From a virus: a stretch of 61,891 nt of DNA. The stretch lies in IMG/VR virus record IMGVR_UViG_3300028198_000001, positions 1-61,891 of that record, one strand, 5' to 3'. Within the stretch, counting starts at the first letter, position 1; every line of letters starts with the position of its first letter. The notes beneath the pieces were generated by a model that did not search any database, was not told the DNA's origin, and saw only the letters and a list, made by a program, of their open reading frames with translations. A program made the position numbers and the translations under genes. This document shows, one piece after another, positions 1 to 61,891 of this stretch.

Positions 1-828
1 GGCTATATCTGTATCTGATTTAGAGAACACTCCTGTTTCAGGCATTATATAAATTGCATCTATATTAATTCTTGCATGATCGTATTCTCTAACAGCTTTA
101 TGGACTTCTTCCATATCTTCTTCATCTCTAACAACAAATTTGAGATACAAATAAGAATAAGGCCATGCATTATATGATGCTAATGCTTCTGGTCTAATTG
201 CTTCACTCCATTTCTCACCACTATTAGAAAGCTTTGGTGATACAGACCAAGTGATACCAGAATTTTTATTCACACCAAACTTTCTTATAAACTCGACAGA
301 ATTATCTGGTGCAAAAATCTGTGTGCCATTAGTTTCAAAAGTTACAAATCGCGTGTACACCTCAGGATGATAAATCAATTCTCTTAGTGCAGGCTGGAAT
401 CCTTTGAGTAAAGGTTCTCCGCCTGTAATGACTAAATGAACTCCATCATTCTGAAGTGTACACGGCGATAAATCTCCACCAACACCAGCAGGTCCCTTCC
501 ACCCATACCATTTAACCATATCCATCTTCTTAACAATTGTTTCAATGTCCTCGTGTTTAGCCAGGTGAGCCCACTTGTTGCTCCAACTGAATGAACTATC
601 ACAACCAATATGAGGGACTGGTAAATCGACAAGAGCTTTTACATCTGGATGATTTTGGTTGTGTGGCATCCTATCGTGGTCTAACCATTTGGACTTATCT
701 CTATCTTGTCCAAAGCCAGCACACTCAAAGTTACAACCAAACAAACGGAGAAAGAGAGAAGGCACACCAACGTACCTTCCCTCTCCTTGGAGGGAGTAAA
801 ACATTTCTGAGTATCTCAATTTATTCAT
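1..828 (-). CDS. queE: 7-carboxy-7-deazaguanine synthase QueE (radical SAM), C-terminus cut by window edge
   Basis: The frame reads without a stop from ATG at 828 to the left edge (276 codons), so the C-terminus is missing. The N-terminal FYSLQGEGRYVGVPSLFLR is the QueE signature, followed by a cysteine cluster with C32 and C36, then C76 in GCDSSFSW, and ITGGEPLL at about 133-140, the radical-SAM glycine motif. QueE converts 6-carboxy-tetrahydropterin to 7-carboxy-7-deazaguanine, a precursor of preQ0/queuosine and of deazaguanine DNA modifications. The third cluster cysteine is displaced by about 39 residues compared with the classic CxxxCxxC; I recall a similar expanded form in phage QueE proteins. 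Partner genes (queC, queD, folE, dpdA) are not in the window and could lie to the left. Family identity is strong; the product's use (DNA modification or host tRNA) is inference. Confidence 0.93.
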   Translation of the reverse strand, partial: MNKLRYSEMFYSLQGEGRYVGVPSLFLRLFGCNFECAGFGQDRDKSKWLDHDRMPHNQNHPDVKALVDLPVPHIGCDSSFSWSNKWAHLAKHEDIETIVKKMDMVKWYGWKGPAGVGGDLSPCTLQNDGVHLVITGGEPLLKGFQPALRELIYHPEVYTRFVTFETNGTQIFAPDNSVEFIRKFGVNKNSGITWSVSPKLSNSGEKWSEAIRPEALASYNAWPYSYLYLKFVVRDEEDMEEVHKAVREYDHARINIDAIYIMPETGVFSKSDTDIA

Positions 829-834
829 ACTATA

Positions 835-868
835 ATTATACCAAATTAAAGTTAATAATGTAAGGAAC
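835..868 (-). promoter_or_regulatory. Early-type promoter of queE
   Basis: On the minus strand: GTTCC then TTACAT (-35, 858-863), a 17-base spacer and TATAAT (-10, 835-840). It is one of six copies of the same layout. The -10 ends only 6 bases before the queE ATG, so the transcript would start at or next to the start codon. Confidence 0.75.
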
Positions 869-907
869 TATATTATACTGCTTGTTGGTCTATCCTAGAT
901 AACATCT

Positions 908-1363
908 TTATGTCCATTTATAGTTTTTAGTAAGATCATTAGTAAATACAAACCATCTTTGCATTTCATTATACTCCTTTACTGTCTGTCCTCGCAACTT
1001 TTTCTTAGGATTAAGAGTATCACCCATTATAATGTTTCCTCCACCAAGACGTTTTTTACATAAATCCACATTATCTCTCATTATATCTACACCATAAATA
1101 GTAGATAATGCTATATCCACATCAATACCATTTTCTATTTTTTTAATTAAAACTTCACCTAAAAATTGTCCATCACCACAAGCTGGGTCAATAAAAGTCT
1201 TTGTAGGATCAGTAAATAATTCTTTTGGTATTGTTTCTAACATTTCTTGAACTAATTCTGTTGGAGTAAAATATTCAGCAGTCATTTTCTGTCTTTTTTT
1301 ATCTCTCTCTATTTGACTCATATAACTATGATTGCGTATACGGCTCTTAATATCCATCAACAT
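908..1363 (-). CDS. DNA adenine methyltransferase, SAM-binding half (motifs X and I-III)
   Basis: A 151-residue protein. It carries TAEYFTPTELVQEML (about 28-42, motif X region of N6-adenine methyltransferases), DPACGDGQFLGE (about 59-70, motif I, SAM binding) and YGVDIM (motif II). It lacks the catalytic (N/D)PP(F/Y/W) motif IV, which is in the gene transcribed just before it (1347-2240). The two genes overlap by 17 bases in different frames, so the enzyme is probably made as two coupled polypeptides. A start at MSQIERDK, 14 codons in, is also possible. Together the pair should methylate adenine in DNA, giving self-protection or resistance to host restriction. The family is clear; that the halves assemble is inferred. 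Confidence 0.82.
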   Translation of the reverse strand: MLMDIKSRIRNHSYMSQIERDKKRQKMTAEYFTPTELVQEMLETIPKELFTDPTKTFIDPACGDGQFLGEVLIKKIENGIDVDIALSTIYGVDIMRDNVDLCKKRLGGGNIIMGDTLNPKKKLRGQTVKEYNEMQRWFVFTNDLTKNYKWT

Positions 1364-2240
1364 ATAATCTCTCCGATTTAGTCAATTTAAAAAAGTCAAA
1401 CATTTCTTTATCCGTCAACTTTTTATCAAAAGGTATTACAGGCAAAGAAGAAAAAATCTTTTCATTTCCAAATCCAGACCATTTCGCAGTTTTAAAAATA
1501 TACTTAAATAATTTAAGATTGAGATTATGGTTTAAGTTTTTACCTTCAGCCTCAGTATCAACTAGAATATAATAACCCATATCTGTTGTACCATAAATTC
1601 CTGCATCATAGAATGGTTTTGTATAACCTGATCTAGTCCACATTACTTTTTTCTTATTAGAAAAATCTTGTTTCTTAGAAGAATACCAAATTTGTTTATT
1701 AGTATGAAATATTGGATAAATGTGTTTAACTGTTTTAGTCTTACTCAAAATAGAATTTTTATCTTTTAATAAAATATTATGACAAGTCACATAATCCTTT
1801 TTAACTGGCAACTTATCTTTTGTTTTAAATATTACTTTTTTATGTATAGAATAAGACTCTTTGCAAAAATCACACGGTATATAAAAAACATCATCAGTTA
1901 AAACTATATTGTGTTTCCCAGCTTCATTATAAATTGTTGTTTTGCAATTATCATTTAACTTATTCCATAAGTTATAATATGCAAATGATGATCCTATGTT
2001 GGGAAAATGTTTACTAATATCTAAATGTATTTCAGTAAGACATTTTTGTTTAAATAATTGTAAAACTTTACTACTCGGACTCATAAAACTACTTGGTGAA
2101 ACCTGACATAGTAGGCCACCATCTTTGAGTAAAGAAGAAAAACACAACTTAGTAAAATCAATCCATATTTTATGCTGTGTTTTTCCTCTATTATTTGTGT
2201 CCTCAAAAGGAGGATTTGTAACAACTACATCAAACTTCAT
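1347..2240 (-). CDS. DNA adenine methyltransferase, catalytic/target-recognition half (motif IV NPPF)
   Basis: A 297-residue protein opening with MKFDVVVTNPPFED, where NPPF is motif IV, the catalytic loop of N6-adenine methyltransferases. LLKDGGLLCQVSPSSFM (about 38-54) fits motifs V/VI. The rest is lysine-rich and probably forms the target-recognition domain. No SAM-binding DPACGDG motif is present; it lies in the following gene. The order IV-target domain, then X-I-III, is permuted relative to the common gamma-class order. The start overlaps the stop of the preceding nuclease-like gene by 4 bases (ATGA), indicating translational coupling. Confidence 0.82.
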   Translation of the reverse strand: MKFDVVVTNPPFEDTNNRGKTQHKIWIDFTKLCFSSLLKDGGLLCQVSPSSFMSPSSKVLQLFKQKCLTEIHLDISKHFPNIGSSFAYYNLWNKLNDNCKTTIYNEAGKHNIVLTDDVFYIPCDFCKESYSIHKKVIFKTKDKLPVKKDYVTCHNILLKDKNSILSKTKTVKHIYPIFHTNKQIWYSSKKQDFSNKKKVMWTRSGYTKPFYDAGIYGTTDMGYYILVDTEAEGKNLNHNLNLKLFKYIFKTAKWSGFGNEKIFSSLPVIPFDKKLTDKEMFDFFKLTKSERLYVDGY

Positions 2241-3352
2241 ATAAACAAACCAGCCCTGTCGTAATTAACATATGTGTTTATAGAAGTGGAAATCTCTCTG
2301 GATTTTTTAGGTCTACGTTCTCCCCACTTCAAATCTACTCCTTCTTTCGTGTGAAATCGTTTTCCCTCATAAACATCAGCTTTATTCTCTCCCTTATACC
2401 AACAACCATTGGAGTTAAGAGTAAATGGAATATCAATTTCTAAAACATCACCAAACTCAAATCTGATATTTTTGGCGTGCTTCTTAGAGTTTATCTCACA
2501 AGTAGAAAGTTTTTTCATCATTCCCTTAAATCTTTTATTGGACAGACTATTGAGATAATATTTTCCATCAAAGGCAAGAAGTTCTTCTACACCATCAATG
2601 CCTGCCATTTTCATAATACGTTTACGAACAAGTTTTTTAGTAATATGATTTTTTAAGAAGTCAAGAATTATATGAATTCCTTTACGACCGATCTTATCAC
2701 AAGATTTTTTCCACTCATTTTCTTTATAAAACCTATGTTTAGACGAATTAGTAAATTCATCTTTCATATCTTTCTGAAGCTTATCTAATTTATGAAGAAT
2801 ATTTACAACACCGATGCCATAATTTTTCTCAACTATTAAATCTCTCTCTTTGCCTTTACCATTAAACCTAAAACCATCAAGAGGGTTTGTAAACATTCCA
2901 ACTCCATCAGCCTCAAAAAGCATATTCATAACAAATGAATTAAAAGTTCCACTACAAACCTGTGGCCTTTTCACTCCAGCTTTGTAATTTTTCAAAGAAA
3001 AAGAAATAGTTTCTTTACCATCCACAACAATAACAAAATCTCCCTTCATATTTTTATCACGATATTCTTTCTCAACATCAAGAACATTAAAAGTAGATTT
3101 TGGATATTTATTTATCAAATCATCTACAAATCTTGGTGCGTGTATTTCACAATTTTTATAATATTTAATTTTAGATAATTTATCAATACCTTTAAGTTTT
3201 GGCTGTTCATTCAAATGGTTTATTAAATCTCGTTTCCTAGACTTTGAAATTTTCCCAGAAGCAACATTTCTTTTCTCAAGTTCTTCAGCAATAAGATAAA
3301 CCATTGCTTTTTCACAAGCATCTGCTTCTAAATGGTCAGTTGTATTTGTCAT
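2237..3352 (-). CDS. Putative restriction endonuclease (PD-(D/E)xK-like) paired with the split methyltransferase
   Basis: A 371-residue protein with no family I can name. The segment GDFVIVV (104-110) followed by ISFSLKNYK (116-124) fits a PD-(D/E)xK nuclease core, D105 then S119-L-K121, in which the usual E/Q is replaced by S. It is first in an operon with the two methyltransferase halves (4-base overlap with the next gene), which is the main reason to suspect a restriction enzyme. An early-type promoter and a leader ending in GAGGAG lie directly upstream, so it is probably expressed early, when a phage would profit from cutting unmodified DNA. Alternatives are another DNA-acting enzyme or a methyltransferase accessory subunit. 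Confidence 0.5.
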   Translation of the reverse strand: MTNTTDHLEADACEKAMVYLIAEELEKRNVASGKISKSRKRDLINHLNEQPKLKGIDKLSKIKYYKNCEIHAPRFVDDLINKYPKSTFNVLDVEKEYRDKNMKGDFVIVVDGKETISFSLKNYKAGVKRPQVCSGTFNSFVMNMLFEADGVGMFTNPLDGFRFNGKGKERDLIVEKNYGIGVVNILHKLDKLQKDMKDEFTNSSKHRFYKENEWKKSCDKIGRKGIHIILDFLKNHITKKLVRKRIMKMAGIDGVEELLAFDGKYYLNSLSNKRFKGMMKKLSTCEINSKKHAKNIRFEFGDVLEIDIPFTLNSNGCWYKGENKADVYEGKRFHTKEGVDLKWGERRPKKSREISTSINTYVNYDRAGLFI

Positions 3353-3400
3353 AATGTAAAACTCCTCAATAGTTAAATAATCCTCATTTAATATACTACT

Positions 3401-3436
3401 ATTATATCAAATACAACCAAGTATAACAAGGAACAA
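3401..3436 (-). promoter_or_regulatory. Early-type promoter of the restriction-modification operon
   Basis: Minus strand: TTGTTCC, TTGTTA (-35, 3424-3429), a 17-base spacer, TATAAT (-10, 3401-3406), then AGTAGTATATT. The leader up to the ATG at 3352 ends in GAGGAGTTTTA, nearly the same as the leader of the ATPase gene at 10812. Confidence 0.78.
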
Positions 3437-3503
3437 TGTGGGATGTAAGTCCTTGTTTTTGTTACACAAACTCACATTTTAAAGTTTATAATGCAAAGAA
3501 AAA

Positions 3504-5099
3504 TTAACTAATAGCCAATACAGGATCTACTTCATCCTGCACAATCTCCTCCTCATCAACATATTCATGACCACTTTGCAAATTACAATTAGCACAAGGA
3601 CAAGTATCATCATGTTTAAATTCGGTTTCTATTAACATTTCTTTAGTACAAGCATCAAATTCTTTATGTATTCTAACAGCTTCACGGTACATTCGTGTAT
3701 CGGGTAACCACAAATTATAAACATTCATATCAGCATTCGCAAGAAACATTGGTACTTGTAGAACATCTCCATTATATTTCCTGTAAAATTCATCTTGCTC
3801 AGGACCCACATTAACATTCTTAGCTCTACCAAACAATTGTTGTGTCGATTGAGTAACAGGATCACCCGAATCATTTTGCCTATCAACAAATCTAGCAAGA
3901 AAAATATCTTTAAGAAGTGGAAAAGTCATTCCTCTACCAGCCATATTTATAACAATAAAATATCGAACTGGATTGTGTCTATCATTCACTTTCTCATAAA
4001 CATCTTCTTGAGTTAAATCTTTTTCTATTATTTTACCAAATTTATTAAAAGAATATCTCTCATCAGATGTTAATACAACACCAATTTCATCTGTATCTAC
4101 ACAATCTATTAATGTATTATTTTTTGCAATATAATCTTCAATAAATTCTTGTGGAGTTGGTGCATAATAAGTTTCTGGATTTTTATTCGCAAATTCCACA
4201 CCACATTGAATCAAAATGACTCGCTTAACTTGACACTTTTTTTCTATAATCTGATTCTTTTGTACACACAATTCCCAAGCTTCTGCCATTGTCAACGTAT
4301 CAGGATCAAGAACATTAGTTTGTTTTGTAAAATAATGAACTTCACCAATCCAACCAACCATATGTGCATACTGTTTTTGTTCACCAGCCACCATTGGATT
4401 AATAAGTGCATAATTTAAATTACCAACAGTATCAATTTCTCCTGATACTTCAGCATTTGCTGTTGCTGTCATACCAAAAATATATGGTGTTCTCGGTGCA
4501 ATTATTGATAATACTTTATACATTGATGCATTATAAGTTTTATCAGAATAATTAAAACCAAGAGTGTTCTTAGCATTTGCAACACCACTAAGACTCCATG
4601 TATCCATTTCATCACCAATCAAAGAAATAGTTCCAATAGGTGATGAATCACTAAGTTCTCTTAAAAAATTAATAAACTTTGAACTAGTAAAAGCTTTTGC
4701 ATTAGTTAAATATGCAATAGTAGGTATTCCTCTTTTCAGATTTTGCATTATCTGTACTGCATCATCAGAATATCTCCACAATGTACCAAATTGTGAATTA
4801 TGAAGATCACACATATCTTGTATCTTATCTTCCCACTCTGTTTTAATCCCAACAAGTGGTGTTGTCATAATAATCAATTTAATACCACATCTCTCAATCA
4901 AATAACGCAATATAAAATTCACCAACGCCCAATTCTTACCAGTTCTCATTGGTTTAGCAAATATTTTAACTTCATTTAATCGTTTATGAAAATTGGAATT
5001 TGTAATCGTATCAATCCATGTTTGATTATAATCATCACAATTTTCAATCATAATATCTAAATTTTCTAACTTCACATCACTTAATTTTTTTGCAATCAT
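3504..5099 (-). CDS. Superfamily 2 helicase-like ATPase with C-terminal Cys cluster
   Basis: A 531-residue protein with a helicase core. Visible motifs are AKPMRTGKN (48-56, a variant Walker A in which N replaces T/S after the lysine), IGDEMD (161-166, DExD motif II), GMTATA (209-214, motif III) and QQLFGRAKN (motif VI, arginine finger). Near the C-terminus CPCANC could bind zinc. It resembles Res-type or phage helicases, but I cannot assign it to a T4 gene. The start has a strong RBS (AGGAGGTGT). It follows gp44 (14-base gap) and precedes the restriction-modification operon, which has its own promoter. A link to either neighbour is conjecture. Confidence 0.7.
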   Translation of the reverse strand: MIAKKLSDVKLENLDIMIENCDDYNQTWIDTITNSNFHKRLNEVKIFAKPMRTGKNWALVNFILRYLIERCGIKLIIMTTPLVGIKTEWEDKIQDMCDLHNSQFGTLWRYSDDAVQIMQNLKRGIPTIAYLTNAKAFTSSKFINFLRELSDSSPIGTISLIGDEMDTWSLSGVANAKNTLGFNYSDKTYNASMYKVLSIIAPRTPYIFGMTATANAEVSGEIDTVGNLNYALINPMVAGEQKQYAHMVGWIGEVHYFTKQTNVLDPDTLTMAEAWELCVQKNQIIEKKCQVKRVILIQCGVEFANKNPETYYAPTPQEFIEDYIAKNNTLIDCVDTDEIGVVLTSDERYSFNKFGKIIEKDLTQEDVYEKVNDRHNPVRYFIVINMAGRGMTFPLLKDIFLARFVDRQNDSGDPVTQSTQQLFGRAKNVNVGPEQDEFYRKYNGDVLQVPMFLANADMNVYNLWLPDTRMYREAVRIHKEFDACTKEMLIETEFKHDDTCPCANCNLQSGHEYVDEEEIVQDEVDPVLAIS

Positions 5100-5113
5100 T
5101 TACACCTCCTATA

Positions 5114-6052
5114 TTAATTAAACTCACATTCCATCATTATTTCTGTTAAACAAGCAACCATATTCACCTCTTGGTCTGCAACGAACGCAGCTTTATAAGA
5201 ATAATCTGCAATCGTTAATACTGCTTGTGGGATACTTTTCTTCTCAAACTTACTATATAGACTGTCATAGATTTGACGATACAATCTTACATGATCGTTA
5301 TCTATATTCTCAGCCACCCACTTCCTCATAGTTGTGAAATCTTTTTTCTTTAATGCAATAAATAACTCTTTAAGATTTTCCTCAGATGCCTGTGTGAGAA
5401 TATCTTCATCTATTGTTCCACCAACTGCGTGCTTCTGTAATTCATTTAACACTCTCCTGAAGTCTGGAAAGTATTTCATAATCAACTGAGCAACTACATC
5501 TGGTTTATACTTGACTGCTTCTTTATCTAAGATACCAGAAGCTATCTTTAAAAACTTTTGTGCAAGTAATGGTTTGTCATCTTTCTTAATCTTGAAATCG
5601 ACTACACTACATCTGGAATGTAATGCTGGTATGATTCGATTCTTAAAGTTACAAGTGAAGATGAAACGACAATTAGCAGAGAACTGTTCTATTGAACCAC
5701 GCATTGCTGGTTGGACTGATTCTGGATTCATATAATCTGCTTCATCAATAATAAGTACCTTCTTCCCACCTGATAGACTTACAGTAGACGCAAAGTTAGT
5801 AATGGTAGTTCTCAAGGTATCAATCATCCGACCCTCGTCACTACCATTTATCATCAGCCAGTCACACTCTAGCTGGTTACACAAAGCTTTGGCTATTGTA
5901 GTCTTTCCTATCCCGGGACTCCCGGTGAGAAGAAGGTTCGGTATCTCACCCTTCTCGACTATATCTGTAAAAACTTTTTGTGTATTGTCTGGTAAGACAC
6001 ATTGTTCAACTAATTTTGGTCTGTATTTTTCGACCCATAATATATCATTCAT
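5114..6052 (-). CDS. 44: Sliding-clamp loader large subunit (T4 gp44)
   Basis: A 312-residue AAA+ clamp loader. From the chosen start MNDILWVEKYRP it shows Walker A GSPGIGKTT (44-52), Walker B IIDEAD (101-106) and the SRC motif (146-148) with the arginine finger. It loads the gp45 clamp at primer ends. An in-frame ATG lies 14 codons further upstream, but clamp loaders of this family begin near WVEKYRP, so 6052 is preferred. The preceding 32-residue gene overlaps this start by 8 bases. No gene resembling the small subunit gp62 is recognisable between gp44 and gp45. Confidence 0.95.
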   Translation of the reverse strand: MNDILWVEKYRPKLVEQCVLPDNTQKVFTDIVEKGEIPNLLLTGSPGIGKTTIAKALCNQLECDWLMINGSDEGRMIDTLRTTITNFASTVSLSGGKKVLIIDEADYMNPESVQPAMRGSIEQFSANCRFIFTCNFKNRIIPALHSRCSVVDFKIKKDDKPLLAQKFLKIASGILDKEAVKYKPDVVAQLIMKYFPDFRRVLNELQKHAVGGTIDEDILTQASEENLKELFIALKKKDFTTMRKWVAENIDNDHVRLYRQIYDSLYSKFEKKSIPQAVLTIADYSYKAAFVADQEVNMVACLTEIMMECEFN

Positions 6053-6143
6053 TTTGTTGTCCCACCTTACATAAATATAAAATCCATACACCAACTAATA
6101 CAATTCCAAGTACTCTCAATATTGTAATCATTTCACCTTCCAT
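6045..6143 (-). CDS. Small single-pass membrane peptide (32 aa)
   Basis: ATG at 6143 follows a clear RBS (AGGAGATATATT) and opens a 32-codon frame that overlaps the gp44 start. The peptide has a hydrophobic core (ILRVLGIVLVGVWILYL, about 8-24) with a charged N-terminus, consistent with one membrane span. Function is unknown. Good RBS and tight overlap argue that it is real. Confidence 0.6.
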   Translation of the reverse strand: MEGEMITILRVLGIVLVGVWILYLCKVGQQNE

Positions 6144-6156
6144 AATATATCTCCTT

Positions 6157-6870
6157 TTAAACAGGTAAGGGTGGTGCTGTTGATAATGATTTAATTTTTA
6201 CATCTGGATAATACTGAATTGTTCCCGTACAACTAATTGATTGATCTATAACATTATCCTTTTCCCATTGAGTATATCCTTTTGGAAGATTGGGTTGATA
6301 ATTTTCAACTAGTAATTTTGTTTTCTTATCAAACAACTGAATACCAAGATGAGCATATTTATTTTCAGTAGGCATAATTCTTTTTAATTTTTTTAACTTT
6401 CCATTCTCATCACTAGTAATATAGTTTGTAATATTACATAATTTCCAAACTTCATAACATTCTTTTAAAGCTCCTTTAACTTTTCCATCTTCACTTATAA
6501 AAGTAGGATTGACAACATTATCCAAAAACCTATTATGATTATCCATCACAAATCCACCAACTGTCTGTGGTGAAATACAATGATCGTGCATTCCTCCATT
6601 TTTATAAGCATCTGAACTTACTAAACCAGACTGAATACCACTTGATTTAAAAGAACAAATTGCACCATACCATATTCGTTCAATTGCTCTAATACAATCA
6701 GGATATGAATTGAACATCCTATTTTTTATCCACAATGAAACATTTGATCTCATACTATTCCATACAGTCCAAAAATAACATACTTCGCGTGAATCTTTAC
6801 ACAATATTTCAGCAGCTTTATATAACTGTTCAAATGATTCACATTGAATCCATTTAGTTTTGTCAAACAT
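6157..6870 (-). CDS. Conserved-looking phage protein of unknown function (237 aa)
   Basis: I do not recognise a family. The central part contains MHDHCISPQTVGGFVMDN (about 96-113), a His/Cys/Asn arrangement loosely like an HNH or His-Me nuclease but not diagnostic. No signal peptide or membrane span is seen. It lies between the 2OG oxygenase (8-base gap) and the small membrane peptide before gp44, the position where some T4-like phages carry gp62, but I see no gp62 likeness. RBS AGGAGATTAT precedes the ATG. Confidence 0.6.
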   Translation of the reverse strand: MFDKTKWIQCESFEQLYKAAEILCKDSREVCYFWTVWNSMRSNVSLWIKNRMFNSYPDCIRAIERIWYGAICSFKSSGIQSGLVSSDAYKNGGMHDHCISPQTVGGFVMDNHNRFLDNVVNPTFISEDGKVKGALKECYEVWKLCNITNYITSDENGKLKKLKRIMPTENKYAHLGIQLFDKKTKLLVENYQPNLPKGYTQWEKDNVIDQSISCTGTIQYYPDVKIKSLSTAPPLPV

Positions 6871-6878
6871 ATAATCTC

Positions 6879-7508
6879 CTATATAAAGTTAGGTCCTACA
6901 GTCCAACAAACAATCGAATAACGTGTGCCTTTTGTGCAAGGGGTGACTCTGTGAAAATCTCTGCTATCAAAAACGATAACTGAACCTTGATCTCTTATGT
7001 CTTGTTGAATTTGTTCTGCTGGAACTACATTACCATCTCCTAAATCTAAATCTTCCATTGGTCTGTCGCCACTATAAAACTCTAACACACCACCTTCATA
7101 ATCTTTAGGATCCGTTAAACAAAATGTCATAGATAACTTGCGTGATTCACCATGTGGATTTTGACCAGAAGCATCTTGATGCCAATCATAATGTCCACCA
7201 TTTCTGTACCGTGCGAATTGTACTGGTTGAAAATACTCAAGTTTATAATTAAAATTAATCTTATTAGCTTCTCTTAAAAAATGCCAAGCAATCTTATTAA
7301 CCATATTATCTTTATCAGTTATAAAACCAATATCAGTTTTACGAATATCAGGATCAAGACGAGCTCGATCACCAGACATTACTGGGTCAGAATCAGTATA
7401 ACCTTTATTAATTACAGAAGCATCTTGATACTTTGTATTCTTAATACAATATTTAAGTAACCTTCTACATTCTTTCTTTGGTATTGCTCTTGGAAAAACA
7501 TAAAACAT
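6879..7508 (-). CDS. 2-oxoglutarate/Fe(II)-dependent dioxygenase (prolyl-4-hydroxylase-like)
   Basis: A 209-residue double-stranded beta-helix oxygenase. Iron ligands fit HxD at H110-Q-D112 (in HYDWHQDAS) and H186 (in DFHRVTP); R196 (KGTRYSI) fits the 2-oxoglutarate-binding arginine. GGVLEFY and GSVIVFDSRDFHRV are typical of the PKHD-type family found in many marine T4-like phages. The substrate is unknown: protein prolyl hydroxylation or nucleic-acid/metabolite oxidation are both possible. It stops one base before the gp45 frame end region and is co-transcribed with clamp genes. Confidence 0.88.
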   Translation of the reverse strand: MFYVFPRAIPKKECRRLLKYCIKNTKYQDASVINKGYTDSDPVMSGDRARLDPDIRKTDIGFITDKDNMVNKIAWHFLREANKINFNYKLEYFQPVQFARYRNGGHYDWHQDASGQNPHGESRKLSMTFCLTDPKDYEGGVLEFYSGDRPMEDLDLGDGNVVPAEQIQQDIRDQGSVIVFDSRDFHRVTPCTKGTRYSIVCWTVGPNFI

Positions 7509-7509
7509 A

Positions 7510-8184
7510 TTACTCTCCGTATTTTGAATCAGGCTCTAATGCAATCCAATATTCCAGATTATCTTTCTTGTTTTTGAAATAAGATATACCCTGACTTGAA
7601 ATACTAACCGCATAATCACCAGTAACCATTTTAAGATTTTCTGTTTTGAAATACATCTTGTATGGTTCAGTTACACCTTCACCAACTTTAACAGAATAAT
7701 CATTTGACGTATCATTCTTTTTATTAGTTACAGCTAGATAAATACCATTAGATTTTGGACAGCCCTTAACCAAGATATCATTCAATTGAAGTATGCTCGA
7801 CATCTTTAGCAAATCATTGTATTGGTTCTCGGTTAAAGTAAATTTAACTTCCTCAGAGGGCATCTTAATATCTTTCTCTGGTGATACCACTACTGATGGC
7901 TCTGCGTAAAAATACTTCGTACAAGCTCCGTTCTCTTGTGATAACATTACATATTTATCATTGAATGTTAAATCAGGATTACTCATTGTACTCAATACAC
8001 CAATAAACTCATTCAACTGATAGATAGCAAAGTCTTGTGGAAAATCCTCTTCCACTTCTGCGTGAGCAAGAATATTCTTCAATGTAGAAACAGTCTTGAG
8101 TTTCTTTCCTGTCTTAATTAAAACTGACTGATTAATTTCAGAAAAATTCTTTAGAATATCTAACGTCTTATTACTTATCTTCAT
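7510..8184 (-). CDS. 45: Sliding clamp, DNA polymerase processivity factor (T4 gp45)
   Basis: A 224-residue protein with the T4-like clamp pattern: MKISNKTLDILKNFSEINQS at the N-terminus, an FIGVLSTM segment, and a second domain beginning FTLTENQYNDLLKMSSILQ. It encircles DNA, tethers the polymerase and, in T4, activates late transcription with gp55 and gp33. The start at 8184 is preferred over the longer frame because it has RBS AAGGAG at good spacing and matches the family start. It overlaps the end of the upstream 147-residue gene by 14 bases. Confidence 0.92.
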   Translation of the reverse strand: MKISNKTLDILKNFSEINQSVLIKTGKKLKTVSTLKNILAHAEVEEDFPQDFAIYQLNEFIGVLSTMSNPDLTFNDKYVMLSQENGACTKYFYAEPSVVVSPEKDIKMPSEEVKFTLTENQYNDLLKMSSILQLNDILVKGCPKSNGIYLAVTNKKNDTSNDYSVKVGEGVTEPYKMYFKTENLKMVTGDYAVSISSQGISYFKNKKDNLEYWIALEPDSKYGE

Positions 8185-8614
8185 TAGTTGCTCCTTCATC
8201 AACTGGTTTCTCAAATGTAACTGCGCCAGAAGCAGGCGACATAGTAGCCGACTTTTTATACTCTGCCGTTTCCTCTGGTTTCATAAATGGTGCATCTTGT
8301 TTGACTGCGATGTTTTGATCTTGTAAACTCTTAGAATGTTCTGCCTGTGTTTTAAGAGCTTTCTTATAATCTGCTTGTGCTTCATTACCAAAAAATCCTT
8401 CTGCAACAGCATCTTTAAAATTCTGTATTAATGCTTCAAAAACTTTTTGATCTTTTCTTGCCCATGCAGCTGCAAACAAAAGTGCTGGATTAACTTTACC
8501 TTCTTTATCAATCATTCCACCTGCTTCATCTACACCAGCAACTTCTAATGCTCCATCCTTCTTAATCTTTAAACCACAATCACCTTCTCTGAACTTTAAT
8601 AATTCTCTTGGCAT
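8171..8614 (-). CDS. Unknown protein upstream of gp45 (147 aa)
   Basis: I do not recognise it. The N-terminus MPRELLKFREGDCGLKIKKDGALEVAG is followed by an Ala-rich helical region (about 44-100) and a flexible Ser/Pro/Glu-rich tail. Soluble, no signal peptide. It overlaps the gp45 start by 14 bases, so the two are probably translationally coupled and it may act with the replication or late-transcription machinery; that is inference from position. Confidence 0.65.
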   Translation of the reverse strand: MPRELLKFREGDCGLKIKKDGALEVAGVDEAGGMIDKEGKVNPALLFAAAWARKDQKVFEALIQNFKDAVAEGFFGNEAQADYKKALKTQAEHSKSLQDQNIAVKQDAPFMKPEETAEYKKSATMSPASGAVTFEKPVDEGATNEDK

Positions 8615-8615
8615 A

Positions 8616-9503
8616 CTACCATCCTCCTATTCCAATATTCCAATTACCGTTACTGTTACCATAAACATCCCATCTAACACCATTATTATAAGAAGAATTT
8701 CTTCTCATACTTTTCATTCTACTTTGTATCATTACACGTTGAGATTGTCTTTCATATGATTTTGCAACAGCTCTTCGTTGTGCAAACCATTGATTACCAG
8801 CAGAATGTAATGGAGTATTAAGAAGATTTGTCAAACCACTATCATCATAATATCTCTTTGGCTCTGCCTGAGCAACAACAGTTTCCTCTGATTTATTATG
8901 ATAATAACAACAACCTTCATAGAAACGTGCGTTCTGTAAATGGATATATTTTCCTTTATCCATTTCTTCAAACATATCATCTTTCTTTTGTTTAAATCGT
9001 TTCTCAAGTTCTCGGGCATAATTATAACCACGTTTAATAATACCAGTTTTTTCTTGTTGATATTCTTGTTGTGATAATCTACCCGTATTAAATTGAGTAC
9101 AAAGTTCTTGATACTCAGCTACCATACGTTGAACATCAGATTTCCATTCAACACCAGAACTGTGTCCAATTTTAATCTCTGGCCCAAATCCCCACATCAA
9201 ACCACCGAACTTAAAACCAAGACCAATACTATTGTCCTCTTTTCTCATAATAGAACAATCTTGTTTATCAACCTCTACTGTAGTTGAATGAGTTCTATCA
9301 GTATAAATTCTAATCTTTCCTGATGGCAATTCACCAACAACAATATCATTTTGTGCATGAAGTTCTAAATCATCAGCTACTGTATTTCTATCAGGGAATG
9401 ATTGTTCAAATTCTCCGAAATCTTCTTCAACAATATCAAACTCAGCATAAGCTGGGCCAGTATATGATAACATCAAAATTATTACATAATATATAAAACT
9501 CAT
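8616..9503 (-). CDS. Exported protein with signal peptide, unknown function
   Basis: A 295-residue protein starting with a classical signal peptide (SFIYYVIILMLSYTGPAYA, cleavage after residue 20). The mature part has an early Asp/Glu-rich segment, a Gly-rich stretch GLGFKFGGLMWGFGPEI, a charged helical region (about 120-200) and an Asn/Gly-rich C-terminus ending GNWNIGIGGW. ATG at 9503 is chosen over an upstream ATG at 9572 because RBS AAGGAG precedes it and the signal peptide begins there. It follows the MoxR ATPase after 10 bases, so it probably shares that transcript. It is possibly periplasmic or outer-membrane associated. Confidence 0.7.
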   Translation of the reverse strand: MSFIYYVIILMLSYTGPAYAEFDIVEEDFGEFEQSFPDRNTVADDLELHAQNDIVVGELPSGKIRIYTDRTHSTTVEVDKQDCSIMRKEDNSIGLGFKFGGLMWGFGPEIKIGHSSGVEWKSDVQRMVAEYQELCTQFNTGRLSQQEYQQEKTGIIKRGYNYARELEKRFKQKKDDMFEEMDKGKYIHLQNARFYEGCCYYHNKSEETVVAQAEPKRYYDDSGLTNLLNTPLHSAGNQWFAQRRAVAKSYERQSQRVMIQSRMKSMRRNSSYNNGVRWDVYGNSNGNWNIGIGGW

Positions 9504-9513
9504 TTTGTTCTCC

Positions 9514-10812
9514 TTAGAATGGGACTTCTTGTTCTTTTTCTTCTTCCTCAACTTCATCCTGCTCATCATCAACTGGATTCAAATCTTCCATAGATACACC
9601 AGCATCAATCTTAGTATAAAGATCCGTGAATGATTCTTTTGTTTCATCATCAAATCGTTCAAGACACATTGATACTGCTTTCAACTTATCGTTAAAGATT
9701 GAATATGATTTAGTAATATCAATCAAACGTCTTGTTGTAACAATTTCATCCACAGCACCTTCTTTGAAAGACCTACGAATAACATCAGCCCAACGAACAA
9801 GTTTATCAACAAAATCATCTTCCGTCAATTCATACATCTTAAACTGTTTAGAAAGTATCTTTGCTTCCATTTTAGTAGATGGATATTCTTGATAAAATGT
9901 TGCTGAGAACCTATCCAAAAATGCTTCATTCAATATGTTAGTACCAATGAAACGACCGTCATCAGAACCCTTGCCTTTAGTATTAGCAGTTGCAATTACT
10001 GTAAAGCCAGGCTCTGGATAAACCACTTCATTAATCTTTTTAAGATAGATTGGTTTGCCTTCAAGTACAGGTTGCAAACACATAATCTTATGAGAAGCTA
10101 AATCAATTTCATCTACCAAAGCAACAGAACCACGACGCATCGCATTAATGATAGGACCGTCTTGCCAAACAGTTTCACCATCAACTAAACGAAAGCCACC
10201 AAGCAAATCATCTTCATCAGTTTCAACTGTAATGTTTACACGAACCAAATCACGTTTCAGTTTAGCACAAACTTCGTGAATCATAGAAGTTTTGCCGTTA
10301 CCAGAAAGTCCCGTAACAAATACTGGATAGAAAATCTTACTACTAATAATAGTTTTAATATCTTTGAAATGTCCCCACGTTACATATTGAGGGTCACTTT
10401 TTGGAATAAGTGAAAGTGTAACTGGTTTAGTTTTAGCCACAGGTTTCGATACTTTTTTTGGTTTTTCAAAAGATGCTTTTGCTTCTTTTGCTTTCTTATT
10501 CCATTTTTCAGCAACTTCATCTGTAGAAGAAATTACATCCATATCACTTTTAAGTGTTTTCTTTTTTGCAGCTTTAACTACTTCAGGTGAAATCTTAACT
10601 GATTTTTGACCTGTTCCAAAAGTGTGACTTTTTGGAAAAGCATAAATGCCTTTGTCAATTTTTACATGACGCATCACATGGGTATAGATAGTTTTGTATT
10701 GACTATCTGTTAAACCAATGCTTTTACATATGGTCTTAGCATCATCTGTATTAAAATTATCGTTGCCGTATTTGGCAACAATTGCTTCTTTGAACTTTTC
10801 ACGATTATTCAT
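9514..10812 (-). CDS. MoxR/CobS-type AAA+ ATPase
   Basis: A 432-residue protein with a basic N-terminal region (1-140) and an AAA+ core: Walker A GLSGNGKTS (168-176), Walker B ALVDEID (231-237) and sensor-1 ATAN (274-277). The motifs DDLLGGF and WQDGPIINAMRRG are typical of the CobS/MoxR clade, often annotated cobS in marine T4-like phages. The C-terminus is Asp/Glu-rich. Its transcriptional neighbour (10895-13264) is the expected VWA/CobT-like partner. Such pairs remodel or insert metal into target proteins; true cobalt chelation is not implied. An early-type promoter lies directly upstream. Confidence 0.85.
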   Translation of the reverse strand: MNNREKFKEAIVAKYGNDNFNTDDAKTICKSIGLTDSQYKTIYTHVMRHVKIDKGIYAFPKSHTFGTGQKSVKISPEVVKAAKKKTLKSDMDVISSTDEVAEKWNKKAKEAKASFEKPKKVSKPVAKTKPVTLSLIPKSDPQYVTWGHFKDIKTIISSKIFYPVFVTGLSGNGKTSMIHEVCAKLKRDLVRVNITVETDEDDLLGGFRLVDGETVWQDGPIINAMRRGSVALVDEIDLASHKIMCLQPVLEGKPIYLKKINEVVYPEPGFTVIATANTKGKGSDDGRFIGTNILNEAFLDRFSATFYQEYPSTKMEAKILSKQFKMYELTEDDFVDKLVRWADVIRRSFKEGAVDEIVTTRRLIDITKSYSIFNDKLKAVSMCLERFDDETKESFTDLYTKIDAGVSMEDLNPVDDEQDEVEEEEKEQEVPF

Positions 10813-10850
10813 ATTATAAAACTCCTCAATTAATCATTAAATATACTACT

Positions 10851-10886
10851 ATTATATCAAAATATAGTCCCTCATACAAGGAACAA
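10851..10886 (-). promoter_or_regulatory. Early-type promoter of the MoxR ATPase gene
   Basis: Minus strand: TTGTTCC, TTGTAT (-35, 10874-10879), a 17-base spacer, TATAAT (-10, 10851-10856), then AGTAGTATATTTAATGA and GAGGAGTTTTA before the ATG. The leader is nearly the same as that of the 3352 gene. Confidence 0.8.
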
Positions 10887-10894
10887 GGTGGCTT

Positions 10895-13264
10895 CTAAGC
10901 CGTTGTATTTTCAGTAATTAGGTCGATAAAACGACTTAATATCACTCTATTGGTCTTAAATGCGTTGTTTTTCTTCATAAACATCTGTGCCATTCTATGT
11001 GCTGTCATATCTGGCTTAACATTTAAATCATTAATTATTTCATTCTTCAAAGTATCTCCTTTAATAACATAATATTCATTATAACCAGATTGTTCTTTAA
11101 TAAACCAACCATCTTTTTTAGCTTTCTTAACCCAATCCTTATAGAATACTTGACCTGCTTCATATGTAACGTGTTTTTGTTTTGGTACAAACCTCCACAA
11201 TGCACTATTGGAAAAACTATTAAGAATGAAAAATCCAACAATGTTAATTCCAAGTCTACCTCTTACAACATCCAAAAGTGTTGGAGTAATAGCAGTGCCA
11301 CGACCATAAAATCCACCTTTCATAATAAGATGGTTTTTCTTAGTTATAGTATCTTTGAGATAAATATTACATTTCTCATCATACATTTTACTACGACCCG
11401 ACCTACGTTCATTCTCACTATCTTTTGTAATGTCATACTGATATACTGAACCACTTGATTCACCATCCGTCAAGAAAACTGCGTGAACACTTTGTAGATT
11501 GTTATCTTTTTTAAACTTACGAATAACATGCTCAGATAAAAGTATTGCTCCATTCAACGGAGTACAATGAAGCTCATCTTCTTTCGGACATGCATAATAA
11601 GAAAATTTATCATATGACATTCCTCTACGATTTTGAAAACGATTTGCAAGGATACACATATTCAACAAACCATTATTATAATCTTTAGCGTTCATACGAC
11701 TTGACAAATAATTCTGCAATCGTACCCGACAATCTGTAACCAAATCATTATTCTTATACTTAAATGAAACTGGATTGTTCTTATAACTACCATCAGCCAT
11801 TTGTTGATTAGGGTCAGCTTCCATGAAACTATATACTTCAAATGGAATATTGACCTTCTTACAAAAGAATGAGAGCTCCATAACTTGTTTGATACATCCA
11901 TAAATATTATCTGCCATAGAACCAGACCAATCAAGTATCATTACTAAACCATGATTCTTGCCTTCTGGGATTCTCATATTCTTCTTAAATACATCATCAT
12001 TATATTTTGCTGAAAACAACTTGTTGGTATCCAAGATACCAGTTTTTGACATTGATGTTTTCTTATATACATCAGCTGCCTTCTTGCGTTCAAACTCCAT
12101 AGCAATATGATTGACCGTCTTAACAGAACCCTTCTTAAATTTTGAAAGAGTAGCTCTACCATTATCATATACATATTTTTTAAGAGCATTAAATCTTTCA
12201 TCATCCCAACCACCCTGCCATAAATTTGGATTGGCTTCCATAGAACCATAAAAATTATCAATTCTCTTATGTACATCTTTATAATCGACAATAGCATCTT
12301 TCATATTAGCTTTGTCTGGAATAGTTAGATAATAATTCTTGACTTCATTATTAACTAAGTCATCCATACGTTCCTGAAAATGTTCAAATGTAGTTGAACG
12401 AACTTCATCTTGTGCATATTCAGATTGTTCTGGTTCTGGTACTTCTTGATCTTCATTTTTTTCGTTATCATCAGCATCATTCATATAATTATTAAAAGCA
12501 TCTTGTTCTTCGTCTACAGGTGATTCATCTCCTTCACCTTCTGCTTTTTCTGTTTCATCTATATCAACATCGCCTTCATCGTCACCTTCACCATTTTCAC
12601 TATCATCAGCTTCTGCTTCACTAGAATCTTGTGCGTCACCATCAGATTGTTCATCAGAATATTGTGGTTGTGAATTTTCATCATCATCACCCATCTGCTC
12701 TTCTTTATCTTTTTCTGCTTTCGCATAAGCATAAAGTTCTTTTGCGATTGCTTCTATATCTTTAAAAGAATTAGCAGCCTCAATTCTATCAACAAAAGAT
12801 TGTTCAATTTCATTAAAAGTAATATCGACTGCGTTTGGAATTTTGAAAAAGAGATTAATCTTATCTAAGATGTTCAATCCAGACATAGGTCGTTTAGATA
12901 GACCAAAGAAATCTTTTTCAACAAGATGTTGATATCCAGAAAAGAATTGTTTCCTCAAACCCGGATATCGTTTTTTGACTAGTTTTTCAATTCTTGCATC
13001 TTCCAATATATTGACACAAGCTTTTGAAGTTTTTTGGTAGGCTTTTTGTAATCGGTCTGTATTAGTAGGTGTGAATAATGCGTGTCCAACTTCATGGCCT
13101 ACTAATAGATCATAAAGGTGATTTGGCATATCCTTCCACGTTGGAAGAATAAGAGTGCGACTTTTTACATCAAAATAAGCTGTATCAACTTGTTGATGCT
13201 GAACATCCAAGTCCTCAGTTGCCAACAATTTTGCTAACTTCTCTTTGCTCTCAATTTTCATCAT
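10895..13264 (-). CDS. Large HExxH metallopeptidase-like / VWA protein (CobT-like partner of the MoxR ATPase)
   Basis: A 789-residue protein in three parts. The N-terminal domain has HEVGH (57-61) and EDARIE (88-93), a zinc-peptidase-like HExxH plus downstream acidic ligand. A highly acidic, low-complexity linker covers about 188-285. The C-terminal von Willebrand A domain has a MIDAS motif DWSGS (445-449) and LTDGESSG further on. The HExxH-linker-VWA layout is that of CobT-like proteins partnering MoxR/CobS ATPases. The ATPase gene follows it, 82 bases on, but has its own promoter. Whether the HExxH site is active is unknown. The substrate, host or virion, is unknown. Confidence 0.82.
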   Translation of the reverse strand: MMKIESKEKLAKLLATEDLDVQHQQVDTAYFDVKSRTLILPTWKDMPNHLYDLLVGHEVGHALFTPTNTDRLQKAYQKTSKACVNILEDARIEKLVKKRYPGLRKQFFSGYQHLVEKDFFGLSKRPMSGLNILDKINLFFKIPNAVDITFNEIEQSFVDRIEAANSFKDIEAIAKELYAYAKAEKDKEEQMGDDDENSQPQYSDEQSDGDAQDSSEAEADDSENGEGDDEGDVDIDETEKAEGEGDESPVDEEQDAFNNYMNDADDNEKNEDQEVPEPEQSEYAQDEVRSTTFEHFQERMDDLVNNEVKNYYLTIPDKANMKDAIVDYKDVHKRIDNFYGSMEANPNLWQGGWDDERFNALKKYVYDNGRATLSKFKKGSVKTVNHIAMEFERKKAADVYKKTSMSKTGILDTNKLFSAKYNDDVFKKNMRIPEGKNHGLVMILDWSGSMADNIYGCIKQVMELSFFCKKVNIPFEVYSFMEADPNQQMADGSYKNNPVSFKYKNNDLVTDCRVRLQNYLSSRMNAKDYNNGLLNMCILANRFQNRRGMSYDKFSYYACPKEDELHCTPLNGAILLSEHVIRKFKKDNNLQSVHAVFLTDGESSGSVYQYDITKDSENERRSGRSKMYDEKCNIYLKDTITKKNHLIMKGGFYGRGTAITPTLLDVVRGRLGINIVGFFILNSFSNSALWRFVPKQKHVTYEAGQVFYKDWVKKAKKDGWFIKEQSGYNEYYVIKGDTLKNEIINDLNVKPDMTAHRMAQMFMKKNNAFKTNRVILSRFIDLITENTTA

Positions 13265-13292
13265 ATATATTTCCTCATCAAATTATGTAACC

Positions 13293-13328
13293 ATTATAGC
13301 AAAATAGGGGTAACTATACAAGGAACAA
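13293..13328 (-). promoter_or_regulatory. Early-type promoter of the HExxH/VWA gene
   Basis: Minus strand: TTGTTCC, TTGTAT (-35, 13316-13321), a 17-base spacer, TATAAT (-10, 13293-13298). RBS GAGGAAATATAT precedes the ATG at 13264. Confidence 0.8.
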
Positions 13329-13390
13329 TGTGGTCTGTAAGTGGTTGTTTTTAAAGGGGGTTATAGAGATATATGTAACTCATTGTAAAA

Positions 13391-13424
13391 TAAGGGGTTA
13401 CAGATTTGTGTCCATAACCCCTTA
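13391..13424 (-). terminator. Hairpin after hsp20 (probable terminator)
   Basis: A 10-bp perfect inverted repeat, TAAGGGGTTA (13391-13400) and TAACCCCTTA (13415-13424), with a 14-base loop, lies 16 bases beyond the hsp20 stop. On the minus strand it is followed by a short TTTT. It would separate hsp20 from the next early promoter. Confidence 0.55.
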
Positions 13425-13440
13425 TATCTAAAGACTTTAA

Positions 13441-13869
13441 CTACTTAATATCAATAGTTTTCGGCTTAACAGCGTCTTTTTTTGGTAAAGTAATAGCCAA
13501 AATACCATCATTCATCTCTGCTGTGACTTTATCAGCATTGACAGCTCGTGGAAAATTACGAAAAACCTGTTCCGTCTTTACACCATAAAACTCTGAATCA
13601 GATTCAGATACATCTTTATTACACTTGATAGTAAGAGTACTATCTTTAAATGTAAGGTCAATATCCTTCTTAGTCATTCCTGGCATAACAATATCTAATG
13701 TATAAGAATCATCAGTTTCATTCCAACGATACTTATTAGTTGGCCTGTGTGCTACACCAGTAGTCCATGGGTCATTTTGCATAAGATAGTTATCAAAGCG
13801 ATCCCAATTACACCATGCAGGAAATACATCATTAAAAAGATCATTGTGTTTTTTTATTAAAGTAGTCAT
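13441..13869 (-). CDS. Small heat-shock protein Hsp20 (alpha-crystallin family)
   Basis: A 142-residue small chaperone. The alpha-crystallin domain begins at about residue 48 with TDDSYTLDIVMPGMTKKDID and ends with the conserved GILAITLPK. It holds unfolded proteins for refolding; in marine T4-like phages it is common and thought to assist virion or host protein folding. It stands alone between a consensus sigma-70 promoter and a terminator-like hairpin, so it appears to be an independently expressed unit. Confidence 0.93.
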   Translation of the reverse strand: MTTLIKKHNDLFNDVFPAWCNWDRFDNYLMQNDPWTTGVAHRPTNKYRWNETDDSYTLDIVMPGMTKKDIDLTFKDSTLTIKCNKDVSESDSEFYGVKTEQVFRNFPRAVNADKVTAEMNDGILAITLPKKDAVKPKTIDIK

Positions 13870-13913
13870 TTGTTTTGCTCCGTTTAAATTAAAGTTTAAT
13901 TGCCTCTATAGAT

Positions 13914-13942
13914 ATTATAAGATTTGAATATCCATTTGTCAA
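13914..13942 (-). promoter_or_regulatory. Consensus sigma-70 promoter of hsp20
   Basis: Minus strand: TTGACA (13937-13942), a 17-base spacer and TATAAT (13914-13919), a perfect match to the bacterial housekeeping consensus. It lacks the TTCCTTGTAT element of the other phage promoters. The leader to the hsp20 ATG (13869) is about 38 bases with RBS CGGAGC. Confidence 0.88.
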
Positions 13943-13948
13943 GGTTTA

Positions 13949-14116
13949 TTAAAAAAAATTAATTTTTCCCGTACACCTGGGATAAAGTGACATTGGGGAA
14001 CATTCTTTACCAACCTCTGGCATCGACACCCAATCAAAAGGGTCTATCACAAACATAAGTGCAGCTATTCCAAACACAATAATAAATATTACAGATTTTT
14101 TATTTAACTTATCCAT
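13949..14116 (-). CDS. Small membrane/secreted protein (55 aa)
   Basis: ATG at 14116 directly abuts the TAG of the preceding lipoprotein gene. The 55-residue product has one hydrophobic segment (SVIFIIVFGIAALMFVI, about 8-24) followed by a tail with two cysteines (39 and 48) that could form a disulfide outside the membrane. Function is unknown. Position in a run of envelope proteins supports it being real. The hsp20 -35 hexamer lies just beyond its stop. Confidence 0.55.
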   Translation of the reverse strand: MDKLNKKSVIFIIVFGIAALMFVIDPFDWVSMPEVGKECSPMSLYPRCTGKINFF

Positions 14117-14299
14117 CTATAAATTCCAATCAAATCCAAAACGAACCTGATCTATATTATCAGCAGAGTCATCTGTATTAACATTCATTTGTAATTTAAA
14201 TTTATCTGGTGATACATATTGATGAAAATTTCTCTTTCTGGTATGCTCTGTGGCACAACCAACAAACAACAATATAAGTAATATATAAAGATATCTCAT
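14117..14299 (-). CDS. Putative small lipoprotein (60 aa)
   Basis: A lipoprotein signal sequence (MRYLYILLILLFVGC) with lipobox LFVGC, lipidated cysteine at 15, and a short polar mature part ending RFGFDWNL, an aromatic C-terminus that might even suggest a beta-strand. It overlaps the zinc-ribbon gene by 4 bases. The role could be envelope modification, superinfection control or lysis; none is shown by the sequence. Confidence 0.65.
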   Translation of the reverse strand: MRYLYILLILLFVGCATEHTRKRNFHQYVSPDKFKLQMNVNTDDSADNIDQVRFGFDWNL

Positions 14300-14517
14300 T
14301 CTTTCTTCTCCTCTTTTGGTTTTTGTTTCTTATTACTATAGCCATCTTTAGCCCAACCATTTCCCTTGAGCTGAAAAGATGGTGCATCTATATCTCTTTC
14401 CATAATACCAGTACAACCTCCTTGTTCACAAGGAAACTTCTTATCTCGTTTTTTAACATCTATTATAATTTCATCTGAATAACCACACATATTACATCTG
14501 TAAGTATAAATCGGCAT
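14296..14517 (-). CDS. FmdB-type zinc-ribbon protein (73 aa)
   Basis: MPIYTYRCNMCGY at the start and FPCEQGGC at about 29-36 give a four-cysteine zinc ribbon (CxxC and CxxxxC) with the MPxYxYxC opening of the FmdB regulatory-protein family. The tail is Lys/Glu-rich. Probable small nucleic-acid or protein-binding factor; function is unproven. It shares one base with the upstream PDZ-like gene and 4 bases with the lipoprotein gene. Confidence 0.75.
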   Translation of the reverse strand: MPIYTYRCNMCGYSDEIIIDVKKRDKKFPCEQGGCTGIMERDIDAPSFQLKGNGWAKDGYSNKKQKPKEEKKE

Positions 14518-14882
14518 TATTTTATTTCCGTAAAGTCTGGTGGGAAAAATATACCATGCCTCAAATCCATTTGATTCAATGTAATCTTCCCATCTTTTTT
14601 TAATATTTTAAACTTGGGTTCATCATTGGGTATTAATGCCATCAAATCAAATATTGTAATATCTTCTCCATTCATTTCTAAAATAATGTCCCCCTTATGA
14701 ATACTCCATCTTCTAAAGGCACTCAACTTTCTAACATCTGTTATTATAAAATCACCATTAGTATTTTCCAGTACTGTAATTCTTAAATTGTTTAAATACA
14801 TTGGTGTGAAATTATTTATATTCTTATCCGGCCAAGCATATGCATTAGATGTTAATAAAAGTATAATAATTAAATATTTCAT
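14517..14882 (-). CDS. Exported PDZ-like domain protein (121 aa)
   Basis: A signal peptide (MKYLIIILLLTSNAYA, cleavage near residue 16) is followed by a domain of about 90 residues with IHKGDIILEMNGEDITIFDLMALI and FKILKKDGKITL, the pattern of a PDZ domain. PDZ domains bind C-terminal peptides and usually sit on periplasmic proteases; no protease domain is present here, so it may tether or modulate a host envelope protein. It overlaps the upstream membrane gene by 4 bases. Confidence 0.65.
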   Translation of the reverse strand: MKYLIIILLLTSNAYAWPDKNINNFTPMYLNNLRITVLENTNGDFIITDVRKLSAFRRWSIHKGDIILEMNGEDITIFDLMALIPNDEPKFKILKKDGKITLNQMDLRHGIFFPPDFTEIK

Positions 14883-15091
14883 TCTCTAATCCTATTAAAA
14901 TATCTTCGTATAATATAAATTCTAATAATAGATGAAATGGTAAATATTGTTGCTAATTGAACATTTTCAAATAATGTAATCTCTATATCATATACAGGAA
15001 ATATTAATAACTGTATCATAATAGCCACAATTAAACCAGACCCAACTGTTATAAAAGATTCAAATAAACTCTGTATTTTACTCTGTTTCAT
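14879..15091 (-). CDS. Two-span membrane protein (70 aa), DUF7220-like
   Basis: Two hydrophobic segments (about 16-33 and 44-58) separated by FPVYDIEITLFEN, and a basic C-terminus RRYFNRIRE. The opening MKQSKIQSLFESFITVGSGLIVAIMIQ and the FP(V/L)(Y/F)(D/G)I motif fit a small phage membrane family I recall as DUF7220. Function is unknown. It overlaps the gp46 stop by 4 bases. Confidence 0.6.
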   Translation of the reverse strand: MKQSKIQSLFESFITVGSGLIVAIMIQLLIFPVYDIEITLFENVQLATIFTISSIIRIYIIRRYFNRIRE

Positions 15092-16788
15092 TCTCTAGTT
15101 ATTTGTGTAAAGTTTTTAACTTTTTCTACTATCAGCTTATCTGGAAACTTATCATCAAGTATATCCAGTTTATGTGATATGATAAACAGATTAGTATTCT
15201 TTATTATATTAAACAACTTCATTAAGTCATCTACACCAGCTTGGTCTAAACTAGCATCAAACACTTCATCTAATATAAGAAGATTCACATTAACTGAATT
15301 TCTCATAGATGCTATATCTCGCCAAGTTAACAACAAAGCTATATCAATACGTTTCTTCTCTCCTTCTGAAAAGGAATAATAAGAAAATTGATCTCTATGT
15401 CTACTCTTAATAGTTTCTTGGAAGTTCTCATCCAACTGGAAGTTCACAAAGAAATCCATATCCTTTAGATAATCATTTACATGCTTATTGATAACTGGAA
15501 GATACTTCTTAATGATTCGTGTCTTAATACCAGTATCATTTAATATGTTACTCAATACATCATAATAAAATTTCTGGTCTACATATTGAAACCTTGTAGA
15601 TTTAGAGTCATCCAATTCTTTATTCAATATATTCATAGATTCTTTTTTAATTTCAACTTGAAAAGATTCCAAATCAGAACTTAACTTTTGTATAAAAGAA
15701 TTATGAGCTTGGATGTTACTTAACTTCTGTACTACCTGTGTTTCTTCTTTCTGTATATCTTGGGTGTATTTGGATATCTCTCCTATCCTATCATATACTT
15801 TCTCAACCTCTTTTTCAATTTTATATAAACCTTCATTCATTTCCTCAATATCGTCTGATATGTCATTACACTTATGTTTCTTAAAATTCTCCAGAATATC
15901 CTGTTGGCAAGTAGGACATATTTGATTTTTCTCATAAAATTTTTTATCCTTAGTTAATTTTTTTAAATTTTTAGATATCTGAGAATGATACTTATCTAAC
16001 TCTTGGTTTTTCTTTTCAACTGTAGCTTTATCTTGAATAGAGTTTAACAAAACATCTATACGTTCTTGATGTACCTCTATCTCTTTATTTAGTTTTGCAA
16101 TCTCCTGTTCTGTTTCTTTAATCTTATCCAAATCAGATTTACGTTTCTGTTTGGATTCTTCTTCCATAGCTTTCAAATGTTTTTCTTGTAATGATATCTT
16201 TTCCTGAAGGAGTTTAATCTCATAATCAACTTCACCCATTTCTTCTTTTAAAGTTATTACACGATCTTTCAATAGAGTTTTCATTACAGAGAATATACCA
16301 ATGTCCAGTATATCTTCAATAATGATTCTTCTATCATTAGCTGTCAATTGCATAAATGGAACAAATGAAGCAGAGCCTAATACAACAATCTGTGTGAATG
16401 ACTTAAAGTTTAGCTTCAATACTTTTTCTTCAAGATACTTTTGATAGTCCATAGACTTAGCATCTTGATTTACTAAAATACCGTTGTGGTAAATCTCAAA
16501 CAGATTTGGTTTAATACCACGACACACTTTCCATTCAGCCGAACCAACAGAAAATTCAATCTCTGTTAAAGTATCTCTCTCATTAACAGAATTAACTAGC
16601 TGACCTTTATTAACTTTTTTGAATGGTTTTCCAAACAGAGAAAAAGTAATAGCATCAATCAAAGTAGACTTACCAGCACCATTCTTACCAACCACTAACA
16701 TCATGGCTTCTTGGTCTAGTTTTACTTCAATGAATCTATTACCTGTTGCTAAGAAGTTTTTCCACCTAACTGTTTTCAGTCGTATCAT
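15088..16788 (-). CDS. 46: Recombination endonuclease ATPase subunit (T4 gp46, SbcC/Rad50-like)
   Basis: A 566-residue SMC-like protein: Walker A GKNGAGKST (34-42), two long coiled-coil arms, a zinc hook CPTC (291-294) at the apex, the ABC signature SFSEGEKKR at about 460-470, and Walker B LLILDEVFD. With gp47 it resects DNA ends for recombination-dependent replication and helps degrade host DNA. Length fits the gp46 family. It overlaps the HAD gene by 23 bases. Confidence 0.96.
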   Translation of the reverse strand: MIRLKTVRWKNFLATGNRFIEVKLDQEAMMLVVGKNGAGKSTLIDAITFSLFGKPFKKVNKGQLVNSVNERDTLTEIEFSVGSAEWKVCRGIKPNLFEIYHNGILVNQDAKSMDYQKYLEEKVLKLNFKSFTQIVVLGSASFVPFMQLTANDRRIIIEDILDIGIFSVMKTLLKDRVITLKEEMGEVDYEIKLLQEKISLQEKHLKAMEEESKQKRKSDLDKIKETEQEIAKLNKEIEVHQERIDVLLNSIQDKATVEKKNQELDKYHSQISKNLKKLTKDKKFYEKNQICPTCQQDILENFKKHKCNDISDDIEEMNEGLYKIEKEVEKVYDRIGEISKYTQDIQKEETQVVQKLSNIQAHNSFIQKLSSDLESFQVEIKKESMNILNKELDDSKSTRFQYVDQKFYYDVLSNILNDTGIKTRIIKKYLPVINKHVNDYLKDMDFFVNFQLDENFQETIKSRHRDQFSYYSFSEGEKKRIDIALLLTWRDIASMRNSVNVNLLILDEVFDASLDQAGVDDLMKLFNIIKNTNLFIISHKLDILDDKFPDKLIVEKVKNFTQITRE

Positions 16789-17095
16789 TGTTTACATCAA
16801 AAAAATGTTTATCATTGATAGCTTTATCATCAACCCATATATCATATAATGGTTTTCCACAACTAACAGAAGTGGCTTTAACTCCCCATCCTTCTAATTG
16901 TTTTTTTGTATATTCTCTCCAATCTTTTCCTGAACCACTACCCCTTGCTGTCCAGTAATGTATCTCATGTCCCTCATCATATAACTTATTCATCATCTCA
17001 ATTCGTTCTTTATGAGGTTTATGATTTGGATAATCTGGTTTTGGTCTAACTTGTGTACATATCGTTCCATCAATATCTACCATGTATTTACTCAT
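16766..17095 (-). CDS. HAD-like phosphatase (109 aa)
   Basis: A short HAD-fold hydrolase: motif I VDIDGT (7-12, nucleophile and acid aspartates), motif II threonine in YWTARG, and a late DIWVDDKA with the metal-binding acidic pair. The size resembles phage nucleotidase or polynucleotide 3'-phosphatase domains. Its place between gp47 and gp46, overlapping both, suggests a role in processing DNA ends or nucleotides; this is inferred from context only. Confidence 0.8.
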   Translation of the reverse strand: MSKYMVDIDGTICTQVRPKPDYPNHKPHKERIEMMNKLYDEGHEIHYWTARGSGSGKDWREYTKKQLEGWGVKATSVSCGKPLYDIWVDDKAINDKHFFDVNNDTTENS

Positions 17096-18170
17096 CAGTA
17101 TTTAATGCCTCATCATACAAGATTTGTAATAGCCTCTTTACTTTATTTCGTTCCACACGTTTCTCATGATCTATTGGCATACTATCCACATACTCCTCAA
17201 GAAACGTAGCCGTGTTACCAACTTCTACATCTTCACCTTCTTCTAGGTTTGAATATCTAGCAGTATACTCAGACAAGTCCTCCAGTATGATTAAGTCTGT
17301 AGGATTTGATTTATACATTCTATCAAGAAAAGTTTCAAACTCAGGTATCTTAGTTTTATTTTCTACAATAAGTTTGACTATCTTATTTGTATAGAAGCTA
17401 GTATCTAATGACCTAAAATTGTTCTCCCAGTTTTCATCATCATAATATATCTTTTCAAACAAACGATAATCATTCTTTATAAACTCAATCTCTCTGGTTT
17501 CTGTATCAAAGATATGAAATCCTTTTGGGTCATCGTAGTCATTCCAAGTAATCTCATATGGAGCTCCAAGATAATGTATGTTACCTTTACTTGACTTATG
17601 ATGATAATGTCCAGAAGCAACAAACTCATATCTATTAAAGATACTTGGTTGAAGTCCCGTACCAGCTACATAGTTTTTATACATAGCAAACCCTTCAACT
17701 TCCAAATGTCCAAAGGCAACTTGTGATTTAGAGTTCTTGATAAACCCCATTGTCCCTTCATAGTTCTCAGAGTTTATCCAAGGAATCAAATCAATATCTG
17801 TACCATCAAGGGTTAATGTATGAGCAGCTGGATACACATTCACATTATTATAATGTCCATATAATAGAAAAGAACTATTAACATTATTCGTGTTTCTATA
17901 ATATGTTGAATGGTTGCCTACAATAGAATGTAATTTAATATTATTTTGCCACATAACATCAAAATAATATTTGCGTACTTTATCCAATATAGCAAAGTTG
18001 ACATACTTTCGGCGATCAAAGGTATCACCCAAATCTATTACTGTATCTATGTTATTTTCTTTTAAGTATGGAAAGAACTGATTGGTATAAAACTTTTCTA
18101 TATACTCATTAAAAGACTGACTATCACTCTTACCACCGAAATGTTGATCTGTAATCAATGCTACTTTCAC
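17088..18170 (-). CDS. 47: Recombination endonuclease nuclease subunit (T4 gp47, SbcD/Mre11-like)
   Basis: A 360-residue calcineurin-type phosphoesterase: LITDQHFGG (motif I), DLGDTFDRR (II), IVGNHSTYY (III) and ASGHYHH (metal-binding GHxH). It is the nuclease partner of gp46. I choose GTG at 18170 over the in-frame ATG at 18209: the family begins (M/V)KVALITDxH, an RBS-like GGGAGAAG precedes the GTG, and the GTG overlaps the TGA of the upstream zinc-ribbon gene (GTGA), a typical coupled junction. Confidence 0.94.
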   Translation of the reverse strand: MKVALITDQHFGGKSDSQSFNEYIEKFYTNQFFPYLKENNIDTVIDLGDTFDRRKYVNFAILDKVRKYYFDVMWQNNIKLHSIVGNHSTYYRNTNNVNSSFLLYGHYNNVNVYPAAHTLTLDGTDIDLIPWINSENYEGTMGFIKNSKSQVAFGHLEVEGFAMYKNYVAGTGLQPSIFNRYEFVASGHYHHKSSKGNIHYLGAPYEITWNDYDDPKGFHIFDTETREIEFIKNDYRLFEKIYYDDENWENNFRSLDTSFYTNKIVKLIVENKTKIPEFETFLDRMYKSNPTDLIILEDLSEYTARYSNLEEGEDVEVGNTATFLEEYVDSMPIDHEKRVERNKVKRLLQILYDEALNTDE

Positions 18171-18319
18171 TTGTATTTCTTCTCCCACGTATGATGACAT
18201 CTTGTACATTCAAAAACTTGTATTGCTTTTCCATCTGAACCATGTTTTACATCAAAGCTACAATTGGTAAACGCATAGTTTGGCTCATGCACTTTACATC
18301 TAGGACATTCTTGAAACAT
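18167..18319 (-). CDS. Small zinc-ribbon protein (50 aa) upstream of gp47
   Basis: ATG at 18319 opens a 50-codon frame with two CxxC knuckles, CPRC (5-8) and CTRC (38-41), giving a complete four-cysteine ribbon followed by HHTWEKKYK. Its stop overlaps the gp47 GTG start. Similar ribbons occur in transcription and replication factors; the function here is unknown. It begins 14 bases after the proline dehydrogenase stop. Confidence 0.7.
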   Translation of the reverse strand: MFQECPRCKVHEPNYAFTNCSFDVKHGSDGKAIQVFECTRCHHTWEKKYK

Positions 18320-18332
18320 TAATATGTTATAA

Positions 18333-19229
18333 TCATCTGACACTTACCATCTCCTTTACGATATTAGAAACCATGAATTTTAAATTCTTAAACTCACGCA
18401 ATCTTCGTAAAGTATATGGAAGCCAATCTGCACCAAATGGAACATATAGTCTAACACAATAACCTTGGTTTAACAAGGAAGAACTTAGATCGCGGCGTAT
18501 CCCGTATAACATCTCAATAAACAAATCATCCTTTTTCACATTAAACCTATTTAAAAAACCAAGTATATCATCTAATAACTGCTCATCATGTGTTCCCAAA
18601 GCTGGTAGTGGTGTTGTATCATTCTTGTAATGATAATATGAACGACTTCTATCCGATATCAAACGAAAAGCCTGTTTGATATAAACATCATGTAATAAAT
18701 CTTTTCTATTATATGCTTTTGTAATATGTTCTTTGTAAGCACCCTTCACCAATCTAACAGATATTTCTTTATCCATCATAAGAGATAAATCTTTTTCTGT
18801 TCTGTATAGATTTGATTGAAGAGCTATACCAATATTGGGAAAGTGTTTTCTTAACTTTGTAGCCAAGTCAATAGTATCTTGTGTAACGGATGAATCTTCC
18901 ATATCCAAACGCACTGTCATTCCATGAAGATATGCTCTATGCACAATATCATTCAATCGTTCATAACACTTATACTTATTTAATAACAATCCTAATTGAG
19001 TTGGTTTAATGGATATGTCTAATGGATAGTTAACCAACGCATAATATTCAATTATGTCAATATACTGTCTTACAGCTTTATCACAATCCTCATCAGTTTT
19101 ACTAATCTCACCAAGATAGTCAATCGTTATATCATAACCATCAATAATAAGTTTACTGATTACAGGTATGGCAGAGTCAAAATCATGCCCAGCAATAAAT
19201 CTCTTTGCTAAGGGATATAAAAATTTCAT
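18333..19229 (-). CDS. Proline dehydrogenase (monofunctional, FAD-dependent)
   Basis: A 298-residue protein, the usual length of monofunctional bacterial PRODH. Diagnostic motifs run in family order: SIKPTQLGL (73-81), RLDMED (107-112), LQSNLYRT (137-144), RLVKGAYKE (159-167), GTHDEQL (212-218), EMLYGIRRDL (239-248), RLYVPFGADW (260-269) and the substrate-binding pair in LRRL (274-277). The enzyme oxidises proline to pyrroline-5-carboxylate and passes electrons via FAD to the quinone pool. No P5C dehydrogenase is seen. It overlaps the gp55 stop by 4 bases (ATGA), so it is expressed with replication/late-switch genes. It probably feeds respiration or nitrogen metabolism during infection. Confidence 0.9.
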   Translation of the reverse strand: MKFLYPLAKRFIAGHDFDSAIPVISKLIIDGYDITIDYLGEISKTDEDCDKAVRQYIDIIEYYALVNYPLDISIKPTQLGLLLNKYKCYERLNDIVHRAYLHGMTVRLDMEDSSVTQDTIDLATKLRKHFPNIGIALQSNLYRTEKDLSLMMDKEISVRLVKGAYKEHITKAYNRKDLLHDVYIKQAFRLISDRSRSYYHYKNDTTPLPALGTHDEQLLDDILGFLNRFNVKKDDLFIEMLYGIRRDLSSSLLNQGYCVRLYVPFGADWLPYTLRRLREFKNLKFMVSNIVKEMVSVR

Positions 19230-19753
19230 TTCATAAATCTCTCAATACCTCTAATCTTATTTTTTTTCTTTTGTGATTTGTATGGTGATTCAGCATACTT
19301 CTCATGTGTATGCAGGTACTCTATATATGTAGTAACTTGTTTCCTGTTATCTTCACCAGCCACACTTACTTGTTGCATAATACCAGACCGTTCCACATAC
19401 AAATACTTCAAATGCATCTGTTTCTTTTCTTTCTGTATTCTACGAATAAACGCATGATGAATGATTTGTGTAAAATAAGAAAAAGGATTCTTAGATTTCT
19501 CTGGATTAAAATTATGAGCATAGAGTAAACAGTTCTCTATACCATCACTCACTAGGTCATCACGAAATGTATAGTTAATGAAGTTGGGTTTCCATGCCAA
19601 GTTCTCTGATATCTTGAGAAAACACTCTGCCATATATGATGTACTAGGTGGGTCAGGATCTTCAACTTCTCTTGCATCCATTACCCATTGTTTCCACTTT
19701 TTCATTTCCTTAAAAAACATTTCATTATCTACATAGTGTTTTGGGTTAGCCAT
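19226..19753 (-). CDS. 55: Late-transcription sigma factor (T4 gp55)
   Basis: A 175-residue highly diverged sigma factor. The central part DDLVSDGIENCLLYAHNFNPEK (about 81-102) and NPFSYFTQIIHHAFIRRIQKEKKQ match the gp55 family's sigma region 2. With gp45 it directs host RNA polymerase to TATAAATA late promoters, which are present before structural genes in this window. It abuts the dUTPase gene with a one-base overlap. Confidence 0.93.
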   Translation of the reverse strand: MANPKHYVDNEMFFKEMKKWKQWVMDAREVEDPDPPSTSYMAECFLKISENLAWKPNFINYTFRDDLVSDGIENCLLYAHNFNPEKSKNPFSYFTQIIHHAFIRRIQKEKKQMHLKYLYVERSGIMQQVSVAGEDNRKQVTTYIEYLHTHEKYAESPYKSQKKKNKIRGIERFMK

Positions 19754-20220
19754 TACTTAACTCCAGTTGAACCAAGACCACCGCCTCGATTTTTAATTTC
19801 AGTTTCAGCATCATGTTCATCTTTAATAATATCAACCATCTCAGATTCAATTATTGGTTTAATAACTAGTTGTGCTATTCTATCACCCTTCTTTACTTCA
19901 TAAGGCATATGATTATGATTAATCATTATTATTTTTAATTCATCACGATAACCAGAATCAATAGTGCCAGGTGTATTCAATACTTGCAATCCATGTTTTG
20001 CAGCTAGACCAGAACGTGACCTAACTTGTCCTTCATACCCGTATGGTATAATAATAAACAGACCGGTTCCTATCGTTACCCAACTAAAGGCTCGAATCCG
20101 AATATCCTCATTAGAACGAATATCCATACCAGCATCACCACGATTCTTAAATGTTGGTAATGGATTATCAGTTTCTCTATAAATTTTAATCTGTAATTTA
20201 CCTGTCATTTCATTAATCAT
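19753..20220 (-). CDS. dut: Deoxyuridine triphosphatase (dUTPase)
   Basis: A trimeric-type dUTPase with all five motifs: DAGMDIRS (1), RSRSGLA (2), NTPGTIDSGYRDEL (3, with the base-recognising tyrosine and catalytic aspartate), GDRIAQLVI (4) and RGGGLGSTG (5, glycine-rich lid). It hydrolyses dUTP to dUMP, keeping uracil out of DNA and feeding thymidylate synthesis. ATG at 20220 is preferred for its RBS (AGGA), but 20229 or 20208 are possible. It overlaps the upstream zinc-ribbon gene. Confidence 0.96.
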   Translation of the reverse strand: MINEMTGKLQIKIYRETDNPLPTFKNRGDAGMDIRSNEDIRIRAFSWVTIGTGLFIIIPYGYEGQVRSRSGLAAKHGLQVLNTPGTIDSGYRDELKIIMINHNHMPYEVKKGDRIAQLVIKPIIESEMVDIIKDEHDAETEIKNRGGGLGSTGVK

Positions 20221-20425
20221 TGTATTCAATTCCTATTGGTGTTGATTTCATACTACTAACAGAATATTCTGTTTCAACTACAGCGGGTCTGTTAATTGGA
20301 AAAGTTTGAATGCGTTTGCATTCTTCACATTCATAATAACTAAACCACTTATGGCCACTAATGCCTTCAGCTATCTGCCTCGATGTTTTCATCTGGCAAC
20401 TCGGACACTTCCTTTTCGTTTTCAT
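20213..20425 (-). CDS. Small zinc-ribbon protein (70 aa)
   Basis: CPSC (8-11) and CEEC (33-36) with an aromatic-rich linker (HKWFSYYECEECK) form a zinc ribbon; a basic N-terminus MKTKRK precedes it. Function is unknown, perhaps nucleic-acid binding. It is sandwiched between a GTG-started basic gene (59-base overlap) and dut (8-base overlap). Confidence 0.68.
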   Translation of the reverse strand: MKTKRKCPSCQMKTSRQIAEGISGHKWFSYYECEECKRIQTFPINRPAVVETEYSVSSMKSTPIGIEYND

Positions 20426-20531
20426 AATCTTCCAACTCCTTAATAATTTTACGCTTCACTCTAAATTCTTTCCACTTATGATTTCTTTCTTTCTGCCTAT
20501 CTGATTTAGCTTTTCGATACGTCTTACCCAC
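20367..20531 (-). CDS. Small basic protein with GTG start (54 aa)
   Basis: From GTG at 20531, preceded by RBS GGAGATAGAG, a 54-codon frame runs to 20367. The N-terminal two thirds are very basic (GKTYRKAKSDRQKERNHKWK) and the tail is acidic (ELPDENIEADS). It fills the gap between UvsW and the zinc-ribbon gene and overlaps the latter. Function is unknown; a nucleic-acid-binding role is plausible. Confidence 0.5.
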   Translation of the reverse strand: MGKTYRKAKSDRQKERNHKWKEFRVKRKIIKELEDYENEKEVSELPDENIEADS

Positions 20532-20546
20532 TTCTCTATCTCCTAT

Positions 20547-22058
20547 TTATACTGTTACTTGTTTAAAATTATAATCAAACTTTTCATCAGCATATATCTT
20601 AACACGTTCCCTCCAATGTTTAAGTCCATAATTATCTCGTTTCTTCCAATGTAAATCATCAACTATATCATATAATACTGCTTTGTTATTCATATCATCC
20701 AACCTCAATATTCTACCAATGGATTGTAAATTTCTAATCTTGGCTTTGTATGGATGAGCAAAAATTAATGATTGTAGATTCTTTATATTTACACCTGTAG
20801 ATAAGACACCTGATGATGCTATGATAACTGCGTCTTTACATTTTTCAGTTAATGCTCGAATAGACTCTCTCTCATCAACATCAGTTTCACCAGCTATAAA
20901 AAATATTTCTCTTGGATATGACTTTCCAGCAACTTCGTTTATAGCCATTTTTCTTTCCATCATCTCCTTTAATACTTTACCATGCTTCTCTACATAATTA
21001 AACAGAATCAATGTATTGCCTTTTTGATCTAAAGCCAGATTACATATAAAGTTATTTCGTTTTGTATGTGCTACAATAAAATCTATTTCTTCTTTATATG
21101 TTGCTTTCTTTTGTGCCTCTCGTTCAACATCTGGATACTGCATCAACAAACATTGTATCTTCAATTCAGATATATGTTTATCTTTCATCAACTGTTTAGA
21201 TGTTACAGCCTTATAGACTTGTCCAAATAATCCTTCCAATACAAATTGATGTGTCTTGGATTCAGTTAATGTTCCAGTAGTTCCAAATCTATATCGGCAA
21301 CTCACCATCTTTTCTAATATACCTTTCAATGATACAGCACTACATAAATGTGCTTCATCACCAACTACCATTCCAAACTGTTTAAAGAAAGGAACTCCAA
21401 GTCTAAACAATGACTGCCATGTAGAAATGACAATCTGTTTATCTGTTTTCTTATCTCTACCAGAATATATCATATGACATTGGCTCTTACCATCCCACTT
21501 ATCGTGTGACGAATAATCCAGAAAATCATTATACATCTGTGTCACCAGATTAGTTGTTGGCACAAGTATTAGTATCTTATCTTTATCCAAAAAATTCTGA
21601 TGCCATCTTATTAAAGAGTAGATAACCAGACTCTTTCCAGAAGATGTTGGTGAAAGCAAAAGAGCTCTCTCTTTCTTCACACAATGTGTAAATGATTTTA
21701 TTTGATAATCTCTGGGTATGATTGGTTTATGTTTACAATGAAGATTTAAAGCTTTAAAGAAATCTGCAATATTTTCATCTGATAAACCAGATAGAGGTGT
21801 GATACTAACAACATCACTTTTAACTACATATTGTCGTTGCATAGCGAACTTCATAAGATGGTCATATAGACCCATATAAAGTTGTTGCGTTTTTATATTG
21901 AATAGACGTATCTTGCCATCCCACATCTTGTTTCGATACTGTGGCATGAACTGAAAGCCTGGGACTTGAAATGCGAAAAATTCATTTAATTCTTGAGCGA
22001 TATGTCTTTCACAAGAAACCATCAAGAATGTTTCATTCATCTTACCAACTGTTATCAT
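20547..22058 (-). CDS. uvsW: DNA helicase UvsW
   Basis: A 503-residue SF2 helicase with the T4 UvsW layout: N-terminal domain with KMWDGKIRLFN, Walker A SPTSSGKS (136-143), DEAH (234-237), GTTGT motif III and SIGRILRLDD motif VI. It branch-migrates and unwinds R-loops and D-loops, switching the phage to recombination-dependent replication. It follows uvsY by 3 bases. Confidence 0.95.
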   Translation of the reverse strand: MITVGKMNETFLMVSCERHIAQELNEFFAFQVPGFQFMPQYRNKMWDGKIRLFNIKTQQLYMGLYDHLMKFAMQRQYVVKSDVVSITPLSGLSDENIADFFKALNLHCKHKPIIPRDYQIKSFTHCVKKERALLLSPTSSGKSLVIYSLIRWHQNFLDKDKILILVPTTNLVTQMYNDFLDYSSHDKWDGKSQCHMIYSGRDKKTDKQIVISTWQSLFRLGVPFFKQFGMVVGDEAHLCSAVSLKGILEKMVSCRYRFGTTGTLTESKTHQFVLEGLFGQVYKAVTSKQLMKDKHISELKIQCLLMQYPDVEREAQKKATYKEEIDFIVAHTKRNNFICNLALDQKGNTLILFNYVEKHGKVLKEMMERKMAINEVAGKSYPREIFFIAGETDVDERESIRALTEKCKDAVIIASSGVLSTGVNIKNLQSLIFAHPYKAKIRNLQSIGRILRLDDMNNKAVLYDIVDDLHWKKRDNYGLKHWRERVKIYADEKFDYNFKQVTV

Positions 22059-22061
22059 AAT

Positions 22062-22490
22062 TTAAAATGCACCACCCATAAACTTCTGGTGTTCAAGTGC
22101 GTTCTTTATATTAAAAGATTTATTCTGCATTACTTTTCCAGCTTCAACAACCAATTTTAATTTCTCTGTTTGTGCTGTAAGTCTATCTTGTATTTCATTT
22201 AATATAAGATCCGAATCAAGATATATATTAACATCAGATTTTAAAACTTTATGGTCAAATGGTTCTTTATCATATACAGCTGGGTCTGCTTTTCCCATAT
22301 AATACATCCATCTATTATATCGGATAACATTATATTCTTTCTCAAGAAAGCGTAGTCGTAATGCCTCATCATGAGCTAGTTGTTGATACTTGACTGCCTG
22401 TTCTGGAATTTTTAATGATTCAGTATCCAGCTGAGTATGGTCAATCTTTTTATCTATTTCGATTAGTTTTATTATTTCATCAATTTTCAT
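22062..22490 (-). CDS. uvsY: Recombination mediator UvsY
   Basis: A 142-residue protein with the UvsY family pattern: IDxTxLDxESLKIP near the start, then a helical segment with RFLEKEYNVIRYNRWMYYMGKADP (about 46-70) and an Asn/Lys C-terminal helix. It loads the UvsX recombinase on ssDNA. An early-type promoter ends six bases before the ATG, so the message may be nearly leaderless. It is transcribed first in the uvsY-uvsW unit. Confidence 0.9.
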   Translation of the reverse strand: MKIDEIIKLIEIDKKIDHTQLDTESLKIPEQAVKYQQLAHDEALRLRFLEKEYNVIRYNRWMYYMGKADPAVYDKEPFDHKVLKSDVNIYLDSDLILNEIQDRLTAQTEKLKLVVEAGKVMQNKSFNIKNALEHQKFMGGAF

Positions 22491-22496
22491 ATGTAC

Positions 22497-22532
22497 ATAA
22501 TAACATACTAAATATGGAAATACAAGGAAGAA
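22497..22532 (-). promoter_or_regulatory. Early-type promoter of uvsY
   Basis: Minus strand: TTCTTCC, TTGTAT (-35, 22520-22525), a 17-base spacer, TATTAT (-10, 22497-22502). The -10 is only 6 bases before the uvsY ATG. The -10 has one mismatch to TATAAT. Confidence 0.68.
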
Positions 22533-22534
22533 TA

Positions 22535-23071
22535 TTAGATGATCTTTTCAATATCAAACTGTCCTCTAAAGTTAAAGGAAGCATCAACCACAATGGGTTC
22601 AATCGTTGAGGGAGTAGAATCTAATTGTACTGAACTTAAAGCTGTGGGGAAAACATCTGTAAAGGTAATCTTATAATTTGGATTGGATTTGTTTGTATGT
22701 AACATAATATTAATATCTGAATATATACCATCAGTAGTTCCCGGAAAATCTTCAGTTCTTTTTAATGCAGCGAACTGTGTATAATCTCTTGGAAATCCTA
22801 TAGCTGTCATCCAATTATATATCTCTATATAATTCTGCATATCTTCATCTACAATAAAACTTATACTCAATGCCTCAAACGATAATGTATCACCTTCAAG
22901 AGGTGTATTCATAAATGGATTTGATTCATGTGTTTCACCCAAAATAACAGATGGTATATTCACACGTTGACAAAAATATGTTGTAGCAGGAAGTCGTGAA
23001 AAATTAATTTCAAACCCAACTACATTAAGTTGATTTAAATTGGAAGGTTGTGTATCTGTAAGTTTACTCAT
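22535..23071 (-). CDS. Virion structural protein, probably tail-tube/baseplate-tube-like
   Basis: A 178-residue protein. FEINFSRLPATTYFCQRVNIPSV near the start, ALSISFIVDEDMQNYIEIYNWMTAIGFP (about 67-94) and the late YKITFTDVFPTALSSV resemble the tail-tube fold of T4-like phages: a beta-rich first half, an EIYNWM helix, then a TDVFP strand. It is a different protein from gp19 at 31454-32080. It may be a baseplate-tube or tail-completion protein. A late promoter lies at 23309-23316, before the small gene ahead of it. Confidence 0.55.
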   Translation of the reverse strand: MSKLTDTQPSNLNQLNVVGFEINFSRLPATTYFCQRVNIPSVILGETHESNPFMNTPLEGDTLSFEALSISFIVDEDMQNYIEIYNWMTAIGFPRDYTQFAALKRTEDFPGTTDGIYSDINIMLHTNKSNPNYKITFTDVFPTALSSVQLDSTPSTIEPIVVDASFNFRGQFDIEKII

Positions 23072-23201
23072 TTATTTTCTCTGTAAGTATTTCCACGTTT
23101 TTGATATCTTCATCTACGATATCTTCTATATTTATATCTTCTGATATGGCCAGTTTTCGTTTGTACCATTTCATTGCTTCTTGAATTTTTTCCTTTTCCA
23201 T
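23064..23201 (-). CDS. Small acidic/helical protein (45 aa)
   Basis: ATG at 23201 with RBS GGAGAAATAAC opens a 45-codon frame of charged helical sequence (EKIQEAMKWYKRK, then EDINIEDIVDEDI). It overlaps the next gene's start by 8 bases. Function is unknown; it may be an assembly factor for the tube-like protein it is coupled to. Confidence 0.55.
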   Translation of the reverse strand: MEKEKIQEAMKWYKRKLAISEDINIEDIVDEDIKNVEILTEKINE

Positions 23202-23222
23202 GTTATTTCTCCATTTTGAGGA

Positions 23223-23273
23223 GGTGTAGATGATAAAAGTTATTCGTGAGATAATACTAATATCATCTACACC
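23223..23273. repeat. 13-bp inverted repeat between divergent genes
   Basis: GGTGTAGATGATA (23223-23235) and TATCATCTACACC (23261-23273) are perfect inverted repeats around a 25-base loop that itself has partial symmetry. A 16-base palindrome CAAGATATATATCTTG follows at 23287-23302. They lie between the minus-strand tail gene and the plus-strand desaturase; they could be an operator, an RNA hairpin or an insertion scar. Confidence 0.6.
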
Positions 23274-23308
23274 ATATATTCAAAAACAAGATATATATCT
23301 TGTATAAG

Positions 23309-23316
23309 TATTTATA
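23309..23316 (-). promoter_or_regulatory. T4-type late promoter box (TATAAATA)
   Basis: TATAAATA on the minus strand, about 108 bases before the 23201 start codon, reading toward the tube-like gene. It sits inside the desaturase leader, so late transcription here starts opposite to the desaturase. Confidence 0.55.
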
Positions 23317-23340
23317 ACACTTTTCACGAGGAAATATATA

Positions 23341-24129
23341 ATGGAACTTAATAAAACAGTCATAGGATTCTTCATTTTTCTGCATCTTGGTGCTTTACTA
23401 GCTTTACATCCTGCTACATTCTCTTGGTGTGCAGTCGCTACTATGTTGGTGATGTATTGGTTAACAGCCTCGATTGGAATATGTTTTGGTTATCATAGAT
23501 ACTTAACTCACAAAGGAATGTCTATGCCGAAATGGTTAGATTATACTATTGTGTTCTTAGGTACTCTGGCCTGTCAGAATGGCCCAATCAAATGGGTAGC
23601 TCATCATAGAATGCATCACCGATTTTCAGATAAAGAAGAGGACCCACATGATGCCAGTCGAGGATTTTGGTGGTCACATATCGGATGGATGCTTTATCAT
23701 AGAGATAGAATAGATAACCCCAAATCAATAGAATTATATACTAAGGATATTTACGATGATAACTTTTACCAATTCTTAGATAAATATTTTATCCACATTC
23801 AAGTAGCTTTAGGGATTATATTCTATTTAATAGGAGGTATCTCTTGGGTAGTATGGGGAATCTTTGTACGGATAGTATTGGTGTATCATGTGACTTGGTT
23901 AGTCAATAGTGCTTGTCATATGTGGGGATATAAAAACTTTGAACTAAAAGATGATTTATCCACAAACTGTTGGTGGAGTGCAATATTAAGCTTTGGTGAA
24001 GGGTGGCATAACAATCATCATAAATATCCAAAGAAAGCTAAACATGGTTTAAAGCTTTATGAGATTGATTTAACTTGGGTTTCTATTTGGGTATTATATA
24101 AGTTAGGTTTAATAAAGAGTATAAAGTAA
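23341..24129 (+). CDS. Membrane fatty-acid (acyl-CoA type) desaturase
   Basis: A 262-residue protein, the only plus-strand gene. It has the three histidine boxes of acyl-CoA/acyl-lipid delta-9-type desaturases, HRYLTH (52-57), HRMHH (89-93) and HNNHH (223-227), an extra H193 in NSACHMWG, and four hydrophobic spans (about 8-25, 31-49, 66-80, 152-186). It introduces a cis double bond in membrane fatty acids using a di-iron centre and would alter host membrane fluidity or lipid supply during infection. RBS GAGGAAATATATA precedes the ATG. It lies opposite to its surroundings, between a promoter at 24160-24195 and the genes that promoter appears to serve, suggesting acquisition as a cargo gene. 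Confidence 0.92.
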   Translation: MELNKTVIGFFIFLHLGALLALHPATFSWCAVATMLVMYWLTASIGICFGYHRYLTHKGMSMPKWLDYTIVFLGTLACQNGPIKWVAHHRMHHRFSDKEEDPHDASRGFWWSHIGWMLYHRDRIDNPKSIELYTKDIYDDNFYQFLDKYFIHIQVALGIIFYLIGGISWVVWGIFVRIVLVYHVTWLVNSACHMWGYKNFELKDDLSTNCWWSAILSFGEGWHNNHHKYPKKAKHGLKLYEIDLTWVSIWVLYKLGLIKSIK

Positions 24130-24159
24130 TATCTTAATCCCAACCGAACTGACATACAT

Positions 24160-24195
24160 AATATAACACAACGAAAAGTCCAATACAAGGAACAA
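24160..24195 (-). promoter_or_regulatory. Early-type promoter reading antisense into the desaturase
   Basis: Minus strand: TTGTTCC, TTGTAT (-35, 24183-24188), a 17-base spacer, TATATT (-10, 24160-24165). It is just inside the end of the nuclease gene's 3' flank. Transcription would run leftward through the plus-strand desaturase toward 23201 and uvsY. Confidence 0.65.
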
Positions 24196-24196
24196 G

Positions 24197-24613
24197 TTAA
24201 GAATATTTATATCCCATTCTATTAAGCTCTTGACGATTAAACATATGAGCTTTATGTATATCTATTTTAGACCTTCCATCATACTCAACAGCCATATGAC
24301 TCTCTATCATCAATTCATTGATATTAACACCATCAACTATAAGCTCTCCTAATATTCTCCCGAACTTCCCTCTCTTATCCAAGTAAGTTCTTAAAGCAAT
24401 ACAGGTTCCTTTCTTACATTGCTCTTTAAGAAAACTGGCAGCCAACTTACCATAAAACTTTTCTTCTTTATCTCTTGTACGGGATTCTGGGGTGTCAATA
24501 CCATAGAGTCGGATTCTTTGTTTAGCTAATATAATACCAAATCCTAAATCAATATCGACATCTACAGTATCTCCATCCACAATTCTTCGTATCTTAGCTT
24601 TGTATTCATGCAT
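24197..24613 (-). CDS. Thermonuclease (SNase-like) family nuclease
   Basis: A 138-residue OB-fold nuclease. RIVDGDTVDVDIDLG (about 9-23), RIRLYGIDTPES (about 33-44) and LDKRGKFGRILGEL contain the arginine and acidic residues of the staphylococcal nuclease active site. No signal peptide, so it acts in the cytoplasm, perhaps in host DNA degradation. It is separated by 1 base from the thioredoxin-like gene. Confidence 0.92.
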   Translation of the reverse strand: MHEYKAKIRRIVDGDTVDVDIDLGFGIILAKQRIRLYGIDTPESRTRDKEEKFYGKLAASFLKEQCKKGTCIALRTYLDKRGKFGRILGELIVDGVNINELMIESHMAVEYDGRSKIDIHKAHMFNRQELNRMGYKYS

Positions 24614-24614
24614 A

Positions 24615-25187
24615 TCAATTCATTGAACAAGGCATCCAAACTTCTTCTTTATCGTGGAAGTGAATATTCCCACCACAGTCAAGCCACTTAGATGCTTTCA
24701 ATGCCTCTTTAGGTGTTTTGTAAGTATGAGCAAAAATATCTCTTGAGTTAATAACTCCCTCAGGTGGTACTCTGCGACTACCAAAATCATCCATCGGTCC
24801 GTGAGAACCTTCTGGTTTTTCGATTACAATTTTTTCTGTTTCTTCTATGAATACTCCAATAGACTCAAAGAATTTTTCTTTGCCAGCATATCCTTCAAGC
24901 CGTGCAATTTCTTCATTGTTCCAAATAACAAATGTAGGTGTTGCACGAATTGGTGATAACCTACCTTCTTCCATAGCTTTAGCAATCCAGTCTGGCATTC
25001 TGTTATTTACTTGAATTACTTTAAGTGGAAGATACTTGGCATATTCTGTCTTGTCATAAGTGGGTGCTACTTCATTGAGAAAGGCCTGACAGTAACCACA
25101 ATGAGAATTACTAAACATCAACAACTCATATGCATAAACTGGAAAAGCAACTAATAGAAACAAAAATGTAAATAATATCTTTTTCAT
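24615..25187 (-). CDS. Exported thioredoxin-like protein
   Basis: A 190-residue protein with a signal peptide (MKKILFTFLFLLVAFPVYA, cleavage after 19), then a thioredoxin-like domain with the redox pair in SHCGYC (C30, C33) and a cis-proline segment RATPTFV. The C-terminal 60 residues (after PEGSHGPMDD) have two more cysteines. It probably acts in the periplasm on disulfides, perhaps helping fold exported phage proteins or altering the envelope. It lies between the gp23 terminator and the nuclease gene; RBS GGAGGTAAC. Confidence 0.82.
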   Translation of the reverse strand: MKKILFTFLFLLVAFPVYAYELLMFSNSHCGYCQAFLNEVAPTYDKTEYAKYLPLKVIQVNNRMPDWIAKAMEEGRLSPIRATPTFVIWNNEEIARLEGYAGKEKFFESIGVFIEETEKIVIEKPEGSHGPMDDFGSRRVPPEGVINSRDIFAHTYKTPKEALKASKWLDCGGNIHFHDKEEVWMPCSMN

Positions 25188-25201
25188 GTTACCTCCAAAA
25201 T

Positions 25202-25241
25202 AAAAAAAAAGAGGGACAGGGAATTAACCCCATCCCCCTCT
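25202..25241 (-). terminator. Rho-independent terminator after gp23
   Basis: On the minus strand a GC-rich hairpin with AGAGGG and CCCTCT outer arms and a TTAATT loop is followed by a run of nine T residues (25202-25210). It lies 21 bases after the major capsid stop. Confidence 0.85.
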
Positions 25242-25261
25242 AATTAAAAAACTAACTTAAC

Positions 25262-26503
25262 TTACATCAAGTTTAGTACTTTAGTTTTGCGATAGTAAAC
25301 ATTCGCACCGGTCGTGATTGCAGTAAACGGATTGGAAACAATTCCATATCTCGTTTTGAATCCGATTTTCGGTTGGAACGTATTCTCACCCATAGCACGA
25401 ACCATCTGTAGTGGAACGTACGGACAGTAGAACATACCAGCATCATATGCACTAGATCCCTTATAACCAACTACATAGAATTGGTCAGTTGTTCCGCCCC
25501 AATATGGGTCGATATAGACTTTCATCTTACCATTAAGAACACCAGCAAATGTTCGCTGAGAGTCATCAACGTCTAGGTTTGTTGACATTGCCGGAGCATA
25601 GTCAAGAATACCAGCCATTGCCATAGCAGATGCTACGTCAGAAGAACAGATCATAAAGTTACCTTTACCGCGTCGGGTTTGGATAGCAATTTGATTTGCA
25701 TCTCGTTCTACTTGATACAATAGACCTTTGAATTTCTCAACCATCCAACGACCATTAGAGTCGGTGTTGAGGTCGAAAGTTCCAGCAGTTGTCGTATCAG
25801 TCTGCGCACCAGCTTTAGCAGCAAAATAGATTGTACGAATTACTTCCCGGTTAATTTCTGCAAGAATCTCAGAAGAAAGAATATTCGCAAGTTCTGTTTC
25901 AGCATCCAAACCGTGAACGGCTTTTAGATCCTGAGCAAGTTCTGTTGAGTACTCAGCTTTGAGAGCTCGAGTCTTAGCAGTAACGGAAGTTTTCTCAATG
26001 GTGAAAGCCATTTGAGCATAGTTAGTTCCGCCACCATCACCAAGAGCTTCAGCCTGGGTAGTAGTGTGTCCAGCACCAGTTGTCCAAGTACCATCAAACG
26101 GATTGTTGGTATTATCGGTAGCAACATGAGTACCAGTACCAGAGAAATCTGAATCAGCTTCGTTGTGTAGTGCTTCCGCCCCACCCTGTGAAGTGTAATG
26201 AGATTTCATGGCAAAGATCAATCCCGTAGGACCGGTCATAGGTTGTACACCACAAACGTCATAAGCGATCATCTGAGGCATTGCTCTACGAACCAAAGAA
26301 ACTAAAATAGGATCCCACTTTGCAACTCCACCCGTGTCAGGCATAACACCTGCATCATTAGCGGGTTGCTCAGAAAGAAACTTCTCTTGATTCTCAAGTA
26401 GACGTAAAGTAACATCTCTACGATAAGTATCTTTAATTTCAGGAAGATCGGCATGTTCCATTACGGGTTGCCACTTGTCCTTTATTGTTTCTGATAAATA
26501 CAT
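25262..26503 (-). CDS. 23: Major capsid protein (T4 gp23)
   Basis: A 413-residue HK97-fold capsid protein of the T4 family. MYLSETIKDKWQPVMEHADLPEIKDTYRRDVTLRLLENQ at the start and DPILVSLVRRAMPQMIAYDVCGVQPMTGPTGLIFAMKS (split here only by the usual cleavage region near residue 50-60) are gp23 hallmarks; LIFAM and FKTRYGIVSNPF are also conserved. Gp21 is expected to remove the N-terminal part. No separate gp24 vertex protein is seen. RBS AAGGAGAAG; a strong terminator follows. Confidence 0.97.
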   Translation of the reverse strand: MYLSETIKDKWQPVMEHADLPEIKDTYRRDVTLRLLENQEKFLSEQPANDAGVMPDTGGVAKWDPILVSLVRRAMPQMIAYDVCGVQPMTGPTGLIFAMKSHYTSQGGAEALHNEADSDFSGTGTHVATDNTNNPFDGTWTTGAGHTTTQAEALGDGGGTNYAQMAFTIEKTSVTAKTRALKAEYSTELAQDLKAVHGLDAETELANILSSEILAEINREVIRTIYFAAKAGAQTDTTTAGTFDLNTDSNGRWMVEKFKGLLYQVERDANQIAIQTRRGKGNFMICSSDVASAMAMAGILDYAPAMSTNLDVDDSQRTFAGVLNGKMKVYIDPYWGGTTDQFYVVGYKGSSAYDAGMFYCPYVPLQMVRAMGENTFQPKIGFKTRYGIVSNPFTAITTGANVYYRKTKVLNLM

Positions 26504-26579
26504 TTACTTCTCCTTTATAAATTTAAAATATTAAGTTTTAAAACTTCACTTTCACGTTATCCATATATCTAAAATAAGA

Positions 26580-27734
26580 TTACTTCTTTAAGTTAGAAAT
26601 TGCAGCCATGACACTATCCATTCTACCATCACCTTTTCCATTAGTCACTTCTTTATTAGTAGCTGCTGTATTCTTATTATCTTCCAGTTTCTTATCTGAT
26701 TTAAAGTAACTGTTTTTAATAATATTCAACTTCTCTTTATACTGCTTGTCTGATTCGTAATCAACATCTTCGGTTAACTCTTTCATTTTTTCAATGTCAG
26801 TATCAACCATGCCTTCTACGATATCTCGGAATGCGTCTTTAGCTTTATAAGTATTTAATTCATTCACCGTATCCATGTGCTTCTGAGTTTGCTCGTCAAG
26901 TTTAGTTTCCACTTCGGCAACTTCTTGTACAAGACTCTCAAAGACATCTTCCTTTTCTGCTGGAACATCAATATAATGTTCCTCAAACAATTTCTTCAAA
27001 CCAGAAATAAAGCTCTCTGTGACTTCGTTGCGAACACCTTGTTCAACAGCGAGTTTATTTTCTTCCATCCATTCTTTAACAACATAATTCATATACTCAT
27101 CCATTTTTTCAGTCATCTCTGTCTGAATGGCTTCTGTTTTCGTTTCCATATATGTCTTAGATTCATCTCGGATTTGCTTACGAATTTTAGAAATCTTAGA
27201 CTTAACAGCAGCCTCAAAGATTGTAGCAGCTTTCGTTTTGAATTCCTCAGAAAGGTCTTCACCATCTACAAGAGCAGCAACATCTTCAGAAACATCTACA
27301 TCAATATCTTCTTTCTTAGCCTTCTTAGATTCTTTCTCCTCATCATCATCTTCGTCATCTTCGTCATCATCATCTTTTTTATCTTTGTTCAACCAAGGAG
27401 GCATGCCTTCTTTTTTAGACTTTTTAGATTCTTTCTTAGATTTCTTAGATTCTACTTCTTCTTCATCATCCTCATCATCTTCTTCGTCATCTTCGTAATC
27501 TTCGTCATCTTCTTCTTTCTTTGCTTTGGCTTCTGCTTTAGCAGAGGCTTTGGACTTTTTTGTTTTGGGATCTTTTGCTTTGCCCTTACCATCTTCTCCA
27601 TCAGGCTCTGAATTACTTCGACCTTCTTCATCATCAATATCAGGTAATCCTAATTCTTTATTAGCACTTTTCGCTTCTTCCATATCAACCTCTTCAAGTT
27701 TTCCATCATCTGTGAGTGTTTCTTTCTTTGCCAT
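26580..27734 (-). CDS. 22: Prohead core scaffold protein (T4 gp22)
   Basis: A 384-residue protein from MAKKETLTDDGK, extremely rich in Lys, Glu and Asp (about 20-150) and then helical/coiled coil. It sits between gp21 and gp23 as in T4. It forms the internal scaffold degraded by gp21 during maturation. The frame extends 24 codons further upstream, but 27734 is preferred: RBS AGGAGATTAAC precedes it and the late promoter at 27770-27777 lies inside that extension. Confidence 0.9.
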   Translation of the reverse strand: MAKKETLTDDGKLEEVDMEEAKSANKELGLPDIDDEEGRSNSEPDGEDGKGKAKDPKTKKSKASAKAEAKAKKEEDDEDYEDDEEDDEDDEEEVESKKSKKESKKSKKEGMPPWLNKDKKDDDDEDDEDDDEEKESKKAKKEDIDVDVSEDVAALVDGEDLSEEFKTKAATIFEAAVKSKISKIRKQIRDESKTYMETKTEAIQTEMTEKMDEYMNYVVKEWMEENKLAVEQGVRNEVTESFISGLKKLFEEHYIDVPAEKEDVFESLVQEVAEVETKLDEQTQKHMDTVNELNTYKAKDAFRDIVEGMVDTDIEKMKELTEDVDYESDKQYKEKLNIIKNSYFKSDKKLEDNKNTAATNKEVTNGKGDGRMDSVMAAISNLKK

Positions 27735-27769
27735 TGTTAATCTCCTAAAAAGTAATTTATTTCGTATAA

Positions 27770-27777
27770 TATTTATA
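27770..27777 (-). promoter_or_regulatory. T4-type late promoter of gp22/gp23
   Basis: Minus strand TATAAATA, 36 bases upstream of the gp22 start at 27734, between gp21 and gp22. It matches the T4 late consensus exactly. Confidence 0.78.
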
Positions 27778-27780
27778 AGA

Positions 27781-28419
27781 CTATAGATTTTGAAGGAATT
27801 TTGCAAAAACTTCTATCTTTTTCTGCTCGAGTTCCCTCGATTTTGCGTTCTCGATGGTTTTTCTCATACTATTTATATCTTGTTCTTTAATAACACCGTT
27901 GTCCCATATCCATTCTTTGCCTTCCATAATACCATCAACAAATGCATCAGGTGCTGACGGGTCAGCAACAATATCAACTGTGGATAAAACAAAGTCTTTC
28001 TGTACTTCATTAACACCATGTTTATTTGGTTTAACACTTCCCATACCTCTGGAAGATACACCAAGCTTAACACCCTCACTAATAAGATTTTTTACAATCT
28101 TACCATTTGGAGTATCCATTACTTTTGCTTTACCAATAAAATTTTTGCCATCTTCAACAAGTTCTTTAATAACGTGTGAAACCCTGTCTAAATTAATAAC
28201 GGGTCCTGCTGGATGACCAAGTTCTCCAAGAGCTCGTCCCTCTGCAACGTAACGTCTATTAAAGTTATTTACTTCTTTCTGTAAAACAGCATGAGGATAT
28301 ATTCTGCCATTCTGATTTTTCATATCAGCTTGCATAAAGATACCTTTAATATACTGTTCTTTACTTTTACCTTCAGTAATATACTCAACCTCATTAGTAT
28401 GTTCAGTTATTAATTTCAT
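27781..28419 (-). CDS. 21: Prohead core protease (T4 gp21)
   Basis: A 212-residue serine protease of the herpesvirus-assemblin-like S77 family. GELGHP (H69) and GVSSRG (S122/S123) supply the catalytic His and Ser, and VDIVADPSAPDAF follows. It cleaves core and capsid proteins during head maturation. The stop lies just before the late promoter of gp22; the start overlaps the basic core gene by 4 bases. Confidence 0.95.
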   Translation of the reverse strand: MKLITEHTNEVEYITEGKSKEQYIKGIFMQADMKNQNGRIYPHAVLQKEVNNFNRRYVAEGRALGELGHPAGPVINLDRVSHVIKELVEDGKNFIGKAKVMDTPNGKIVKNLISEGVKLGVSSRGMGSVKPNKHGVNEVQKDFVLSTVDIVADPSAPDAFVDGIMEGKEWIWDNGVIKEQDINSMRKTIENAKSRELEQKKIEVFAKFLQNL

Positions 28420-28784
28420 GTGTTTTCCCCTCGTTTCTTTATTCGTTCCGATTCTGCTCCACGAACTTTTGGTAATATTTTTTTTGCAATTCTTTTAATT
28501 ACAGTTTTCTTTTTGTTTAACTTTTTTTCTAATGCTTCTCTGCCTGCTATAGATAACTCAGATTTCTTTCTATCCTTTAAAATCTTTTTTGTAATTATAT
28601 CTCTTGCTTTCTTCAATGCTCTTGATTTTAATTTTTCAGGAGTTGCTCTACGCTTCATAGCAATCTTACGTTTCCGAGCAATTTGTTTTCCTTTTGTTTT
28701 CATCATTCTTGATCTTTTCATACGAGCTGACTTACTCATTATTTCATCAAGAACATTATTAATCATATCATCAATCTGTTTCAT
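28416..28784 (-). CDS. Highly basic prohead core protein (122 aa)
   Basis: A lysine/arginine-rich protein (KRSRMMKTKGKQIARKRK and similar) between gp21 and the coiled-coil core protein, the position of small prohead-core/internal proteins in T4-like phages. It could bind the acidic gp22 scaffold or DNA. ATG at 28784 is chosen because AAGGAG lies just before it; ATG at 28805 is an alternative. It overlaps the preceding gene by 14 bases or more. Confidence 0.65.
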   Translation of the reverse strand: MKQIDDMINNVLDEIMSKSARMKRSRMMKTKGKQIARKRKIAMKRRATPEKLKSRALKKARDIITKKILKDRKKSELSIAGREALEKKLNKKKTVIKRIAKKILPKVRGAESERIKKRGENT

Positions 28785-29298
28785 TATCTCCTTCCCACTC
28801 AGCATCTATTTCGTCATAGAATTTTTTCTTATCATCACCTTTTAATTGTGATGGACTTGTTACTCCATACTTTTTTAGTTTAGCATCAAAGAATTTTTTA
28901 TAAGCTGCCTTGTCACCTGTTCCACCATCTTTACCTTCATCCTTTGGTGTGTCTTGTGATGCTTCCCATTCTTTATGTGACATATCAGAATGAACTTTAT
29001 CACAATCATGGTTTTCAGTTCTTCGGCCATCACCACCAGCACATTTTTTTCTTGCACCATCAGACTTAATATACTCTACTACTTTATTAACAATACTTTC
29101 TTTTTTTGTTTGACTACTTCGTTTTTCTATTTCTTTATCACGTTCTGCTTGTCGTTTAGTTTGTTCTTTATCTTGCTCAGCTTTTCTAACAGCAACTTCT
29201 TTTTCTTTATTAGTACGCCTTAAAGAATTTTCTTTATCTCTATTAGCTTTCTTTACAGCTGATAAATCTTCTGCTAAATAACTTCTAAAAGTTTTCAT
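28771..29298 (-). CDS. Coiled-coil prohead core-like protein (175 aa)
   Basis: The first 80 residues are a charged repetitive coiled coil (RRTNKEKEVAVRKAEQDKEQ and similar); the rest has a small cysteine pair (CAGGDGRRTENHDC) and a soluble KFFDAKLKKYGV region. Position between gp20 and gp21 suggests a prohead core or head-internal protein. I do not recognise a named family. Confidence 0.6.
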   Translation of the reverse strand: MKTFRSYLAEDLSAVKKANRDKENSLRRTNKEKEVAVRKAEQDKEQTKRQAERDKEIEKRSSQTKKESIVNKVVEYIKSDGARKKCAGGDGRRTENHDCDKVHSDMSHKEWEASQDTPKDEGKDGGTGDKAAYKKFFDAKLKKYGVTSPSQLKGDDKKKFYDEIDAEWEGDNETD

Positions 29299-29492
29299 TT
29301 ATCTGCCTCTACAGGTGTTGGTGCAACCTCTGGTTCTGGTGCATTAGTTGGTAATTCATATTTGAAAGATGTTTTAAAATCTTCAATTGCTTTAAAAGAT
29401 TTATCTTTCAAAATTTTTGTAATGCCGTCTTTAGCTTTATTTAATTTCTTACTAAGAATATCCTTTAATACAGAACTTTTAATATCAGTCAT
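29295..29492 (-). CDS. Small prohead core-like protein (65 aa)
   Basis: A lysine-rich helical N-terminus (about 1-48) and a proline-rich acidic tail (PTNAPEPEVAPTPVEADK). Located like gp67 in T4, after the portal gene, and overlapping both neighbours by 4-8 bases. Homology to gp67 is not shown. Confidence 0.55.
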   Translation of the reverse strand: MTDIKSSVLKDILSKKLNKAKDGITKILKDKSFKAIEDFKTSFKYELPTNAPEPEVAPTPVEADK

Positions 29493-29871
29493 TGTTAATC
29501 CTTTCTTTCATTACATTCTTAATTGATTCAATTAATAAATTATCTGTAAGAGTACCTTCTTTAATCCACTCTTTAACTTCATCTTCTGTATCTTGATCTT
29601 TACCAGAAATTCTTCCAAGAACATCCTTTTTCCAGTCTGTCTTTTGAACACGTTCAATAGATTTAATATCGTCTGGTTTTTTCAATTTTTTTCTTAGGTC
29701 TGCTTTAACTTGTCCAGCACTTTTTGCATCAACATAGAATGATGGAAACCCTTCTACTTCTACTTTCCACATTGCTTCTGTAAATAAATTCTGTTTATAA
29801 TTTTCAATAAAACTTTTAGTTTTTACTTTAAGAATAGATTTCATAGTGTTATGTGGTTTAAAATTCTTCAT
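29485..29871 (-). CDS. Small head-region protein (128 aa), unknown
   Basis: Basic protein with a central WKVEVEGFPSFYVDAKSAGQVKADLRKKLKKPDDI, which reads like a small alpha/beta domain, and an acidic C-terminal helix. Gene position (just after portal, 14-base overlap with its stop) suggests a head-assembly role. The start at 29871 has GGGAG at proper distance; 29889, 29877 and 29844 are alternatives. Confidence 0.6.
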   Translation of the reverse strand: MKNFKPHNTMKSILKVKTKSFIENYKQNLFTEAMWKVEVEGFPSFYVDAKSAGQVKADLRKKLKKPDDIKSIERVQKTDWKKDVLGRISGKDQDTEDEVKEWIKEGTLTDNLLIESIKNVMKERINND

Positions 29872-31378
29872 CTTCATCTCCCATGTCATCTTCTTCCTCT
29901 TCTGGTTTTTCTGCAGCTATCTGTTTATCAATTTCTTTAATCTGCTCTTCACTTTGTTGTAAAATATTTTTACGCAGATACTCTGATGAAATGTATTTAC
30001 CAACATACTCCTCAGCCATTGAAACCAACTCAAAACGATCTCTCATAATCTCAGAGTTTTTCAACTCCATAAAATGAGAATCTTTAGCCCAGATATAATC
30101 AATACGATCTTTAATACTGGCCCAATCTTCTTCTTTAATAATACCTTTAAGAATCAACTGAACTCTTAGTATATCACAAAACAAATAAGAAAATCGTTGT
30201 CGTAACCGAGTAATAAACTTTCCAAACTTTACTTCATCTCTTGTAATCTCAGAAGCTCTTCCAAGGTTAAAAGATGTTGAATCTGTACCTTCAATCCTAG
30301 ATACTGGAACATTTAAAGACTTGTACAGTTTCTTTCTGAAATATTCTATGTCATCTGTTTCACCAAGATTTTGTCCGCCAGGAAGTGTACTGATCTCAGT
30401 ACCACGACCGCCTTCTCGTCTTGGCAACCAAAAATCTTCCAACATCGAAAGATGTTTTCTTTGATCTTCTACTTCTCCCGATGAAGCATTATAAATCATT
30501 TTCTGTTTATACCGATTCATTACTTGTTGTAAGTACTGCTCGGCTTTCAACTTCGGAAGATTACCAACATCAATATAAAATATTCTTCGTTCAGGAGCTC
30601 TTGCTAACCTATAGATTACTAGAGCATCCTCAATCATTCGTAACTGATTAAATGGTTTAATTGCTTTGTACAAATAACCAATAACAATTTGTTTGGATGT
30701 ATCAATCAATCCTGAGTGAACATATGAAATTGCATCAGGTGCCACTTGAATAGCCTGTTGATTTGGCATACCTGATTGAAACGAATTTGTTGTCATAGAA
30801 TCTGGTGTATAAACATAATACTCATTAACAGCTTTGACAAGCTCTGCACCAGTTCCACTTTTTTCTTTTTCAACTTCACGAATTTTATTAATATTCAAAG
30901 GATCAATAGGAACCAATTCTTTGATTCCATCTTTAGGTCTAGTATTATCAATAACTATATGGTGATACAACCTTGCATCTATGTACCACTTTCTAAACAA
31001 ATCTGTACCGTTATGATTAAAATCTAACAAGTCCAGAATTGTAGAGAACTCTGTATGTATCTTATCTTTAATACCATCAGTATAATCTAACTTATCTAAA
31101 TCAAGTGATACTGCTGGTTTTCCTTCTTCATGAATTACTGCATCATTAATAATATCTTCTACAGCTCCATCTACTTCTTGAGAAAATCCCATATCACGAT
31201 ATTTTTGAACTAAAACCTTTTCATCTTTTGCATCAACATCTTGATTAAGATAATGACCCATGATACCACCACCATCAACAACGGTAGTCGCACCATCAGT
31301 ATTCTCAGGTGTTACAAAAGTTTTCCCTTTTTTCTTCTTTTTAGATTTTAACTCAAAACCAAATAATTCAATAGCCAT
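29858..31378 (-). CDS. 20: Portal vertex protein (T4 gp20)
   Basis: A 506-residue portal protein with family traits: YRDMGFSQEVDGAVEDIINDAV early, LYKAIKPFNQLRMIEDALVIYRLARAPERRIFYIDVGNLPK in the middle, and a very acidic C-terminus. It forms the dodecameric DNA entry/exit ring. RBS AAGGAAACT; a strong hairpin terminator separates it from gp19. Confidence 0.96.
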   Translation of the reverse strand: MAIELFGFELKSKKKKKGKTFVTPENTDGATTVVDGGGIMGHYLNQDVDAKDEKVLVQKYRDMGFSQEVDGAVEDIINDAVIHEEGKPAVSLDLDKLDYTDGIKDKIHTEFSTILDLLDFNHNGTDLFRKWYIDARLYHHIVIDNTRPKDGIKELVPIDPLNINKIREVEKEKSGTGAELVKAVNEYYVYTPDSMTTNSFQSGMPNQQAIQVAPDAISYVHSGLIDTSKQIVIGYLYKAIKPFNQLRMIEDALVIYRLARAPERRIFYIDVGNLPKLKAEQYLQQVMNRYKQKMIYNASSGEVEDQRKHLSMLEDFWLPRREGGRGTEISTLPGGQNLGETDDIEYFRKKLYKSLNVPVSRIEGTDSTSFNLGRASEITRDEVKFGKFITRLRQRFSYLFCDILRVQLILKGIIKEEDWASIKDRIDYIWAKDSHFMELKNSEIMRDRFELVSMAEEYVGKYISSEYLRKNILQQSEEQIKEIDKQIAAEKPEEEEDDMGDEDEEF

Positions 31379-31409
31379 AAAAAGTTTCCTTGTTTTTTTT
31401 CATAATAAT

Positions 31410-31437
31410 AAGAGGAGTGGGTTAACCCACTCCTCTT
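31410..31437 (-). terminator. Perfect-stem hairpin terminator between gp19 and gp20
   Basis: A 28-base perfect palindrome: 12-bp GC-rich stem (AAGAGGAGTGGG / CCCACTCCTCTT) with a TTAA loop, 16 bases beyond the gp19 stop, followed on the minus strand by TTATTATTATG. It can work in both directions. Confidence 0.8.
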
Positions 31438-31453
31438 GTTTATTCAGTTTTTA

Positions 31454-32080
31454 TCAAATACCAATAATAGCTCGTAACTTACCAAGCTTAGCATCAAGTC
31501 CACCACCAGTAATACCGTTCTTATCACCTGTAATATGCCAAGCAATAGAATCGTCACCACCCATTACCGAATTAGCTGAAGTGTTTTTAGTTACCCAATA
31601 ATTTACTGCGAAAGTTACTGCATATTCTTCGACAGCATCATTAGATTCCCATGCAACATCAATCGCTGCAACTTCAGTAGGAATAACTTCCATAAAATAA
31701 GATGAGATAGGGATACCCTGCCGACTAATTTGTGTAACGGTTCCTTGACCATAAGGATTGTCCAATGATTGATAATTAGCACCATGATTTTGAATCAAAT
31801 GCATCCAACCTTCAAAAGCATGACGGATACTCATATCCACATCATTAAATACTGTTACTGTCCAATCAGCATATGTACGATCACCCGGAACTTTCAATTG
31901 TCGGCCAAGATAATTTACATCAATTGTAGGAACTGTAGATGCAGGCATAGACGTTCCTTTACAATGAAAACTAAAATCATTGCTTAACATTACACCAGCC
32001 GGTGGTGTAATACTACAGGCAAACAGATTGGGTCGTACCCCACCCTTGAATTTACTGCTAAAATTTGTAATTGTTGACAT
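31454..32080 (-). CDS. 19: Tail tube protein (T4 gp19)
   Basis: A 208-residue tube subunit: FKGGVRPNLFACSITPP at the start, WTVTVFNDVDMSIRHAFEGWMHLIQNH in the middle and YAVTFAVNYW near the end are gp19 hallmarks. It polymerises inside the contractile sheath. RBS GGAGTAAT; a late promoter precedes it. Confidence 0.95.
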   Translation of the reverse strand: MSTITNFSSKFKGGVRPNLFACSITPPAGVMLSNDFSFHCKGTSMPASTVPTIDVNYLGRQLKVPGDRTYADWTVTVFNDVDMSIRHAFEGWMHLIQNHGANYQSLDNPYGQGTVTQISRQGIPISSYFMEVIPTEVAAIDVAWESNDAVEEYAVTFAVNYWVTKNTSANSVMGGDDSIAWHITGDKNGITGGGLDAKLGKLRAIIGI

Positions 32081-32106
32081 TATATTACTCCTTTAAGTTT
32101 TGTAAG

Positions 32107-32114
32107 TATTTATA
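32107..32114 (-). promoter_or_regulatory. T4-type late promoter of gp19
   Basis: TATAAATA on the minus strand between gp18 and gp19, 26 bases upstream of the gp19 ATG. Confidence 0.75.
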
Positions 32115-32117
32115 AGA

Positions 32118-33836
32118 TTAACCACCGATTTCTGAAAAAGAAACATCAGAACGAGCGGCAATAAAGTTCAATTGAATGTAATTGATAGACCTTGCAGGTT
32201 TAATAAAAATATCTCCTACAAACTGATTCGTATCAATAATTTGTCCAGTATTATTAGAACTATCACATACTACCTTAAAGTCAGTAATACCACGGCGACC
32301 CTGTACTTCTCGTAAGAAAGGAGCAACCATATTTGTAAACTGAGCTCGTGTAAACTCATCATTGAACTCAAACAACATAGCCTTAGCAGCAATCGAAATT
32401 GCTTTCTCCAAAACAATAAACAATCTTCGTACATTGATTCTATCAAACGCACTTGGAACTGTTTGCATTGTTTTATCACCCCAAAGAACTACACCAGCAC
32501 CTGTCTGTGTAATAATAGGATTAATGCTTATCGGATACATTGTGTCACGATTTGCTTTAGTTGCTTCCCAAGAAAGTTTAACAATGTTCTTAATAGCACC
32601 ACGATTCAATCCAGCAGGTGACCACCAGCTGTCATGAGAATAATCAGTTCTGGCACAAAGTCCTGCCATATCACCATTCATCGGAACATACATAAATTCA
32701 TCTCGATATCGGTCATACTGATATTTCCAAGCACTATCCATAACTGCATAACTAGAAGAACCAAGAGCAGTATTATCTGTGGTAAGTGCTGAAACTTCAG
32801 AACCAGAATTATTAACAACAGATGCTCTTAATGGTGAAACAAATGCCATACAATCTTTTCGTGTTGCAGCTATATTATCTACAATCCAACGACCTGTCGT
32901 TGTAGAAGAAGCACCACCTAACACTAAAGTAATGTCAACAACTTCTGGAGTAATATACAAGTTAAACCCTGTTTGAAGAAGTGCATCTGTTTGTGTGTTA
33001 TCATCAACACCACCTGTCATTGAACCACCTGGTACTGATTCAGAAGCAGTTGCACTATTAAACTCTTTAAAAGTTGTGCCCGCCTTTGTGTCACCAGCAT
33101 CTCCACCTGCACCAGTTGCATTGGCAGTAAATTCTGTTACTAATCCAACATATGCATATTTAGATTCATTACGCATAACATTTACAACATAATTACTTGA
33201 ACCATCAATTTTCTTTGCATCAGATGCTTTACTTACAAAAGCATGTTTCTCTAAAACATACCCAGGTGTTCCTGTCCAAAGTCCATCTTCATCAATAACA
33301 ATAACGTGCATCTCATCACTAGCACCACCAGCATTGCCAACATCAGTTGATGTGCCAGGAGCTCTATCAAAGTTTGCAAGAAAAGTTGCATTAACTGTGG
33401 CATCTGCCCAACCATTAGCATCAATAGCCTCTACTTTTAAACTATTACCTAATGCGCCAGGATATTTTGCAACAAATAATTGATCCGTAAATGTAACTGA
33501 ATCATATGCATCTTTATTATTTACAGCAACAGCCGTTCCTGCATCACTATCTCCAACAACACCGTTGCGTGCTGTTGCTCCTACATTTCTAACAACCCAC
33601 AAATTATTGCCATAAGCAAGATAATTTGCAGCTGTCCAAAACCATTCAAATGTAGTTGCATCTGGTTTACCAAATATATCTACTAAATCGTTTTCTGTTC
33701 CTATCTGTGTTCTTTCCAGAACCGGACCCCATTGGAATCCACCAGCCATGGCACCAATCGTTGTTGCAACATTTGGTACGACAGTTGTTAAATCTTGTTC
33801 GGAAATATTAATTCCTGGTGATACTTGAAAAGCCAT
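32118..33836 (-). CDS. 18: Tail sheath protein (T4 gp18)
   Basis: A 572-residue contractile sheath protein. MAFQVSPGINISEQDLT at the N-terminus, GFQWGPVLERTQI, and the conserved C-terminal domain with RRLFIVLEKAISIAAKAMLFEFND and NYIQLNFIAARSDVSFSEI are family features; the internal Gly/Ala/Asp-rich part (about 140-320) is the usual variable protruding domain. It contracts to drive the tube through the host envelope. Confidence 0.96.
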   Translation of the reverse strand: MAFQVSPGINISEQDLTTVVPNVATTIGAMAGGFQWGPVLERTQIGTENDLVDIFGKPDATTFEWFWTAANYLAYGNNLWVVRNVGATARNGVVGDSDAGTAVAVNNKDAYDSVTFTDQLFVAKYPGALGNSLKVEAIDANGWADATVNATFLANFDRAPGTSTDVGNAGGASDEMHVIVIDEDGLWTGTPGYVLEKHAFVSKASDAKKIDGSSNYVVNVMRNESKYAYVGLVTEFTANATGAGGDAGDTKAGTTFKEFNSATASESVPGGSMTGGVDDNTQTDALLQTGFNLYITPEVVDITLVLGGASSTTTGRWIVDNIAATRKDCMAFVSPLRASVVNNSGSEVSALTTDNTALGSSSYAVMDSAWKYQYDRYRDEFMYVPMNGDMAGLCARTDYSHDSWWSPAGLNRGAIKNIVKLSWEATKANRDTMYPISINPIITQTGAGVVLWGDKTMQTVPSAFDRINVRRLFIVLEKAISIAAKAMLFEFNDEFTRAQFTNMVAPFLREVQGRRGITDFKVVCDSSNNTGQIIDTNQFVGDIFIKPARSINYIQLNFIAARSDVSFSEIGG

Positions 33837-33875
33837 TTGATTTCTCCTTTTACATTCTTAATATTGATATAGATT

Positions 33876-35498
33876 TTACTTGTTAAACGTATGTACTGTT
33901 TTCCAGAGATCGCCTTCAGCATCTCTTTCATACACATCATTCAATCCATCATCAATAATACCAAAAGGGGTAGTCATATCATCAATAGTATCCATTTTAT
34001 TTTGATATAATTTTTCCCGTATATTCTGATTACTCAATTCTTTAAAATATGATTGATCTACCAACCAACCAAACAAAACTAATGTAGTCACTAAATCATC
34101 ATTAGAACCATCTTCAGCAGCAAATGTATCACCATTCGTTACAAAAGTTGTAAGTTCAGATATAATATCATAATCTGGGATAAGTAACTTATCTTCTTCC
34201 ACCAAACTCTTTAGATTTGAACAACCTATCTTTTTAACTTGTTTAGTTGTTCTTACTCCATAAGAGATATCTGCACGATGGCCACTTGATATTTGTTGGC
34301 CATGTCTACCGTACCATGATACTGTTAATAGATTTTCATACTCTAAATCATGATGTAAAACATCGGCTACTTGAGCTCCAATGTCGTTACTTTCTACTAA
34401 AACATAAGCATCATTATACTTCTTTCCTATAGTATTTATAATATTTGGAAAAAGCAGCGGTGCTATGATGTTGTTTCTATATTTGGCTACTATCTTATAT
34501 GGCACCTCAGATATATCAAATACTGTAAATGTGGAATAATCTAGTCCCTGTCCCCGAGCTGTATCAACTGTGATTGTATATAACTTTTCTTTTTCGGGTT
34601 CTACATAAACATCTAAATCTTCTTTTGACCATACTGGTGTGCTATAAGATAACTCTTGTAATTTCTCATATGATATAAGAGTATTTGAAGAACCCAGAAA
34701 ATCTGCCTCATACTCTTGACGAAATGCTTCTTCACCAATATCAGAGATAATCTTTCTACGCCATTCTTGATCTCGTTCTGGAATACTAGTCCAATGAATC
34801 TTGAATGTCTTGAACTGGTTATTACCTTCTACAGCATCATTCCAGAACTTATAGAATAAGTTAAAACCATTTGGAGTAGATACCATTATAATCTTAGTGT
34901 CTTTACCAGATGAAATCGTAGGATAAACTGATTTGATAAATGCATCAGCAATCGTTCTTTGTACGAATGCAAACTCATCCAAGAACAATAATGAAAAACT
35001 ATAACCACGAATTGCAGATGAAGATGTGGAAGAAGCTATAATCTTAGAACCATTCTCTAGTTCCAAGTTTCCTTTATTCCACTCAACAATACCTTGTTGT
35101 AAAAACTTTGGTAGATGTTGATAAGCTGTCTGTAATCTTCCAAGCAACTCTCTTGATGTAGATGCTTTGTTGGCCAACATACCAACTATCTTTGTCTTGT
35201 TAAATAATACATAATGTAAAATATAACCAAGACTTGTTACAGACTTACCAGATTGTCTAGCACTCTTTACAATAACATATCTATTGTCATGTAAAGTATT
35301 AATTAAATCTTCTTGATAATCATAAAGATTAAAAGGAACCAGTCCCTTATCAACGTGAATTACCTGAACATAGTTCTTTAAAAAATAAACAATATCATCA
35401 CGACACTTTACATATTCTTCAACTTCGTGTTTGGTAAATTGTTGATTAACATTAGTCGGCTTTAATAGTCTATTACCTAAATAAGAATCTTCTCCCAT
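33876..35498 (-). CDS. 17: Terminase large subunit (T4 gp17)
   Basis: A 540-residue packaging motor: Walker A SARQSGKS (79-86), Walker B LLFLDE (170-175), coupling motif STPNG, and a C-terminal nuclease domain with VDTARGQGLDYS and VLVESNDIG supplying metal-binding aspartates and glutamate. It pumps DNA through the portal and cuts concatemers. It abuts gp16 with a one-base overlap. Confidence 0.97.
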   Translation of the reverse strand: MGEDSYLGNRLLKPTNVNQQFTKHEVEEYVKCRDDIVYFLKNYVQVIHVDKGLVPFNLYDYQEDLINTLHDNRYVIVKSARQSGKSVTSLGYILHYVLFNKTKIVGMLANKASTSRELLGRLQTAYQHLPKFLQQGIVEWNKGNLELENGSKIIASSTSSSAIRGYSFSLLFLDEFAFVQRTIADAFIKSVYPTISSGKDTKIIMVSTPNGFNLFYKFWNDAVEGNNQFKTFKIHWTSIPERDQEWRRKIISDIGEEAFRQEYEADFLGSSNTLISYEKLQELSYSTPVWSKEDLDVYVEPEKEKLYTITVDTARGQGLDYSTFTVFDISEVPYKIVAKYRNNIIAPLLFPNIINTIGKKYNDAYVLVESNDIGAQVADVLHHDLEYENLLTVSWYGRHGQQISSGHRADISYGVRTTKQVKKIGCSNLKSLVEEDKLLIPDYDIISELTTFVTNGDTFAAEDGSNDDLVTTLVLFGWLVDQSYFKELSNQNIREKLYQNKMDTIDDMTTPFGIIDDGLNDVYERDAEGDLWKTVHTFNK

Positions 35499-35908
35499 TA
35501 TTTTTTCTTACCTTGTAATAAGTCTTGAAGTTCTTTTGTGCTTCCTATAAATAAAGAATTATTTACAGTATGAGGATCTTTAACATCCTTCTCAATTTCT
35601 TTTTTTGTTTTTTGTAATTCCAAAAGTTCTCTGGTTGTATCAGATAAAGTTCTAACCAGTTGAGCAGTTACTTCATAAGCTCGAGCTGATTCAGATTCTT
35701 TTGCAACGGCAAGTAATTCTACAAGAGCTTCATTACCTTTCTCTATAAGAGTATGGTACTGTCCTCTTGAAAAATCATAGTCGGCGGTTAGGTCTGTCGT
35801 ATTAGTTTCTACTGCTGGTGCTTTTTGTTTTCTATTTACTTCAACTGGTATCAAGTCACCTGTAACATCTAATACTTTATTTAATTTTTCAACAGTTGTT
35901 TTCTTCAT
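35498..35908 (-). CDS. 16: Terminase small subunit (T4 gp16)
   Basis: A 136-residue helical protein with DYDFSRGQYHTLIEKGNEAL and VAKESESARAYEVTAQLVRTLSDTTRELLELQ, the coiled-coil core of gp16-like small terminases. It recognises DNA and regulates gp17. One-base overlaps on both sides. Confidence 0.9.
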   Translation of the reverse strand: MKKTTVEKLNKVLDVTGDLIPVEVNRKQKAPAVETNTTDLTADYDFSRGQYHTLIEKGNEALVELLAVAKESESARAYEVTAQLVRTLSDTTRELLELQKTKKEIEKDVKDPHTVNNSLFIGSTKELQDLLQGKKK

Positions 35909-36666
35909 TAATAATAATCAGTTTGTGTTGTTGTATATCCATAAGCATCATCAGCATCTGCTGTTGTCGGATCTGACTTAACATCAGTATTACTAACCTT
36001 TGTTGTTGAGTCAGTAGCATTGTATTTATTAACATCCACCTCTTTAATAATACTAACATCTTTTGTCGGACCGTAAAGATATGCTTTAACAGTAAATGTC
36101 AATGTATGTATAAGAGCTCGTCTTGTTAAGAAATCTCCTTCATAACTATCTTCCGTAGACAACCCACTAAAAATAATTGGTATATCTCTTTTAATACCCA
36201 TTGAACTCATCTCATTCATTGTTACTTGATATGCAGGAGAAAAATATGGTAAAATCTGTTCAAGTATTTGTGTACCATCATCAGAATTTTTTACCATTAC
36301 ACTTAAAGTAAAATCAAAATCATATGGTATGGGTGTATAAATTGTAGTTAATTTAGTATTATCAGAAGCATGTGTTTTTTTAAATTGCTTAGTTGTTACC
36401 AACTTTCTTGTAGAATCATAATTGATCGCAGTAAATTCAAATGACATTCGTGGTAACGTAAGGCCTACTTTACCTTTACTGATATCTGTTGCTTCTCGTA
36501 ATCTTACAAGAAACTTCTCAGCAGGACCGTAAGCTATAGGAACTCTAAACTCCTCTTGAGTCACATTAGACGAATTGACGCGTCTTACAATGATATCATT
36601 AAATACTGTACCAAATAATATAACAATATTTCTTATATTCTTATTATAAAAATAAGTACCAAACAT
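35908..36666 (-). CDS. 15: Tail terminator / sheath stabiliser (T4 gp15)
   Basis: A 252-residue protein starting MFGTYFYNKNIRNIV, close to the T4 gp15 opening, with RVPIAYGPAEKFLVRL and YDFDFTLSVMVKNSDDGTQILEQILPYFSP as conserved segments. It caps the tail and joins it to the neck. The C-terminal 45 residues are a Thr/Asp/Ser-rich extension. Confidence 0.93.
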   Translation of the reverse strand: MFGTYFYNKNIRNIVILFGTVFNDIIVRRVNSSNVTQEEFRVPIAYGPAEKFLVRLREATDISKGKVGLTLPRMSFEFTAINYDSTRKLVTTKQFKKTHASDNTKLTTIYTPIPYDFDFTLSVMVKNSDDGTQILEQILPYFSPAYQVTMNEMSSMGIKRDIPIIFSGLSTEDSYEGDFLTRRALIHTLTFTVKAYLYGPTKDVSIIKEVDVNKYNATDSTTKVSNTDVKSDPTTADADDAYGYTTTQTDYY

Positions 36667-37520
36667 TAAGTTACCTCACCGAATGGATTTGATTCTGAAA
36701 AATCAAGAATAGAATCACCTTCCGTTTCAAATTCTTTATTATCTGCAAATGGTGTCGTTGGTAATTCTTGATAGTCTGCGGCCGATGCCTGCGACCATAC
36801 TGCACCACTTACATCACCAGTAACATCAGTTGAAGCTGCAAATGTTCCAGATGTGTCATTAACTCTTAATGCTCTTGTTGAAGAATCCCAACTAACAACA
36901 ACACCCTTACCAGTTGCGGCTGCAAGACTTGCTCCTTGATAAACTGATTCATCAACACTAAATGTTCCACTACCACCAGCAGTCATAATCAAATCAATAG
37001 CAGCTGATTGTTCTCTTTCAATATTATCTATATCAGCAATACCAGTTTCTAATTGTTCCTCACTATACTGATACAACTCACAAGTAATATCAAAACTATA
37101 ATTCTTTCCAGCTTGATAAAATGGTTGTTCGTGTTCTACAAATTTAATCTCAAATAATCCTTTACTTATTGGTAAGAAAACTAAATCTCCTTCCAATGGT
37201 TTAGACATATCTGTTGCAAGTTCAAATCTATCTTTATGAACTGTGAATATAACTTCATCACGAACATCCAAACCAAACTTACTAACCAAATCTCCTTCAC
37301 CACCAAAACCTTCAGTCGTTTTGAGATACATTTCAATTTCATACGCAGTAGAAAACTTGGCCAATACATCTTCACCAAGCAACACATCTTCTTTAACTAA
37401 AGTTCTTGGTATATAAAATACATCTAATCCGTGTATTTGTATTACCTCACTTGTTAAAGAGTTTATCAACTCTTGTTCAGCATGTGATGTTGTATTTTGA
37501 AAATATAGATTAGTTGGCAT
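36666..37520 (-). CDS. 14: Neck protein (T4 gp14)
   Basis: A 284-residue neck subunit; TSHAEQELINSLTSEVIQIHGLDVFYIPRT near the start and KNYSFDITCELYQYSEEQLETGI are typical of gp14. With gp13 it forms the head-tail connector. The C-terminus is an acidic Ser/Asn-rich tail. Confidence 0.92.
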   Translation of the reverse strand: MPTNLYFQNTTSHAEQELINSLTSEVIQIHGLDVFYIPRTLVKEDVLLGEDVLAKFSTAYEIEMYLKTTEGFGGEGDLVSKFGLDVRDEVIFTVHKDRFELATDMSKPLEGDLVFLPISKGLFEIKFVEHEQPFYQAGKNYSFDITCELYQYSEEQLETGIADIDNIEREQSAAIDLIMTAGGSGTFSVDESVYQGASLAAATGKGVVVSWDSSTRALRVNDTSGTFAASTDVTGDVSGAVWSQASAADYQELPTTPFADNKEFETEGDSILDFSESNPFGEVT

Positions 37521-38263
37521 TATGCTATAAACCCATCAGGTGGAAGTTCCCATTTCATATTCATTTCTTCTTCTATCTTATTAATCTCGTCTACAGCTTC
37601 ATCATAGATTGTTTTGCCGTTAAGTGTAACACCACCCGGCAATTGAACTCCTTCAAACTTCTTTAAGTTCTCTCCCCATTGTCTTTTAATTAATGACGTA
37701 CAATATTTCTTTAAAAACATATCATCATATACTTCTGTATATGTATTGGGGTCTAATATACGATAGGCTTCTATAATAAGAACATCTCCAACAGTAAATT
37801 TTTCAGACCAATTTGTTTCTAAATATAATTTATTTTGTTTACGATTAAAAAGAACAGTAGCATTAACAGTAAATAAATGATCTACCATTGAAAAGTTTTG
37901 TAATGACATCTGCCAGTTGATTAAAGAAGAACCACTAAATGTATTCAAGTCCTGAATACGCAATTGAAATTCTTCATTAAAGAAACCAGTTTGAAATGCA
38001 TTAAAGTTTGGAATAGGTAAAACTCTTATAACACTAATAACAGGGTCAGCCATAGCAATATATTCATTGTCAATATCAGTTTGTGTTACTGTGTGTTTAA
38101 GAAAAACTTTCTCTACACCATCAAAATGATATTCAGCAAAATACTGAAGTGCATCATCCATACGATCAGACATTTGTTCATCATCCACATTGATTTCAAT
38201 AACGGGATGTCCCAATCGTCTTAAACAATAATCTTGTAATAGTGTTCTTGATGTGATTGCCAT
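37520..38263 (-). CDS. 13: Neck protein (T4 gp13)
   Basis: A 247-residue protein with LGHPVIEINVDDEQMSDRMDDALQYFAEYHFDGVEK at about 17-52 and ILDPNTYTEVYDDMFLKKYCTSLIKRQWGENLKKFEGVQLPGGV further on, the gp13 pattern in marine T4-like phages. It attaches the portal to gp14. It is the last of the neck-packaging block in transcription order after the fibres. Confidence 0.92.
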   Translation of the reverse strand: MAITSRTLLQDYCLRRLGHPVIEINVDDEQMSDRMDDALQYFAEYHFDGVEKVFLKHTVTQTDIDNEYIAMADPVISVIRVLPIPNFNAFQTGFFNEEFQLRIQDLNTFSGSSLINWQMSLQNFSMVDHLFTVNATVLFNRKQNKLYLETNWSEKFTVGDVLIIEAYRILDPNTYTEVYDDMFLKKYCTSLIKRQWGENLKKFEGVQLPGGVTLNGKTIYDEAVDEINKIEEEMNMKWELPPDGFIA

Positions 38264-38267
38264 AGTT

Positions 38268-38489
38268 TTATCCTAATGCGATTGCCATAGTTACAGCCTT
38301 TGAAGTTGCAGTTGCCTCGTCTACACCAGCAGTTGTTACATTACCAACTACTACGATAGAATCATCCGACTTTCTTGTGTATATCTTTTGGTCAGCAACA
38401 TTAATACATATTTCACCAACAGCTAAATCGCTTGTGGTTGGTATAGATGATGCTGTTTCACTTTTCTTCGGTTTGATTACTATCGCCAT
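38268..38489 (-). CDS. Small fibre-associated protein (73 aa)
   Basis: Contains DLAVGEICINVADQKIYTRKSDDSIVVVG (about 20-48), the short N-terminal beta module seen at the head of many phage fibres (GELAxNxADxxxYxK). Here it stands alone, so it could be a fibre cap or attachment protein. It is 4 bases before gp13 and overlaps the coiled-coil gene by 32 bases. Confidence 0.65.
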   Translation of the reverse strand: MAIVIKPKKSETASSIPTTSDLAVGEICINVADQKIYTRKSDDSIVVVGNVTTAGVDEATATSKAVTMAIALG

Positions 38490-38643
38490 CTACTGGCTCC
38501 TGTTTAGAAATTTCTTCTTTTAATTTTATGATTGTTGCTTCCAACTGAACATTCTGTGCTACACTTTCATTCAGTCTTGTTTGTAGAATATTAATAATAT
38601 TCTGTGCATACTTTATTTTCTCATCAAACTCATTCTGTTCCAT
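38458..38643 (-). CDS. Small coiled-coil protein (61 aa)
   Basis: A heptad-like helix (about 5-48; IKYAQNIINILQTRLNESV) with an acidic tail. RBS GGAGGTTTT. It probably trimerises or assists fibre assembly; function unproven. Confidence 0.55.
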   Translation of the reverse strand: MEQNEFDEKIKYAQNIINILQTRLNESVAQNVQLEATIIKLKEEISKQEPVDGDSNQTEEK

Positions 38644-38661
38644 AAAACCTCCATTGTTAAA

Positions 38662-40308
38662 TTAAGCCCATGCTAATGATGTTGCGTGTACTCTTGTTTC
38701 CTTTGATCCTGCTGACTGATTATGTGTTGTAATTTTATATCGCATATCAGTACCAGAAGCACTATTTGAAAATGCTACATTGTTTGCAGTTACAATCTTT
38801 TTAGTTCCACTTCCCCAAGTACCTTTATCTACTAGTGTTGCTTGATCCCATCCTGTTCCACCATTGCGGGATACCCAAGCTTTAATATCTGTATTTAATG
38901 TTGTAGTACCTGATCCATTTTCTATTAACATACAAATGTCACCTGTCGTTGGTGCAGACAATGCTGTGTTTGCTACAGATTGAAGTGTTAGGTTTGCACC
39001 AGATGAAATAGCTGAAGTTGGTCTGCGAATTACAACAATACCAGAACCACCAGCACCAGAAGCCATACCGTTACTCCAACCACCACCACCTCCTCCAGTA
39101 TTTGCTGTTCCTGCGACTCCGTTGGTGTCTGACCAGAAACCGCCAGCCCCACCTCCGTGTGAAGTTGTGCCAAGAGTTCTTCCTGTCCAAGCAGAACCAC
39201 CGCCACCACCAGCATAACCAACAGCAGAACCTGTTATAGATGAATTTAATCCTGCACCACCATCACCCCCATTATATGGTGAAGGACAAGACCCTCCAAC
39301 TCCTGCGGCCCCACCACCACCTCCTCCGGCATATGGCCCGCTGGCTTGTCCGAATCCAACTCCCCCAGCATAACCCTGATTAGCAGTACCAGCCCCACCA
39401 GCACCAGATGAAGATTCACCACCTCCTGATCCACCTCCTGATCCACCAACTCTACCAGCAGGAGAAGCTGGATTTGCATAGTAAGAACCTCCACCACCTC
39501 CAACTGAAGTGATTGTAGAAAATACTGAATTACTACCATCGGGGCCATAACCCGTAACAGAAATTGAAGCACCACCTGCACCAACCGTAATACCTGTAAT
39601 TGTAGTAGCAGCTACTGCAAATCCTGTTGCGGTTCTAAAACCTCCAGCACCACCTCCAGCACCAGACCAACCACCGCCGGCACCACCGCCAGCAACCACA
39701 AGATATTCGTAATCTTGTGCTGTATCAGTAGTGAAAGTGCCGTTGCTTTGAGTTGTAGTCCATTTGTAATATGTATAATCTCCGTCTACAGTACCAGTAG
39801 AAGCAACAGAGCCAGTAGATGATGTAGTTACACTTGACGATGTTCCACCTTGATAATATTTTGCAATACCAGAACCACCAACTAATTCATTGGTAGAAGC
39901 ACTAGCATCAATTCCAGTTGTATCATAATATTCATCAATCACTTGGTCAATCAAATTAAACTTTGCAAGGTTGTTTGCTGTCTGAGTTTTAAATGCGAGT
40001 ATAGCAATATTATTTTCCATTGCTGATGTATCAGTTGAAACACCAGTTAAGTTACTACCATCTATTGCAGGCAGTTTTGCATTACCATCTAGTTGTACTA
40101 CATTGTTTGCCGCAGTACCAGCAGTCAATGTTGCAGCTGTTCCTAAACCAGTAATCTTTGACACAGCAATTGCGGCACCAGCTGCGACTTTAACATTTGT
40201 TATTGCATCAGCTGCTATGTCTGCAGCCGCAACAGCATTTGCAGCTATCTTAGCTGTAGTAACAGCATCATCTTCTATTGCATCTGTTTCTACTCTTTGT
40301 AATGCCAT
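38662..40308 (-). CDS. Glycine-rich tail fibre/adhesin (548 aa)
   Basis: N-terminal Ala-rich shaft repeats (AIEDDAVTTAKIAANAVAAADIAADAI), a middle segment FNLIDQVIDEYYDTTGIDASASTN, then a long Gly-rich domain (about 200-430) with many GGGG/GGAGG blocks like the polyglycine sandwich receptor-binding domains of T4-like adhesins. The C-terminus ETRVHATSLAWA nearly matches that of the next fibre (RIHGTSLAWK). It probably contacts a host receptor. RBS GGAGAAATAG. Confidence 0.8.
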   Translation of the reverse strand: MALQRVETDAIEDDAVTTAKIAANAVAAADIAADAITNVKVAAGAAIAVSKITGLGTAATLTAGTAANNVVQLDGNAKLPAIDGSNLTGVSTDTSAMENNIAILAFKTQTANNLAKFNLIDQVIDEYYDTTGIDASASTNELVGGSGIAKYYQGGTSSSVTTSSTGSVASTGTVDGDYTYYKWTTTQSNGTFTTDTAQDYEYLVVAGGGAGGGWSGAGGGAGGFRTATGFAVAATTITGITVGAGGASISVTGYGPDGSNSVFSTITSVGGGGGSYYANPASPAGRVGGSGGGSGGGESSSGAGGAGTANQGYAGGVGFGQASGPYAGGGGGGAAGVGGSCPSPYNGGDGGAGLNSSITGSAVGYAGGGGGSAWTGRTLGTTSHGGGAGGFWSDTNGVAGTANTGGGGGGWSNGMASGAGGSGIVVIRRPTSAISSGANLTLQSVANTALSAPTTGDICMLIENGSGTTTLNTDIKAWVSRNGGTGWDQATLVDKGTWGSGTKKIVTANNVAFSNSASGTDMRYKITTHNQSAGSKETRVHATSLAWA

Positions 40309-40320
40309 TCTATTTCTCCT

Positions 40321-42678
40321 TTATTTCCATGCTAAACTCGTTCCGTGTATTCTTGTTACTTTTCCTGTAGCGGATAAATTACCTGTACCAATTACAACAG
40401 TACCCGGATCAAAGTTAGTTATTTTACCATTAGCATCATAACCACTACCAGATAAATTAGCAGCTGTTAAAGTAACTTTAATATATCGTGCTGTAACAGT
40501 TGACACACCAGATATTAAACTAATAGACCCACCACTAGCAGAATGACCAGCAAAATTAATTTCTCCTGCAGCTGTTCCACTACTAACATTTGAAATATTA
40601 TTAGAATAAAGTATAGAATCTTGTGAAATACCAGACATATCCCAAGCAGAATATGTACTGTCATCAGTTGAATATGTAATGGTATATTGCATATGATCTC
40701 CAGCACCTCTATAAGTACCAATTCTTAAAGTACCAGAATTAAATATATAATTTTGTCCCATATCCCATTTTAAATAACCATTAAGAGCAGTAGTAGCAGT
40801 ACCTCGTCCGGATTCGTGATTATTGTCTGTTAATTGTGTAAAAGCTCCAGCAGAGTTATTCCATTGCCATCCAAAGTTTCCAGAATAACTTACTGTTGGT
40901 GAAAGAGCACTAAAAGTTGAAGGTGCCGTTGCTGCCGTATAACTCTGGTTCTTTGTTTCAACTTTATATCTCATACTAGTCGTTGCAGCTTCTGCTGGTG
41001 TGTTTGCAGTACCACCCATACTTGCATGATTAGAACAATAGTAATATAATGTTGGTGCAGATGCAGCCACAACAATTTGTGTATATGCATTAGCACTTCC
41101 CGGAGTTCCACTTTCTGTAACACCAGTTGTATATTCTGTACTACCAGCTGCGTCTGCCGCAGTTGCAAATTTAAATGTGTGTCCCGATATATCAGAATTA
41201 GATGTATCAAACTTATAAGTATATCCTTCAGTTAAAGTTTGAATTGCTTGTGCTGTTCCATCAACTTTAAAAGCTGTTGATAATGCTGATTGTGTTTCTC
41301 CGTGAATTAATAGTTTTGTGTTTGAATCACTAGTGAAAGCAGTTGTACTAGGTGTAAAATTTGCAGTATAACGAGCATTATTAGAAATTCTAACTTCATC
41401 AATATAACCTTTAAAGTAAGCACCACGGCCTTGTCTACCAATCCAAGGATTAGAACCATTTGATTGTAAATTTTGATTAGATGCAGTATCAGTACTATAA
41501 CTAGGTTCTGTTCCATCAACAAATATTTTTATAGAGCCACTACTACGAGAAACAGCAACATGATGCCAAGTATTTTGTGAAATTACATTGAAGGCTGTTA
41601 TTTTATCATAAGTGGAACTACCATTATATAATTCTAATCTTACTGCCCCGGTTGGTGTTAAATCAAATGTATAATCATAATTTGGACCTCCCCAAGCACC
41701 AGAACCAAAAATAACATCATCAAATGAACCAGGTGCTTCTGTACAATAAATCCATGCTTCAAATGTAAAATCATTTGTACCAAAATCAAAATCAGCATGA
41801 TCGGTTATTGCCATACCATCATTACTACCATCAAACAACATTGAATGTGTACCAAACTTTTTTTCTACAGTTGATAAAGCCGCACCACCATTTGCTGTTA
41901 ATGCATGAGCTGAACTACTGTGATCTTGATATGCACCAACAGCTGATTGTGCTGCTCGTATTGTCACATCTTTCGTCATAACAGTCCCAGGCATTGTAAC
42001 ATCATTAGCTGCATAAACATTACCACTTCCCCATGTACCTATCTTTGCCAAAGTCGTATCAACATAATTTAATGCATCTCTACTTACACCTGCTTTAACA
42101 TCTGTATTGATTGTTGCTGTTCCCAGTTCATCTTCAGTCTGTAAAACTATACTTGCTTTTGTTGGTGTACTCTCTGCTGTCGTTGTGGTTGATATAAGAG
42201 TTTGATTACTATTGGATGAACCACTATAATACTTTACACCAGCACTACCAGCTAATGTTTCATTTGTACTAGCACTTGCATCAACACCCGTTGCGTCCTC
42301 ATAGTCATCAATCACTTGGTCAATCATATTAAACTTTGCCAACTGTTCAACAGCACCAATATGTAAACCCAATCGTGATAATTGATTTTCTATTGGTGTA
42401 AAATCTGATACAATACCAGTTAGTTGAGTCCCATCCAGTACAGGCAAATTACCACTACCATCAAGTTGTAATATCTGGTTTGCACCAGTTCCAACATCAA
42501 GTCCCGCTACAGTACCAACTGCACACTTAGTATGAGCAATAGCTGCACCACTAGCAACCATAGAGTCAACGATTGTTCCATCTACTATGTCGGTGCCTAT
42601 AACTGTAGCATCAGCAACTTTTGATGTGGTTATTGCGTTGTCTGCTATCTCAGCTGTCTGTATTCTGCTTAGTGCCAT
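40321..42678 (-). CDS. Large tail fibre with LamG/concanavalin-type lectin domain (785 aa)
   Basis: N-terminal shaft repeats (AEIADNAITTSKVADATV), the shared FNMIDQVIDDYEDATGVDASASTN segment, then a LamG-like jelly-roll domain: SMLFDGSNDGM, FGTNDFTFEAWIY, WHHVAVSR, FVDGTEP and YFKGYIDEVRISNNARY (about 275-450). Further beta-rich repeats and the C-terminus RIHGTSLAWK follow. LamG domains bind sugars, so it is a likely glycan-binding fibre. It is the largest fibre in the window and overlaps the next gene by 29 bases. Confidence 0.82.
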   Translation of the reverse strand: MALSRIQTAEIADNAITTSKVADATVIGTDIVDGTIVDSMVASGAAIAHTKCAVGTVAGLDVGTGANQILQLDGSGNLPVLDGTQLTGIVSDFTPIENQLSRLGLHIGAVEQLAKFNMIDQVIDDYEDATGVDASASTNETLAGSAGVKYYSGSSNSNQTLISTTTTAESTPTKASIVLQTEDELGTATINTDVKAGVSRDALNYVDTTLAKIGTWGSGNVYAANDVTMPGTVMTKDVTIRAAQSAVGAYQDHSSSAHALTANGGAALSTVEKKFGTHSMLFDGSNDGMAITDHADFDFGTNDFTFEAWIYCTEAPGSFDDVIFGSGAWGGPNYDYTFDLTPTGAVRLELYNGSSTYDKITAFNVISQNTWHHVAVSRSSGSIKIFVDGTEPSYSTDTASNQNLQSNGSNPWIGRQGRGAYFKGYIDEVRISNNARYTANFTPSTTAFTSDSNTKLLIHGETQSALSTAFKVDGTAQAIQTLTEGYTYKFDTSNSDISGHTFKFATAADAAGSTEYTTGVTESGTPGSANAYTQIVVAASAPTLYYYCSNHASMGGTANTPAEAATTSMRYKVETKNQSYTAATAPSTFSALSPTVSYSGNFGWQWNNSAGAFTQLTDNNHESGRGTATTALNGYLKWDMGQNYIFNSGTLRIGTYRGAGDHMQYTITYSTDDSTYSAWDMSGISQDSILYSNNISNVSSGTAAGEINFAGHSASGGSISLISGVSTVTARYIKVTLTAANLSGSGYDANGKITNFDPGTVVIGTGNLSATGKVTRIHGTSLAWK

Positions 42679-43531
42679 TACTTTCTGGTAGTTGAGGTGT
42701 AAAAGTTAAGTTACTATCTGCTTCTAAATCAAACCCTAAGAAGTCAGCTTGTTGTTTTGCTACTGGTTCGTATCTATCTGCAAAGTCATCTACAAACGAA
42801 TGAAGTAATGAAGTATTTGCAACACCAGAACTTCTTTCTTCTACTAGGTATTTATCAATTTCACGTTTTGCACTAGACACACAAACACCTACTTGCTCAA
42901 GATATTCTTGATTACCACACTTTATTATTCCGTTCTCTCGAACTTCCCGTGTAGATTGTGTCATTGCTCTCTTGATATGGGACTTGACTTGTGCCTTCTC
43001 AAATTCTTCCTCAGTAATATCACCCATTCGTTCTTTGAGGTCATCGTGCATTTTAGAAAGAGTTTCAATTTCTTTCAGAGCTCCTTCGACCTTGACAAGA
43101 ACTTCAGCACCCTGATTATCAAGTTTAGCAGTTTGTACTTCTAACAACTCTCGTTTCAAGTCATCTTCTTCTTCAAGAATTTTTCTCTTTTTAATTTTAA
43201 TCTTAACTTGTGTTTCCATGAAACCAAACTTAGCTTCACTGAGAGCTTGTCGTTTACGACACATCTCTGCTGATATTTGTCGTAGTCGTGTCCAATCATC
43301 TGCCTGAGAACAAGTCAAGTTCTTAATCATAAACTGACTTCTTGACCTATCCCATATACGCTCTGTGTACTGGACTTTCTTTGCGGCTAAATCTGCGTTG
43401 TGTAAATTCTCAACAAGTGTTTTGCCACCATAAGATTTGTGTTCTACGATTGCTCCGAAAGAACGAACAACTAAATCAGTTGATTTTTCTTCTGTAGTCT
43501 GTTCTACTTCCACTCTTGTTTCTTCATTCAT
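42650..43531 (-). CDS. Charged helical protein in the fibre region (293 aa), paralogue of 58529-59341
   Basis: Unknown family. A long charged helical/coiled-coil protein without Gly-rich or propeller repeats. It shares layout with the gene at 58529-59341: a middle helix ending in ETQVKIKIKKRKI (there KTKKNKIKIEKW), then (A/S)xxKxE(I/L)DK and a C-terminal LLHSFVDDFADRY-type helix. Both lie among fibres, so they may be fibre chaperones, adaptors or baseplate connectors. A late-promoter variant lies upstream. Confidence 0.6.
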   Translation of the reverse strand: MNEETRVEVEQTTEEKSTDLVVRSFGAIVEHKSYGGKTLVENLHNADLAAKKVQYTERIWDRSRSQFMIKNLTCSQADDWTRLRQISAEMCRKRQALSEAKFGFMETQVKIKIKKRKILEEEDDLKRELLEVQTAKLDNQGAEVLVKVEGALKEIETLSKMHDDLKERMGDITEEEFEKAQVKSHIKRAMTQSTREVRENGIIKCGNQEYLEQVGVCVSSAKREIDKYLVEERSSGVANTSLLHSFVDDFADRYEPVAKQQADFLGFDLEADSNLTFTPQLPESNGTKQNTDS

Positions 43532-43565
43532 AAACTGCTCCTATGTAAAATATTAAATGTTACTA

Positions 43566-43573
43566 TATATATA
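43566..43573 (-). promoter_or_regulatory. Late-promoter variant (TATATATA)
   Basis: CAGTATATATA on the minus strand, one base off the CAGTATAAATA boxes at 56843, 59358 and elsewhere, 35 bases before the 43531 start. Confidence 0.4.
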
Positions 43574-43587
43574 CTGTTTGTTTTTCC

Positions 43588-44739
43588 TTAGTATTGTGAA
43601 CCAGCATTAGAACCAACATTACCTATTAAATTCCCAACATCAGTAGCGTTTGCGTCTGATACCGTACTAAATTTATCAATTACATCAATCCATCCATCTC
43701 CACCGCACGCATATCCATGTGTTGTTGAAGTAACACCACACATATTACTCCTTGCAACTGTTAAATCTCCTGCATCAGTAGCATTTTGTGTCCCAGTATC
43801 AAAACTAAATTTATTTATTACAGCAATGGTTGCACCACCAGCAGCATAACCATGAGTCGTTGATGATACCTCAGCGTGCGATCCAACAGAATTTGTCAAA
43901 TCTCCTACATCAGTAGCATTTGTTTGTGATGCAAATGGAAATTTCTCAATTACATCTATACCCGGATATGGATAACCTCCAGCACAATACCCATATGTTG
44001 CTGAGTTGTGACCTGACATCTGACCTTTAGCAGCTGTCAAGTCTGCCCAATCTGTAGCATTTCCGTCTGTAGTAAAGCTAAATCGTTCAATTACATTTGT
44101 AGTTGGATAACTACCACATACAAAACCATAATTTTCTGATGATTGTCCTGCAAGCTCACTTTTTGCAACTGTTAAATTTCCTACATCGGTTGCGTTTCCT
44201 CCACCTGCAAATGACCACTTATCTATTACATCTCGCAACCCACCACCACCACCACTTGGATATTGGTATCCTCCAGAACAGTAACCATGTGTTTTGGATT
44301 TCTGTCCACAAGGGTTATCACTTCTACCATCAGAAAGATTACCAGCATCAGTACTATTTCCATCAGATGTCAAACTAAATTTTTCTATAGTTTTTGAATC
44401 ACTTCCATCTGCACCACCAACAGCATAACCATAAACAGATCCTTGAAAATTATATGGTGACACATCCCCACTACCTGCACCTACATTAGTCCATACGTTA
44501 GCACCAGCGGTTGCATCAGTACACACATACATTTCCCCACTTGTACTATTCAACCATTCTGTTCCTAGAGTTTTATTAGAATCTATTGCTGGGTCACTTG
44601 CACTTGTCAAGGGACCTGGCTTGTTTAATAGATTTGCACCAGTACCTGCAGGTATCTTTGCGTTGGCATCTAACTTAACAAGATTGTTGGCTCCACCAAC
44701 ATCTTCTATCATTGAAATGTCTACTTTATTTAATGCCAT
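43588..44739 (-). CDS. Propeller-type tail adhesin, paralogue 1 (383 aa)
   Basis: N-terminal module: MALNKVDISMIED, then NLVKLDANAKIPA and the conserved TSGEMYVCTDATAGANVWTN. The C-terminal two thirds consist of six kelch-like repeats of about 45 residues, each opening (Y/H)GYxxGG and ending in a (V/I)I(D/E)KFSF...NATDVGDL motif. The second repeat has a GGGGG insertion. The end is GSNAGSQY. Six repeats suggest a six-bladed beta-propeller, a fold often used for ligand binding. It has the shortest shaft module of the group. Confidence 0.78.
   Translation of the reverse strand: MALNKVDISMIEDVGGANNLVKLDANAKIPAGTGANLLNKPGPLTSASDPAIDSNKTLGTEWLNSTSGEMYVCTDATAGANVWTNVGAGSGDVSPYNFQGSVYGYAVGGADGSDSKTIEKFSLTSDGNSTDAGNLSDGRSDNPCGQKSKTHGYCSGGYQYPSGGGGGLRDVIDKWSFAGGGNATDVGNLTVAKSELAGQSSENYGFVCGSYPTTNVIERFSFTTDGNATDWADLTAAKGQMSGHNSATYGYCAGGYPYPGIDVIEKFPFASQTNATDVGDLTNSVGSHAEVSSTTHGYAAGGATIAVINKFSFDTGTQNATDAGDLTVARSNMCGVTSTTHGYACGGDGWIDVIDKFSTVSDANATDVGNLIGNVGSNAGSQY
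44481..44523. repeat. Conserved junction sequence, copy in paralogue 1 (also at 45648, 46986, 49407, 52983)
   Basis: The sequence ctacattagtccatacgtta followed by gcacc recurs without change at 44481, 45648, 46986, 49407 and 52983, and continues as a near-identical 43-base block. More diverged copies are at about 48150, 57770, 60290 and 61600. It encodes the (T)DATAGANVWTNVGAG linker between the fibre shaft and the variable repeats. Such long identity among genes whose flanks differ suggests recent exchange. Confidence 0.85.
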
Positions 44740-44748
44740 TTGTTTTCC

Positions 44749-46020
44749 TTAGTATTGACAAGTTCCCTGATAACCTACTGTTCTTGTTAAATTTCCCACA
44801 TCAGTCGCATCTCCATCTGTACTAAAGCTGAACTTGTCGATTATATTATAATAAGGGTTTCTACCACCTATTACATATCCGTATGTAGTTGATGAGGTTC
44901 CTGCTGGTTGATAACGAGCTTGAGTTAAATTTCCGACATCCGTAGCATCGCCATCAGAAGCAATTGCCCATTTATCAATAACATTTGAGCTAGAACCTGA
45001 ATAACCACCACCCAAATATATATATGTTGAAGAACTAGAACCTCCACCTGCACCACTCCTGCCAACGCTTAAATTTCCCACATCCGTAGCATCGCCATCA
45101 CTACTAAAAGAATATTTATCTATAATGTTTGAGTTACCGGAACGATAACCACCCATAGCATAACCATAAGATTCAGATGTTCCACCTCCTACTTCACCTC
45201 CAGCAACAGTTAAATTCCCAACATCACTGCTACTAGATGTTGCTCCAAACGCAAATTTATCTACGACATCTGTATAAGTAGGAGAAGCACTTTCACCTCC
45301 ATTCATATATCCGTGTGTGGAAGAACTTGAACCACCAGCCGTTCTTCTTGAATGAGTTGTATCACCAACATCAGTAGCAGTTCCACCACTAACCATAGCA
45401 AACCTATCTATGATATTTGAATAAGGGCCACTAGCACCACCTTGCATATAACCATAACTGGTAGTAAAGTCCGTTGCCCCAGCCGAACCAAATCTTGCTA
45501 CTGTCAAATCTCCTACATCAGAAGAATCACCATCGGATGTAAAGCTAATTCTTTCAATATCGGTTTGATATGTGCCATTTGTTCCACCACAAGCAAAACC
45601 ATACGATTCACCTTGAAATTGTAACTTTATATCACCTGTCCCTGCTCCTACATTAGTCCATACGTTAGCACCAGCCGTTGCATCAGTACATATGTAAACT
45701 TCTCCTGAAGTTTTATTAACCCACTTTGCACCAAGTGTAGAATTTGTATCTATAGCTGGATCACTCGTACTTACAGTAGGTCCCGGAACATTAGTTAAGT
45801 TTGTAGCACTCAATGCTGGCAACTTTGCGTTAGCATCTAATTGTAATATTTGATTTGCACCAGTACCAACATCTATTCTTGCTGTTGCAAGAGTACCTGT
45901 AGTAAAAGCAGAACCAGACAGAGCCGTGACTTGACTACCATCAATAGCTGGTATCTTACTGCTACCATCTAATACGATAGTATTGTTTGCTCCAACTGTA
46001 TTTGTTACATTAACTGTCAT
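44749..46020 (-). CDS. Propeller-type tail adhesin, paralogue 2 (423 aa)
   Basis: Starts MTVNVTNTVGANN; the shaft module is longer than in paralogue 1, with two LDANAKLPA-type units (about 15-90), then the CTDATAGANVW junction near 120. Six repeats: YGFACGG, YGYMQGG, HGYMNGG, YGYAMGG, YIYLGGG, YGYVIGG. It ends GYQGTCQY. Repeats 4-6 are the most regular (NIIDKYSFSSDGDATDVGNL), suggesting recent duplication inside the gene. Role inferred as receptor binding. Confidence 0.78.
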   Translation of the reverse strand: MTVNVTNTVGANNTIVLDGSSKIPAIDGSQVTALSGSAFTTGTLATARIDVGTGANQILQLDANAKLPALSATNLTNVPGPTVSTSDPAIDTNSTLGAKWVNKTSGEVYICTDATAGANVWTNVGAGTGDIKLQFQGESYGFACGGTNGTYQTDIERISFTSDGDSSDVGDLTVARFGSAGATDFTTSYGYMQGGASGPYSNIIDRFAMVSGGTATDVGDTTHSRRTAGGSSSSTHGYMNGGESASPTYTDVVDKFAFGATSSSSDVGNLTVAGGEVGGGTSESYGYAMGGYRSGNSNIIDKYSFSSDGDATDVGNLSVGRSGAGGGSSSSTYIYLGGGYSGSSSNVIDKWAIASDGDATDVGNLTQARYQPAGTSSTTYGYVIGGRNPYYNIIDKFSFSTDGDATDVGNLTRTVGYQGTCQY

Positions 46021-46029
46021 TTGTTTTCC

Positions 46030-47256
46030 TTATAATTGAATACTACCATTTCCAGGTTCACCTCTATTATGTGTCAAGTTACCTACATCAGTAGCAGTAT
46101 TATCTGAAGCAAAAGCAAATTTTTCTATTGTATCTCTATAGTACTGTCCTTGAGCACTATCACCTTTAGGAAAACCACCCATAATATATCCATGTGTAGA
46201 TGATGCATTGCCCATAGCATTTTGAGAAGTCACAGTAAGAAGTGTGCTTCCACTTGCAACGGTACTACTATCTGATGCTGTAGACATTTTATCTATTCTG
46301 GTTATACTAGGTGCAACCATTGTACCCATACACCAAGTATAACCATCTGAACTACAAGTTGCAGAAGGTATACCAGAATGAACAAGATCACCGATATGAT
46401 GTGTTGCTGTTTCTGATGAGAAACTCCACTTATGAATATATTCAGAGTTAGTACCAGCTGCTACTCCTCCCATACTATAACCATGTGATGAAGAACAAGC
46501 ACCTTTGGCATAATCTCTGCCATTAGGTAAAAGATCACCAACATTAGTTCCACCTCCATCGGTTGCAAATGAAACTTTTTCTACTTTTTGTAATGGTGTA
46601 GTCACCGCAACTCCACCTTGTACCCAACCATGAGTTTCTGAAGTACAACCACCAGCTGAACCTTGATTTGTAGATAAATCACCTACATCAGTAGTATTAG
46701 CTGGTGCAGACATACCAAACTTTTCAATCCAATTCTGATAACCACTATGGTACCCACCCATACAATAACCATGAGTTGTAGAAGCTGCACCTGCAAGACT
46801 ATCTCTAATAGATGTTAAATCACCTTGGTCTGTACTATTACCATCTGAAGCAAAAGAATTTTTATCTATACTCGCAACATCATAATAAGGGCCGGGATTG
46901 TTGGGTCGCCAATATCCACTCGCACAGAAATATGATGTTGTACAATTAACAAAATGAAACGGTGCCACATCACCTGTACCTGCTCCTACATTAGTCCATA
47001 CGTTAGCACCAGCAGTTGCATCTGTACATATATAAACTTCTCCTGAAGTTGTATTATGCCATTCAGTACCAACACCACCAGAAGGATTTGTGTCTATTGC
47101 TGGGTCACTAGCTGACGCTGTTACACCCGTGGCAACACCAGTTATCTGACTACCATCTACGGCAGGGATATTACCAGAACCATCATATACTAAAAGTTTA
47201 CTGGCAGTAATACCAGTATTCTGCATCATTGAAATGTCAATTTTAGTTAATGCCAT
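46030..47256 (-). CDS. Propeller-type tail adhesin, paralogue 3 (408 aa)
   Basis: Starts MALTKIDISMMQN. After the junction motif comes VAPFHFVNCTTSYF, identical to the first repeat of paralogue 6 at 52054-53256. Six repeats, the fifth altered (DGYTWCMGT) and carrying TRIDKMSTASDSSTVASGSTL, again shared with paralogue 6. The C-terminus GEPGNGSIQL departs from the usual QY end. It is therefore a close sister of paralogue 6, 5 kb away. Confidence 0.78.
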   Translation of the reverse strand: MALTKIDISMMQNTGITASKLLVYDGSGNIPAVDGSQITGVATGVTASASDPAIDTNPSGGVGTEWHNTTSGEVYICTDATAGANVWTNVGAGTGDVAPFHFVNCTTSYFCASGYWRPNNPGPYYDVASIDKNSFASDGNSTDQGDLTSIRDSLAGAASTTHGYCMGGYHSGYQNWIEKFGMSAPANTTDVGDLSTNQGSAGGCTSETHGWVQGGVAVTTPLQKVEKVSFATDGGGTNVGDLLPNGRDYAKGACSSSHGYSMGGVAAGTNSEYIHKWSFSSETATHHIGDLVHSGIPSATCSSDGYTWCMGTMVAPSITRIDKMSTASDSSTVASGSTLLTVTSQNAMGNASSTHGYIMGGFPKGDSAQGQYYRDTIEKFAFASDNTATDVGNLTHNRGEPGNGSIQL

Positions 47257-47265
47257 TTGTTTTCC

Positions 47266-48537
47266 TTAGTATTGTGAGCCTCTTAAACCTCTACGATTAG
47301 ATACAAGATTACCTACATCTGTTCCTATACTTTGTGAAGCAAATGCAAATTTACCAATATGGTTTGACTGAGTATCACCACCTCCAGCAACATAACCATG
47401 TGTTTTTGATGATGCGCCTGCATTATTCGTAGCACCAGTATGTAAGTCACACCAATCTGTAGAATTACCGTCTGTTACAAAACTAACTTTATGAACCGTT
47501 TCTGGTGCCGGCGATGCATTATTACCACCCATTAAATAACCATCTGTTGCAGTTTGACCTGCAGACCCGTAGCCAAAGTTTTGTGAACCCGGAATAGTAC
47601 CAATTAATGCAGCTGTGGTATTTGAAGCAAACGAAAATTTATCTATATTTGCATTACCACCACTTCCGTCCATTCCATAACCATGTGTTGCTGAGTTAGT
47701 ACCAACACAACCATAACGACCCGAATATAAATTTCCATGTGTTTCCTGTGCGCCTTCTGAAGCAAAAGACATACGTCTTATTCCAATATTTTGGGAATAT
47801 CCACCTAAAGTATAAACGTGTGTCGTGGAAGATGCACCACCCATAGAATTATCAGTAGTTATTAAAGAACCTACTTCAGTCCCAGTTGTATTTGAAGCAA
47901 ATGCAAATTTTTGTATTTTGTTTGATGAGCTCGGACCTGTATAACCTCCAGCATGATAACCATGAGTTGTTGAATATCCAGAACTACCTTCAGAAGAAAG
48001 TTCAAATAAATCTCCGTGATCTGTAGCATCTCCATCTGTAGCGAAACTAAATTTTTCAATTCTGTCAACCGTACCTGGCAAGTTACCACCAGCAGCGAAA
48101 CCATAATTCTCACCACCACCATGAAAAGGTGCCACATCACCTGTCCCTGCTCCAATGTTAATCCATACATTAGCACCAGCCGTTGCATCAGTACATATAT
48201 AAGCCTCTCCTGAAGTTGTGTTATGCCACTCTGAACCAACACCACCAGAAGGATTTGTATCTATTGCTGGGTCACTTGCATTCTTTGTAGCACCCGGAAT
48301 ATTTGTTAGTAGACTTGCATCAAGTGCTGGCAACTTTGCGTTAGCATCTAACTGTACAAGTTTATTTGCAGTAGTACCAACATCAATACGAGCAATTGGA
48401 ATTGTACCAGTAGCAATGTTACCAGCTGCAATAGTGGTAACTTGACTTCCATCGACAGCTGGAATCTTTCCAGTACTGTCTAAAAACAGAAATCTATTTG
48501 CTCCTACTGATGTTCCATCTACAATTATATCTGCCAT
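47266..48537 (-). CDS. Propeller-type tail adhesin, paralogue 4 (423 aa)
   Basis: Starts MADIIVDGTSVGANRF, similar to paralogue 8 (MGDVIIDGLTGANRL). Shaft units FLDSTGKIPAVDGSQV and QLDANAKLPALDASLL, junction CTDATAGANVWIN. Six repeats: YGFAAGG, HGYHAGG, HVYTLGG, HGYGMDGS, DGYLMGG, HGYVAGG. It ends GLRGSQY. The nucleotide junction block is more diverged than in paralogues 1-3. Confidence 0.78.
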   Translation of the reverse strand: MADIIVDGTSVGANRFLFLDSTGKIPAVDGSQVTTIAAGNIATGTIPIARIDVGTTANKLVQLDANAKLPALDASLLTNIPGATKNASDPAIDTNPSGGVGSEWHNTTSGEAYICTDATAGANVWINIGAGTGDVAPFHGGGENYGFAAGGNLPGTVDRIEKFSFATDGDATDHGDLFELSSEGSSGYSTTHGYHAGGYTGPSSSNKIQKFAFASNTTGTEVGSLITTDNSMGGASSTTHVYTLGGYSQNIGIRRMSFASEGAQETHGNLYSGRYGCVGTNSATHGYGMDGSGGNANIDKFSFASNTTAALIGTIPGSQNFGYGSAGQTATDGYLMGGNNASPAPETVHKVSFVTDGNSTDWCDLHTGATNNAGASSKTHGYVAGGGDTQSNHIGKFAFASQSIGTDVGNLVSNRRGLRGSQY

Positions 48538-48552
48538 TTGTTTTCCTTTTTC

Positions 48553-49794
48553 TTAATATTGCGTTCCTGCCGCCCCACGCCTTGCTACGGTTAAATCCGC
48601 AACGTCTGTCGAGTTCCCATCTGACGAATAATTATATTTCTCGATTACATTATGAGTTTCCCCTCCTGCGGAGTACCCATACGTTTCAGAAGCCGAACCA
48701 GACCGTTGCCTATTGCTTGCCAATAGATTCCCAACATCAATTGAATTTCCATCAGAAGAAAAACTAAATTTCTGAATCACATTAGAACCTGTCCCACCGT
48801 GAATATATCCGTAGTCTGCCGATGATGTTCCTGTAACATAATCAAGATTACCTAACAAGTTGCCCACATCGGTTGAATTGCCATCGCTTGAAGTGGAACC
48901 TTTATCAATAATATCATAGGAGCCAAATCCACCAGAGCAATAATAATGAGTCGTAGAGGACGAACCGCCTGCCCAATCTCTGGCTTGCGTTAAATCCCCA
49001 ACATCAGTCGCGTTTCCATCAGATGAAAAAGAATTTTTATCAACAACATCATTAGTAGGCCGCCCCATGTGGTAGCCGTAGTCTTCACTAGAGGCACCGC
49101 AAATCCCTGAATTGCCAACGGTCAAGTCACCAATGTCTGCCGCATCACCATCCGATGAAAAAGAATGTTTGTCGATAACGGTATGACCTCCATCACCACC
49201 ACCACCGTTGTATCCATAGTCTGAGGATGAACAACCAGACCTACCATATACTGATATGGTCGCATTACCAACATCTGTGGCATCGCCTTCCGATGAATAC
49301 GAATATTTGTCTATTACGTTTCCAAACCCACCTGCGTAACCGTTAGAAGCATAGCCATATTGTGTCCCACCAAATGACCACGGCTGTACATCCCCACTAC
49401 CTGCTCCTACATTAGTCCATACGTTAGCACCAGCGGTTGCATCAGTACATATGTACATTTCACCACTTGTACTATTTAACCATTCTGTTCCAACACCACC
49501 TGAGGGATTTGTAGAAATTGTAGGATCGCTTGCAGAGATTGTTGCAGATACTATACCAGTTAATAGACTTCCATCAATAACAGGAAGATTTCCAGAGCCA
49601 TCTAGTTGTACCAGTTTATTTGCTGTTGTTCCAACATCTAAACGTGCTGAAGCAATAGTACCACTAGCAACATTGGAAGCATTCAGAATTGTTATCTGAC
49701 TACCATCTTTTGCTGGTATCTTACTATTAGTATCAGCAACCAATATTTGATTGGCACCGTTTACTTGACTATCTGATATAGAAATTATTGCCAT
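48553..49794 (-). CDS. Propeller-type tail adhesin, paralogue 5, with G+C-richer repeat part (413 aa)
   Basis: Starts MAIISISDSQVNGANQ. Shaft and junction resemble paralogue 1 at the DNA level, but the repeat region (about 48553-49390) uses more C/G-ending codons: hand counts of 60-base stretches give about 35-57% G+C against about 30-35% nearby. Six repeats: YGYASNGY, YGYNGGGG, YGYHMGRP, HYYCSGGF, YGYIHGGT, YGYSAGGE, with SFSSDGNATDVGDL units. It ends GAAGTQY. This looks like a recently acquired propeller joined to a resident shaft. Confidence 0.78.
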   Translation of the reverse strand: MAIISISDSQVNGANQILVADTNSKIPAKDGSQITILNASNVASGTIASARLDVGTTANKLVQLDGSGNLPVIDGSLLTGIVSATISASDPTISTNPSGGVGTEWLNSTSGEMYICTDATAGANVWTNVGAGSGDVQPWSFGGTQYGYASNGYAGGFGNVIDKYSYSSEGDATDVGNATISVYGRSGCSSSDYGYNGGGGDGGHTVIDKHSFSSDGDAADIGDLTVGNSGICGASSEDYGYHMGRPTNDVVDKNSFSSDGNATDVGDLTQARDWAGGSSSTTHYYCSGGFGSYDIIDKGSTSSDGNSTDVGNLLGNLDYVTGTSSADYGYIHGGTGSNVIQKFSFSSDGNSIDVGNLLASNRQRSGSASETYGYSAGGETHNVIEKYNYSSDGNSTDVADLTVARRGAAGTQY

Positions 49795-51387
49795 TTAGAA
49801 AGTTCCACCGTCAACTACATTTGACCATGCTGGTGTTCCACTATTTGATTTAAGAAAATAACCATCAGTACCAGCTGCTGTAACTTGTATTGTTCCAGTA
49901 CCATTACCATATAATATTCCATTAGATGTAAATGTTGATGCACCAGTTCCACCAAATCCAACTGATAATTGTGCAGGAGTTGTCCAAGTCCCACTTGTAA
50001 CTATTCCAACACCTGTTGCACTTGAAGTATTAAGTCCTGTTCCACCATAGGTTGCACTAATTGCTGTACCATTCCAAGTCCCAGTTCCAATCGTTCCTAC
50101 AGTTGTTATTGCAGCTTGACCTGTCCATGCAGTATCAATAACAATATTATCTGATGTAACAGTAATACCAGTACCAGTATTAACATACATAGTATTTCCA
50201 GTTTTACTTAAACCATCACCTGTTGTTATTTGTCCTGTACCAGAAAACTGAGAAAATAAAATTTGTGTTGTTCCAAAAGTAATGGCAGTATCTTGTGTCA
50301 TTACATAACCATTATCTGCATTAGTAGTTCCACCTTCACAAAAGAAGAATACACCAGAATTTAATTCGCCTGCTGTATCTGCATCAGTTGCTCTGGTTAA
50401 AACCCAGTTGGAAGAACCATCACCAACAGTAGTTACTTTGTAAATACCATTTGCAGTATTACCAGTTTGGTCTTTAACTAATACTCTATCATTGAGTGAA
50501 AGTGCTACACCATCAATTGTAATTGCAGCTTGTGTTCCTGTGTTAGTTAAAGTTGCACCAACACCACTAACACCATTATTATATGTAGTACTTAGGTTTG
50601 TTGTGGTTGCAGCTTTAACCGAATCTTTTACTTCTAATCCAGTTAAGTTATTATCAACATATGTTTTAATTGCCAATGCACTTGCAAGAGTTGTATGAGT
50701 TCCTGCAACAGTTGATAAGTCTGTATCAAGAGCAGTAATACCATCTAATAAATTTAACTCGGTTGCACTTGCAGTTACTTGCGTTGCAGAACCACTTGTA
50801 CCAATCCAAAATTCTGATGTCTTAACAACATCAATATGTTTATTTGTATCAAGAACTACTGCTTTTCCTGCATAAGCATTTCCAACAGTCGTATCTAAAT
50901 AATTTAATTGTGCTGTTGATGCAGTACAACCATCAAGTTTATTTAATTCTCCTGAGTCTGATGTAACCCCAGCAAGAATATTTAACTCAGCAGTCGTTGA
51001 TGTAACACCATCAAGTTTATTTAATTCTGTTGCAGATACAGTTACTTGTGTTGCCGAACCTGTTGAACCAAGATAAAGTGCATTAGTTTTAATTGCATCT
51101 ACATGAGAATTGTTATCTGTTAGTATTGCAGATGCCGCAGTTAAAGTTCCATTGGCATGATCTAATAGTTTAGTAAAATAAGAACCACCGACAATTACAG
51201 CTGTCCTAGTTCCACCCAAACCATCTGCATGACCAATAAATAACTTGCCTAATCCTTGTTCGTCACCACTACCATCATCTGACGAATAAGAATACCCTAA
51301 TTCACCAGTAGTAAGAGTACCACCACTAATATGAGAATTAGGTATTGTGTTATTCGTTGATCTTTTTATTTGTATTTGATTGGCCAT
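49795..51387 (-). CDS. Long tail fibre with tandem shaft repeats (530 aa)
   Basis: A fibre of different type. The head module MANQIQIKRSTNNTIP ... GELGYSYSS ... LFIGHADG is a common phage fibre attachment domain. The shaft has tandem ATELNKLDGVT-type repeats (about 110-225: ATELNKLDGV, TAELNILAGV, SGELNKLDGC, TAQLNYLDT, ATELNLLDGI). The C-terminal half is beta-rich with NGIYKVTTVGDGSSNWVLTRATD. The last residues TPAWSNVVDGGTF resemble phage fibre tips. Confidence 0.8.
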   Translation of the reverse strand: MANQIQIKRSTNNTIPNSHISGGTLTTGELGYSYSSDDGSGDEQGLGKLFIGHADGLGGTRTAVIVGGSYFTKLLDHANGTLTAASAILTDNNSHVDAIKTNALYLGSTGSATQVTVSATELNKLDGVTSTTAELNILAGVTSDSGELNKLDGCTASTAQLNYLDTTVGNAYAGKAVVLDTNKHIDVVKTSEFWIGTSGSATQVTASATELNLLDGITALDTDLSTVAGTHTTLASALAIKTYVDNNLTGLEVKDSVKAATTTNLSTTYNNGVSGVGATLTNTGTQAAITIDGVALSLNDRVLVKDQTGNTANGIYKVTTVGDGSSNWVLTRATDADTAGELNSGVFFFCEGGTTNADNGYVMTQDTAITFGTTQILFSQFSGTGQITTGDGLSKTGNTMYVNTGTGITVTSDNIVIDTAWTGQAAITTVGTIGTGTWNGTAISATYGGTGLNTSSATGVGIVTSGTWTTPAQLSVGFGGTGASTFTSNGILYGNGTGTIQVTAAGTDGYFLKSNSGTPAWSNVVDGGTF

Positions 51388-51399
51388 AGTTTATCCCTT

Positions 51400-51645
51400 T
51401 TACATTGTTCCTGCATCAAAAGCTAAATCAGTAAATGCTTTTAATTCATATCTTGATGTATTTGAGTTCCAAATTAATAAAGAATCATTTGGTGCAGAAG
51501 ATGAATCAACATCAACTGCGGCATTAACTGTTATAGTTCCTCGTACTTCTGTAGAACGAACAACCTGTGAAGCTGCTATACCCGGTTGTGTTACTTTAAT
51601 AACATTCGGAGAACCAGCAGCTGCTTGTACAACAACATTTGCCAT
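51400..51645 (-). CDS. Small structural protein of the fibre region (81 aa)
   Basis: Ends LLIWNSNTSRYELKAF, the (L)(V)Y(D)xxTxxYxx(K)xL strand motif found in phage fibre and baseplate beta domains. The rest is Ser/Val/Ala-rich. It shares one base with the upstream gene (51645) and precedes the long fibre at 51387. It may be a baseplate accessory subunit. Confidence 0.55.
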   Translation of the reverse strand: MANVVVQAAAGSPNVIKVTQPGIAASQVVRSTEVRGTITVNAAVDVDSSSAPNDSLLIWNSNTSRYELKAFTDLAFDAGTM

Positions 51646-51983
51646 TACTTAGTTACCTCTGGTCTAATAGTTATTACTCCTTCAATAACTCTTGTAACTG
51701 TTGAATCGCTGTGTGTAATTTGTAAATCATAAACATATCTACCTGCTTTAAGTGCAGCTGTCTGTACAGCTGTCAATGACATAACAATAACACCACTTGT
51801 ATGTGGTGTTGATTTAGTTGCATTGATTGTTGTATATGCAGTTGACGTATAATTCTTTCTTAATTGAGATGTCGGAGTATATGATGTCAAGTCCTGAACT
51901 GTTGCACCATCTGTTTGATATACAGTAATTGACTTAGAAAAAGTCGAGCCTTGATCTATTATCTGATTTAGTATTGATGCCAT
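51645..51983 (-). CDS. Baseplate-like protein with Ig-type fold (112 aa)
   Basis: Starts MASILNQIIDQGSTFSKSITVYQTDGATVQDLTSYTPTSQLRK, the pattern of the BppU/baseplate upper domain (QGxxFxxxxxxxDxxGxxxDLTgyt), and ends RYVYDLQITHSDSTVTRVIEGVITIRPEVT, an Ig-like strand pair. It probably anchors a fibre to the baseplate. A late promoter lies upstream. Confidence 0.68.
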   Translation of the reverse strand: MASILNQIIDQGSTFSKSITVYQTDGATVQDLTSYTPTSQLRKNYTSTAYTTINATKSTPHTSGVIVMSLTAVQTAALKAGRYVYDLQITHSDSTVTRVIEGVITIRPEVTK

Positions 51984-52010
51984 TGTTTATCTCTTATCGG
52001 TGTTTATGTG

Positions 52011-52018
52011 TATTTATA
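52011..52018 (-). promoter_or_regulatory. T4-type late promoter
   Basis: TATAAATA on the minus strand, 27 bases before the start at 51983 and after the stop of paralogue 6. Confidence 0.68.
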
Positions 52019-52053
52019 ATTTTGTACTACTATGTTGTGACTTTGAGTTTTTC

Positions 52054-53256
52054 TTAGTATTGTTGACTACCACCCAATTCACTTCTACCAATTGTTAAGT
52101 TACCTACATCTGTAGCAGTTCCTGTTGAAGAAAAAGAAAACTTATCAATTACATTAGAATCGCCATTTGATACACGATAACCACCCATTGTATAACCATA
52201 AGTAGTAGATGAAGCACCTGCCGCCCAATTCTGAATACTCTGAGAAAGTGTACTTCCACTAGCTACTGAATCACTATCTGATGCTGTAGACATTTTATCT
52301 ATTCTAGTAGTATAACTAGCTGGAAAAGATCCTACTGTATAAACATAACCATCTGTACTTTGTGTGGCACAACCACCATTGCCAGCAATAAGTGTTCCCA
52401 CAGCATATGTTGCTGTTTCAGATGCATAATCAAATTTATCAATTTGGCCATCACCAGGTGAATTATATCCCCCCATAGTATAACCATATGTTTCTGATGA
52501 ACCACCTCCAACATAATCTGTACTATATTGCATAACATTACCAACTAGAGTAGAACCTCCATCTGTTGCAAACGAATATTTATGGGCTATTCGAGCACTG
52601 CCAGTTGGTGAAGGATTTGTATATCCGCCAGCTACATATCCGTAAGCAGTAGAAGTTATACCACAACCTGTTTGCCAACCAGTAGTTAAATCACCTACAT
52701 CTGTAGAATCAGCTGTAGTAGCCATAGCAAACTTATCAATTGTAATATTAGTTGCCCAAGTACCGGTTGCATAACCTCCAGCCAAATATCCATGTGTTGT
52801 AGAAGATGTCCCTGTTATTCCTCGTCTAGCAAGTGTTAAATCACCTTGATCTGTACTATTACCATCTGTAGCCATAGCATTTTTATCAATAGATGCGTGA
52901 TTTGGTTGATAACCACCAGAAGTAAAATATGATGTTGTACAATTAACAAAATGAAACGGTGCCACGTCACCTGTACCTGCTCCTACATTAGTCCATACGT
53001 TAGCACCGGCTGTTGCATCTGTGCAGATAAATATTTCACCATCAGTTGTATTTTTATATTTTATTCCGACACCACTAGGATTGGTGCTTAAGGTAGGGTC
53101 ACTAGCACCAGACAAAGTTGTACTCATTCCCGTCAATAAACTTCCGTCTACTGCTGGGACTTTTGCATTACTGTCCAGTTGTACTAATTGATTTGCAGAG
53201 GTACCGACATCTTCCATCATGCCGACATCAACTTTAGTGAGCGATAGAATAGTCAA
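52054..53256 (-). CDS. Propeller-type tail adhesin, paralogue 6 (400 aa)
   Basis: Starts MTILSLTKVDVGMMEDVG, an extended version of the MALTKIDISMM start. The junction block is the fifth near-identical copy. Six repeats: SYFTSGGY, HGYLAGG, YGYVAGG, YGYTMGG, DGYVYTVGS, YGYTMGG. It shares the first repeat and the altered fifth repeat with paralogue 3. It ends SELGGSQQY. Probable receptor-binding protein. Confidence 0.78.
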   Translation of the reverse strand: MTILSLTKVDVGMMEDVGTSANQLVQLDSNAKVPAVDGSLLTGMSTTLSGASDPTLSTNPSGVGIKYKNTTDGEIFICTDATAGANVWTNVGAGTGDVAPFHFVNCTTSYFTSGGYQPNHASIDKNAMATDGNSTDQGDLTLARRGITGTSSTTHGYLAGGYATGTWATNITIDKFAMATTADSTDVGDLTTGWQTGCGITSTAYGYVAGGYTNPSPTGSARIAHKYSFATDGGSTLVGNVMQYSTDYVGGGSSETYGYTMGGYNSPGDGQIDKFDYASETATYAVGTLIAGNGGCATQSTDGYVYTVGSFPASYTTRIDKMSTASDSDSVASGSTLSQSIQNWAAGASSTTYGYTMGGYRVSNGDSNVIDKFSFSSTGTATDVGNLTIGRSELGGSQQY

Positions 53257-53267
53257 TGTCTTGCCCT

Positions 53268-53360
53268 TTATGGTTTAGGATACTTGTCTTTGGTGGCCTT
53301 TAAAGAAGTGTAGAAATCACTTGTCTTGTCTAAGGTTCCGTCGTCTATTGTTATTGCCAT
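53268..53360 (-). CDS. Very small protein of the fibre region (30 aa)
   Basis: ATG at 53360 overlaps the TAA of the preceding gene (TAATG) and opens a 30-codon frame with a soluble charged sequence (TIDDGTLDKTSDFYTSLKATKD). It fills an otherwise empty 100-base gap. No function can be given. Confidence 0.5.
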   Translation of the reverse strand: MAITIDDGTLDKTSDFYTSLKATKDKYPKP

Positions 53361-53605
53361 TATAATTTACCTCTTTCAACTTCAATCAAATCTTCAACCC
53401 CAGCAATCCAAGTCTTACCCTCATCTGTTGCTAATGCTTCACGCAATCTTCTATTTGTTATTGTGCTTTCTAATTCTTTAATTTTTCTCAACGCATCATT
53501 GCGTGGTTTAGCATCAGCGACTGCTTTTTCTTCCGCATCTCGTGCATCTTCCTCCACTTGCGTATACATCACCTTCACATCGTTGACCATATGGTGTCTT
53601 GCCAT
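53360..53605 (-). CDS. Small helical protein of the fibre region (81 aa)
   Basis: A charged helical protein (DARDAEEKAVADAKPRNDALRKIKELESTITNRRLREAL) ending WIAGVEDLIEVERGKL. This resembles small tail-assembly helpers, without a recognised family. It lies between a fibre and the 30-residue gene. Confidence 0.55.
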   Translation of the reverse strand: MARHHMVNDVKVMYTQVEEDARDAEEKAVADAKPRNDALRKIKELESTITNRRLREALATDEGKTWIAGVEDLIEVERGKL

Positions 53606-53620
53606 TGAATTAATTCCTTT

Positions 53621-54613
53621 TTAAGATTTCTTAATACCCCACACGGTCATAGTTCCATTGGCAATGTTGCCAGCCGTGTAGTATATCTGTATTTGGGTTA
53701 CGTCAATCGCCGCTAATCGAGTACCACCAGTAATCCAAAGGCCAGAATTTACAGCCTGTCCAAAGCCAGAGAACATACCCTGAATTGCTGGATACGTTGA
53801 TGTTGCAGTATAAGGGCATTGTAAATGAAACATACCGCTTACCCCTTCACCACTTGCATTCCCCATATCCAAATGTGTGCCAGAAGGGTTGAGTGAAATC
53901 GCAGAAGCAGCAGCGGATATTGCATCTGCAGCAGCGGGGCCAGGAGCAGCAGACCGTAAACCGTGTTGCCAAGCGTAGTCCGAGGCTCCAGAATCTATAC
54001 CACTAGAATCTCCAAACCTCATCGAAAGCCCAACGCCATCATTTGCTGGTTGTAAATTGTCAATGGCAACAGCGTAAAGATCGTAGGTACTACTTAAACC
54101 ACTAACTGTTATGCTAGCTGGACTACCTGATGCTGTAGTCTTCGCAATAAAAGTCCAAGCACCCCCACCAGCAGCTGCCCATTCAGGTGCTGTTGCACCA
54201 GCATTCATAGTTAATACTTGTGCAGCTGTACCTTTTGCCAAACGTGCATAATCTGTTGCACCATGATAAAGAATATCTCCTGCTGCATCAGACCCCATAG
54301 CAATCTTTGTACCATCAACTGAATTAACTCCCAACTTAGCTGTCGTTACACTTCCATCTGCCGGAGTTGGTAAAACTAAAGTTTCTCCGAGATGTCTTAC
54401 AAATATTTTTACACCACTTGTAACACCTGCCATAGTAAGTGTAGTTCCACTTATACTATATGCAGTTGTTGATTGTAGTATACCTTGAACACTTACTTCA
54501 ATGGCACCAGCCGATGCAGGAGCTTGACTTAAAGTATATGTGCTTCCACCAGATGACGTAAAGTTATCTACTGGAAAATGTCCTGTCGTTGGTTCATTAC
54601 CTATATAACCCAT
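53621..54613 (-). CDS. Tail fibre / structural protein with GYIGxxP start (330 aa)
   Basis: Starts MGYIGNEPTTGHFPVDNFTSSGGSTYTLSQ, the typical head module of marine phage fibres (also in the small protein at 56461). The VTTAKLGVNSVDGTKI shaft and ALTMNAGATAPEWAAAGGG linker lead to a compact beta-rich C-terminal domain (about 155-330: WTFIAKTTASGSPASITVSGL ... YYTAGNIANGTMTVWGIKK). The 3' part (53621-54100) is somewhat G+C-richer than its surroundings. Confidence 0.75.
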   Translation of the reverse strand: MGYIGNEPTTGHFPVDNFTSSGGSTYTLSQAPASAGAIEVSVQGILQSTTAYSISGTTLTMAGVTSGVKIFVRHLGETLVLPTPADGSVTTAKLGVNSVDGTKIAMGSDAAGDILYHGATDYARLAKGTAAQVLTMNAGATAPEWAAAGGGAWTFIAKTTASGSPASITVSGLSSTYDLYAVAIDNLQPANDGVGLSMRFGDSSGIDSGASDYAWQHGLRSAAPGPAAADAISAAASAISLNPSGTHLDMGNASGEGVSGMFHLQCPYTATSTYPAIQGMFSGFGQAVNSGLWITGGTRLAAIDVTQIQIYYTAGNIANGTMTVWGIKKS

Positions 54614-55006
54614 TTATTCTATCTCCTTCCAACTCGTAGTATCTTCATCCCAACTATATTTTTTGTCATCATCTGGATAAGGTGTAGGTGCATCCCATTG
54701 GCACGTTGATTCGTCTAGTAACCAAGATGGATATGGTTGAGGTGATATGAAAGCATCTCTATTCACATCATATGTATGTCCAATCCCAGCGTGATTTTTC
54801 CGTAAGGGTGTTTCCCCTAGTCGATGTTCACCTCGTCTTGTATTATATGATGTCTGTTTCCAAACAGACCACCCAGTTAGGATAGTTAGGAAGTCAATTC
54901 CTAATTGTTCAACTTCATTACCATTTGAATCTTTAAGTTCGTCATTATGGACAGACAAAACTTCAATAACTTTTGAATTTAATCCTATTTTTGCGAAAGA
55001 TGACAT
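54614..55006 (-). CDS. Fibre-associated protein, Trp/Tyr/Pro-rich (130 aa)
   Basis: Contains YDVNRDAFISPQPYPSWLLDE and WDAPTPYPDDDKKYSWDEDTTSWKE, a pattern I recall from proteins next to fibres in marine T4-like phages. N-terminal FAKIGLNSKVIEVLSVHNDEL is also typical. The function is unknown; an adaptor or chaperone is plausible. It overlaps its neighbour by one base. Confidence 0.65.
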   Translation of the reverse strand: MSSFAKIGLNSKVIEVLSVHNDELKDSNGNEVEQLGIDFLTILTGWSVWKQTSYNTRRGEHRLGETPLRKNHAGIGHTYDVNRDAFISPQPYPSWLLDESTCQWDAPTPYPDDDKKYSWDEDTTSWKEIE

Positions 55007-56118
55007 TAGGTTGTATAGCTCCCTGTACCAGTAAATGTTAATATCGTATCAGTACCACTTGTAGTAACAGTTGGAGTACCACTTGTTGTGCCAGAATATC
55101 TTGCGGTAGGCATTTTTAGAATAACTACGCCCTTACCTCCTGCACCACCCACAAAACTCCCTCGACCACCGCCACCACCACCACCCAAATTGGCAGAGCC
55201 GTTACTACCATTACCAGTACCAGACCCTGCTCCACCTCCTCCTGCTCCTGCCGATCCTCCTATTCTTGATGCAGGTGCATATCCTGCTCCACCACCGCCA
55301 CCGCCAGCATAGCTAACACTTGAACCAGAAATATTGTTAGCTGTCCCAGCTCCTCCAGCACCTCCAGTTGTCCCTGAAAAATTTGCTCCAACAGCAGTTG
55401 CTCCACCGCCTGCTCCTGCTGCGGTATCACCTGAATCAGTTCCAGTTCCACCATTATTACCCTGTGATGGTGATGTGCTTGGAGTGTTACCCGATCCTGC
55501 AACGGCAGTATAAGATGAATTAACGCCTCCACTTCCACCTCCAGACCCACCATCACTTCCAATTGATGCACTAGTATTTGCACCACTACCACCAGCACCA
55601 CCTCCAGCAGATGAAATCGTAGTTAATCCACTTCCACTAATAGAACTAGCAGCTCCGTCAGCTGCCATAGCTCCACCGTCACCTACAGTAATAGTAATAA
55701 CTGATGAAGTTGCTGCATTTTGTGTTGATTCTCTATATCCACCAGCACCCCCACCGCCCGAAGCATATTTTTCTGCAAGGTTTGGATCGCCAGCACCACC
55801 ACCTCCTCCGACAACCAGATATTCTATATTGTATGCTGTGTAAGGAGTAACATTCCCAGTTCCCTCACCAGTATTTGTCCAAACATTAGCTCCACTACTC
55901 ACCGTAGTACAAGTAAACATCTCACCGCTTGTTGTATTTACAATTACATCTCCAAGTGTAGGTGTAGCTGGACTTGATATAGTTGGGTCTGAGGATTGTT
56001 TTGTTATTTCATCTACTACAGCACCCGATGCTAACTTAACTGCTGTAACAATACCATCACCAAGGTCTGATGTTGTAAGAGGTGAAGGTGTAGGTTTCTG
56101 TCCTAAATATCCTGCCAT
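55006..56118 (-). CDS. Glycine-rich tail fibre (370 aa)
   Basis: N-terminal MAGYLGQKPTPSPLTTSDLGDG, then a diverged copy of the junction motif (TTSGEMFTCTTVSSGANVWTNTGEGTGNVTPY), then about 230 residues dominated by GGGGGAG blocks with Ser/Thr/Asn, as in polyglycine receptor-binding tips. It combines the junction of the propeller paralogues with the tip of the 38662 fibre, supporting module exchange. Ends ILTFTGTGSYTT. Confidence 0.8.
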   Translation of the reverse strand: MAGYLGQKPTPSPLTTSDLGDGIVTAVKLASGAVVDEITKQSSDPTISSPATPTLGDVIVNTTSGEMFTCTTVSSGANVWTNTGEGTGNVTPYTAYNIEYLVVGGGGGAGDPNLAEKYASGGGGAGGYRESTQNAATSSVITITVGDGGAMAADGAASSISGSGLTTISSAGGGAGGSGANTSASIGSDGGSGGGSGGVNSSYTAVAGSGNTPSTSPSQGNNGGTGTDSGDTAAGAGGGATAVGANFSGTTGGAGGAGTANNISGSSVSYAGGGGGGAGYAPASRIGGSAGAGGGGAGSGTGNGSNGSANLGGGGGGGRGSFVGGAGGKGVVILKMPTARYSGTTSGTPTVTTSGTDTILTFTGTGSYTT

Positions 56119-56450
56119 CAGGTAATCTCCATTATACTCAGCACAACATCTGCTGAATTTGCTGTATCACTCTGGACTTTTAATATGTCACCTGTATTCA
56201 TAACAACTTTTCCAGCTAGTGCATCCAGAGAACTTCCAGATGGGATTGGTAAATTTTGTCCGATGTTTACGTTTGCATTTCCTGAAGTACTACTTTCCAA
56301 CTTAACATCAACTGTTATTGCATTACTAACTTTATTTGAAATTGTTAATCCAATAAGAATTGTTGTCGTTGTTGCTGTCAATACAGTTATATCAGTATTC
56401 GCTGCAACTGCACCACCAGCTTTTGTATTTAATTTAAAAGTGTTTGCCAT
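56118..56450 (-). CDS. Small beta-rich structural protein (110 aa)
   Basis: A Thr/Ser/Ala/Val-rich beta protein with TATTTTILIGLTISNKVSNAITVDVKLES and GDILKVQSDTANSADVVLSIMEIT. This pattern is common near fibres of marine phages. Probable virion decoration or baseplate protein. One-base overlap with the glycine-rich fibre. Confidence 0.62.
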   Translation of the reverse strand: MANTFKLNTKAGGAVAANTDITVLTATTTTILIGLTISNKVSNAITVDVKLESSTSGNANVNIGQNLPIPSGSSLDALAGKVVMNTGDILKVQSDTANSADVVLSIMEIT

Positions 56451-56460
56451 TATATCTCCC

Positions 56461-56814
56461 TTATCCTAGTGCTAGTGCAAGTGCTGCCGCATCATCTACT
56501 GATGCATGACCCGATGCAGCTATTAAAGTATTTACGTCAGCAGTTGTTGGATTTGCTATTGATGTTAGTTCTTTTCCTAAATATATAATATATAGAGTTG
56601 TTCCACTTGCGGGTGCTGATGTAAATGTGATTGTTGTACTTGATACTGTATATGATACTCCGGGTTCCTGTATGACACCACCATAAACAACCAAGAGGCT
56701 ATTCTGAGAAACATTCCATTTCAATACATTGAACGCAGTTAAAACTCCGTTTCCTGTAGTAATGGAAGTTTTTGCAAACTCTCCAATGTCAAGTCCTCTT
56801 CCTATATATGCCAT
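56461..56814 (-). CDS. Small fibre head-type protein (117 aa)
   Basis: Starts MAYIGRGLDIGEFAKTSITTGNGVLTAFNVLKW and contains VYGGVIQEPGVSYTVSSTTITFTSAPASGTTLYIIYLG, the standard fibre attachment module, then a short acidic-Ala tail. It lacks a tip domain, so it may be a truncated or accessory fibre. Two late boxes lie upstream. Confidence 0.68.
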   Translation of the reverse strand: MAYIGRGLDIGEFAKTSITTGNGVLTAFNVLKWNVSQNSLLVVYGGVIQEPGVSYTVSSTTITFTSAPASGTTLYIIYLGKELTSIANPTTADVNTLIAASGHASVDDAAALALALG

Positions 56815-56833
56815 ACTCTGTTCCCTTTTAGTT

Positions 56834-56850
56834 TATTTATAATATTTATA
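56834..56850 (-). promoter_or_regulatory. Tandem T4-type late promoter boxes
   Basis: Two TATAAATA boxes on the minus strand (56834-56841 and 56843-56850), upstream of the 56814 gene. The upstream one lies in CAAAATGACAGTATAAATATT, a sequence repeated with one change at 60690-60710. Confidence 0.72.
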
Positions 56851-56868
56851 CTGTCATTTTGACTTCTT

Positions 56869-58155
56869 TTATACTTGACAGCCTGCTGGGGCGATTTGAC
56901 CATATGAAAGATTTCCAACATCTGTCGCATTTCCGTCTGAACTAAAACTATGCTTTTCTATAGTATCATTACCACCAACACCTCCACAAGTATATCCATA
57001 AGTAGTTGAAGATGAACCAGCTCGTTGATGGACTGATATTGTTAAATCTCCTACATCCGTCGCATTTCCATCAGCTGCAAAAGATACTTTGTCAATTACA
57101 TTTGAACTTGGATAACCACCTGATCTATAACCATAAGTTGCTGATGAAGTTCCTGCTGATGAATGAAGAGCTACAGTAGCACTACCTATGTTTGTCGCAT
57201 TAGATGCTGAAGTTAATGCAAATTTTTCGATGTTCGTTGTATTCGGGCCACCTCCAGAAATTGCGTATCCGTAAGAACCATCATCATTTGATGCTCCACC
57301 CCCACCATATGTTTGTCTAGTTAAATCACCCCAATCAGTTGCATTGTTTGACGAATTAAAAGCAAATCTTGAAATAACAGTTCCGTCTCCACCGCCCCCA
57401 CTATTATATTCTTGTCCAACACTCCAAGCGTGAGTTGCATTACCTACCGACATAGCAGCAGATGTGCCTTGCGTTAAGTCGCCAACATCTGTACTACCAC
57501 CAGATGAAACCATACTGAACCGAGCAATTTCATTTCCTGCGGCACCCCCTGCGGAACCACCAGCAGTATAACCATAACCATTATCTTTATCTGAACCCGA
57601 TGATTTACTTAATGATTGACCAGTAGTCCCAGCAATATCCCCCCAATCTGCCCCATCACCATCTGATGTGAACGAAAACCGTGTGATAGAAGGGTCGTTC
57701 CAATCTCCTACCATAAAACCATATGTTGTTCCACCAAAATTATATGGTACTATATCACCCGAACCACCTCCAGAACAAGTCCATACATTTTCTCCAGCTG
57801 TTGCGTCTGTACAAATAAACTGTTTACCTGTAGTATGATTAACCCACTCAGTACCAACTCCACCCGAAGGATTTGTTGATACAGTAGGATCACTTGCACT
57901 CTTGGTATAAGAAACAATACCTGTAAGTAAACTTCCATCAACTGCTGGTAAACCAGTAGCACCAACTACAACTAATTTATTTGCAGTCGTACCAGTATCT
58001 AATCGAGCAGTAGGAATAGTACCAGTAATATTACCACCTGCCATAGTAGTAACTGCACTACCATCAACAGCTGGAATCTTACTATTGGAATCTGCAACCA
58101 ATACTTCATTAGCTGCAACTACAGGAGTCCCTTTGATTATAATTTGTTGTGCCAT
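56869..58155 (-). CDS. Propeller-type tail adhesin, paralogue 7 (428 aa)
   Basis: Starts MAQQIIIKGTPVVAANEV. Shaft unit VADSNSKIPAVDGSAV as in paralogue 5, junction FICTDATAGENVWTCSGGG with cysteine in place of the usual asparagine. Six repeats: YGFMVGDW, YGYTAGGS, HAWSVGQE, YGYAISGG, YGYRSGG, YGYTCGG; repeats 3 and 4 are enlarged by Gly-rich insertions. It ends APAGCQV. Role inferred as receptor binding. Confidence 0.78.
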   Translation of the reverse strand: MAQQIIIKGTPVVAANEVLVADSNSKIPAVDGSAVTTMAGGNITGTIPTARLDTGTTANKLVVVGATGLPAVDGSLLTGIVSYTKSASDPTVSTNPSGGVGTEWVNHTTGKQFICTDATAGENVWTCSGGGSGDIVPYNFGGTTYGFMVGDWNDPSITRFSFTSDGDGADWGDIAGTTGQSLSKSSGSDKDNGYGYTAGGSAGGAAGNEIARFSMVSSGGSTDVGDLTQGTSAAMSVGNATHAWSVGQEYNSGGGGDGTVISRFAFNSSNNATDWGDLTRQTYGGGGASNDDGSYGYAISGGGPNTTNIEKFALTSASNATNIGSATVALHSSAGTSSATYGYRSGGYPSSNVIDKVSFAADGNATDVGDLTISVHQRAGSSSTTYGYTCGGVGGNDTIEKHSFSSDGNATDVGNLSYGQIAPAGCQV

Positions 58156-58170
58156 TCAGAGTTCCTTAAG

Positions 58171-58482
58171 TTATTGTGCAGCTACCCAGTCAGCAACCAT
58201 TGTTTCAACTTCTGCATCAGACATATCAACCTCAGTTGGGCGTCCATTTTCATCCATTACTTTATATGGTGTTACAGCATGAACAGCAACTTGTCGTGCT
58301 TTCAAACCAGCTACATCAAGAACATTTACTGTTGAAGGAACATAATATTCTGTTGTGTCTGGTTCAACACCAATCATTTTATTATCATTATGCCAATGTC
58401 CACCATTAGTAATAAAAGTAGGCGTTGACATTCCATGACCATTCATAGGTGCATGAAGTTTATATTCTAAATACCTCGCCAT
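58171..58482 (-). CDS. Small His/Gly-containing protein of the fibre region (103 aa)
   Basis: No family recognised. The N-terminal half has several histidines (HAPMNGHGM, GGHWHNDNK), the C-terminal part is acidic (TEVDMSDAEVETMVADWVAAQ). RBS AAGGAG. It could be a fibre tip or adaptor; a metal site is conceivable but unproven. Confidence 0.58.
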   Translation of the reverse strand: MARYLEYKLHAPMNGHGMSTPTFITNGGHWHNDNKMIGVEPDTTEYYVPSTVNVLDVAGLKARQVAVHAVTPYKVMDENGRPTEVDMSDAEVETMVADWVAAQ

Positions 58483-58517
58483 GTTTTTTCTCCTTTTAAA
58501 AATTTAATCATCGTTAA

Positions 58518-58525
58518 TATTTATA
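58518..58525 (-). promoter_or_regulatory. T4-type late promoter
   Basis: TATAAATA on the minus strand, 35 bases before the 58482 start, overlapping the gap after the 58529 stop. Confidence 0.65.
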
Positions 58526-58528
58526 CAA

Positions 58529-59341
58529 TCATTCCGACTTCTTTTTCTTTTTGTAAATATAAGCATGATTTACAATTGCATCCACACCAATTCGTTTCAA
58601 TGAATGTTTGTGCTCATCCTTAAATGTTTCTACCATCTGGTCTAAAAATATATGCAAGCTTTGAACACTTGGATGCTTATTTTTATCCAATTCTTTTTGC
58701 ACACTTGCCATGTACTCTCTTGATAACTTCTCACCCACCATTGGATGAATACCAAATTGTTCCCAATACTCAACAGTTGATATTGCTATCTTTCCACTTG
58801 ACATCAAGTTTTGAATAGATTGTCTGAATCCCATTCGTATTGCATTTTCAATTTCTGAAGCTTCAAAATCTTCTTCATCCCAATCTTCTGCAATACCATG
58901 TGATGTACGAATCTCATCATATATATCTTGGTACATTCCAATTTCTTTCATCGCATTCTCTGCCGATGACCTCATTTGTTCTATTCCAACTCTAGCTTCT
59001 TCTGCTCTTACTTTATCCAGTTCGTTTTCAGAATCTTCCCACTTCTCAATTTTAATTTTATTTTTTTTAGTTTTAAAATGTGCCTCTATTAATGCATTTC
59101 GTTTATTGTCTATCTGTGATAAACATTGTTTCATTTGACGATATGGACTATCTGCCAACATCGTCATTGTCATCAACGTAGAAGTTGTCTGACTATTCTT
59201 TCTTCCTACTGCCGTTTTAGCTCTGTGTAATTCTGGTAATCTATCACAAATTTTTATTAATGCTTCTGCACTTATTGTTGTATTTGGAATTAAATCATTA
59301 ACTAATGTTTCAGATAAAACCAAAGATTTTTCTTCACTCAT
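58529..59341 (-). CDS. Charged helical protein in the fibre region (270 aa), paralogue of 42650-43531
   Basis: An unknown helical protein rich in Lys/Glu with a very basic C-terminus (YIYKKKKKSE). It shares motif order with 42650-43531: a central helix ending FKTKKNKIKIEKW, YMASVQKELDKNK, and HIFLDQMVETFKDEH. Not a propeller, no shaft module. Flanked by late promoters and adhesin genes, it may be a fibre-assembly helper kept with each fibre set. Confidence 0.6.
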   Translation of the reverse strand: MSEEKSLVLSETLVNDLIPNTTISAEALIKICDRLPELHRAKTAVGRKNSQTTSTLMTMTMLADSPYRQMKQCLSQIDNKRNALIEAHFKTKKNKIKIEKWEDSENELDKVRAEEARVGIEQMRSSAENAMKEIGMYQDIYDEIRTSHGIAEDWDEEDFEASEIENAIRMGFRQSIQNLMSSGKIAISTVEYWEQFGIHPMVGEKLSREYMASVQKELDKNKHPSVQSLHIFLDQMVETFKDEHKHSLKRIGVDAIVNHAYIYKKKKKSE

Positions 59342-59357
59342 ATTTTCTCCTTGTTAA

Positions 59358-59365
59358 TATTTATA
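59358..59365 (-). promoter_or_regulatory. T4-type late promoter
   Basis: TATAAATA on the minus strand within ACAGTATAAATATTAACAAGGAG, 16 bases before the 59341 start; the RBS immediately follows. Confidence 0.68.
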
Positions 59366-59384
59366 CTGTTTGTTTTCCTTAGTA

Positions 59385-60677
59385 TTAATCATTACAACCT
59401 GTGGCGCCTTTTAATCCAGTTACTAAATTTCCTACATTTGTAGCACTACCATCAGAAGCAAATGAATATTTTTGAATGAGTGTTGACCCACCATGATCTC
59501 CCGTACAATAACCATGTGTGGTTGAAGAATTTCCTGCTTGACCAGTTCGTGCGGATGATATAGTTCCTACATTTGTAGCATTTGCATCTGAAGCAAAGGT
59601 CCACTTATCAATCGTATTAATTTTATCTGGTTGAGAGGCTTTTTGCCCACCACAACAATAACCATGTGTTTCTGAATTGGTTCCCGAATTATCGTAACCT
59701 GTTGATGAATTTATGTCACCTACATCCGTACCGTTTGCTTCAGTTGAGAAATTAAATTTATCAATTACATTTGAAAAAGGACTTGCACCACCAGCACAAT
59801 ATCCATGAGTAAGTGAACTAGCACATCGAGTAGACATTCTAGCTACTGACATATCAGCAATATCAGTAGAATTTGTTTGAGATGCAAAGGGATATTTCAT
59901 AACAATATTTACATTTGTAGTCCACGGATGTGTATTTCCCATAGTTGGATAACCATAATCTTCAGCTGTAAAGCTGCCATTGTACGAAAATAGTATGGCT
60001 AAATCAGCCCAATCAGCAGCATTTCCTTGTGAAGCAAAAGCAAATCTATCAATAACATTTGTTGCAATATCAGGTGAACCACCTGTCATTCCACCAGCTC
60101 TATAACCATAAGTCGCTGAATGAGATGAACTAGCGCGATATATACTAGTAGTTAAATCTCCCCAATCTGCACCATTCCCATCTGTAGTAAAACTAAATCG
60201 TTGAATAACATTGCTCGTACTAGGACCTCCCAAAACAAAACCATAATTCTCACCATATGGCGGCGCTGGTAGAGGAATATTACCACTCTGCTCACCTACA
60301 TTTTTCCATACATTTTCACCAGCCGTTGCATCAGTACAAACATAAACTTCTCCTGAAGTTGTATTATGCCATTCAGTTCCAACTCCACCAGAAGGATTTG
60401 TTGAAATCGTTGGGTCACTTGCATTCTTAGTTGCACCTGCAACACCAGTTAAAGCTGCACCACTTACTGCTGGAAGTTTTGCAGTACCATCCAACTTAAC
60501 AATTTTACCAGCTGTTGTACCCGTATCTAATCGAGCAACTGGAATTGTTCCAGTAGAAAAGTTTGCACCAGCTACATTAGTAACTGCACTACCATCAAGT
60601 GCTGGTATTTTTCCGTTGGCATCCAGTATAACTAATCTGTTTGCACCTGTTAATCCATCTATAATTACATCGCCCAT
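59385..60677 (-). CDS. Propeller-type tail adhesin, paralogue 8 (430 aa)
   Basis: Starts MGDVIIDGLTGANRL. Shaft units ILDANGKIPALDGSAV and KLDGTAKLPAVSGAAL; junction VCTDATAGENVWKNVGEQSGN, then a proline-rich PLPAPPYGE not seen in other copies. Six repeats: YGFVLGG, YGYRAGG, YGYPTMGN, HGYCAGG, HGYCCGG, HGYCTGD. It has an unusual number of cysteines at the fourth position of the repeats. Ends GATGCND. Confidence 0.78.
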   Translation of the reverse strand: MGDVIIDGLTGANRLVILDANGKIPALDGSAVTNVAGANFSTGTIPVARLDTGTTAGKIVKLDGTAKLPAVSGAALTGVAGATKNASDPTISTNPSGGVGTEWHNTTSGEVYVCTDATAGENVWKNVGEQSGNIPLPAPPYGENYGFVLGGPSTSNVIQRFSFTTDGNGADWGDLTTSIYRASSSHSATYGYRAGGMTGGSPDIATNVIDRFAFASQGNAADWADLAILFSYNGSFTAEDYGYPTMGNTHPWTTNVNIVMKYPFASQTNSTDIADMSVARMSTRCASSLTHGYCAGGASPFSNVIDKFNFSTEANGTDVGDINSSTGYDNSGTNSETHGYCCGGQKASQPDKINTIDKWTFASDANATNVGTISSARTGQAGNSSTTHGYCTGDHGGSTLIQKYSFASDGSATNVGNLVTGLKGATGCND

Positions 60678-60724
60678 ATTTTTTCCTTGTTAATATGTAT
60701 ACTGTCATTTTGAGTTAATGCCAT
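60665..60724 (-). other. Vestigial fibre-gene start between paralogues 8 and 9
   Basis: After paralogue 9's stop there is the usual RBS (AAGGAAAACAA) and an ATG at 60724 reading MALTQNDSIH, like the MALTKIDISMM starts of other paralogues, but the frame stops after 19 codons, running over the start of paralogue 8. It looks like the 5' remnant of a fibre gene lost by recombination; chance is possible. Confidence 0.5.
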
Positions 60725-60733
60725 TTGTTTTCC

Positions 60734-61891
60734 TTATACTTGTTGTCCACAAGGTGTTCTTTGTGTCGTAGGAAGATCACCTACATCTGTAGCGTTTCCC
60801 TCTGAAGCATAACTCATCTTATCAATTATATTTCTATCCGAACCTGTCCAACCAGAAGTCCAATATCCATATGAAGTAGAGCTTGATGGGGAACAAGCCG
60901 CTCTGGCAACCGTCATTAAACTACCAAGAGAAGTTGCATTTCCAGAACTCGCCAAGGCATATTTTTGAACAACCCCTGTATTAACAAGTTGGTCAGTATA
61001 CGCATGAGTTGTTGAATTATTGGTCTGAAAAGAACCACCAGTATGAAGATCACCTACATCAACAGCATTACCATCAGAAGCAAACGCAAATCTATCAATT
61101 ACATTGTTGTACGGAGTGGCATCTGATCCAATTTCATAACCATAGTCTGAACCAGAGGCGTTACCCGATCCGTTCCTGTTTACACTTAAATTCCCAACTT
61201 CAGTAGCATTTGCTAGAGTTGCATATAACCATTTTTGAATCCCAGATGTATTATTACCTGCAATATAACCATGAGTAATTGACCCCGCTCCACCAGTGTT
61301 TGACGTGGCAGTATATAAATCTCCGTGGTCAACAGCATTCCCATCTGAACTAAAACTAAATTTATCAATTATATTTGTTGTGGGGCCTCCACCACCCGCA
61401 GTAAATCCATAAGTTTCTGACGAAGTTCCTGAACAGTTATCTCTGCCTTGTGTTAAAGTCCCAACAGCCGTGGCATTACCATCAGATGTAAAAGACCACT
61501 TGGCTATGTGATTACAATAATGACCATGACCAAAACCACCACTTGTATAACCATAAGTTGTACCTTGCCATGCCCAAGGCGTCACATCACCACTAGTCCC
61601 ACCTGTGCTTGTCCATACATTTTCACCAGCAGTTGCATCTGTTAAAATAAAAATTTCACCTGAAGTTGTGTTAATCCATTTCGTTCCAAGACCCGTTGAA
61701 GGATTTGTTGAAACCGTTGGGTCACTTGCACTCTTTGTGGCACTTGAAACTCCTGTCATAGCACCAGCTGCGATTGCAGGCATAGCACCAGAACCATCCA
61801 GTACTAAAACTTTACCAGTTGTTGTACCAGTATCTATGTTAGCTGTTGCGATTGATCCAGTAGTTACTTGAGTTGCATTAAGTGTAGTTAC
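60734..61891 (-). CDS. Propeller-type tail adhesin, paralogue 9, N-terminus cut by window edge
   Basis: The frame is open to the right edge (386 codons seen); the true start lies outside. The visible shaft is VTTGSIATANIDTGTTTGKVLVLDGSGAMPAIAAGAM and the junction ILTDATAGENVWTS, with L for C. Six repeats: YGYTSGG, YGFTAGGG, HGYIAGN, YGYEIGSD, HAYTDQLV, YGYWTSG; several lack the double glycine. Ends RTPCGQQV. It is the most diverged member in repeat sequence. Confidence 0.78.
   Translation of the reverse strand, partial: VTTLNATQVTTGSIATANIDTGTTTGKVLVLDGSGAMPAIAAGAMTGVSSATKSASDPTVSTNPSTGLGTKWINTTSGEIFILTDATAGENVWTSTGGTSGDVTPWAWQGTTYGYTSGGFGHGHYCNHIAKWSFTSDGNATAVGTLTQGRDNCSGTSSETYGFTAGGGGPTTNIIDKFSFSSDGNAVDHGDLYTATSNTGGAGSITHGYIAGNNTSGIQKWLYATLANATEVGNLSVNRNGSGNASGSDYGYEIGSDATPYNNVIDRFAFASDGNAVDVGDLHTGGSFQTNNSTTHAYTDQLVNTGVVQKYALASSGNATSLGSLMTVARAACSPSSSTSYGYWTSGWTGSDRNIIDKMSYASEGNATDVGDLPTTQRTPCGQQV

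Follow-up and report, generated by a model that had tools for sequence, protein, structure and literature searches.

A putative auxiliary proline dehydrogenase gene between the late sigma factor and recombination nuclease genes of T4-like phages

Results

The locus and its gene neighbourhood

The DNA analyzed here (the window) is IMG/VR virus record IMGVR_UViG_3300028198_000001, 61,891 bases long, which is a fragment and not a complete genome. A sequence-only reading had placed a proline dehydrogenase (PRODH) gene at positions 18333-19229 without stating the strand. We confirmed an open reading frame (ORF) at this position, which lies on the minus strand, begins with ATG and encodes 298 aa; the plus strand of the same interval is full of stops. 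The gene belongs to a run of minus-strand genes, listed here in the order of transcription:

20547-22058, minus: UvsW helicase, first gene of the conserved block (PF21241 UvsW_N, 2.7e-15; phrog_16)
19753-20229, minus: dUTPase, upstream in the co-directional block (PF00692, 1.9e-23; phrog_135)
19226-19753, minus: gp55-like late sigma factor (phrog_234 late sigma, 6.4e-53)
18333-19229, minus: PRODH, 298 aa, a predicted TIM-barrel flavoenzyme (PF01619, solved-structure matches, AlphaFold2 model, mapped residues)
18167-18343, minus: 58-aa ORF with two CxxC-type motifs (zinc-ribbon-like) and a GTG start; no Pfam match
17088-18209, minus: gp47, SbcD-like recombination nuclease subunit (phrog_100, 1.7e-103)
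16766-17095, minus: HAD-like 109-aa ORF between gp47 and gp46 (phrog_1238, 3.9e-27)
15088-16788, minus: gp46, SbcC-like recombination nuclease subunit (phrog_77, 5.6e-166)

Two small ORFs lie between uvsW and the dUTPase gene, and the block recurs in relatives as uvsW-orf54-ZnR70-dUTPase-gp55-PRODH-ORF58-gp47-gp46. The TGA stop of gp55 and the ATG of PRODH share 4 nt (ATGA), as the sequence-only reading had pointed out, and an overlap of 4 or 1 nt is present in every contig examined that carries PRODH at this site. At its 3' end, PRODH overlaps the 58-aa ORF by 11 nt; this ORF adjoins gp47 in relatives both with and without PRODH. The earlier description of PRODH as preceding gp47/gp46 is right about the genes, since gp55, gp47 and gp46 are all confirmed with PHROGs, but it passes over the 58-aa ORF before gp47 and the 109-aa ORF between gp47 and gp46. 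The GC content of PRODH is 31.9%, compared with 32-34% for uvsW, gp55 and gp47 and 29.8% for gp46.

A candidate late-promoter motif for the PRODH block, TATAAATA at 20544-20551, was rejected because its position overlaps the stop codon of uvsW and only 23 of 100 loci retain it. Elsewhere in the window, a fatty-acid-desaturase-like gene (23341-24129, plus strand) lies within an otherwise minus-strand block and is variably present there among relatives, and the interval from about 43588 to 61783 (minus strand) holds some ten large ORFs that resemble one another and share repeated 'DATDVGNLT...GY..GG' segments; they are probably tail-fibre or adhesin paralogues.

Identity, fold and active site of the protein

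The Pfam family PF01619 (Pro_dh) matches the protein with E=1e-28 and 101.1 bits (cut-off 27) over profile positions 5-269 of 278. The closest solved structures are the PRODH of Thermus (2ekg, E=1.2e-39) and then that of Deinococcus (4h6q, 1.1e-34). The top NCBIfam model is the Thermus equivalog ProDh_Thermus (NF045947), which the protein matches with 182 bits against a cut-off of 500 and to which, as a narrow equivalog, it does not belong. The AlphaFold2 model has a mean pLDDT of 88.3 and superimposes on 2ekg, 2g37 and 4h6q (Thermus and Deinococcus) with TMq values of 0.82-0.84, placing it in the PRODH barrel fold. The 298 aa form a single domain, which lacks the fused P5C/glutamate-semialdehyde dehydrogenase domain that marks the bifunctional PutA (P5C, delta-1-pyrroline-5-carboxylate), and there is no Aldedh match anywhere in the record. 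Sequence and model together make a strong case for assigning the product of 18333-19229 as a mono-functional PRODH.

The functional residues of Thermus PRODH map onto the phage protein as follows: E65 to E41, K99 to K75, D133 to D109, R184 to R159, K187 to K162, Y190 to Y165, T226 to T213, H227 to H214, D228 to D215, Y275 to Y262, Y285 to Y272, and R288/R289 to R275/R276. The catalytic and substrate set (the base Lys, the Asp, the Tyr pair and the Arg pair) is thus present as K75, D109, Y262, Y272, R275 and R276, and the FAD-binding set (Arg184, Lys187, Thr226 and His227 of Thermus) as R159, K162, T213 and H214. In the known enzymes, Thr226 and His227 contact the FMN phosphate and Lys187 the AMP phosphate (PMC5335563), and residues Lys329, Tyr540, Tyr552, Arg555 and Arg556 of PutA contact proline (PMC10651016). 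The motifs cited in the sequence-only reading are all found, RLVKGAYKE at 159-167, EMLYGIR at 239-245 and LRRL at 274-277, the last containing the arginine pair R275/R276. The PutA and Thermus residue numbers were matched on the basis of the family and of motif context. None of the mapped catalytic and FAD residues varies among the 55 viral PRODHs compared (39 from group 1, 10 from group 2 and 6 from group 3, as defined below), with gaps only where contigs end. The sequence-only reading had named loss of FAD- or substrate-binding residues on structural modelling as a refutation; every mapped residue is kept. Because the tyrosine equivalent to PutA Y540 is retained as Y262, the sequence argues for proline rather than hydroxyproline as the substrate.

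The N-terminus begins at helix alphaC, where LAKRFIAG aligns with LVRRYVAG of Thermus; helices alphaA and alphaB are absent. The description of the protein as full-length is therefore accurate for the catalytic barrel plus helix alphaC, but not for the two N-terminal helices of Thermus PRODH. Because it starts at helix alphaC, the phage protein corresponds to the Thermus form from which helices A and B were removed (deltaAB), which is fully active and tetrameric (PMC6017737). The phage protein has Phe at the position of Thermus Y35, and the Y35F substitution has little effect on the Thermus enzyme (PMC6017737).

Distribution in the T4-like clade of the window

PRODH relatives were found on about 70 IMG/VR contigs: a scan with the single sequence gave 35 contigs, a profile scan gave 66, and a third scan added a few group-2 contigs. 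Group 1 is the T4-like clade of the window, in which gp23 is present. Its PRODH genes occupy either site A, between gp55 and gp47, or site B, which follows gp46 and a 73-aa ORF and precedes hsp20. Among unique contigs with gp55 in view, PRODH lies at site A in 26 and at site B in 7. Another class of 26 unique gp55-bearing contigs lacks PRODH at site A with site B out of view, and about 10 of these form a distant outgroup. One contig, L100, lacks PRODH at both sites, and L097, L102, L103, L108 and L113 have none at site A. PRODH is dispensable, since some close relatives lack it.

A FastTree phylogeny of uvsW+gp47 unites the site-B contigs in a single clade and nests the PRODH-less contigs among carriers; therefore gain, loss and relocation of the gene have all occurred. 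The PRODHs of L016 and L045 belong to the subclade of the window, on a core-gene background that differs. This conflict between the PRODH and uvsW+gp47 trees, seen for L016 and L045 against L028 and L031, indicates exchange between phage subclades by recombination.

The median dN/dS of PRODH is 0.25 (range 0.08-0.39 over 704 pairs, which are not independent; Nei-Gojobori method), indicating purifying selection, and lies above the values for gp55 (0.09), gp47 (0.15) and uvsW (0.08). Lying between phage core genes (the gp55/PRODH/ORF58-gp47 junction) on independent contigs and maintained by selection, PRODH has the attributes of an auxiliary metabolic gene (AMG).

Other phage groups and the origin of the viral PRODH clade

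Two further phage groups hold PRODH at genomic places other than those seen in the clade of the window. Group 2 (L061-L069, L077, L083, L226, L231 and L234) has neither gp23 nor a family-B DNA polymerase in the records tested. Its 178-kb member G028 is a tailed phage, because it encodes a terminase large subunit and a DnaB-like helicase. The PRODHs of group 3 (L074-L076, L078, L079, L081, L082 and L084) are more divergent, full-length copies being 35-40% identical to that of the window, and gp23 was seen only in G037. More distant matches at 24-36% identity (L256-L270), the majority of which neighbour an aldehyde dehydrogenase gene, were left outside the groups and may be cellular DNA or other viruses.

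In a maximum-likelihood tree of 104 rows, all sampled viral PRODHs (groups 1-3) are separated from 58 cellular PRODHs by a branch with support 100/99. The cellular sample comprised the phylum of a Marinimicrobia metagenome-assembled genome (MAG), the phylum of L041, the class Acidimicrobiia, a few plasmids and two solved structures, and a closer cellular donor beyond these groups is possible. The branch to the viral node is long (0.47). Scored with the viral profile, the best cellular sequences reach about 196-204 bits, groups 1-2 reach 325-570 and group 3 reaches 182-214; because the last range overlaps the cellular one, group 3 joins the viral clade by the tree and not by raw score. In the sample, the viral PRODHs form one distinct clade, common to at least three phage groups.

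A search of 50,697 phage records gave only five PRODH matches, all apparently cellular. Microcystis phage MaAM05 and the S. aureus records were rejected as cultured-phage precedents, since their PRODHs fall among the cellular ones and the surroundings look chromosomal. In two deposited 'phage' genomes, MW495066.1 (L037) and MG543995.1 (L038), the PRODH regions resemble bacterial chromosome (FliM, PomA and MurJ; a riboflavin operon), and their PRODHs group with the cellular enzymes.

Some public phage PRODHs, among them those of MaAM05 and the S. aureus records, are probably mis-assembled host DNA or recent functionless passengers. For the gene of the window, such an origin is extremely improbable: PRODH has an identical placement between core genes on dozens of independent contigs, its frame overlaps its neighbours, it is under purifying selection and its GC content is typical of the phage. 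The conserved gp55/PRODH/gp47 junctions refute this explanation.

Companion genes and missing pathway partners

Several genes of amino-acid and nitrogen metabolism accompany PRODH in the viral records:

L061:7069-8001, L064:8824-9738, L065:3399-4394 and L067:7069-8004: genes of the ornithine-cyclodeaminase/mu-crystallin (OCD) family, PF02423, overlapping PRODH
L285:7527-8633 and 22 contigs (L301-L321, L325): lysine-6-/saccharopine-dehydrogenase-like gene, flanked by a subtilase-like gene and a primase-like/thyX/RNR block
L285:13363-14631 (G019, IMGVR_UViG_3300020477_001932; T4-like clade of the window): UrtA, with a 90% identical copy in L305

The OCD-family gene occurs in 8 of 45 PRODH records, all in group 2, with two of these records apparently representing a single virus. 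The gene overlaps PRODH whichever of the two comes first, by 1 nt in L061, 4 nt in L067 and about 20 and 26 nt in L064 and L065, respectively. Of the viral contigs that carry the closest PF02423 copies, 9 of 12 have PRODH within 10 kb, versus none of the 23 with distant copies. These proteins could not be called ornithine cyclodeaminase proper, as their best model is archaeal alanine dehydrogenase, below its cut-off.

A saccharopine/lysine-6-dehydrogenase-like gene (PF16653/PF03435) occurs in 13 of 48 PRODH records; in the group-3 contigs L074-L076 and L078 an orthologue directly follows PRODH, and in several group-2 records the gene stands beside an aldehyde dehydrogenase. In the clade of the window, G019 and the 22 contigs that share its gene order have the gene in their replication region, which lies past the left end of the window and so is not visible in it. 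Among the 50,697 phage records, the group-1 version has no relative and the group-2 version one weak relative. The nearest structure to the protein is 3ABI, an L-lysine 6-dehydrogenase (PMC10413350); with a match of only E=1.8e-8 and a poor AlphaFold2 model (pLDDT 58), we did not adopt that enzyme as its firm identity.

The co-occurrence with a lysine-dehydrogenase-like gene hints at C6 (pipecolate-type) substrates and, together with the long branch between viral and cellular PRODHs, gives some ground for supposing that the ORF, though intact, encodes a protein with a changed role, such as an enzyme acting on pipecolate or hydroxyproline, or a flavoprotein that has no catalytic activity. This is distinctly improbable, given that the mapped substrate-carboxylate, base, ring-packing and FAD residues, including Y262 and Y272, match those of L-proline enzymes.

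UrtA, the substrate-binding protein of the urea ABC transporter, is identified in G019 by TIGR03407 (582.9 bits, cut-off 492.75) and has an apparent signal peptide. In group 2, a PF10014 2OG-Fe dioxygenase, of a family with free amino-acid hydroxylases, lies beside or near PRODH in L062, L069, L083, L231 and L234. Adjoining viral PRODH (L074:6643-8001, L064:6712-7812) are a tyrosine-phenol-lyase/tryptophanase-like gene and a histidine-decarboxylase-like gene (NCBIfam 489.9 bits, cut-off 305).

The remark that P5C dehydrogenase is absent is true of the window, which is a fragment and gives no Aldedh match. Aldehyde dehydrogenases do occur in 9 of 45 PRODH records, in groups 2 and 3; they were rejected as P5C dehydrogenases because NCBIfam ranks other aldehyde dehydrogenase models above that for P5C dehydrogenase, all below cut-off. 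P5C reductase was found in none of 34 records, a weak absence since the records are fragmentary. With neither a P5C dehydrogenase nor a reductase identified in the phages, handling of P5C would fall to the host.

PRODH without an identified P5C dehydrogenase is also what would be expected of a proline-P5C cycle, in which the viral enzyme would work against host ProC as a redox valve, passing NADPH electrons to the quinone pool and regenerating NADP+ with no net use of proline. Cycles of this kind are known to operate in eukaryotes and in some bacteria. We regard a cycle as unlikely here: the 34 records hold no phage P5C reductase (though that of the host could serve), and the OCD-family and lysine/saccharopine-dehydrogenase-like companions point to net amino-acid turnover.

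Discussion

Proposed function of the phage PRODH

We propose that the gene is a phage AMG encoding a mono-functional L-proline dehydrogenase that feeds host quinones, with P5C passing to glutamate via the host, and give this reading a probability of about 0.68. By analogy with its family, the enzyme would bind FAD and oxidise L-proline to P5C, and the electrons would pass to the quinones of the host membrane. P5C, or its open form glutamate semialdehyde, would then be converted to glutamate by a host P5C dehydrogenase, as suggested by the absence of a phage enzyme. The gain to infection would be respiratory electrons together with glutamate, which would supply nitrogen and carbon for making nucleotides and amino acids. 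Judged only by the coupling to gp55, PRODH is probably made in middle to late infection. The sequence-only reading had likewise seen a real PRODH serving as an AMG, with electrons going to respiration, and the fold, the invariant residues, purifying selection and the occurrence in three phage groups all support it.

Proline is an abundant osmolyte and nutrient for marine bacteria, and the benefit to the phage might lie in either property. Proline being a common osmolyte and the products of PRODH being reactive, the enzyme could drain the osmolyte pool of the host, or P5C and superoxide could act on the host in lysis timing or defence. Such a role appears quite unlikely, as no other osmolyte-degrading gene was recognised beside PRODH, nothing in its coupling to gp55 and the replication block suggests a part in lysis, and the companion genes are related to amino acids and nitrogen. 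Because OCD-family, lysine/saccharopine-dehydrogenase-like and UrtA genes occur in the same viruses, proline oxidation more probably serves to mobilise the free amino-acid pool, yielding nitrogen, glutamate and electrons, than to remove an osmolyte.

A broader reading, which we hold to be possible but doubtful, is that a virus-specific module of amino-acid catabolism, centred on PRODH, is common to several unrelated groups of marine phages. The module would consist of PRODH plus an OCD-family and/or a lysine-6-/saccharopine-dehydrogenase-like enzyme, sometimes with an aldehyde dehydrogenase and UrtA. If this were true, free basic amino acids and proline would be turned into ammonium, glutamate and quinol, a form of nitrogen scavenging akin to phosphate scavenging by phage PstS.

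AMGs and the PRODH family are already known; what appears new is a distinct viral PRODH clade that recurs in several phage groups with amino-acid-catabolism companions. Proline catabolism would become one more part of metabolism over which marine phages seem to take control, and the separate viral clade could serve as a marker for proline oxidation by infected cells in ocean metatranscriptomes. The pairing with amino-acid-degrading genes predicts that nitrogen and electrons for phage production are drawn from the free amino-acid pool of the host.

Host clues

TerL and gp47 are 42-55% identical to their nearest relatives, which come from cyanophages, the OM43 methylophage Melnitz and marine viruses obtained from single cells; this is too distant for host assignment. 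In a species-representative genome set, two contigs of the clade of the window are binned as L039 (PBHE01000046.1, an Acidimicrobiaceae MAG) and L040 (DEAO01000004.1, a Marinimicrobia MAG). Neither taxon was accepted as the host: both contigs belong to the phage clade of the window, the phyla disagree, and the binning looks like contamination.

Comparison with known systems

The phage protein resembles the mono-functional PRODHs of Thermus thermophilus (2g37/2ekg) and Deinococcus radiodurans (4h6q) in barrel fold, mapped residues and similar length, but differs from them in being only about 31-33% identical, in lacking helices A and B and in belonging to a separate viral clade. With the bifunctional PutA, which joins PRODH to a glutamate-semialdehyde dehydrogenase, it shares active-site residues and, by prediction, the PRODH chemistry; unlike PutA, it has no fused dehydrogenase or DNA-binding domain, and identity in structural matches is 19-25%.

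The pairing of OCD-family and PRODH genes has a bacterial precedent in proline catabolism, because a Cytobacillus plasmid (L220) carries OCD, PRODH and PruA in a row, an operon of Gram-positive bacteria. The group-2 phages are similar in overlapping an OCD-family gene with PRODH, but no PruA was identified in the phages, the gene order varies, and the clade of the window has no OCD-family gene in the parts seen.

Like the AMGs of other T4-like marine myophages (cyanophages, methylophage Melnitz and pelagimyophages), the gene of the window would be a host-derived metabolic enzyme set in a T4-like core, although none of those records has its type of PRODH. We found no description of a phage PRODH in the open-licence literature, where PRODH is listed only in two haptophyte giant viruses, HeV RF02 and PkV RF02 (PMC11953307). 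These share an annotated virus-encoded PRODH with the window but are eukaryotic giant viruses and not phages. Among viral models, a protein of Mimiviridae sp. ChoanoV1 gives the best match in structure, at 17% identity.

Follow-up and report, generated by a model that had tools for sequence, protein, structure and literature searches.

An array of fibre-type proteins with predicted kelch-propeller heads, apparently exchanged between relatives, in a T4-like marine myophage

One region of a viral genome holds nine related genes that appear to encode tail-fibre proteins. This raises the question of what the shared C-terminal part of these proteins is, how it varies between phages, and whether the copies are used together or kept in reserve. 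The DNA analysed here (the window) is 61,891 nucleotides long and is the entire IMG/VR record IMGVR_UViG_3300028198_000001. The phage is a T4-like marine myophage whose capsid protein makes it kin of the pelagimyophages and Melnitz. We consider it likely that the genes form a modular array for receptor binding in which the heads recombine, and provide adhesins of this phage.

Layout of the gene set

The original prediction described nine tandem genes. We found intact open reading frames for all nine on the minus strand at the predicted coordinates. However, only g5 to g1 (43588-49794) are contiguous, and g6, g7, g8 and g9 are dispersed among other fibre and assembly genes. Because g9 is truncated where the record, and with it the window, stops, nine is a minimum number.

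43588..44739, minus strand: g1, 383 aa; short shaft, junction and six-repeat predicted kelch head; last gene of the contiguous array
44740..44751, minus strand: linker TAAGGAAAACAA; stop codon of g2 and start context of g1
44749..46020, minus strand: g2, 423 aa; AF2 model; predicted propeller at residues 138-423 (window about 44749-45609)
46030..47256, minus strand: g3, 408 aa; repeats more degenerate than in any other member (blade 5); AF2 model; head sister to that of g6
47266..48537, minus strand: g4, 423 aa; six repeats
48553..49794, minus strand: g5, 413 aa; six repeats; starts the contiguous array, with the 530-aa fibre gene immediately before it
52054..53256, minus strand: g6, 400 aa; six repeats; short shaft; TTG start; head sister to that of g3
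56869..58155, minus strand: g7, 428 aa; six repeats; head sister to that of L014:693-1973, a gene in a related locus
59385..60677, minus strand: g8, 430 aa; six repeats
60734..61891, minus strand: g9; six repeats; 5' end missing, lost at the contig end

A search with g2 as query recovered all other members in the contig with highly significant E-values, far beyond chance, and in full-length alignments to g2 the other members were 41-46% identical. A shaft and an (I/V)CTDATAG(A/E)NVW-type junction are common to all nine. A repeat HMM trained on 12 clear repeats then revealed exactly six significant repeats in each of the nine proteins (weakest domain E 1.4e-3), bearing out the repeat number first proposed. 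The common plan of shaft, junction and six repeats therefore holds for the whole set, with qualifications: the g9 junction is ILTDATAGENVW rather than CTDATAG, the shafts of g1, g3 and g6 are shorter than in the other complete genes, and many single repeats are degenerate, for example blade 5 of g3 and g6.

The linker TAAGGAAAACAA recurs at 46021, 47257, 59370 and 60725, with GGAAAACAA at 48538. Late-promoter-like sites TATAAATA numbered 16 against 9.5 expected, a mild excess that was equalled in 2 of 100 shuffles and to which we gave no weight.

Predicted fold of the heads

The original prediction proposed that each head is a six-bladed propeller. The AF2 model of g2 had a mean pLDDT of 87, with values above 90 in each ten-residue block of the propeller, and it matched the designed kelch protein SAKe6 (Foldseek 2e-20; VIA Z 41.0; rmsd 1.6 A over 275 residues). 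The model of g3, the most degenerate member, was also a six-bladed kelch propeller, with a best Z of 38.3 to solved kelch propellers. Against solved six-bladed kelch propellers, 275-279 residues of the two monomer models could be aligned, with four-stranded blades in a closed ring. Furthermore, hmmsearch of the PDB with a nine-sequence profile retrieved KLHL20 (E 1.2e-7), and KLHL20, SAKe6 and KLHL12 all fell within 1e-7 to 5e-6. Together with the six repeats per protein, these models and profile matches strongly support the prediction that the heads are six-bladed kelch propellers. The kelch relation emerged only with the nine-sequence profile, since g2 alone had no match in the PDB and single-sequence Pfam searches matched no kelch family. 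The earlier proposal to compare the proteins with kelch and RCC1 thus gave a kelch match in the PDB, while for RCC1 it can be said only that it is absent among the structural matches listed.

The repeats carry double-glycine columns after beta-strand B (0.68-0.81 mean pairwise identity). By-eye inspection, as opposed to formal scoring, placed an aromatic residue (KF/KY) near the classical kelch Tyr position and indicated that other residues mostly stand in for the classical Trp, some repeats having W (TDWGDL).

In kelch propellers the BC/DA face is the ligand face, and it binds ligands in KEAP1. In the phage proteins, mean pairwise identity was 0.19 for the BC and DA loops and 0.40 for the AB and CD loops (0 of 20000 permutations as extreme), so that the face opposite BC/DA is about twice as conserved. 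BC loops range in length from 4 to 15 residues, and the same contrast between loops was present in 62 sequences. The heads thus resemble KEAP1, KLHL12, KLHL20 and SAKe6 in having six kelch-like repeats, in predicted fold (Z 39-41 for the g2 model), in profile match and in variable BC/DA loops. They differ in sequence, with about 20% identity and without a single-sequence Pfam kelch match, and in setting, being part of a fibre-type protein instead of a BTB/Cul3 adaptor.

Shafts and heads among related phages

The shaft types are orthologous between this phage and its near relatives (81-90% nucleotide identity). The shafts of g5, g2, g4 and g3 are 81-88% identical at the nucleotide level to those of genes in the related locus L009, whereas the corresponding heads are only about 50% identical. 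Heads on orthologous shafts were no closer to each other than any pair of paralogs. For a model of blade-by-blade shuffling, paralog identity was tabulated per blade position, with the blades in register. Similarity between the orthologous genes drops abruptly, immediately 3' of the junction, and paralogs share their longest stretches of identical DNA (up to 44 nt) in or close to that junction. Silent sites follow the same pattern. Where the residue is the same, identical codons were used at 295 of 383 positions in the N-terminal parts and at 258 of 472 in the heads (p 7e-12), and the difference persisted at well-aligned sites (p 1e-6). For the pair of g3 and its L009 counterpart (L009e) by itself, the codon contrast did not reach significance (p 0.28). 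This silent-site divergence indicates that a shaft and its head have separate histories of inheritance. L014:693-1973, for its part, combines a g2-type shaft (85% nucleotide identity) with a g7-type head (SH-aLRT 99). The propeller tree is poorly resolved, with 31 of 58 inner branches open, and was therefore used only for its starred groups. Strong conservation of the junction could contribute to the sharpness of the break. At the level of sequence, these comparisons show what appears to be a new arrangement, in which stems are conserved in place and propeller heads are exchanged between near relatives.

Could the heads simply have outpaced the shafts under diversifying selection, with no exchange at all? 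The ligand-face loops do vary most, as this would predict. Yet the fraction of identical codons in the heads (0.50-0.58) matches that of unrelated paralogs, compared with 0.64-0.83 in shafts and 0.67-0.78 in neighbouring core genes, and neither the abrupt drop at the junction nor the g7-like head on a g2-type shaft in L014 fits such a history, which we regard as very unlikely. A fixed scaffold with hypervariable loops is also typical of the targets of diversity-generating retroelements, and the heads fit that description. However, the contig, which is incomplete, contains no match to a reverse transcriptase (RVT_1), and the variation consists of indels in six separate loops and of whole-head differences; a retroelement origin is accordingly a most remote prospect. 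In T-even phages, gp37/gp38 exchange likewise joins a conserved stem to a recombining adhesin tip, but at one locus without an array and with a different tip fold.

Proposed role and distribution

Several neighbouring genes are related to the array or accompany it.

38662..40308, minus strand: 548-aa protein; related N-terminus and shaft repeats; Gly_rich_2 domain
40321..42678, minus strand: 785-aa baseplate/fibre protein; related shaft repeats; Laminin_G_3 (ConA-like lectin) domain
42650..43531, minus strand: PHROG 1409 protein; homologues at 29 of 60 independent propeller loci; none at the 50 junction-only loci
49795..51387, minus strand: 530-aa fibre protein; orthologues in L009 (87.5% identical) and the related locus L015 (76.8%), each immediately ahead of the array
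51645..51983, minus strand: 112-aa protein; PHROG 3304 'L-shaped tail fiber protein assembly'; PHROG 1084
55006..56118, minus strand: junction protein with another head; related junction, Gly_rich_2 (PF21722) head, no propeller; tenth related protein
58171..58482, minus strand: 103-aa protein; homologues at 30 of 89 propeller loci; none at the 50 junction-only loci
58529..59341, minus strand: second PHROG 1409 protein

Gly_rich_2 heads occur on the related junction in this phage and in relatives, and in L009 and L015 the array is flanked by the fibre gene and neck genes. The proteins have some features of tail-fibre receptor-binding proteins, namely a conserved N-terminal part, a variable C-terminal head and genes in the tail-fibre/neck region. 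A role at the fibre tip in receptor binding is thus supported indirectly, by the shaft and junction shared with fibre-region proteins, the swap to glycine-rich heads, the location and the hypervariable face. We infer a short, fibre-type virion protein in which an N-terminal shaft, probably trimeric, leads through a small conserved junction module to the C-terminal propeller. Shaft and junction would dock the protein in the tail or in a larger fibre, and the propeller may grip the cell surface through its BC/DA face. Heads would be exchanged by homologous recombination, with the near-identical junction DNA as 5' boundary and the stop-codon/start linker as the likely 3' boundary.

Kelch folds also include host-interaction proteins and enzymes, and poxvirus kelch proteins were among the structural matches, so the propellers might instead act inside the infected cell, as those of poxviruses do, or as enzymes. 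The shaft and junction that also occur in other proteins of the fibre region and with glycine-rich heads, the position of the genes, and a BC/DA face that is variable, unlike a shared active site, all make this highly improbable. It is also at odds with phage CBB, where, according to the accessible text of PMC5259590, the kelch proteins CBB_550, CBB_552 and CBB_554 are encoded near one another and CBB_552, a distant kelch protein, was found in the virion. A separate matter is how many virion adhesins are in use. If one or two reached the particle at a time, the rest of the array would be a silent recombination stock; heads do move between shafts, and the stop/start linker also occurs without a following propeller gene, both behind g8 (59370) and, slightly extended, behind g1. 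But each complete copy is an intact reading frame with its own start, the GGAAAACAA start context is common to g1-g4, and shaft types persist as distinct lineages from phage to phage, which silent copies would not need. We therefore think a silent stock unlikely. The separate lineages imply that several adhesins are probably made and displayed, although they fall short of proving simultaneous display. The original prediction had offered joint display and a recombination stock as alternatives; the data suggest both at once.

At least two propeller genes were found at 45 of 60 independent related loci, and six repeats in 259 of 284 complete ORFs. Of the cultured phages, those closest by capsid protein (HTVC008M, Mosig and Melnitz) lack the family, which is thus not essential to the lineage. 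Tentatively, the array may belong to a widespread, unnamed system in which kelch heads are cassettes swapped between conserved shafts at a fixed DNA junction, the PHROG 1409 and 103-aa proteins serve as dedicated assembly or adaptor factors, and one particle might carry several different heads. The analysis equips PHROG 19111, a family of unknown function, with a predicted fold, a likely function and a way of varying. As expected of a toolkit for gripping changing bacterial hosts, stems are conserved and heads exchanged, and this natural system could help to explain how abundant ocean phages track their hosts and is suited to asking whether one particle shows several adhesins.

A predicted kelch fold is shared with CBB, S-SKS1 and the kelch or virion structural proteins of PhiPA3, Noxifer and BcepSaruman. 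For known phage kelch proteins, the accessible literature describes neither the shaft/junction module nor arrays of up to nine or more genes nor exchange of heads, and its accounts of kelch proteins, tail fibres, cyanophages and pelagiphages (including the CBB, P-HM2 and pelagimyophage work) contain no such arrays. The hypervariable host recognition cluster of pelagimyophages contains tail-fibre genes and lies between VrlC and the neck gene gp14 (PMC7029224); the available text of that report names other host-recognition domains and does not mention kelch arrays or head exchange.

To look for a cellular origin, genome contigs were scanned for two peptide patterns, which gave one locus, on a 5-kb MAG contig. 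This contig also carries homologues of the PHROG 1409 and 103-aa proteins and is therefore probably phage DNA. In Synechococcus phage S-SKS1, at least four related propeller ORFs lie near the genome join.

The phage and its repeat genes

The 61,891 bases are the complete IMG/VR record and a fragment of a T4-like myophage genome, in which a T4-like gene set (portal, major head protein, terminase, sheath, tube, neck proteins and SbcCD) could be recognised. The major head protein has 63-66% identity to its counterparts in Pelagibacter phages HTVC008M and Mosig and in Methylophilales phage Melnitz, which suggests a small marine bacterium as the probable host. PHROG-family matches at 1-828, 6879-7508 and 9514-10812 were to QueE-like, 2OG-Fe(II) oxygenase and porphyrin-biosynthesis families. 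The fibre region holds the following features.

38662-40308 and 40321-42678: larger proteins with related shaft repeats and glycine-rich and lectin-like (Laminin_G_3) domains
42650-43531: PHROG 1409 protein, 293 aa, charged, coiled-coil-like by eye
43588, 44749, 46030, 47266 and 48553, minus strand: propeller genes g1 to g5
49795..51387, minus strand: 530-aa fibre gene, directly before the array g5-g1
52054, 56869, 59385 and 60734, minus strand: propeller genes g6 to g9
55006-56118: related junction module, with a Gly_rich_2 domain where the propeller would be
58171-58482: 103-aa protein, matching neither Pfam nor PHROG
58529-59341: PHROG 1409 protein, 270 aa, charged, coiled-coil-like by eye

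All nine genes of the original prediction were found on the minus strand where it had placed them, and a repeat HMM recovered exactly six repeats in each protein, as it had claimed. The other members are 41-46% identical to g2. Nine is only a minimum gene count, because the contig end cuts g9. The description of the genes as tandem fits the contiguous run from g5 to g1, but not g6 to g9, which are interspersed with other fibre-region genes.

Predicted fold and variable face

Eight of the nine proteins matched PHROG 19111, which is annotated as of unknown function. Pfam searches with all nine proteins singly gave no kelch match and a PDB search with g2 alone gave no match; a nine-sequence profile picked up PDB kelch proteins, KLHL20 among them (E 1.2e-7). 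From a 62-row alignment, AlphaFold2 predicted g2 to be a six-bladed propeller with pLDDT >90 in all ten-residue blocks from residue 141 onward. By VIA-align, this model matched a designed kelch propeller (Z 41.0, rmsd 1.6 Å, 275 residues) and KEAP1 (Z 39.7). We also modelled g3 as the hardest case, its blade 5 being degenerate, and again obtained a kelch propeller with six blades (mean pLDDT 83; Z 38.3). The two predicted structures and the profile match thus support the proposed fold, and six repeats and full-length alignment suggest it for the other seven members.

In KEAP1, the BC and DA loops form the ligand face. We took strand positions from the g2 model. On this basis, mean identity among the nine proteins was 0.19 in the BC and DA loops, which also varied in length (BC 4-15 residues), and 0.40 in the AB and CD loops on the other face, whose length was almost constant. 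No permutation out of 20,000 was as extreme, and the contrast was repeated in 62 sequences. Conservation of the variable face is unlike that expected of a shared active site.

Histories of shafts and heads

Exchange of adhesin tips is classical. The same locus is present in a related contig, L009, where five propeller genes lie between an orthologue (87.5% identical) of the 530-aa fibre gene and neck and terminase genes with 85-94% identity to those of the window. Shaft and junction DNA of g5, g2, g4 and g3 is 81-88% identical to L009 genes, whereas the heads reach only ~50%, the level of any paralog pair; identity drops sharply directly after ICTDATAGANVWTNVGAG. Fast evolution of the heads was weighed against exchange using codons for the same residue, which were identical in 77% of cases (295/383) in the shaft and junction parts, whereas the heads reached 55% (258/472; p 7e-12), compared with 67-78% in neighbouring core genes and 40-74% in heads of unrelated paralogs. 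The difference persisted at well-aligned positions alone (p 1e-6), and in one pair of the four, g3 and L009e, it was not significant by itself. This silent-site gap therefore points to exchange rather than fast evolution. In another relative (L014:693-1973), a g2-type shaft carries a head sister to that of g7, and among 176 wider relatives, heads were <60% identical in 32 of the 48 pairs with shaft and junction parts >=80% identical. Judged from these comparisons, the history of the heads differs from that of the shafts.

Among the window paralogs, exact DNA matches run to at most 44 nt, and the longest of them lie at or near the junction. A stop/start linker, TAAGGAAAACAA, lies upstream of g1, g2 and g3, before g4 in slightly changed context, and also after g8 and g9; its core, GGAAAACAA, recurs between genes of L009 and three further related loci (L014, L015 and L016). 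Junction and linker would be the recombination boundaries.

Gly_rich_2 was found on a related junction in nine of ten sampled relatives with junction and without propeller (eight above the Pfam cut-off). The strongest evidence for reading the propeller as the head of a fibre-type protein is that one junction bears exchangeable heads.

Given the sequences, the predicted fold, the variability and the discordant histories, all of which are shown here, the best-supported reading is that the nine genes encode fibre-type adhesins, arranged as an array, whose kelch heads recombine. The proteins would be located on the virion, with a trimeric stem, and would bind receptors, perhaps displayed simultaneously; recombination would be the mechanism of head exchange. 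Phage kelch proteins are already known, with CBB_552 reported in the virion (PMC5259590), as is a hypervariable fibre region in these phages (PMC7029224). Because the portions of the literature searched gave no description of a kelch-adhesin array combined with demonstrable shaft-head exchange, we take this combination as new relative to them.

Spread, companion proteins and possible remnants

We found 313 propeller ORFs across 89 fetched propeller loci. Six repeats were detected in 259 of 284 complete propeller ORFs. Loci sharing identical propeller ends were merged into 60 groups, 45 of which have at least two copies, with nine in the largest fetched stretches; contigs and flanks are of limited extent, so these counts are minima. 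The family was absent from the nearest cultured relatives, and cultured phage S-SKS1 carries four or more related propeller ORFs close to its genome join (HQ633071.1, 1-1226 and 201800-208007; loci L081 and L156). Some of these are interrupted or unannotated, and a sulfotransferase gene lies in their midst.

Of the 89 propeller loci, 38 have homologues of the PHROG 1409 proteins, a possible assembly factor, and 30 have homologues of the 103-aa protein; for the PHROG 1409 proteins this amounts to 29 of the 60 merged groups. Neither was found in any of 50 control loci with junction and without propeller. Shared ancestry may account for part of this association, because the two sets of loci are from different phages.

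Between g9 and g8 (60678-60733), the linker precedes ATGGCATTAACT, with which g3 also starts, and unrelated sequence comes next, as if a lost propeller gene had left a scar there. After a propeller gene of another related locus (L025:9755-9931), we found a match to the region following g1 (linker, AT-rich spacer and the start of a gene like that at 42650-43531), possibly a deletion remnant; the next propeller ORF starts within ~180 bases of it.
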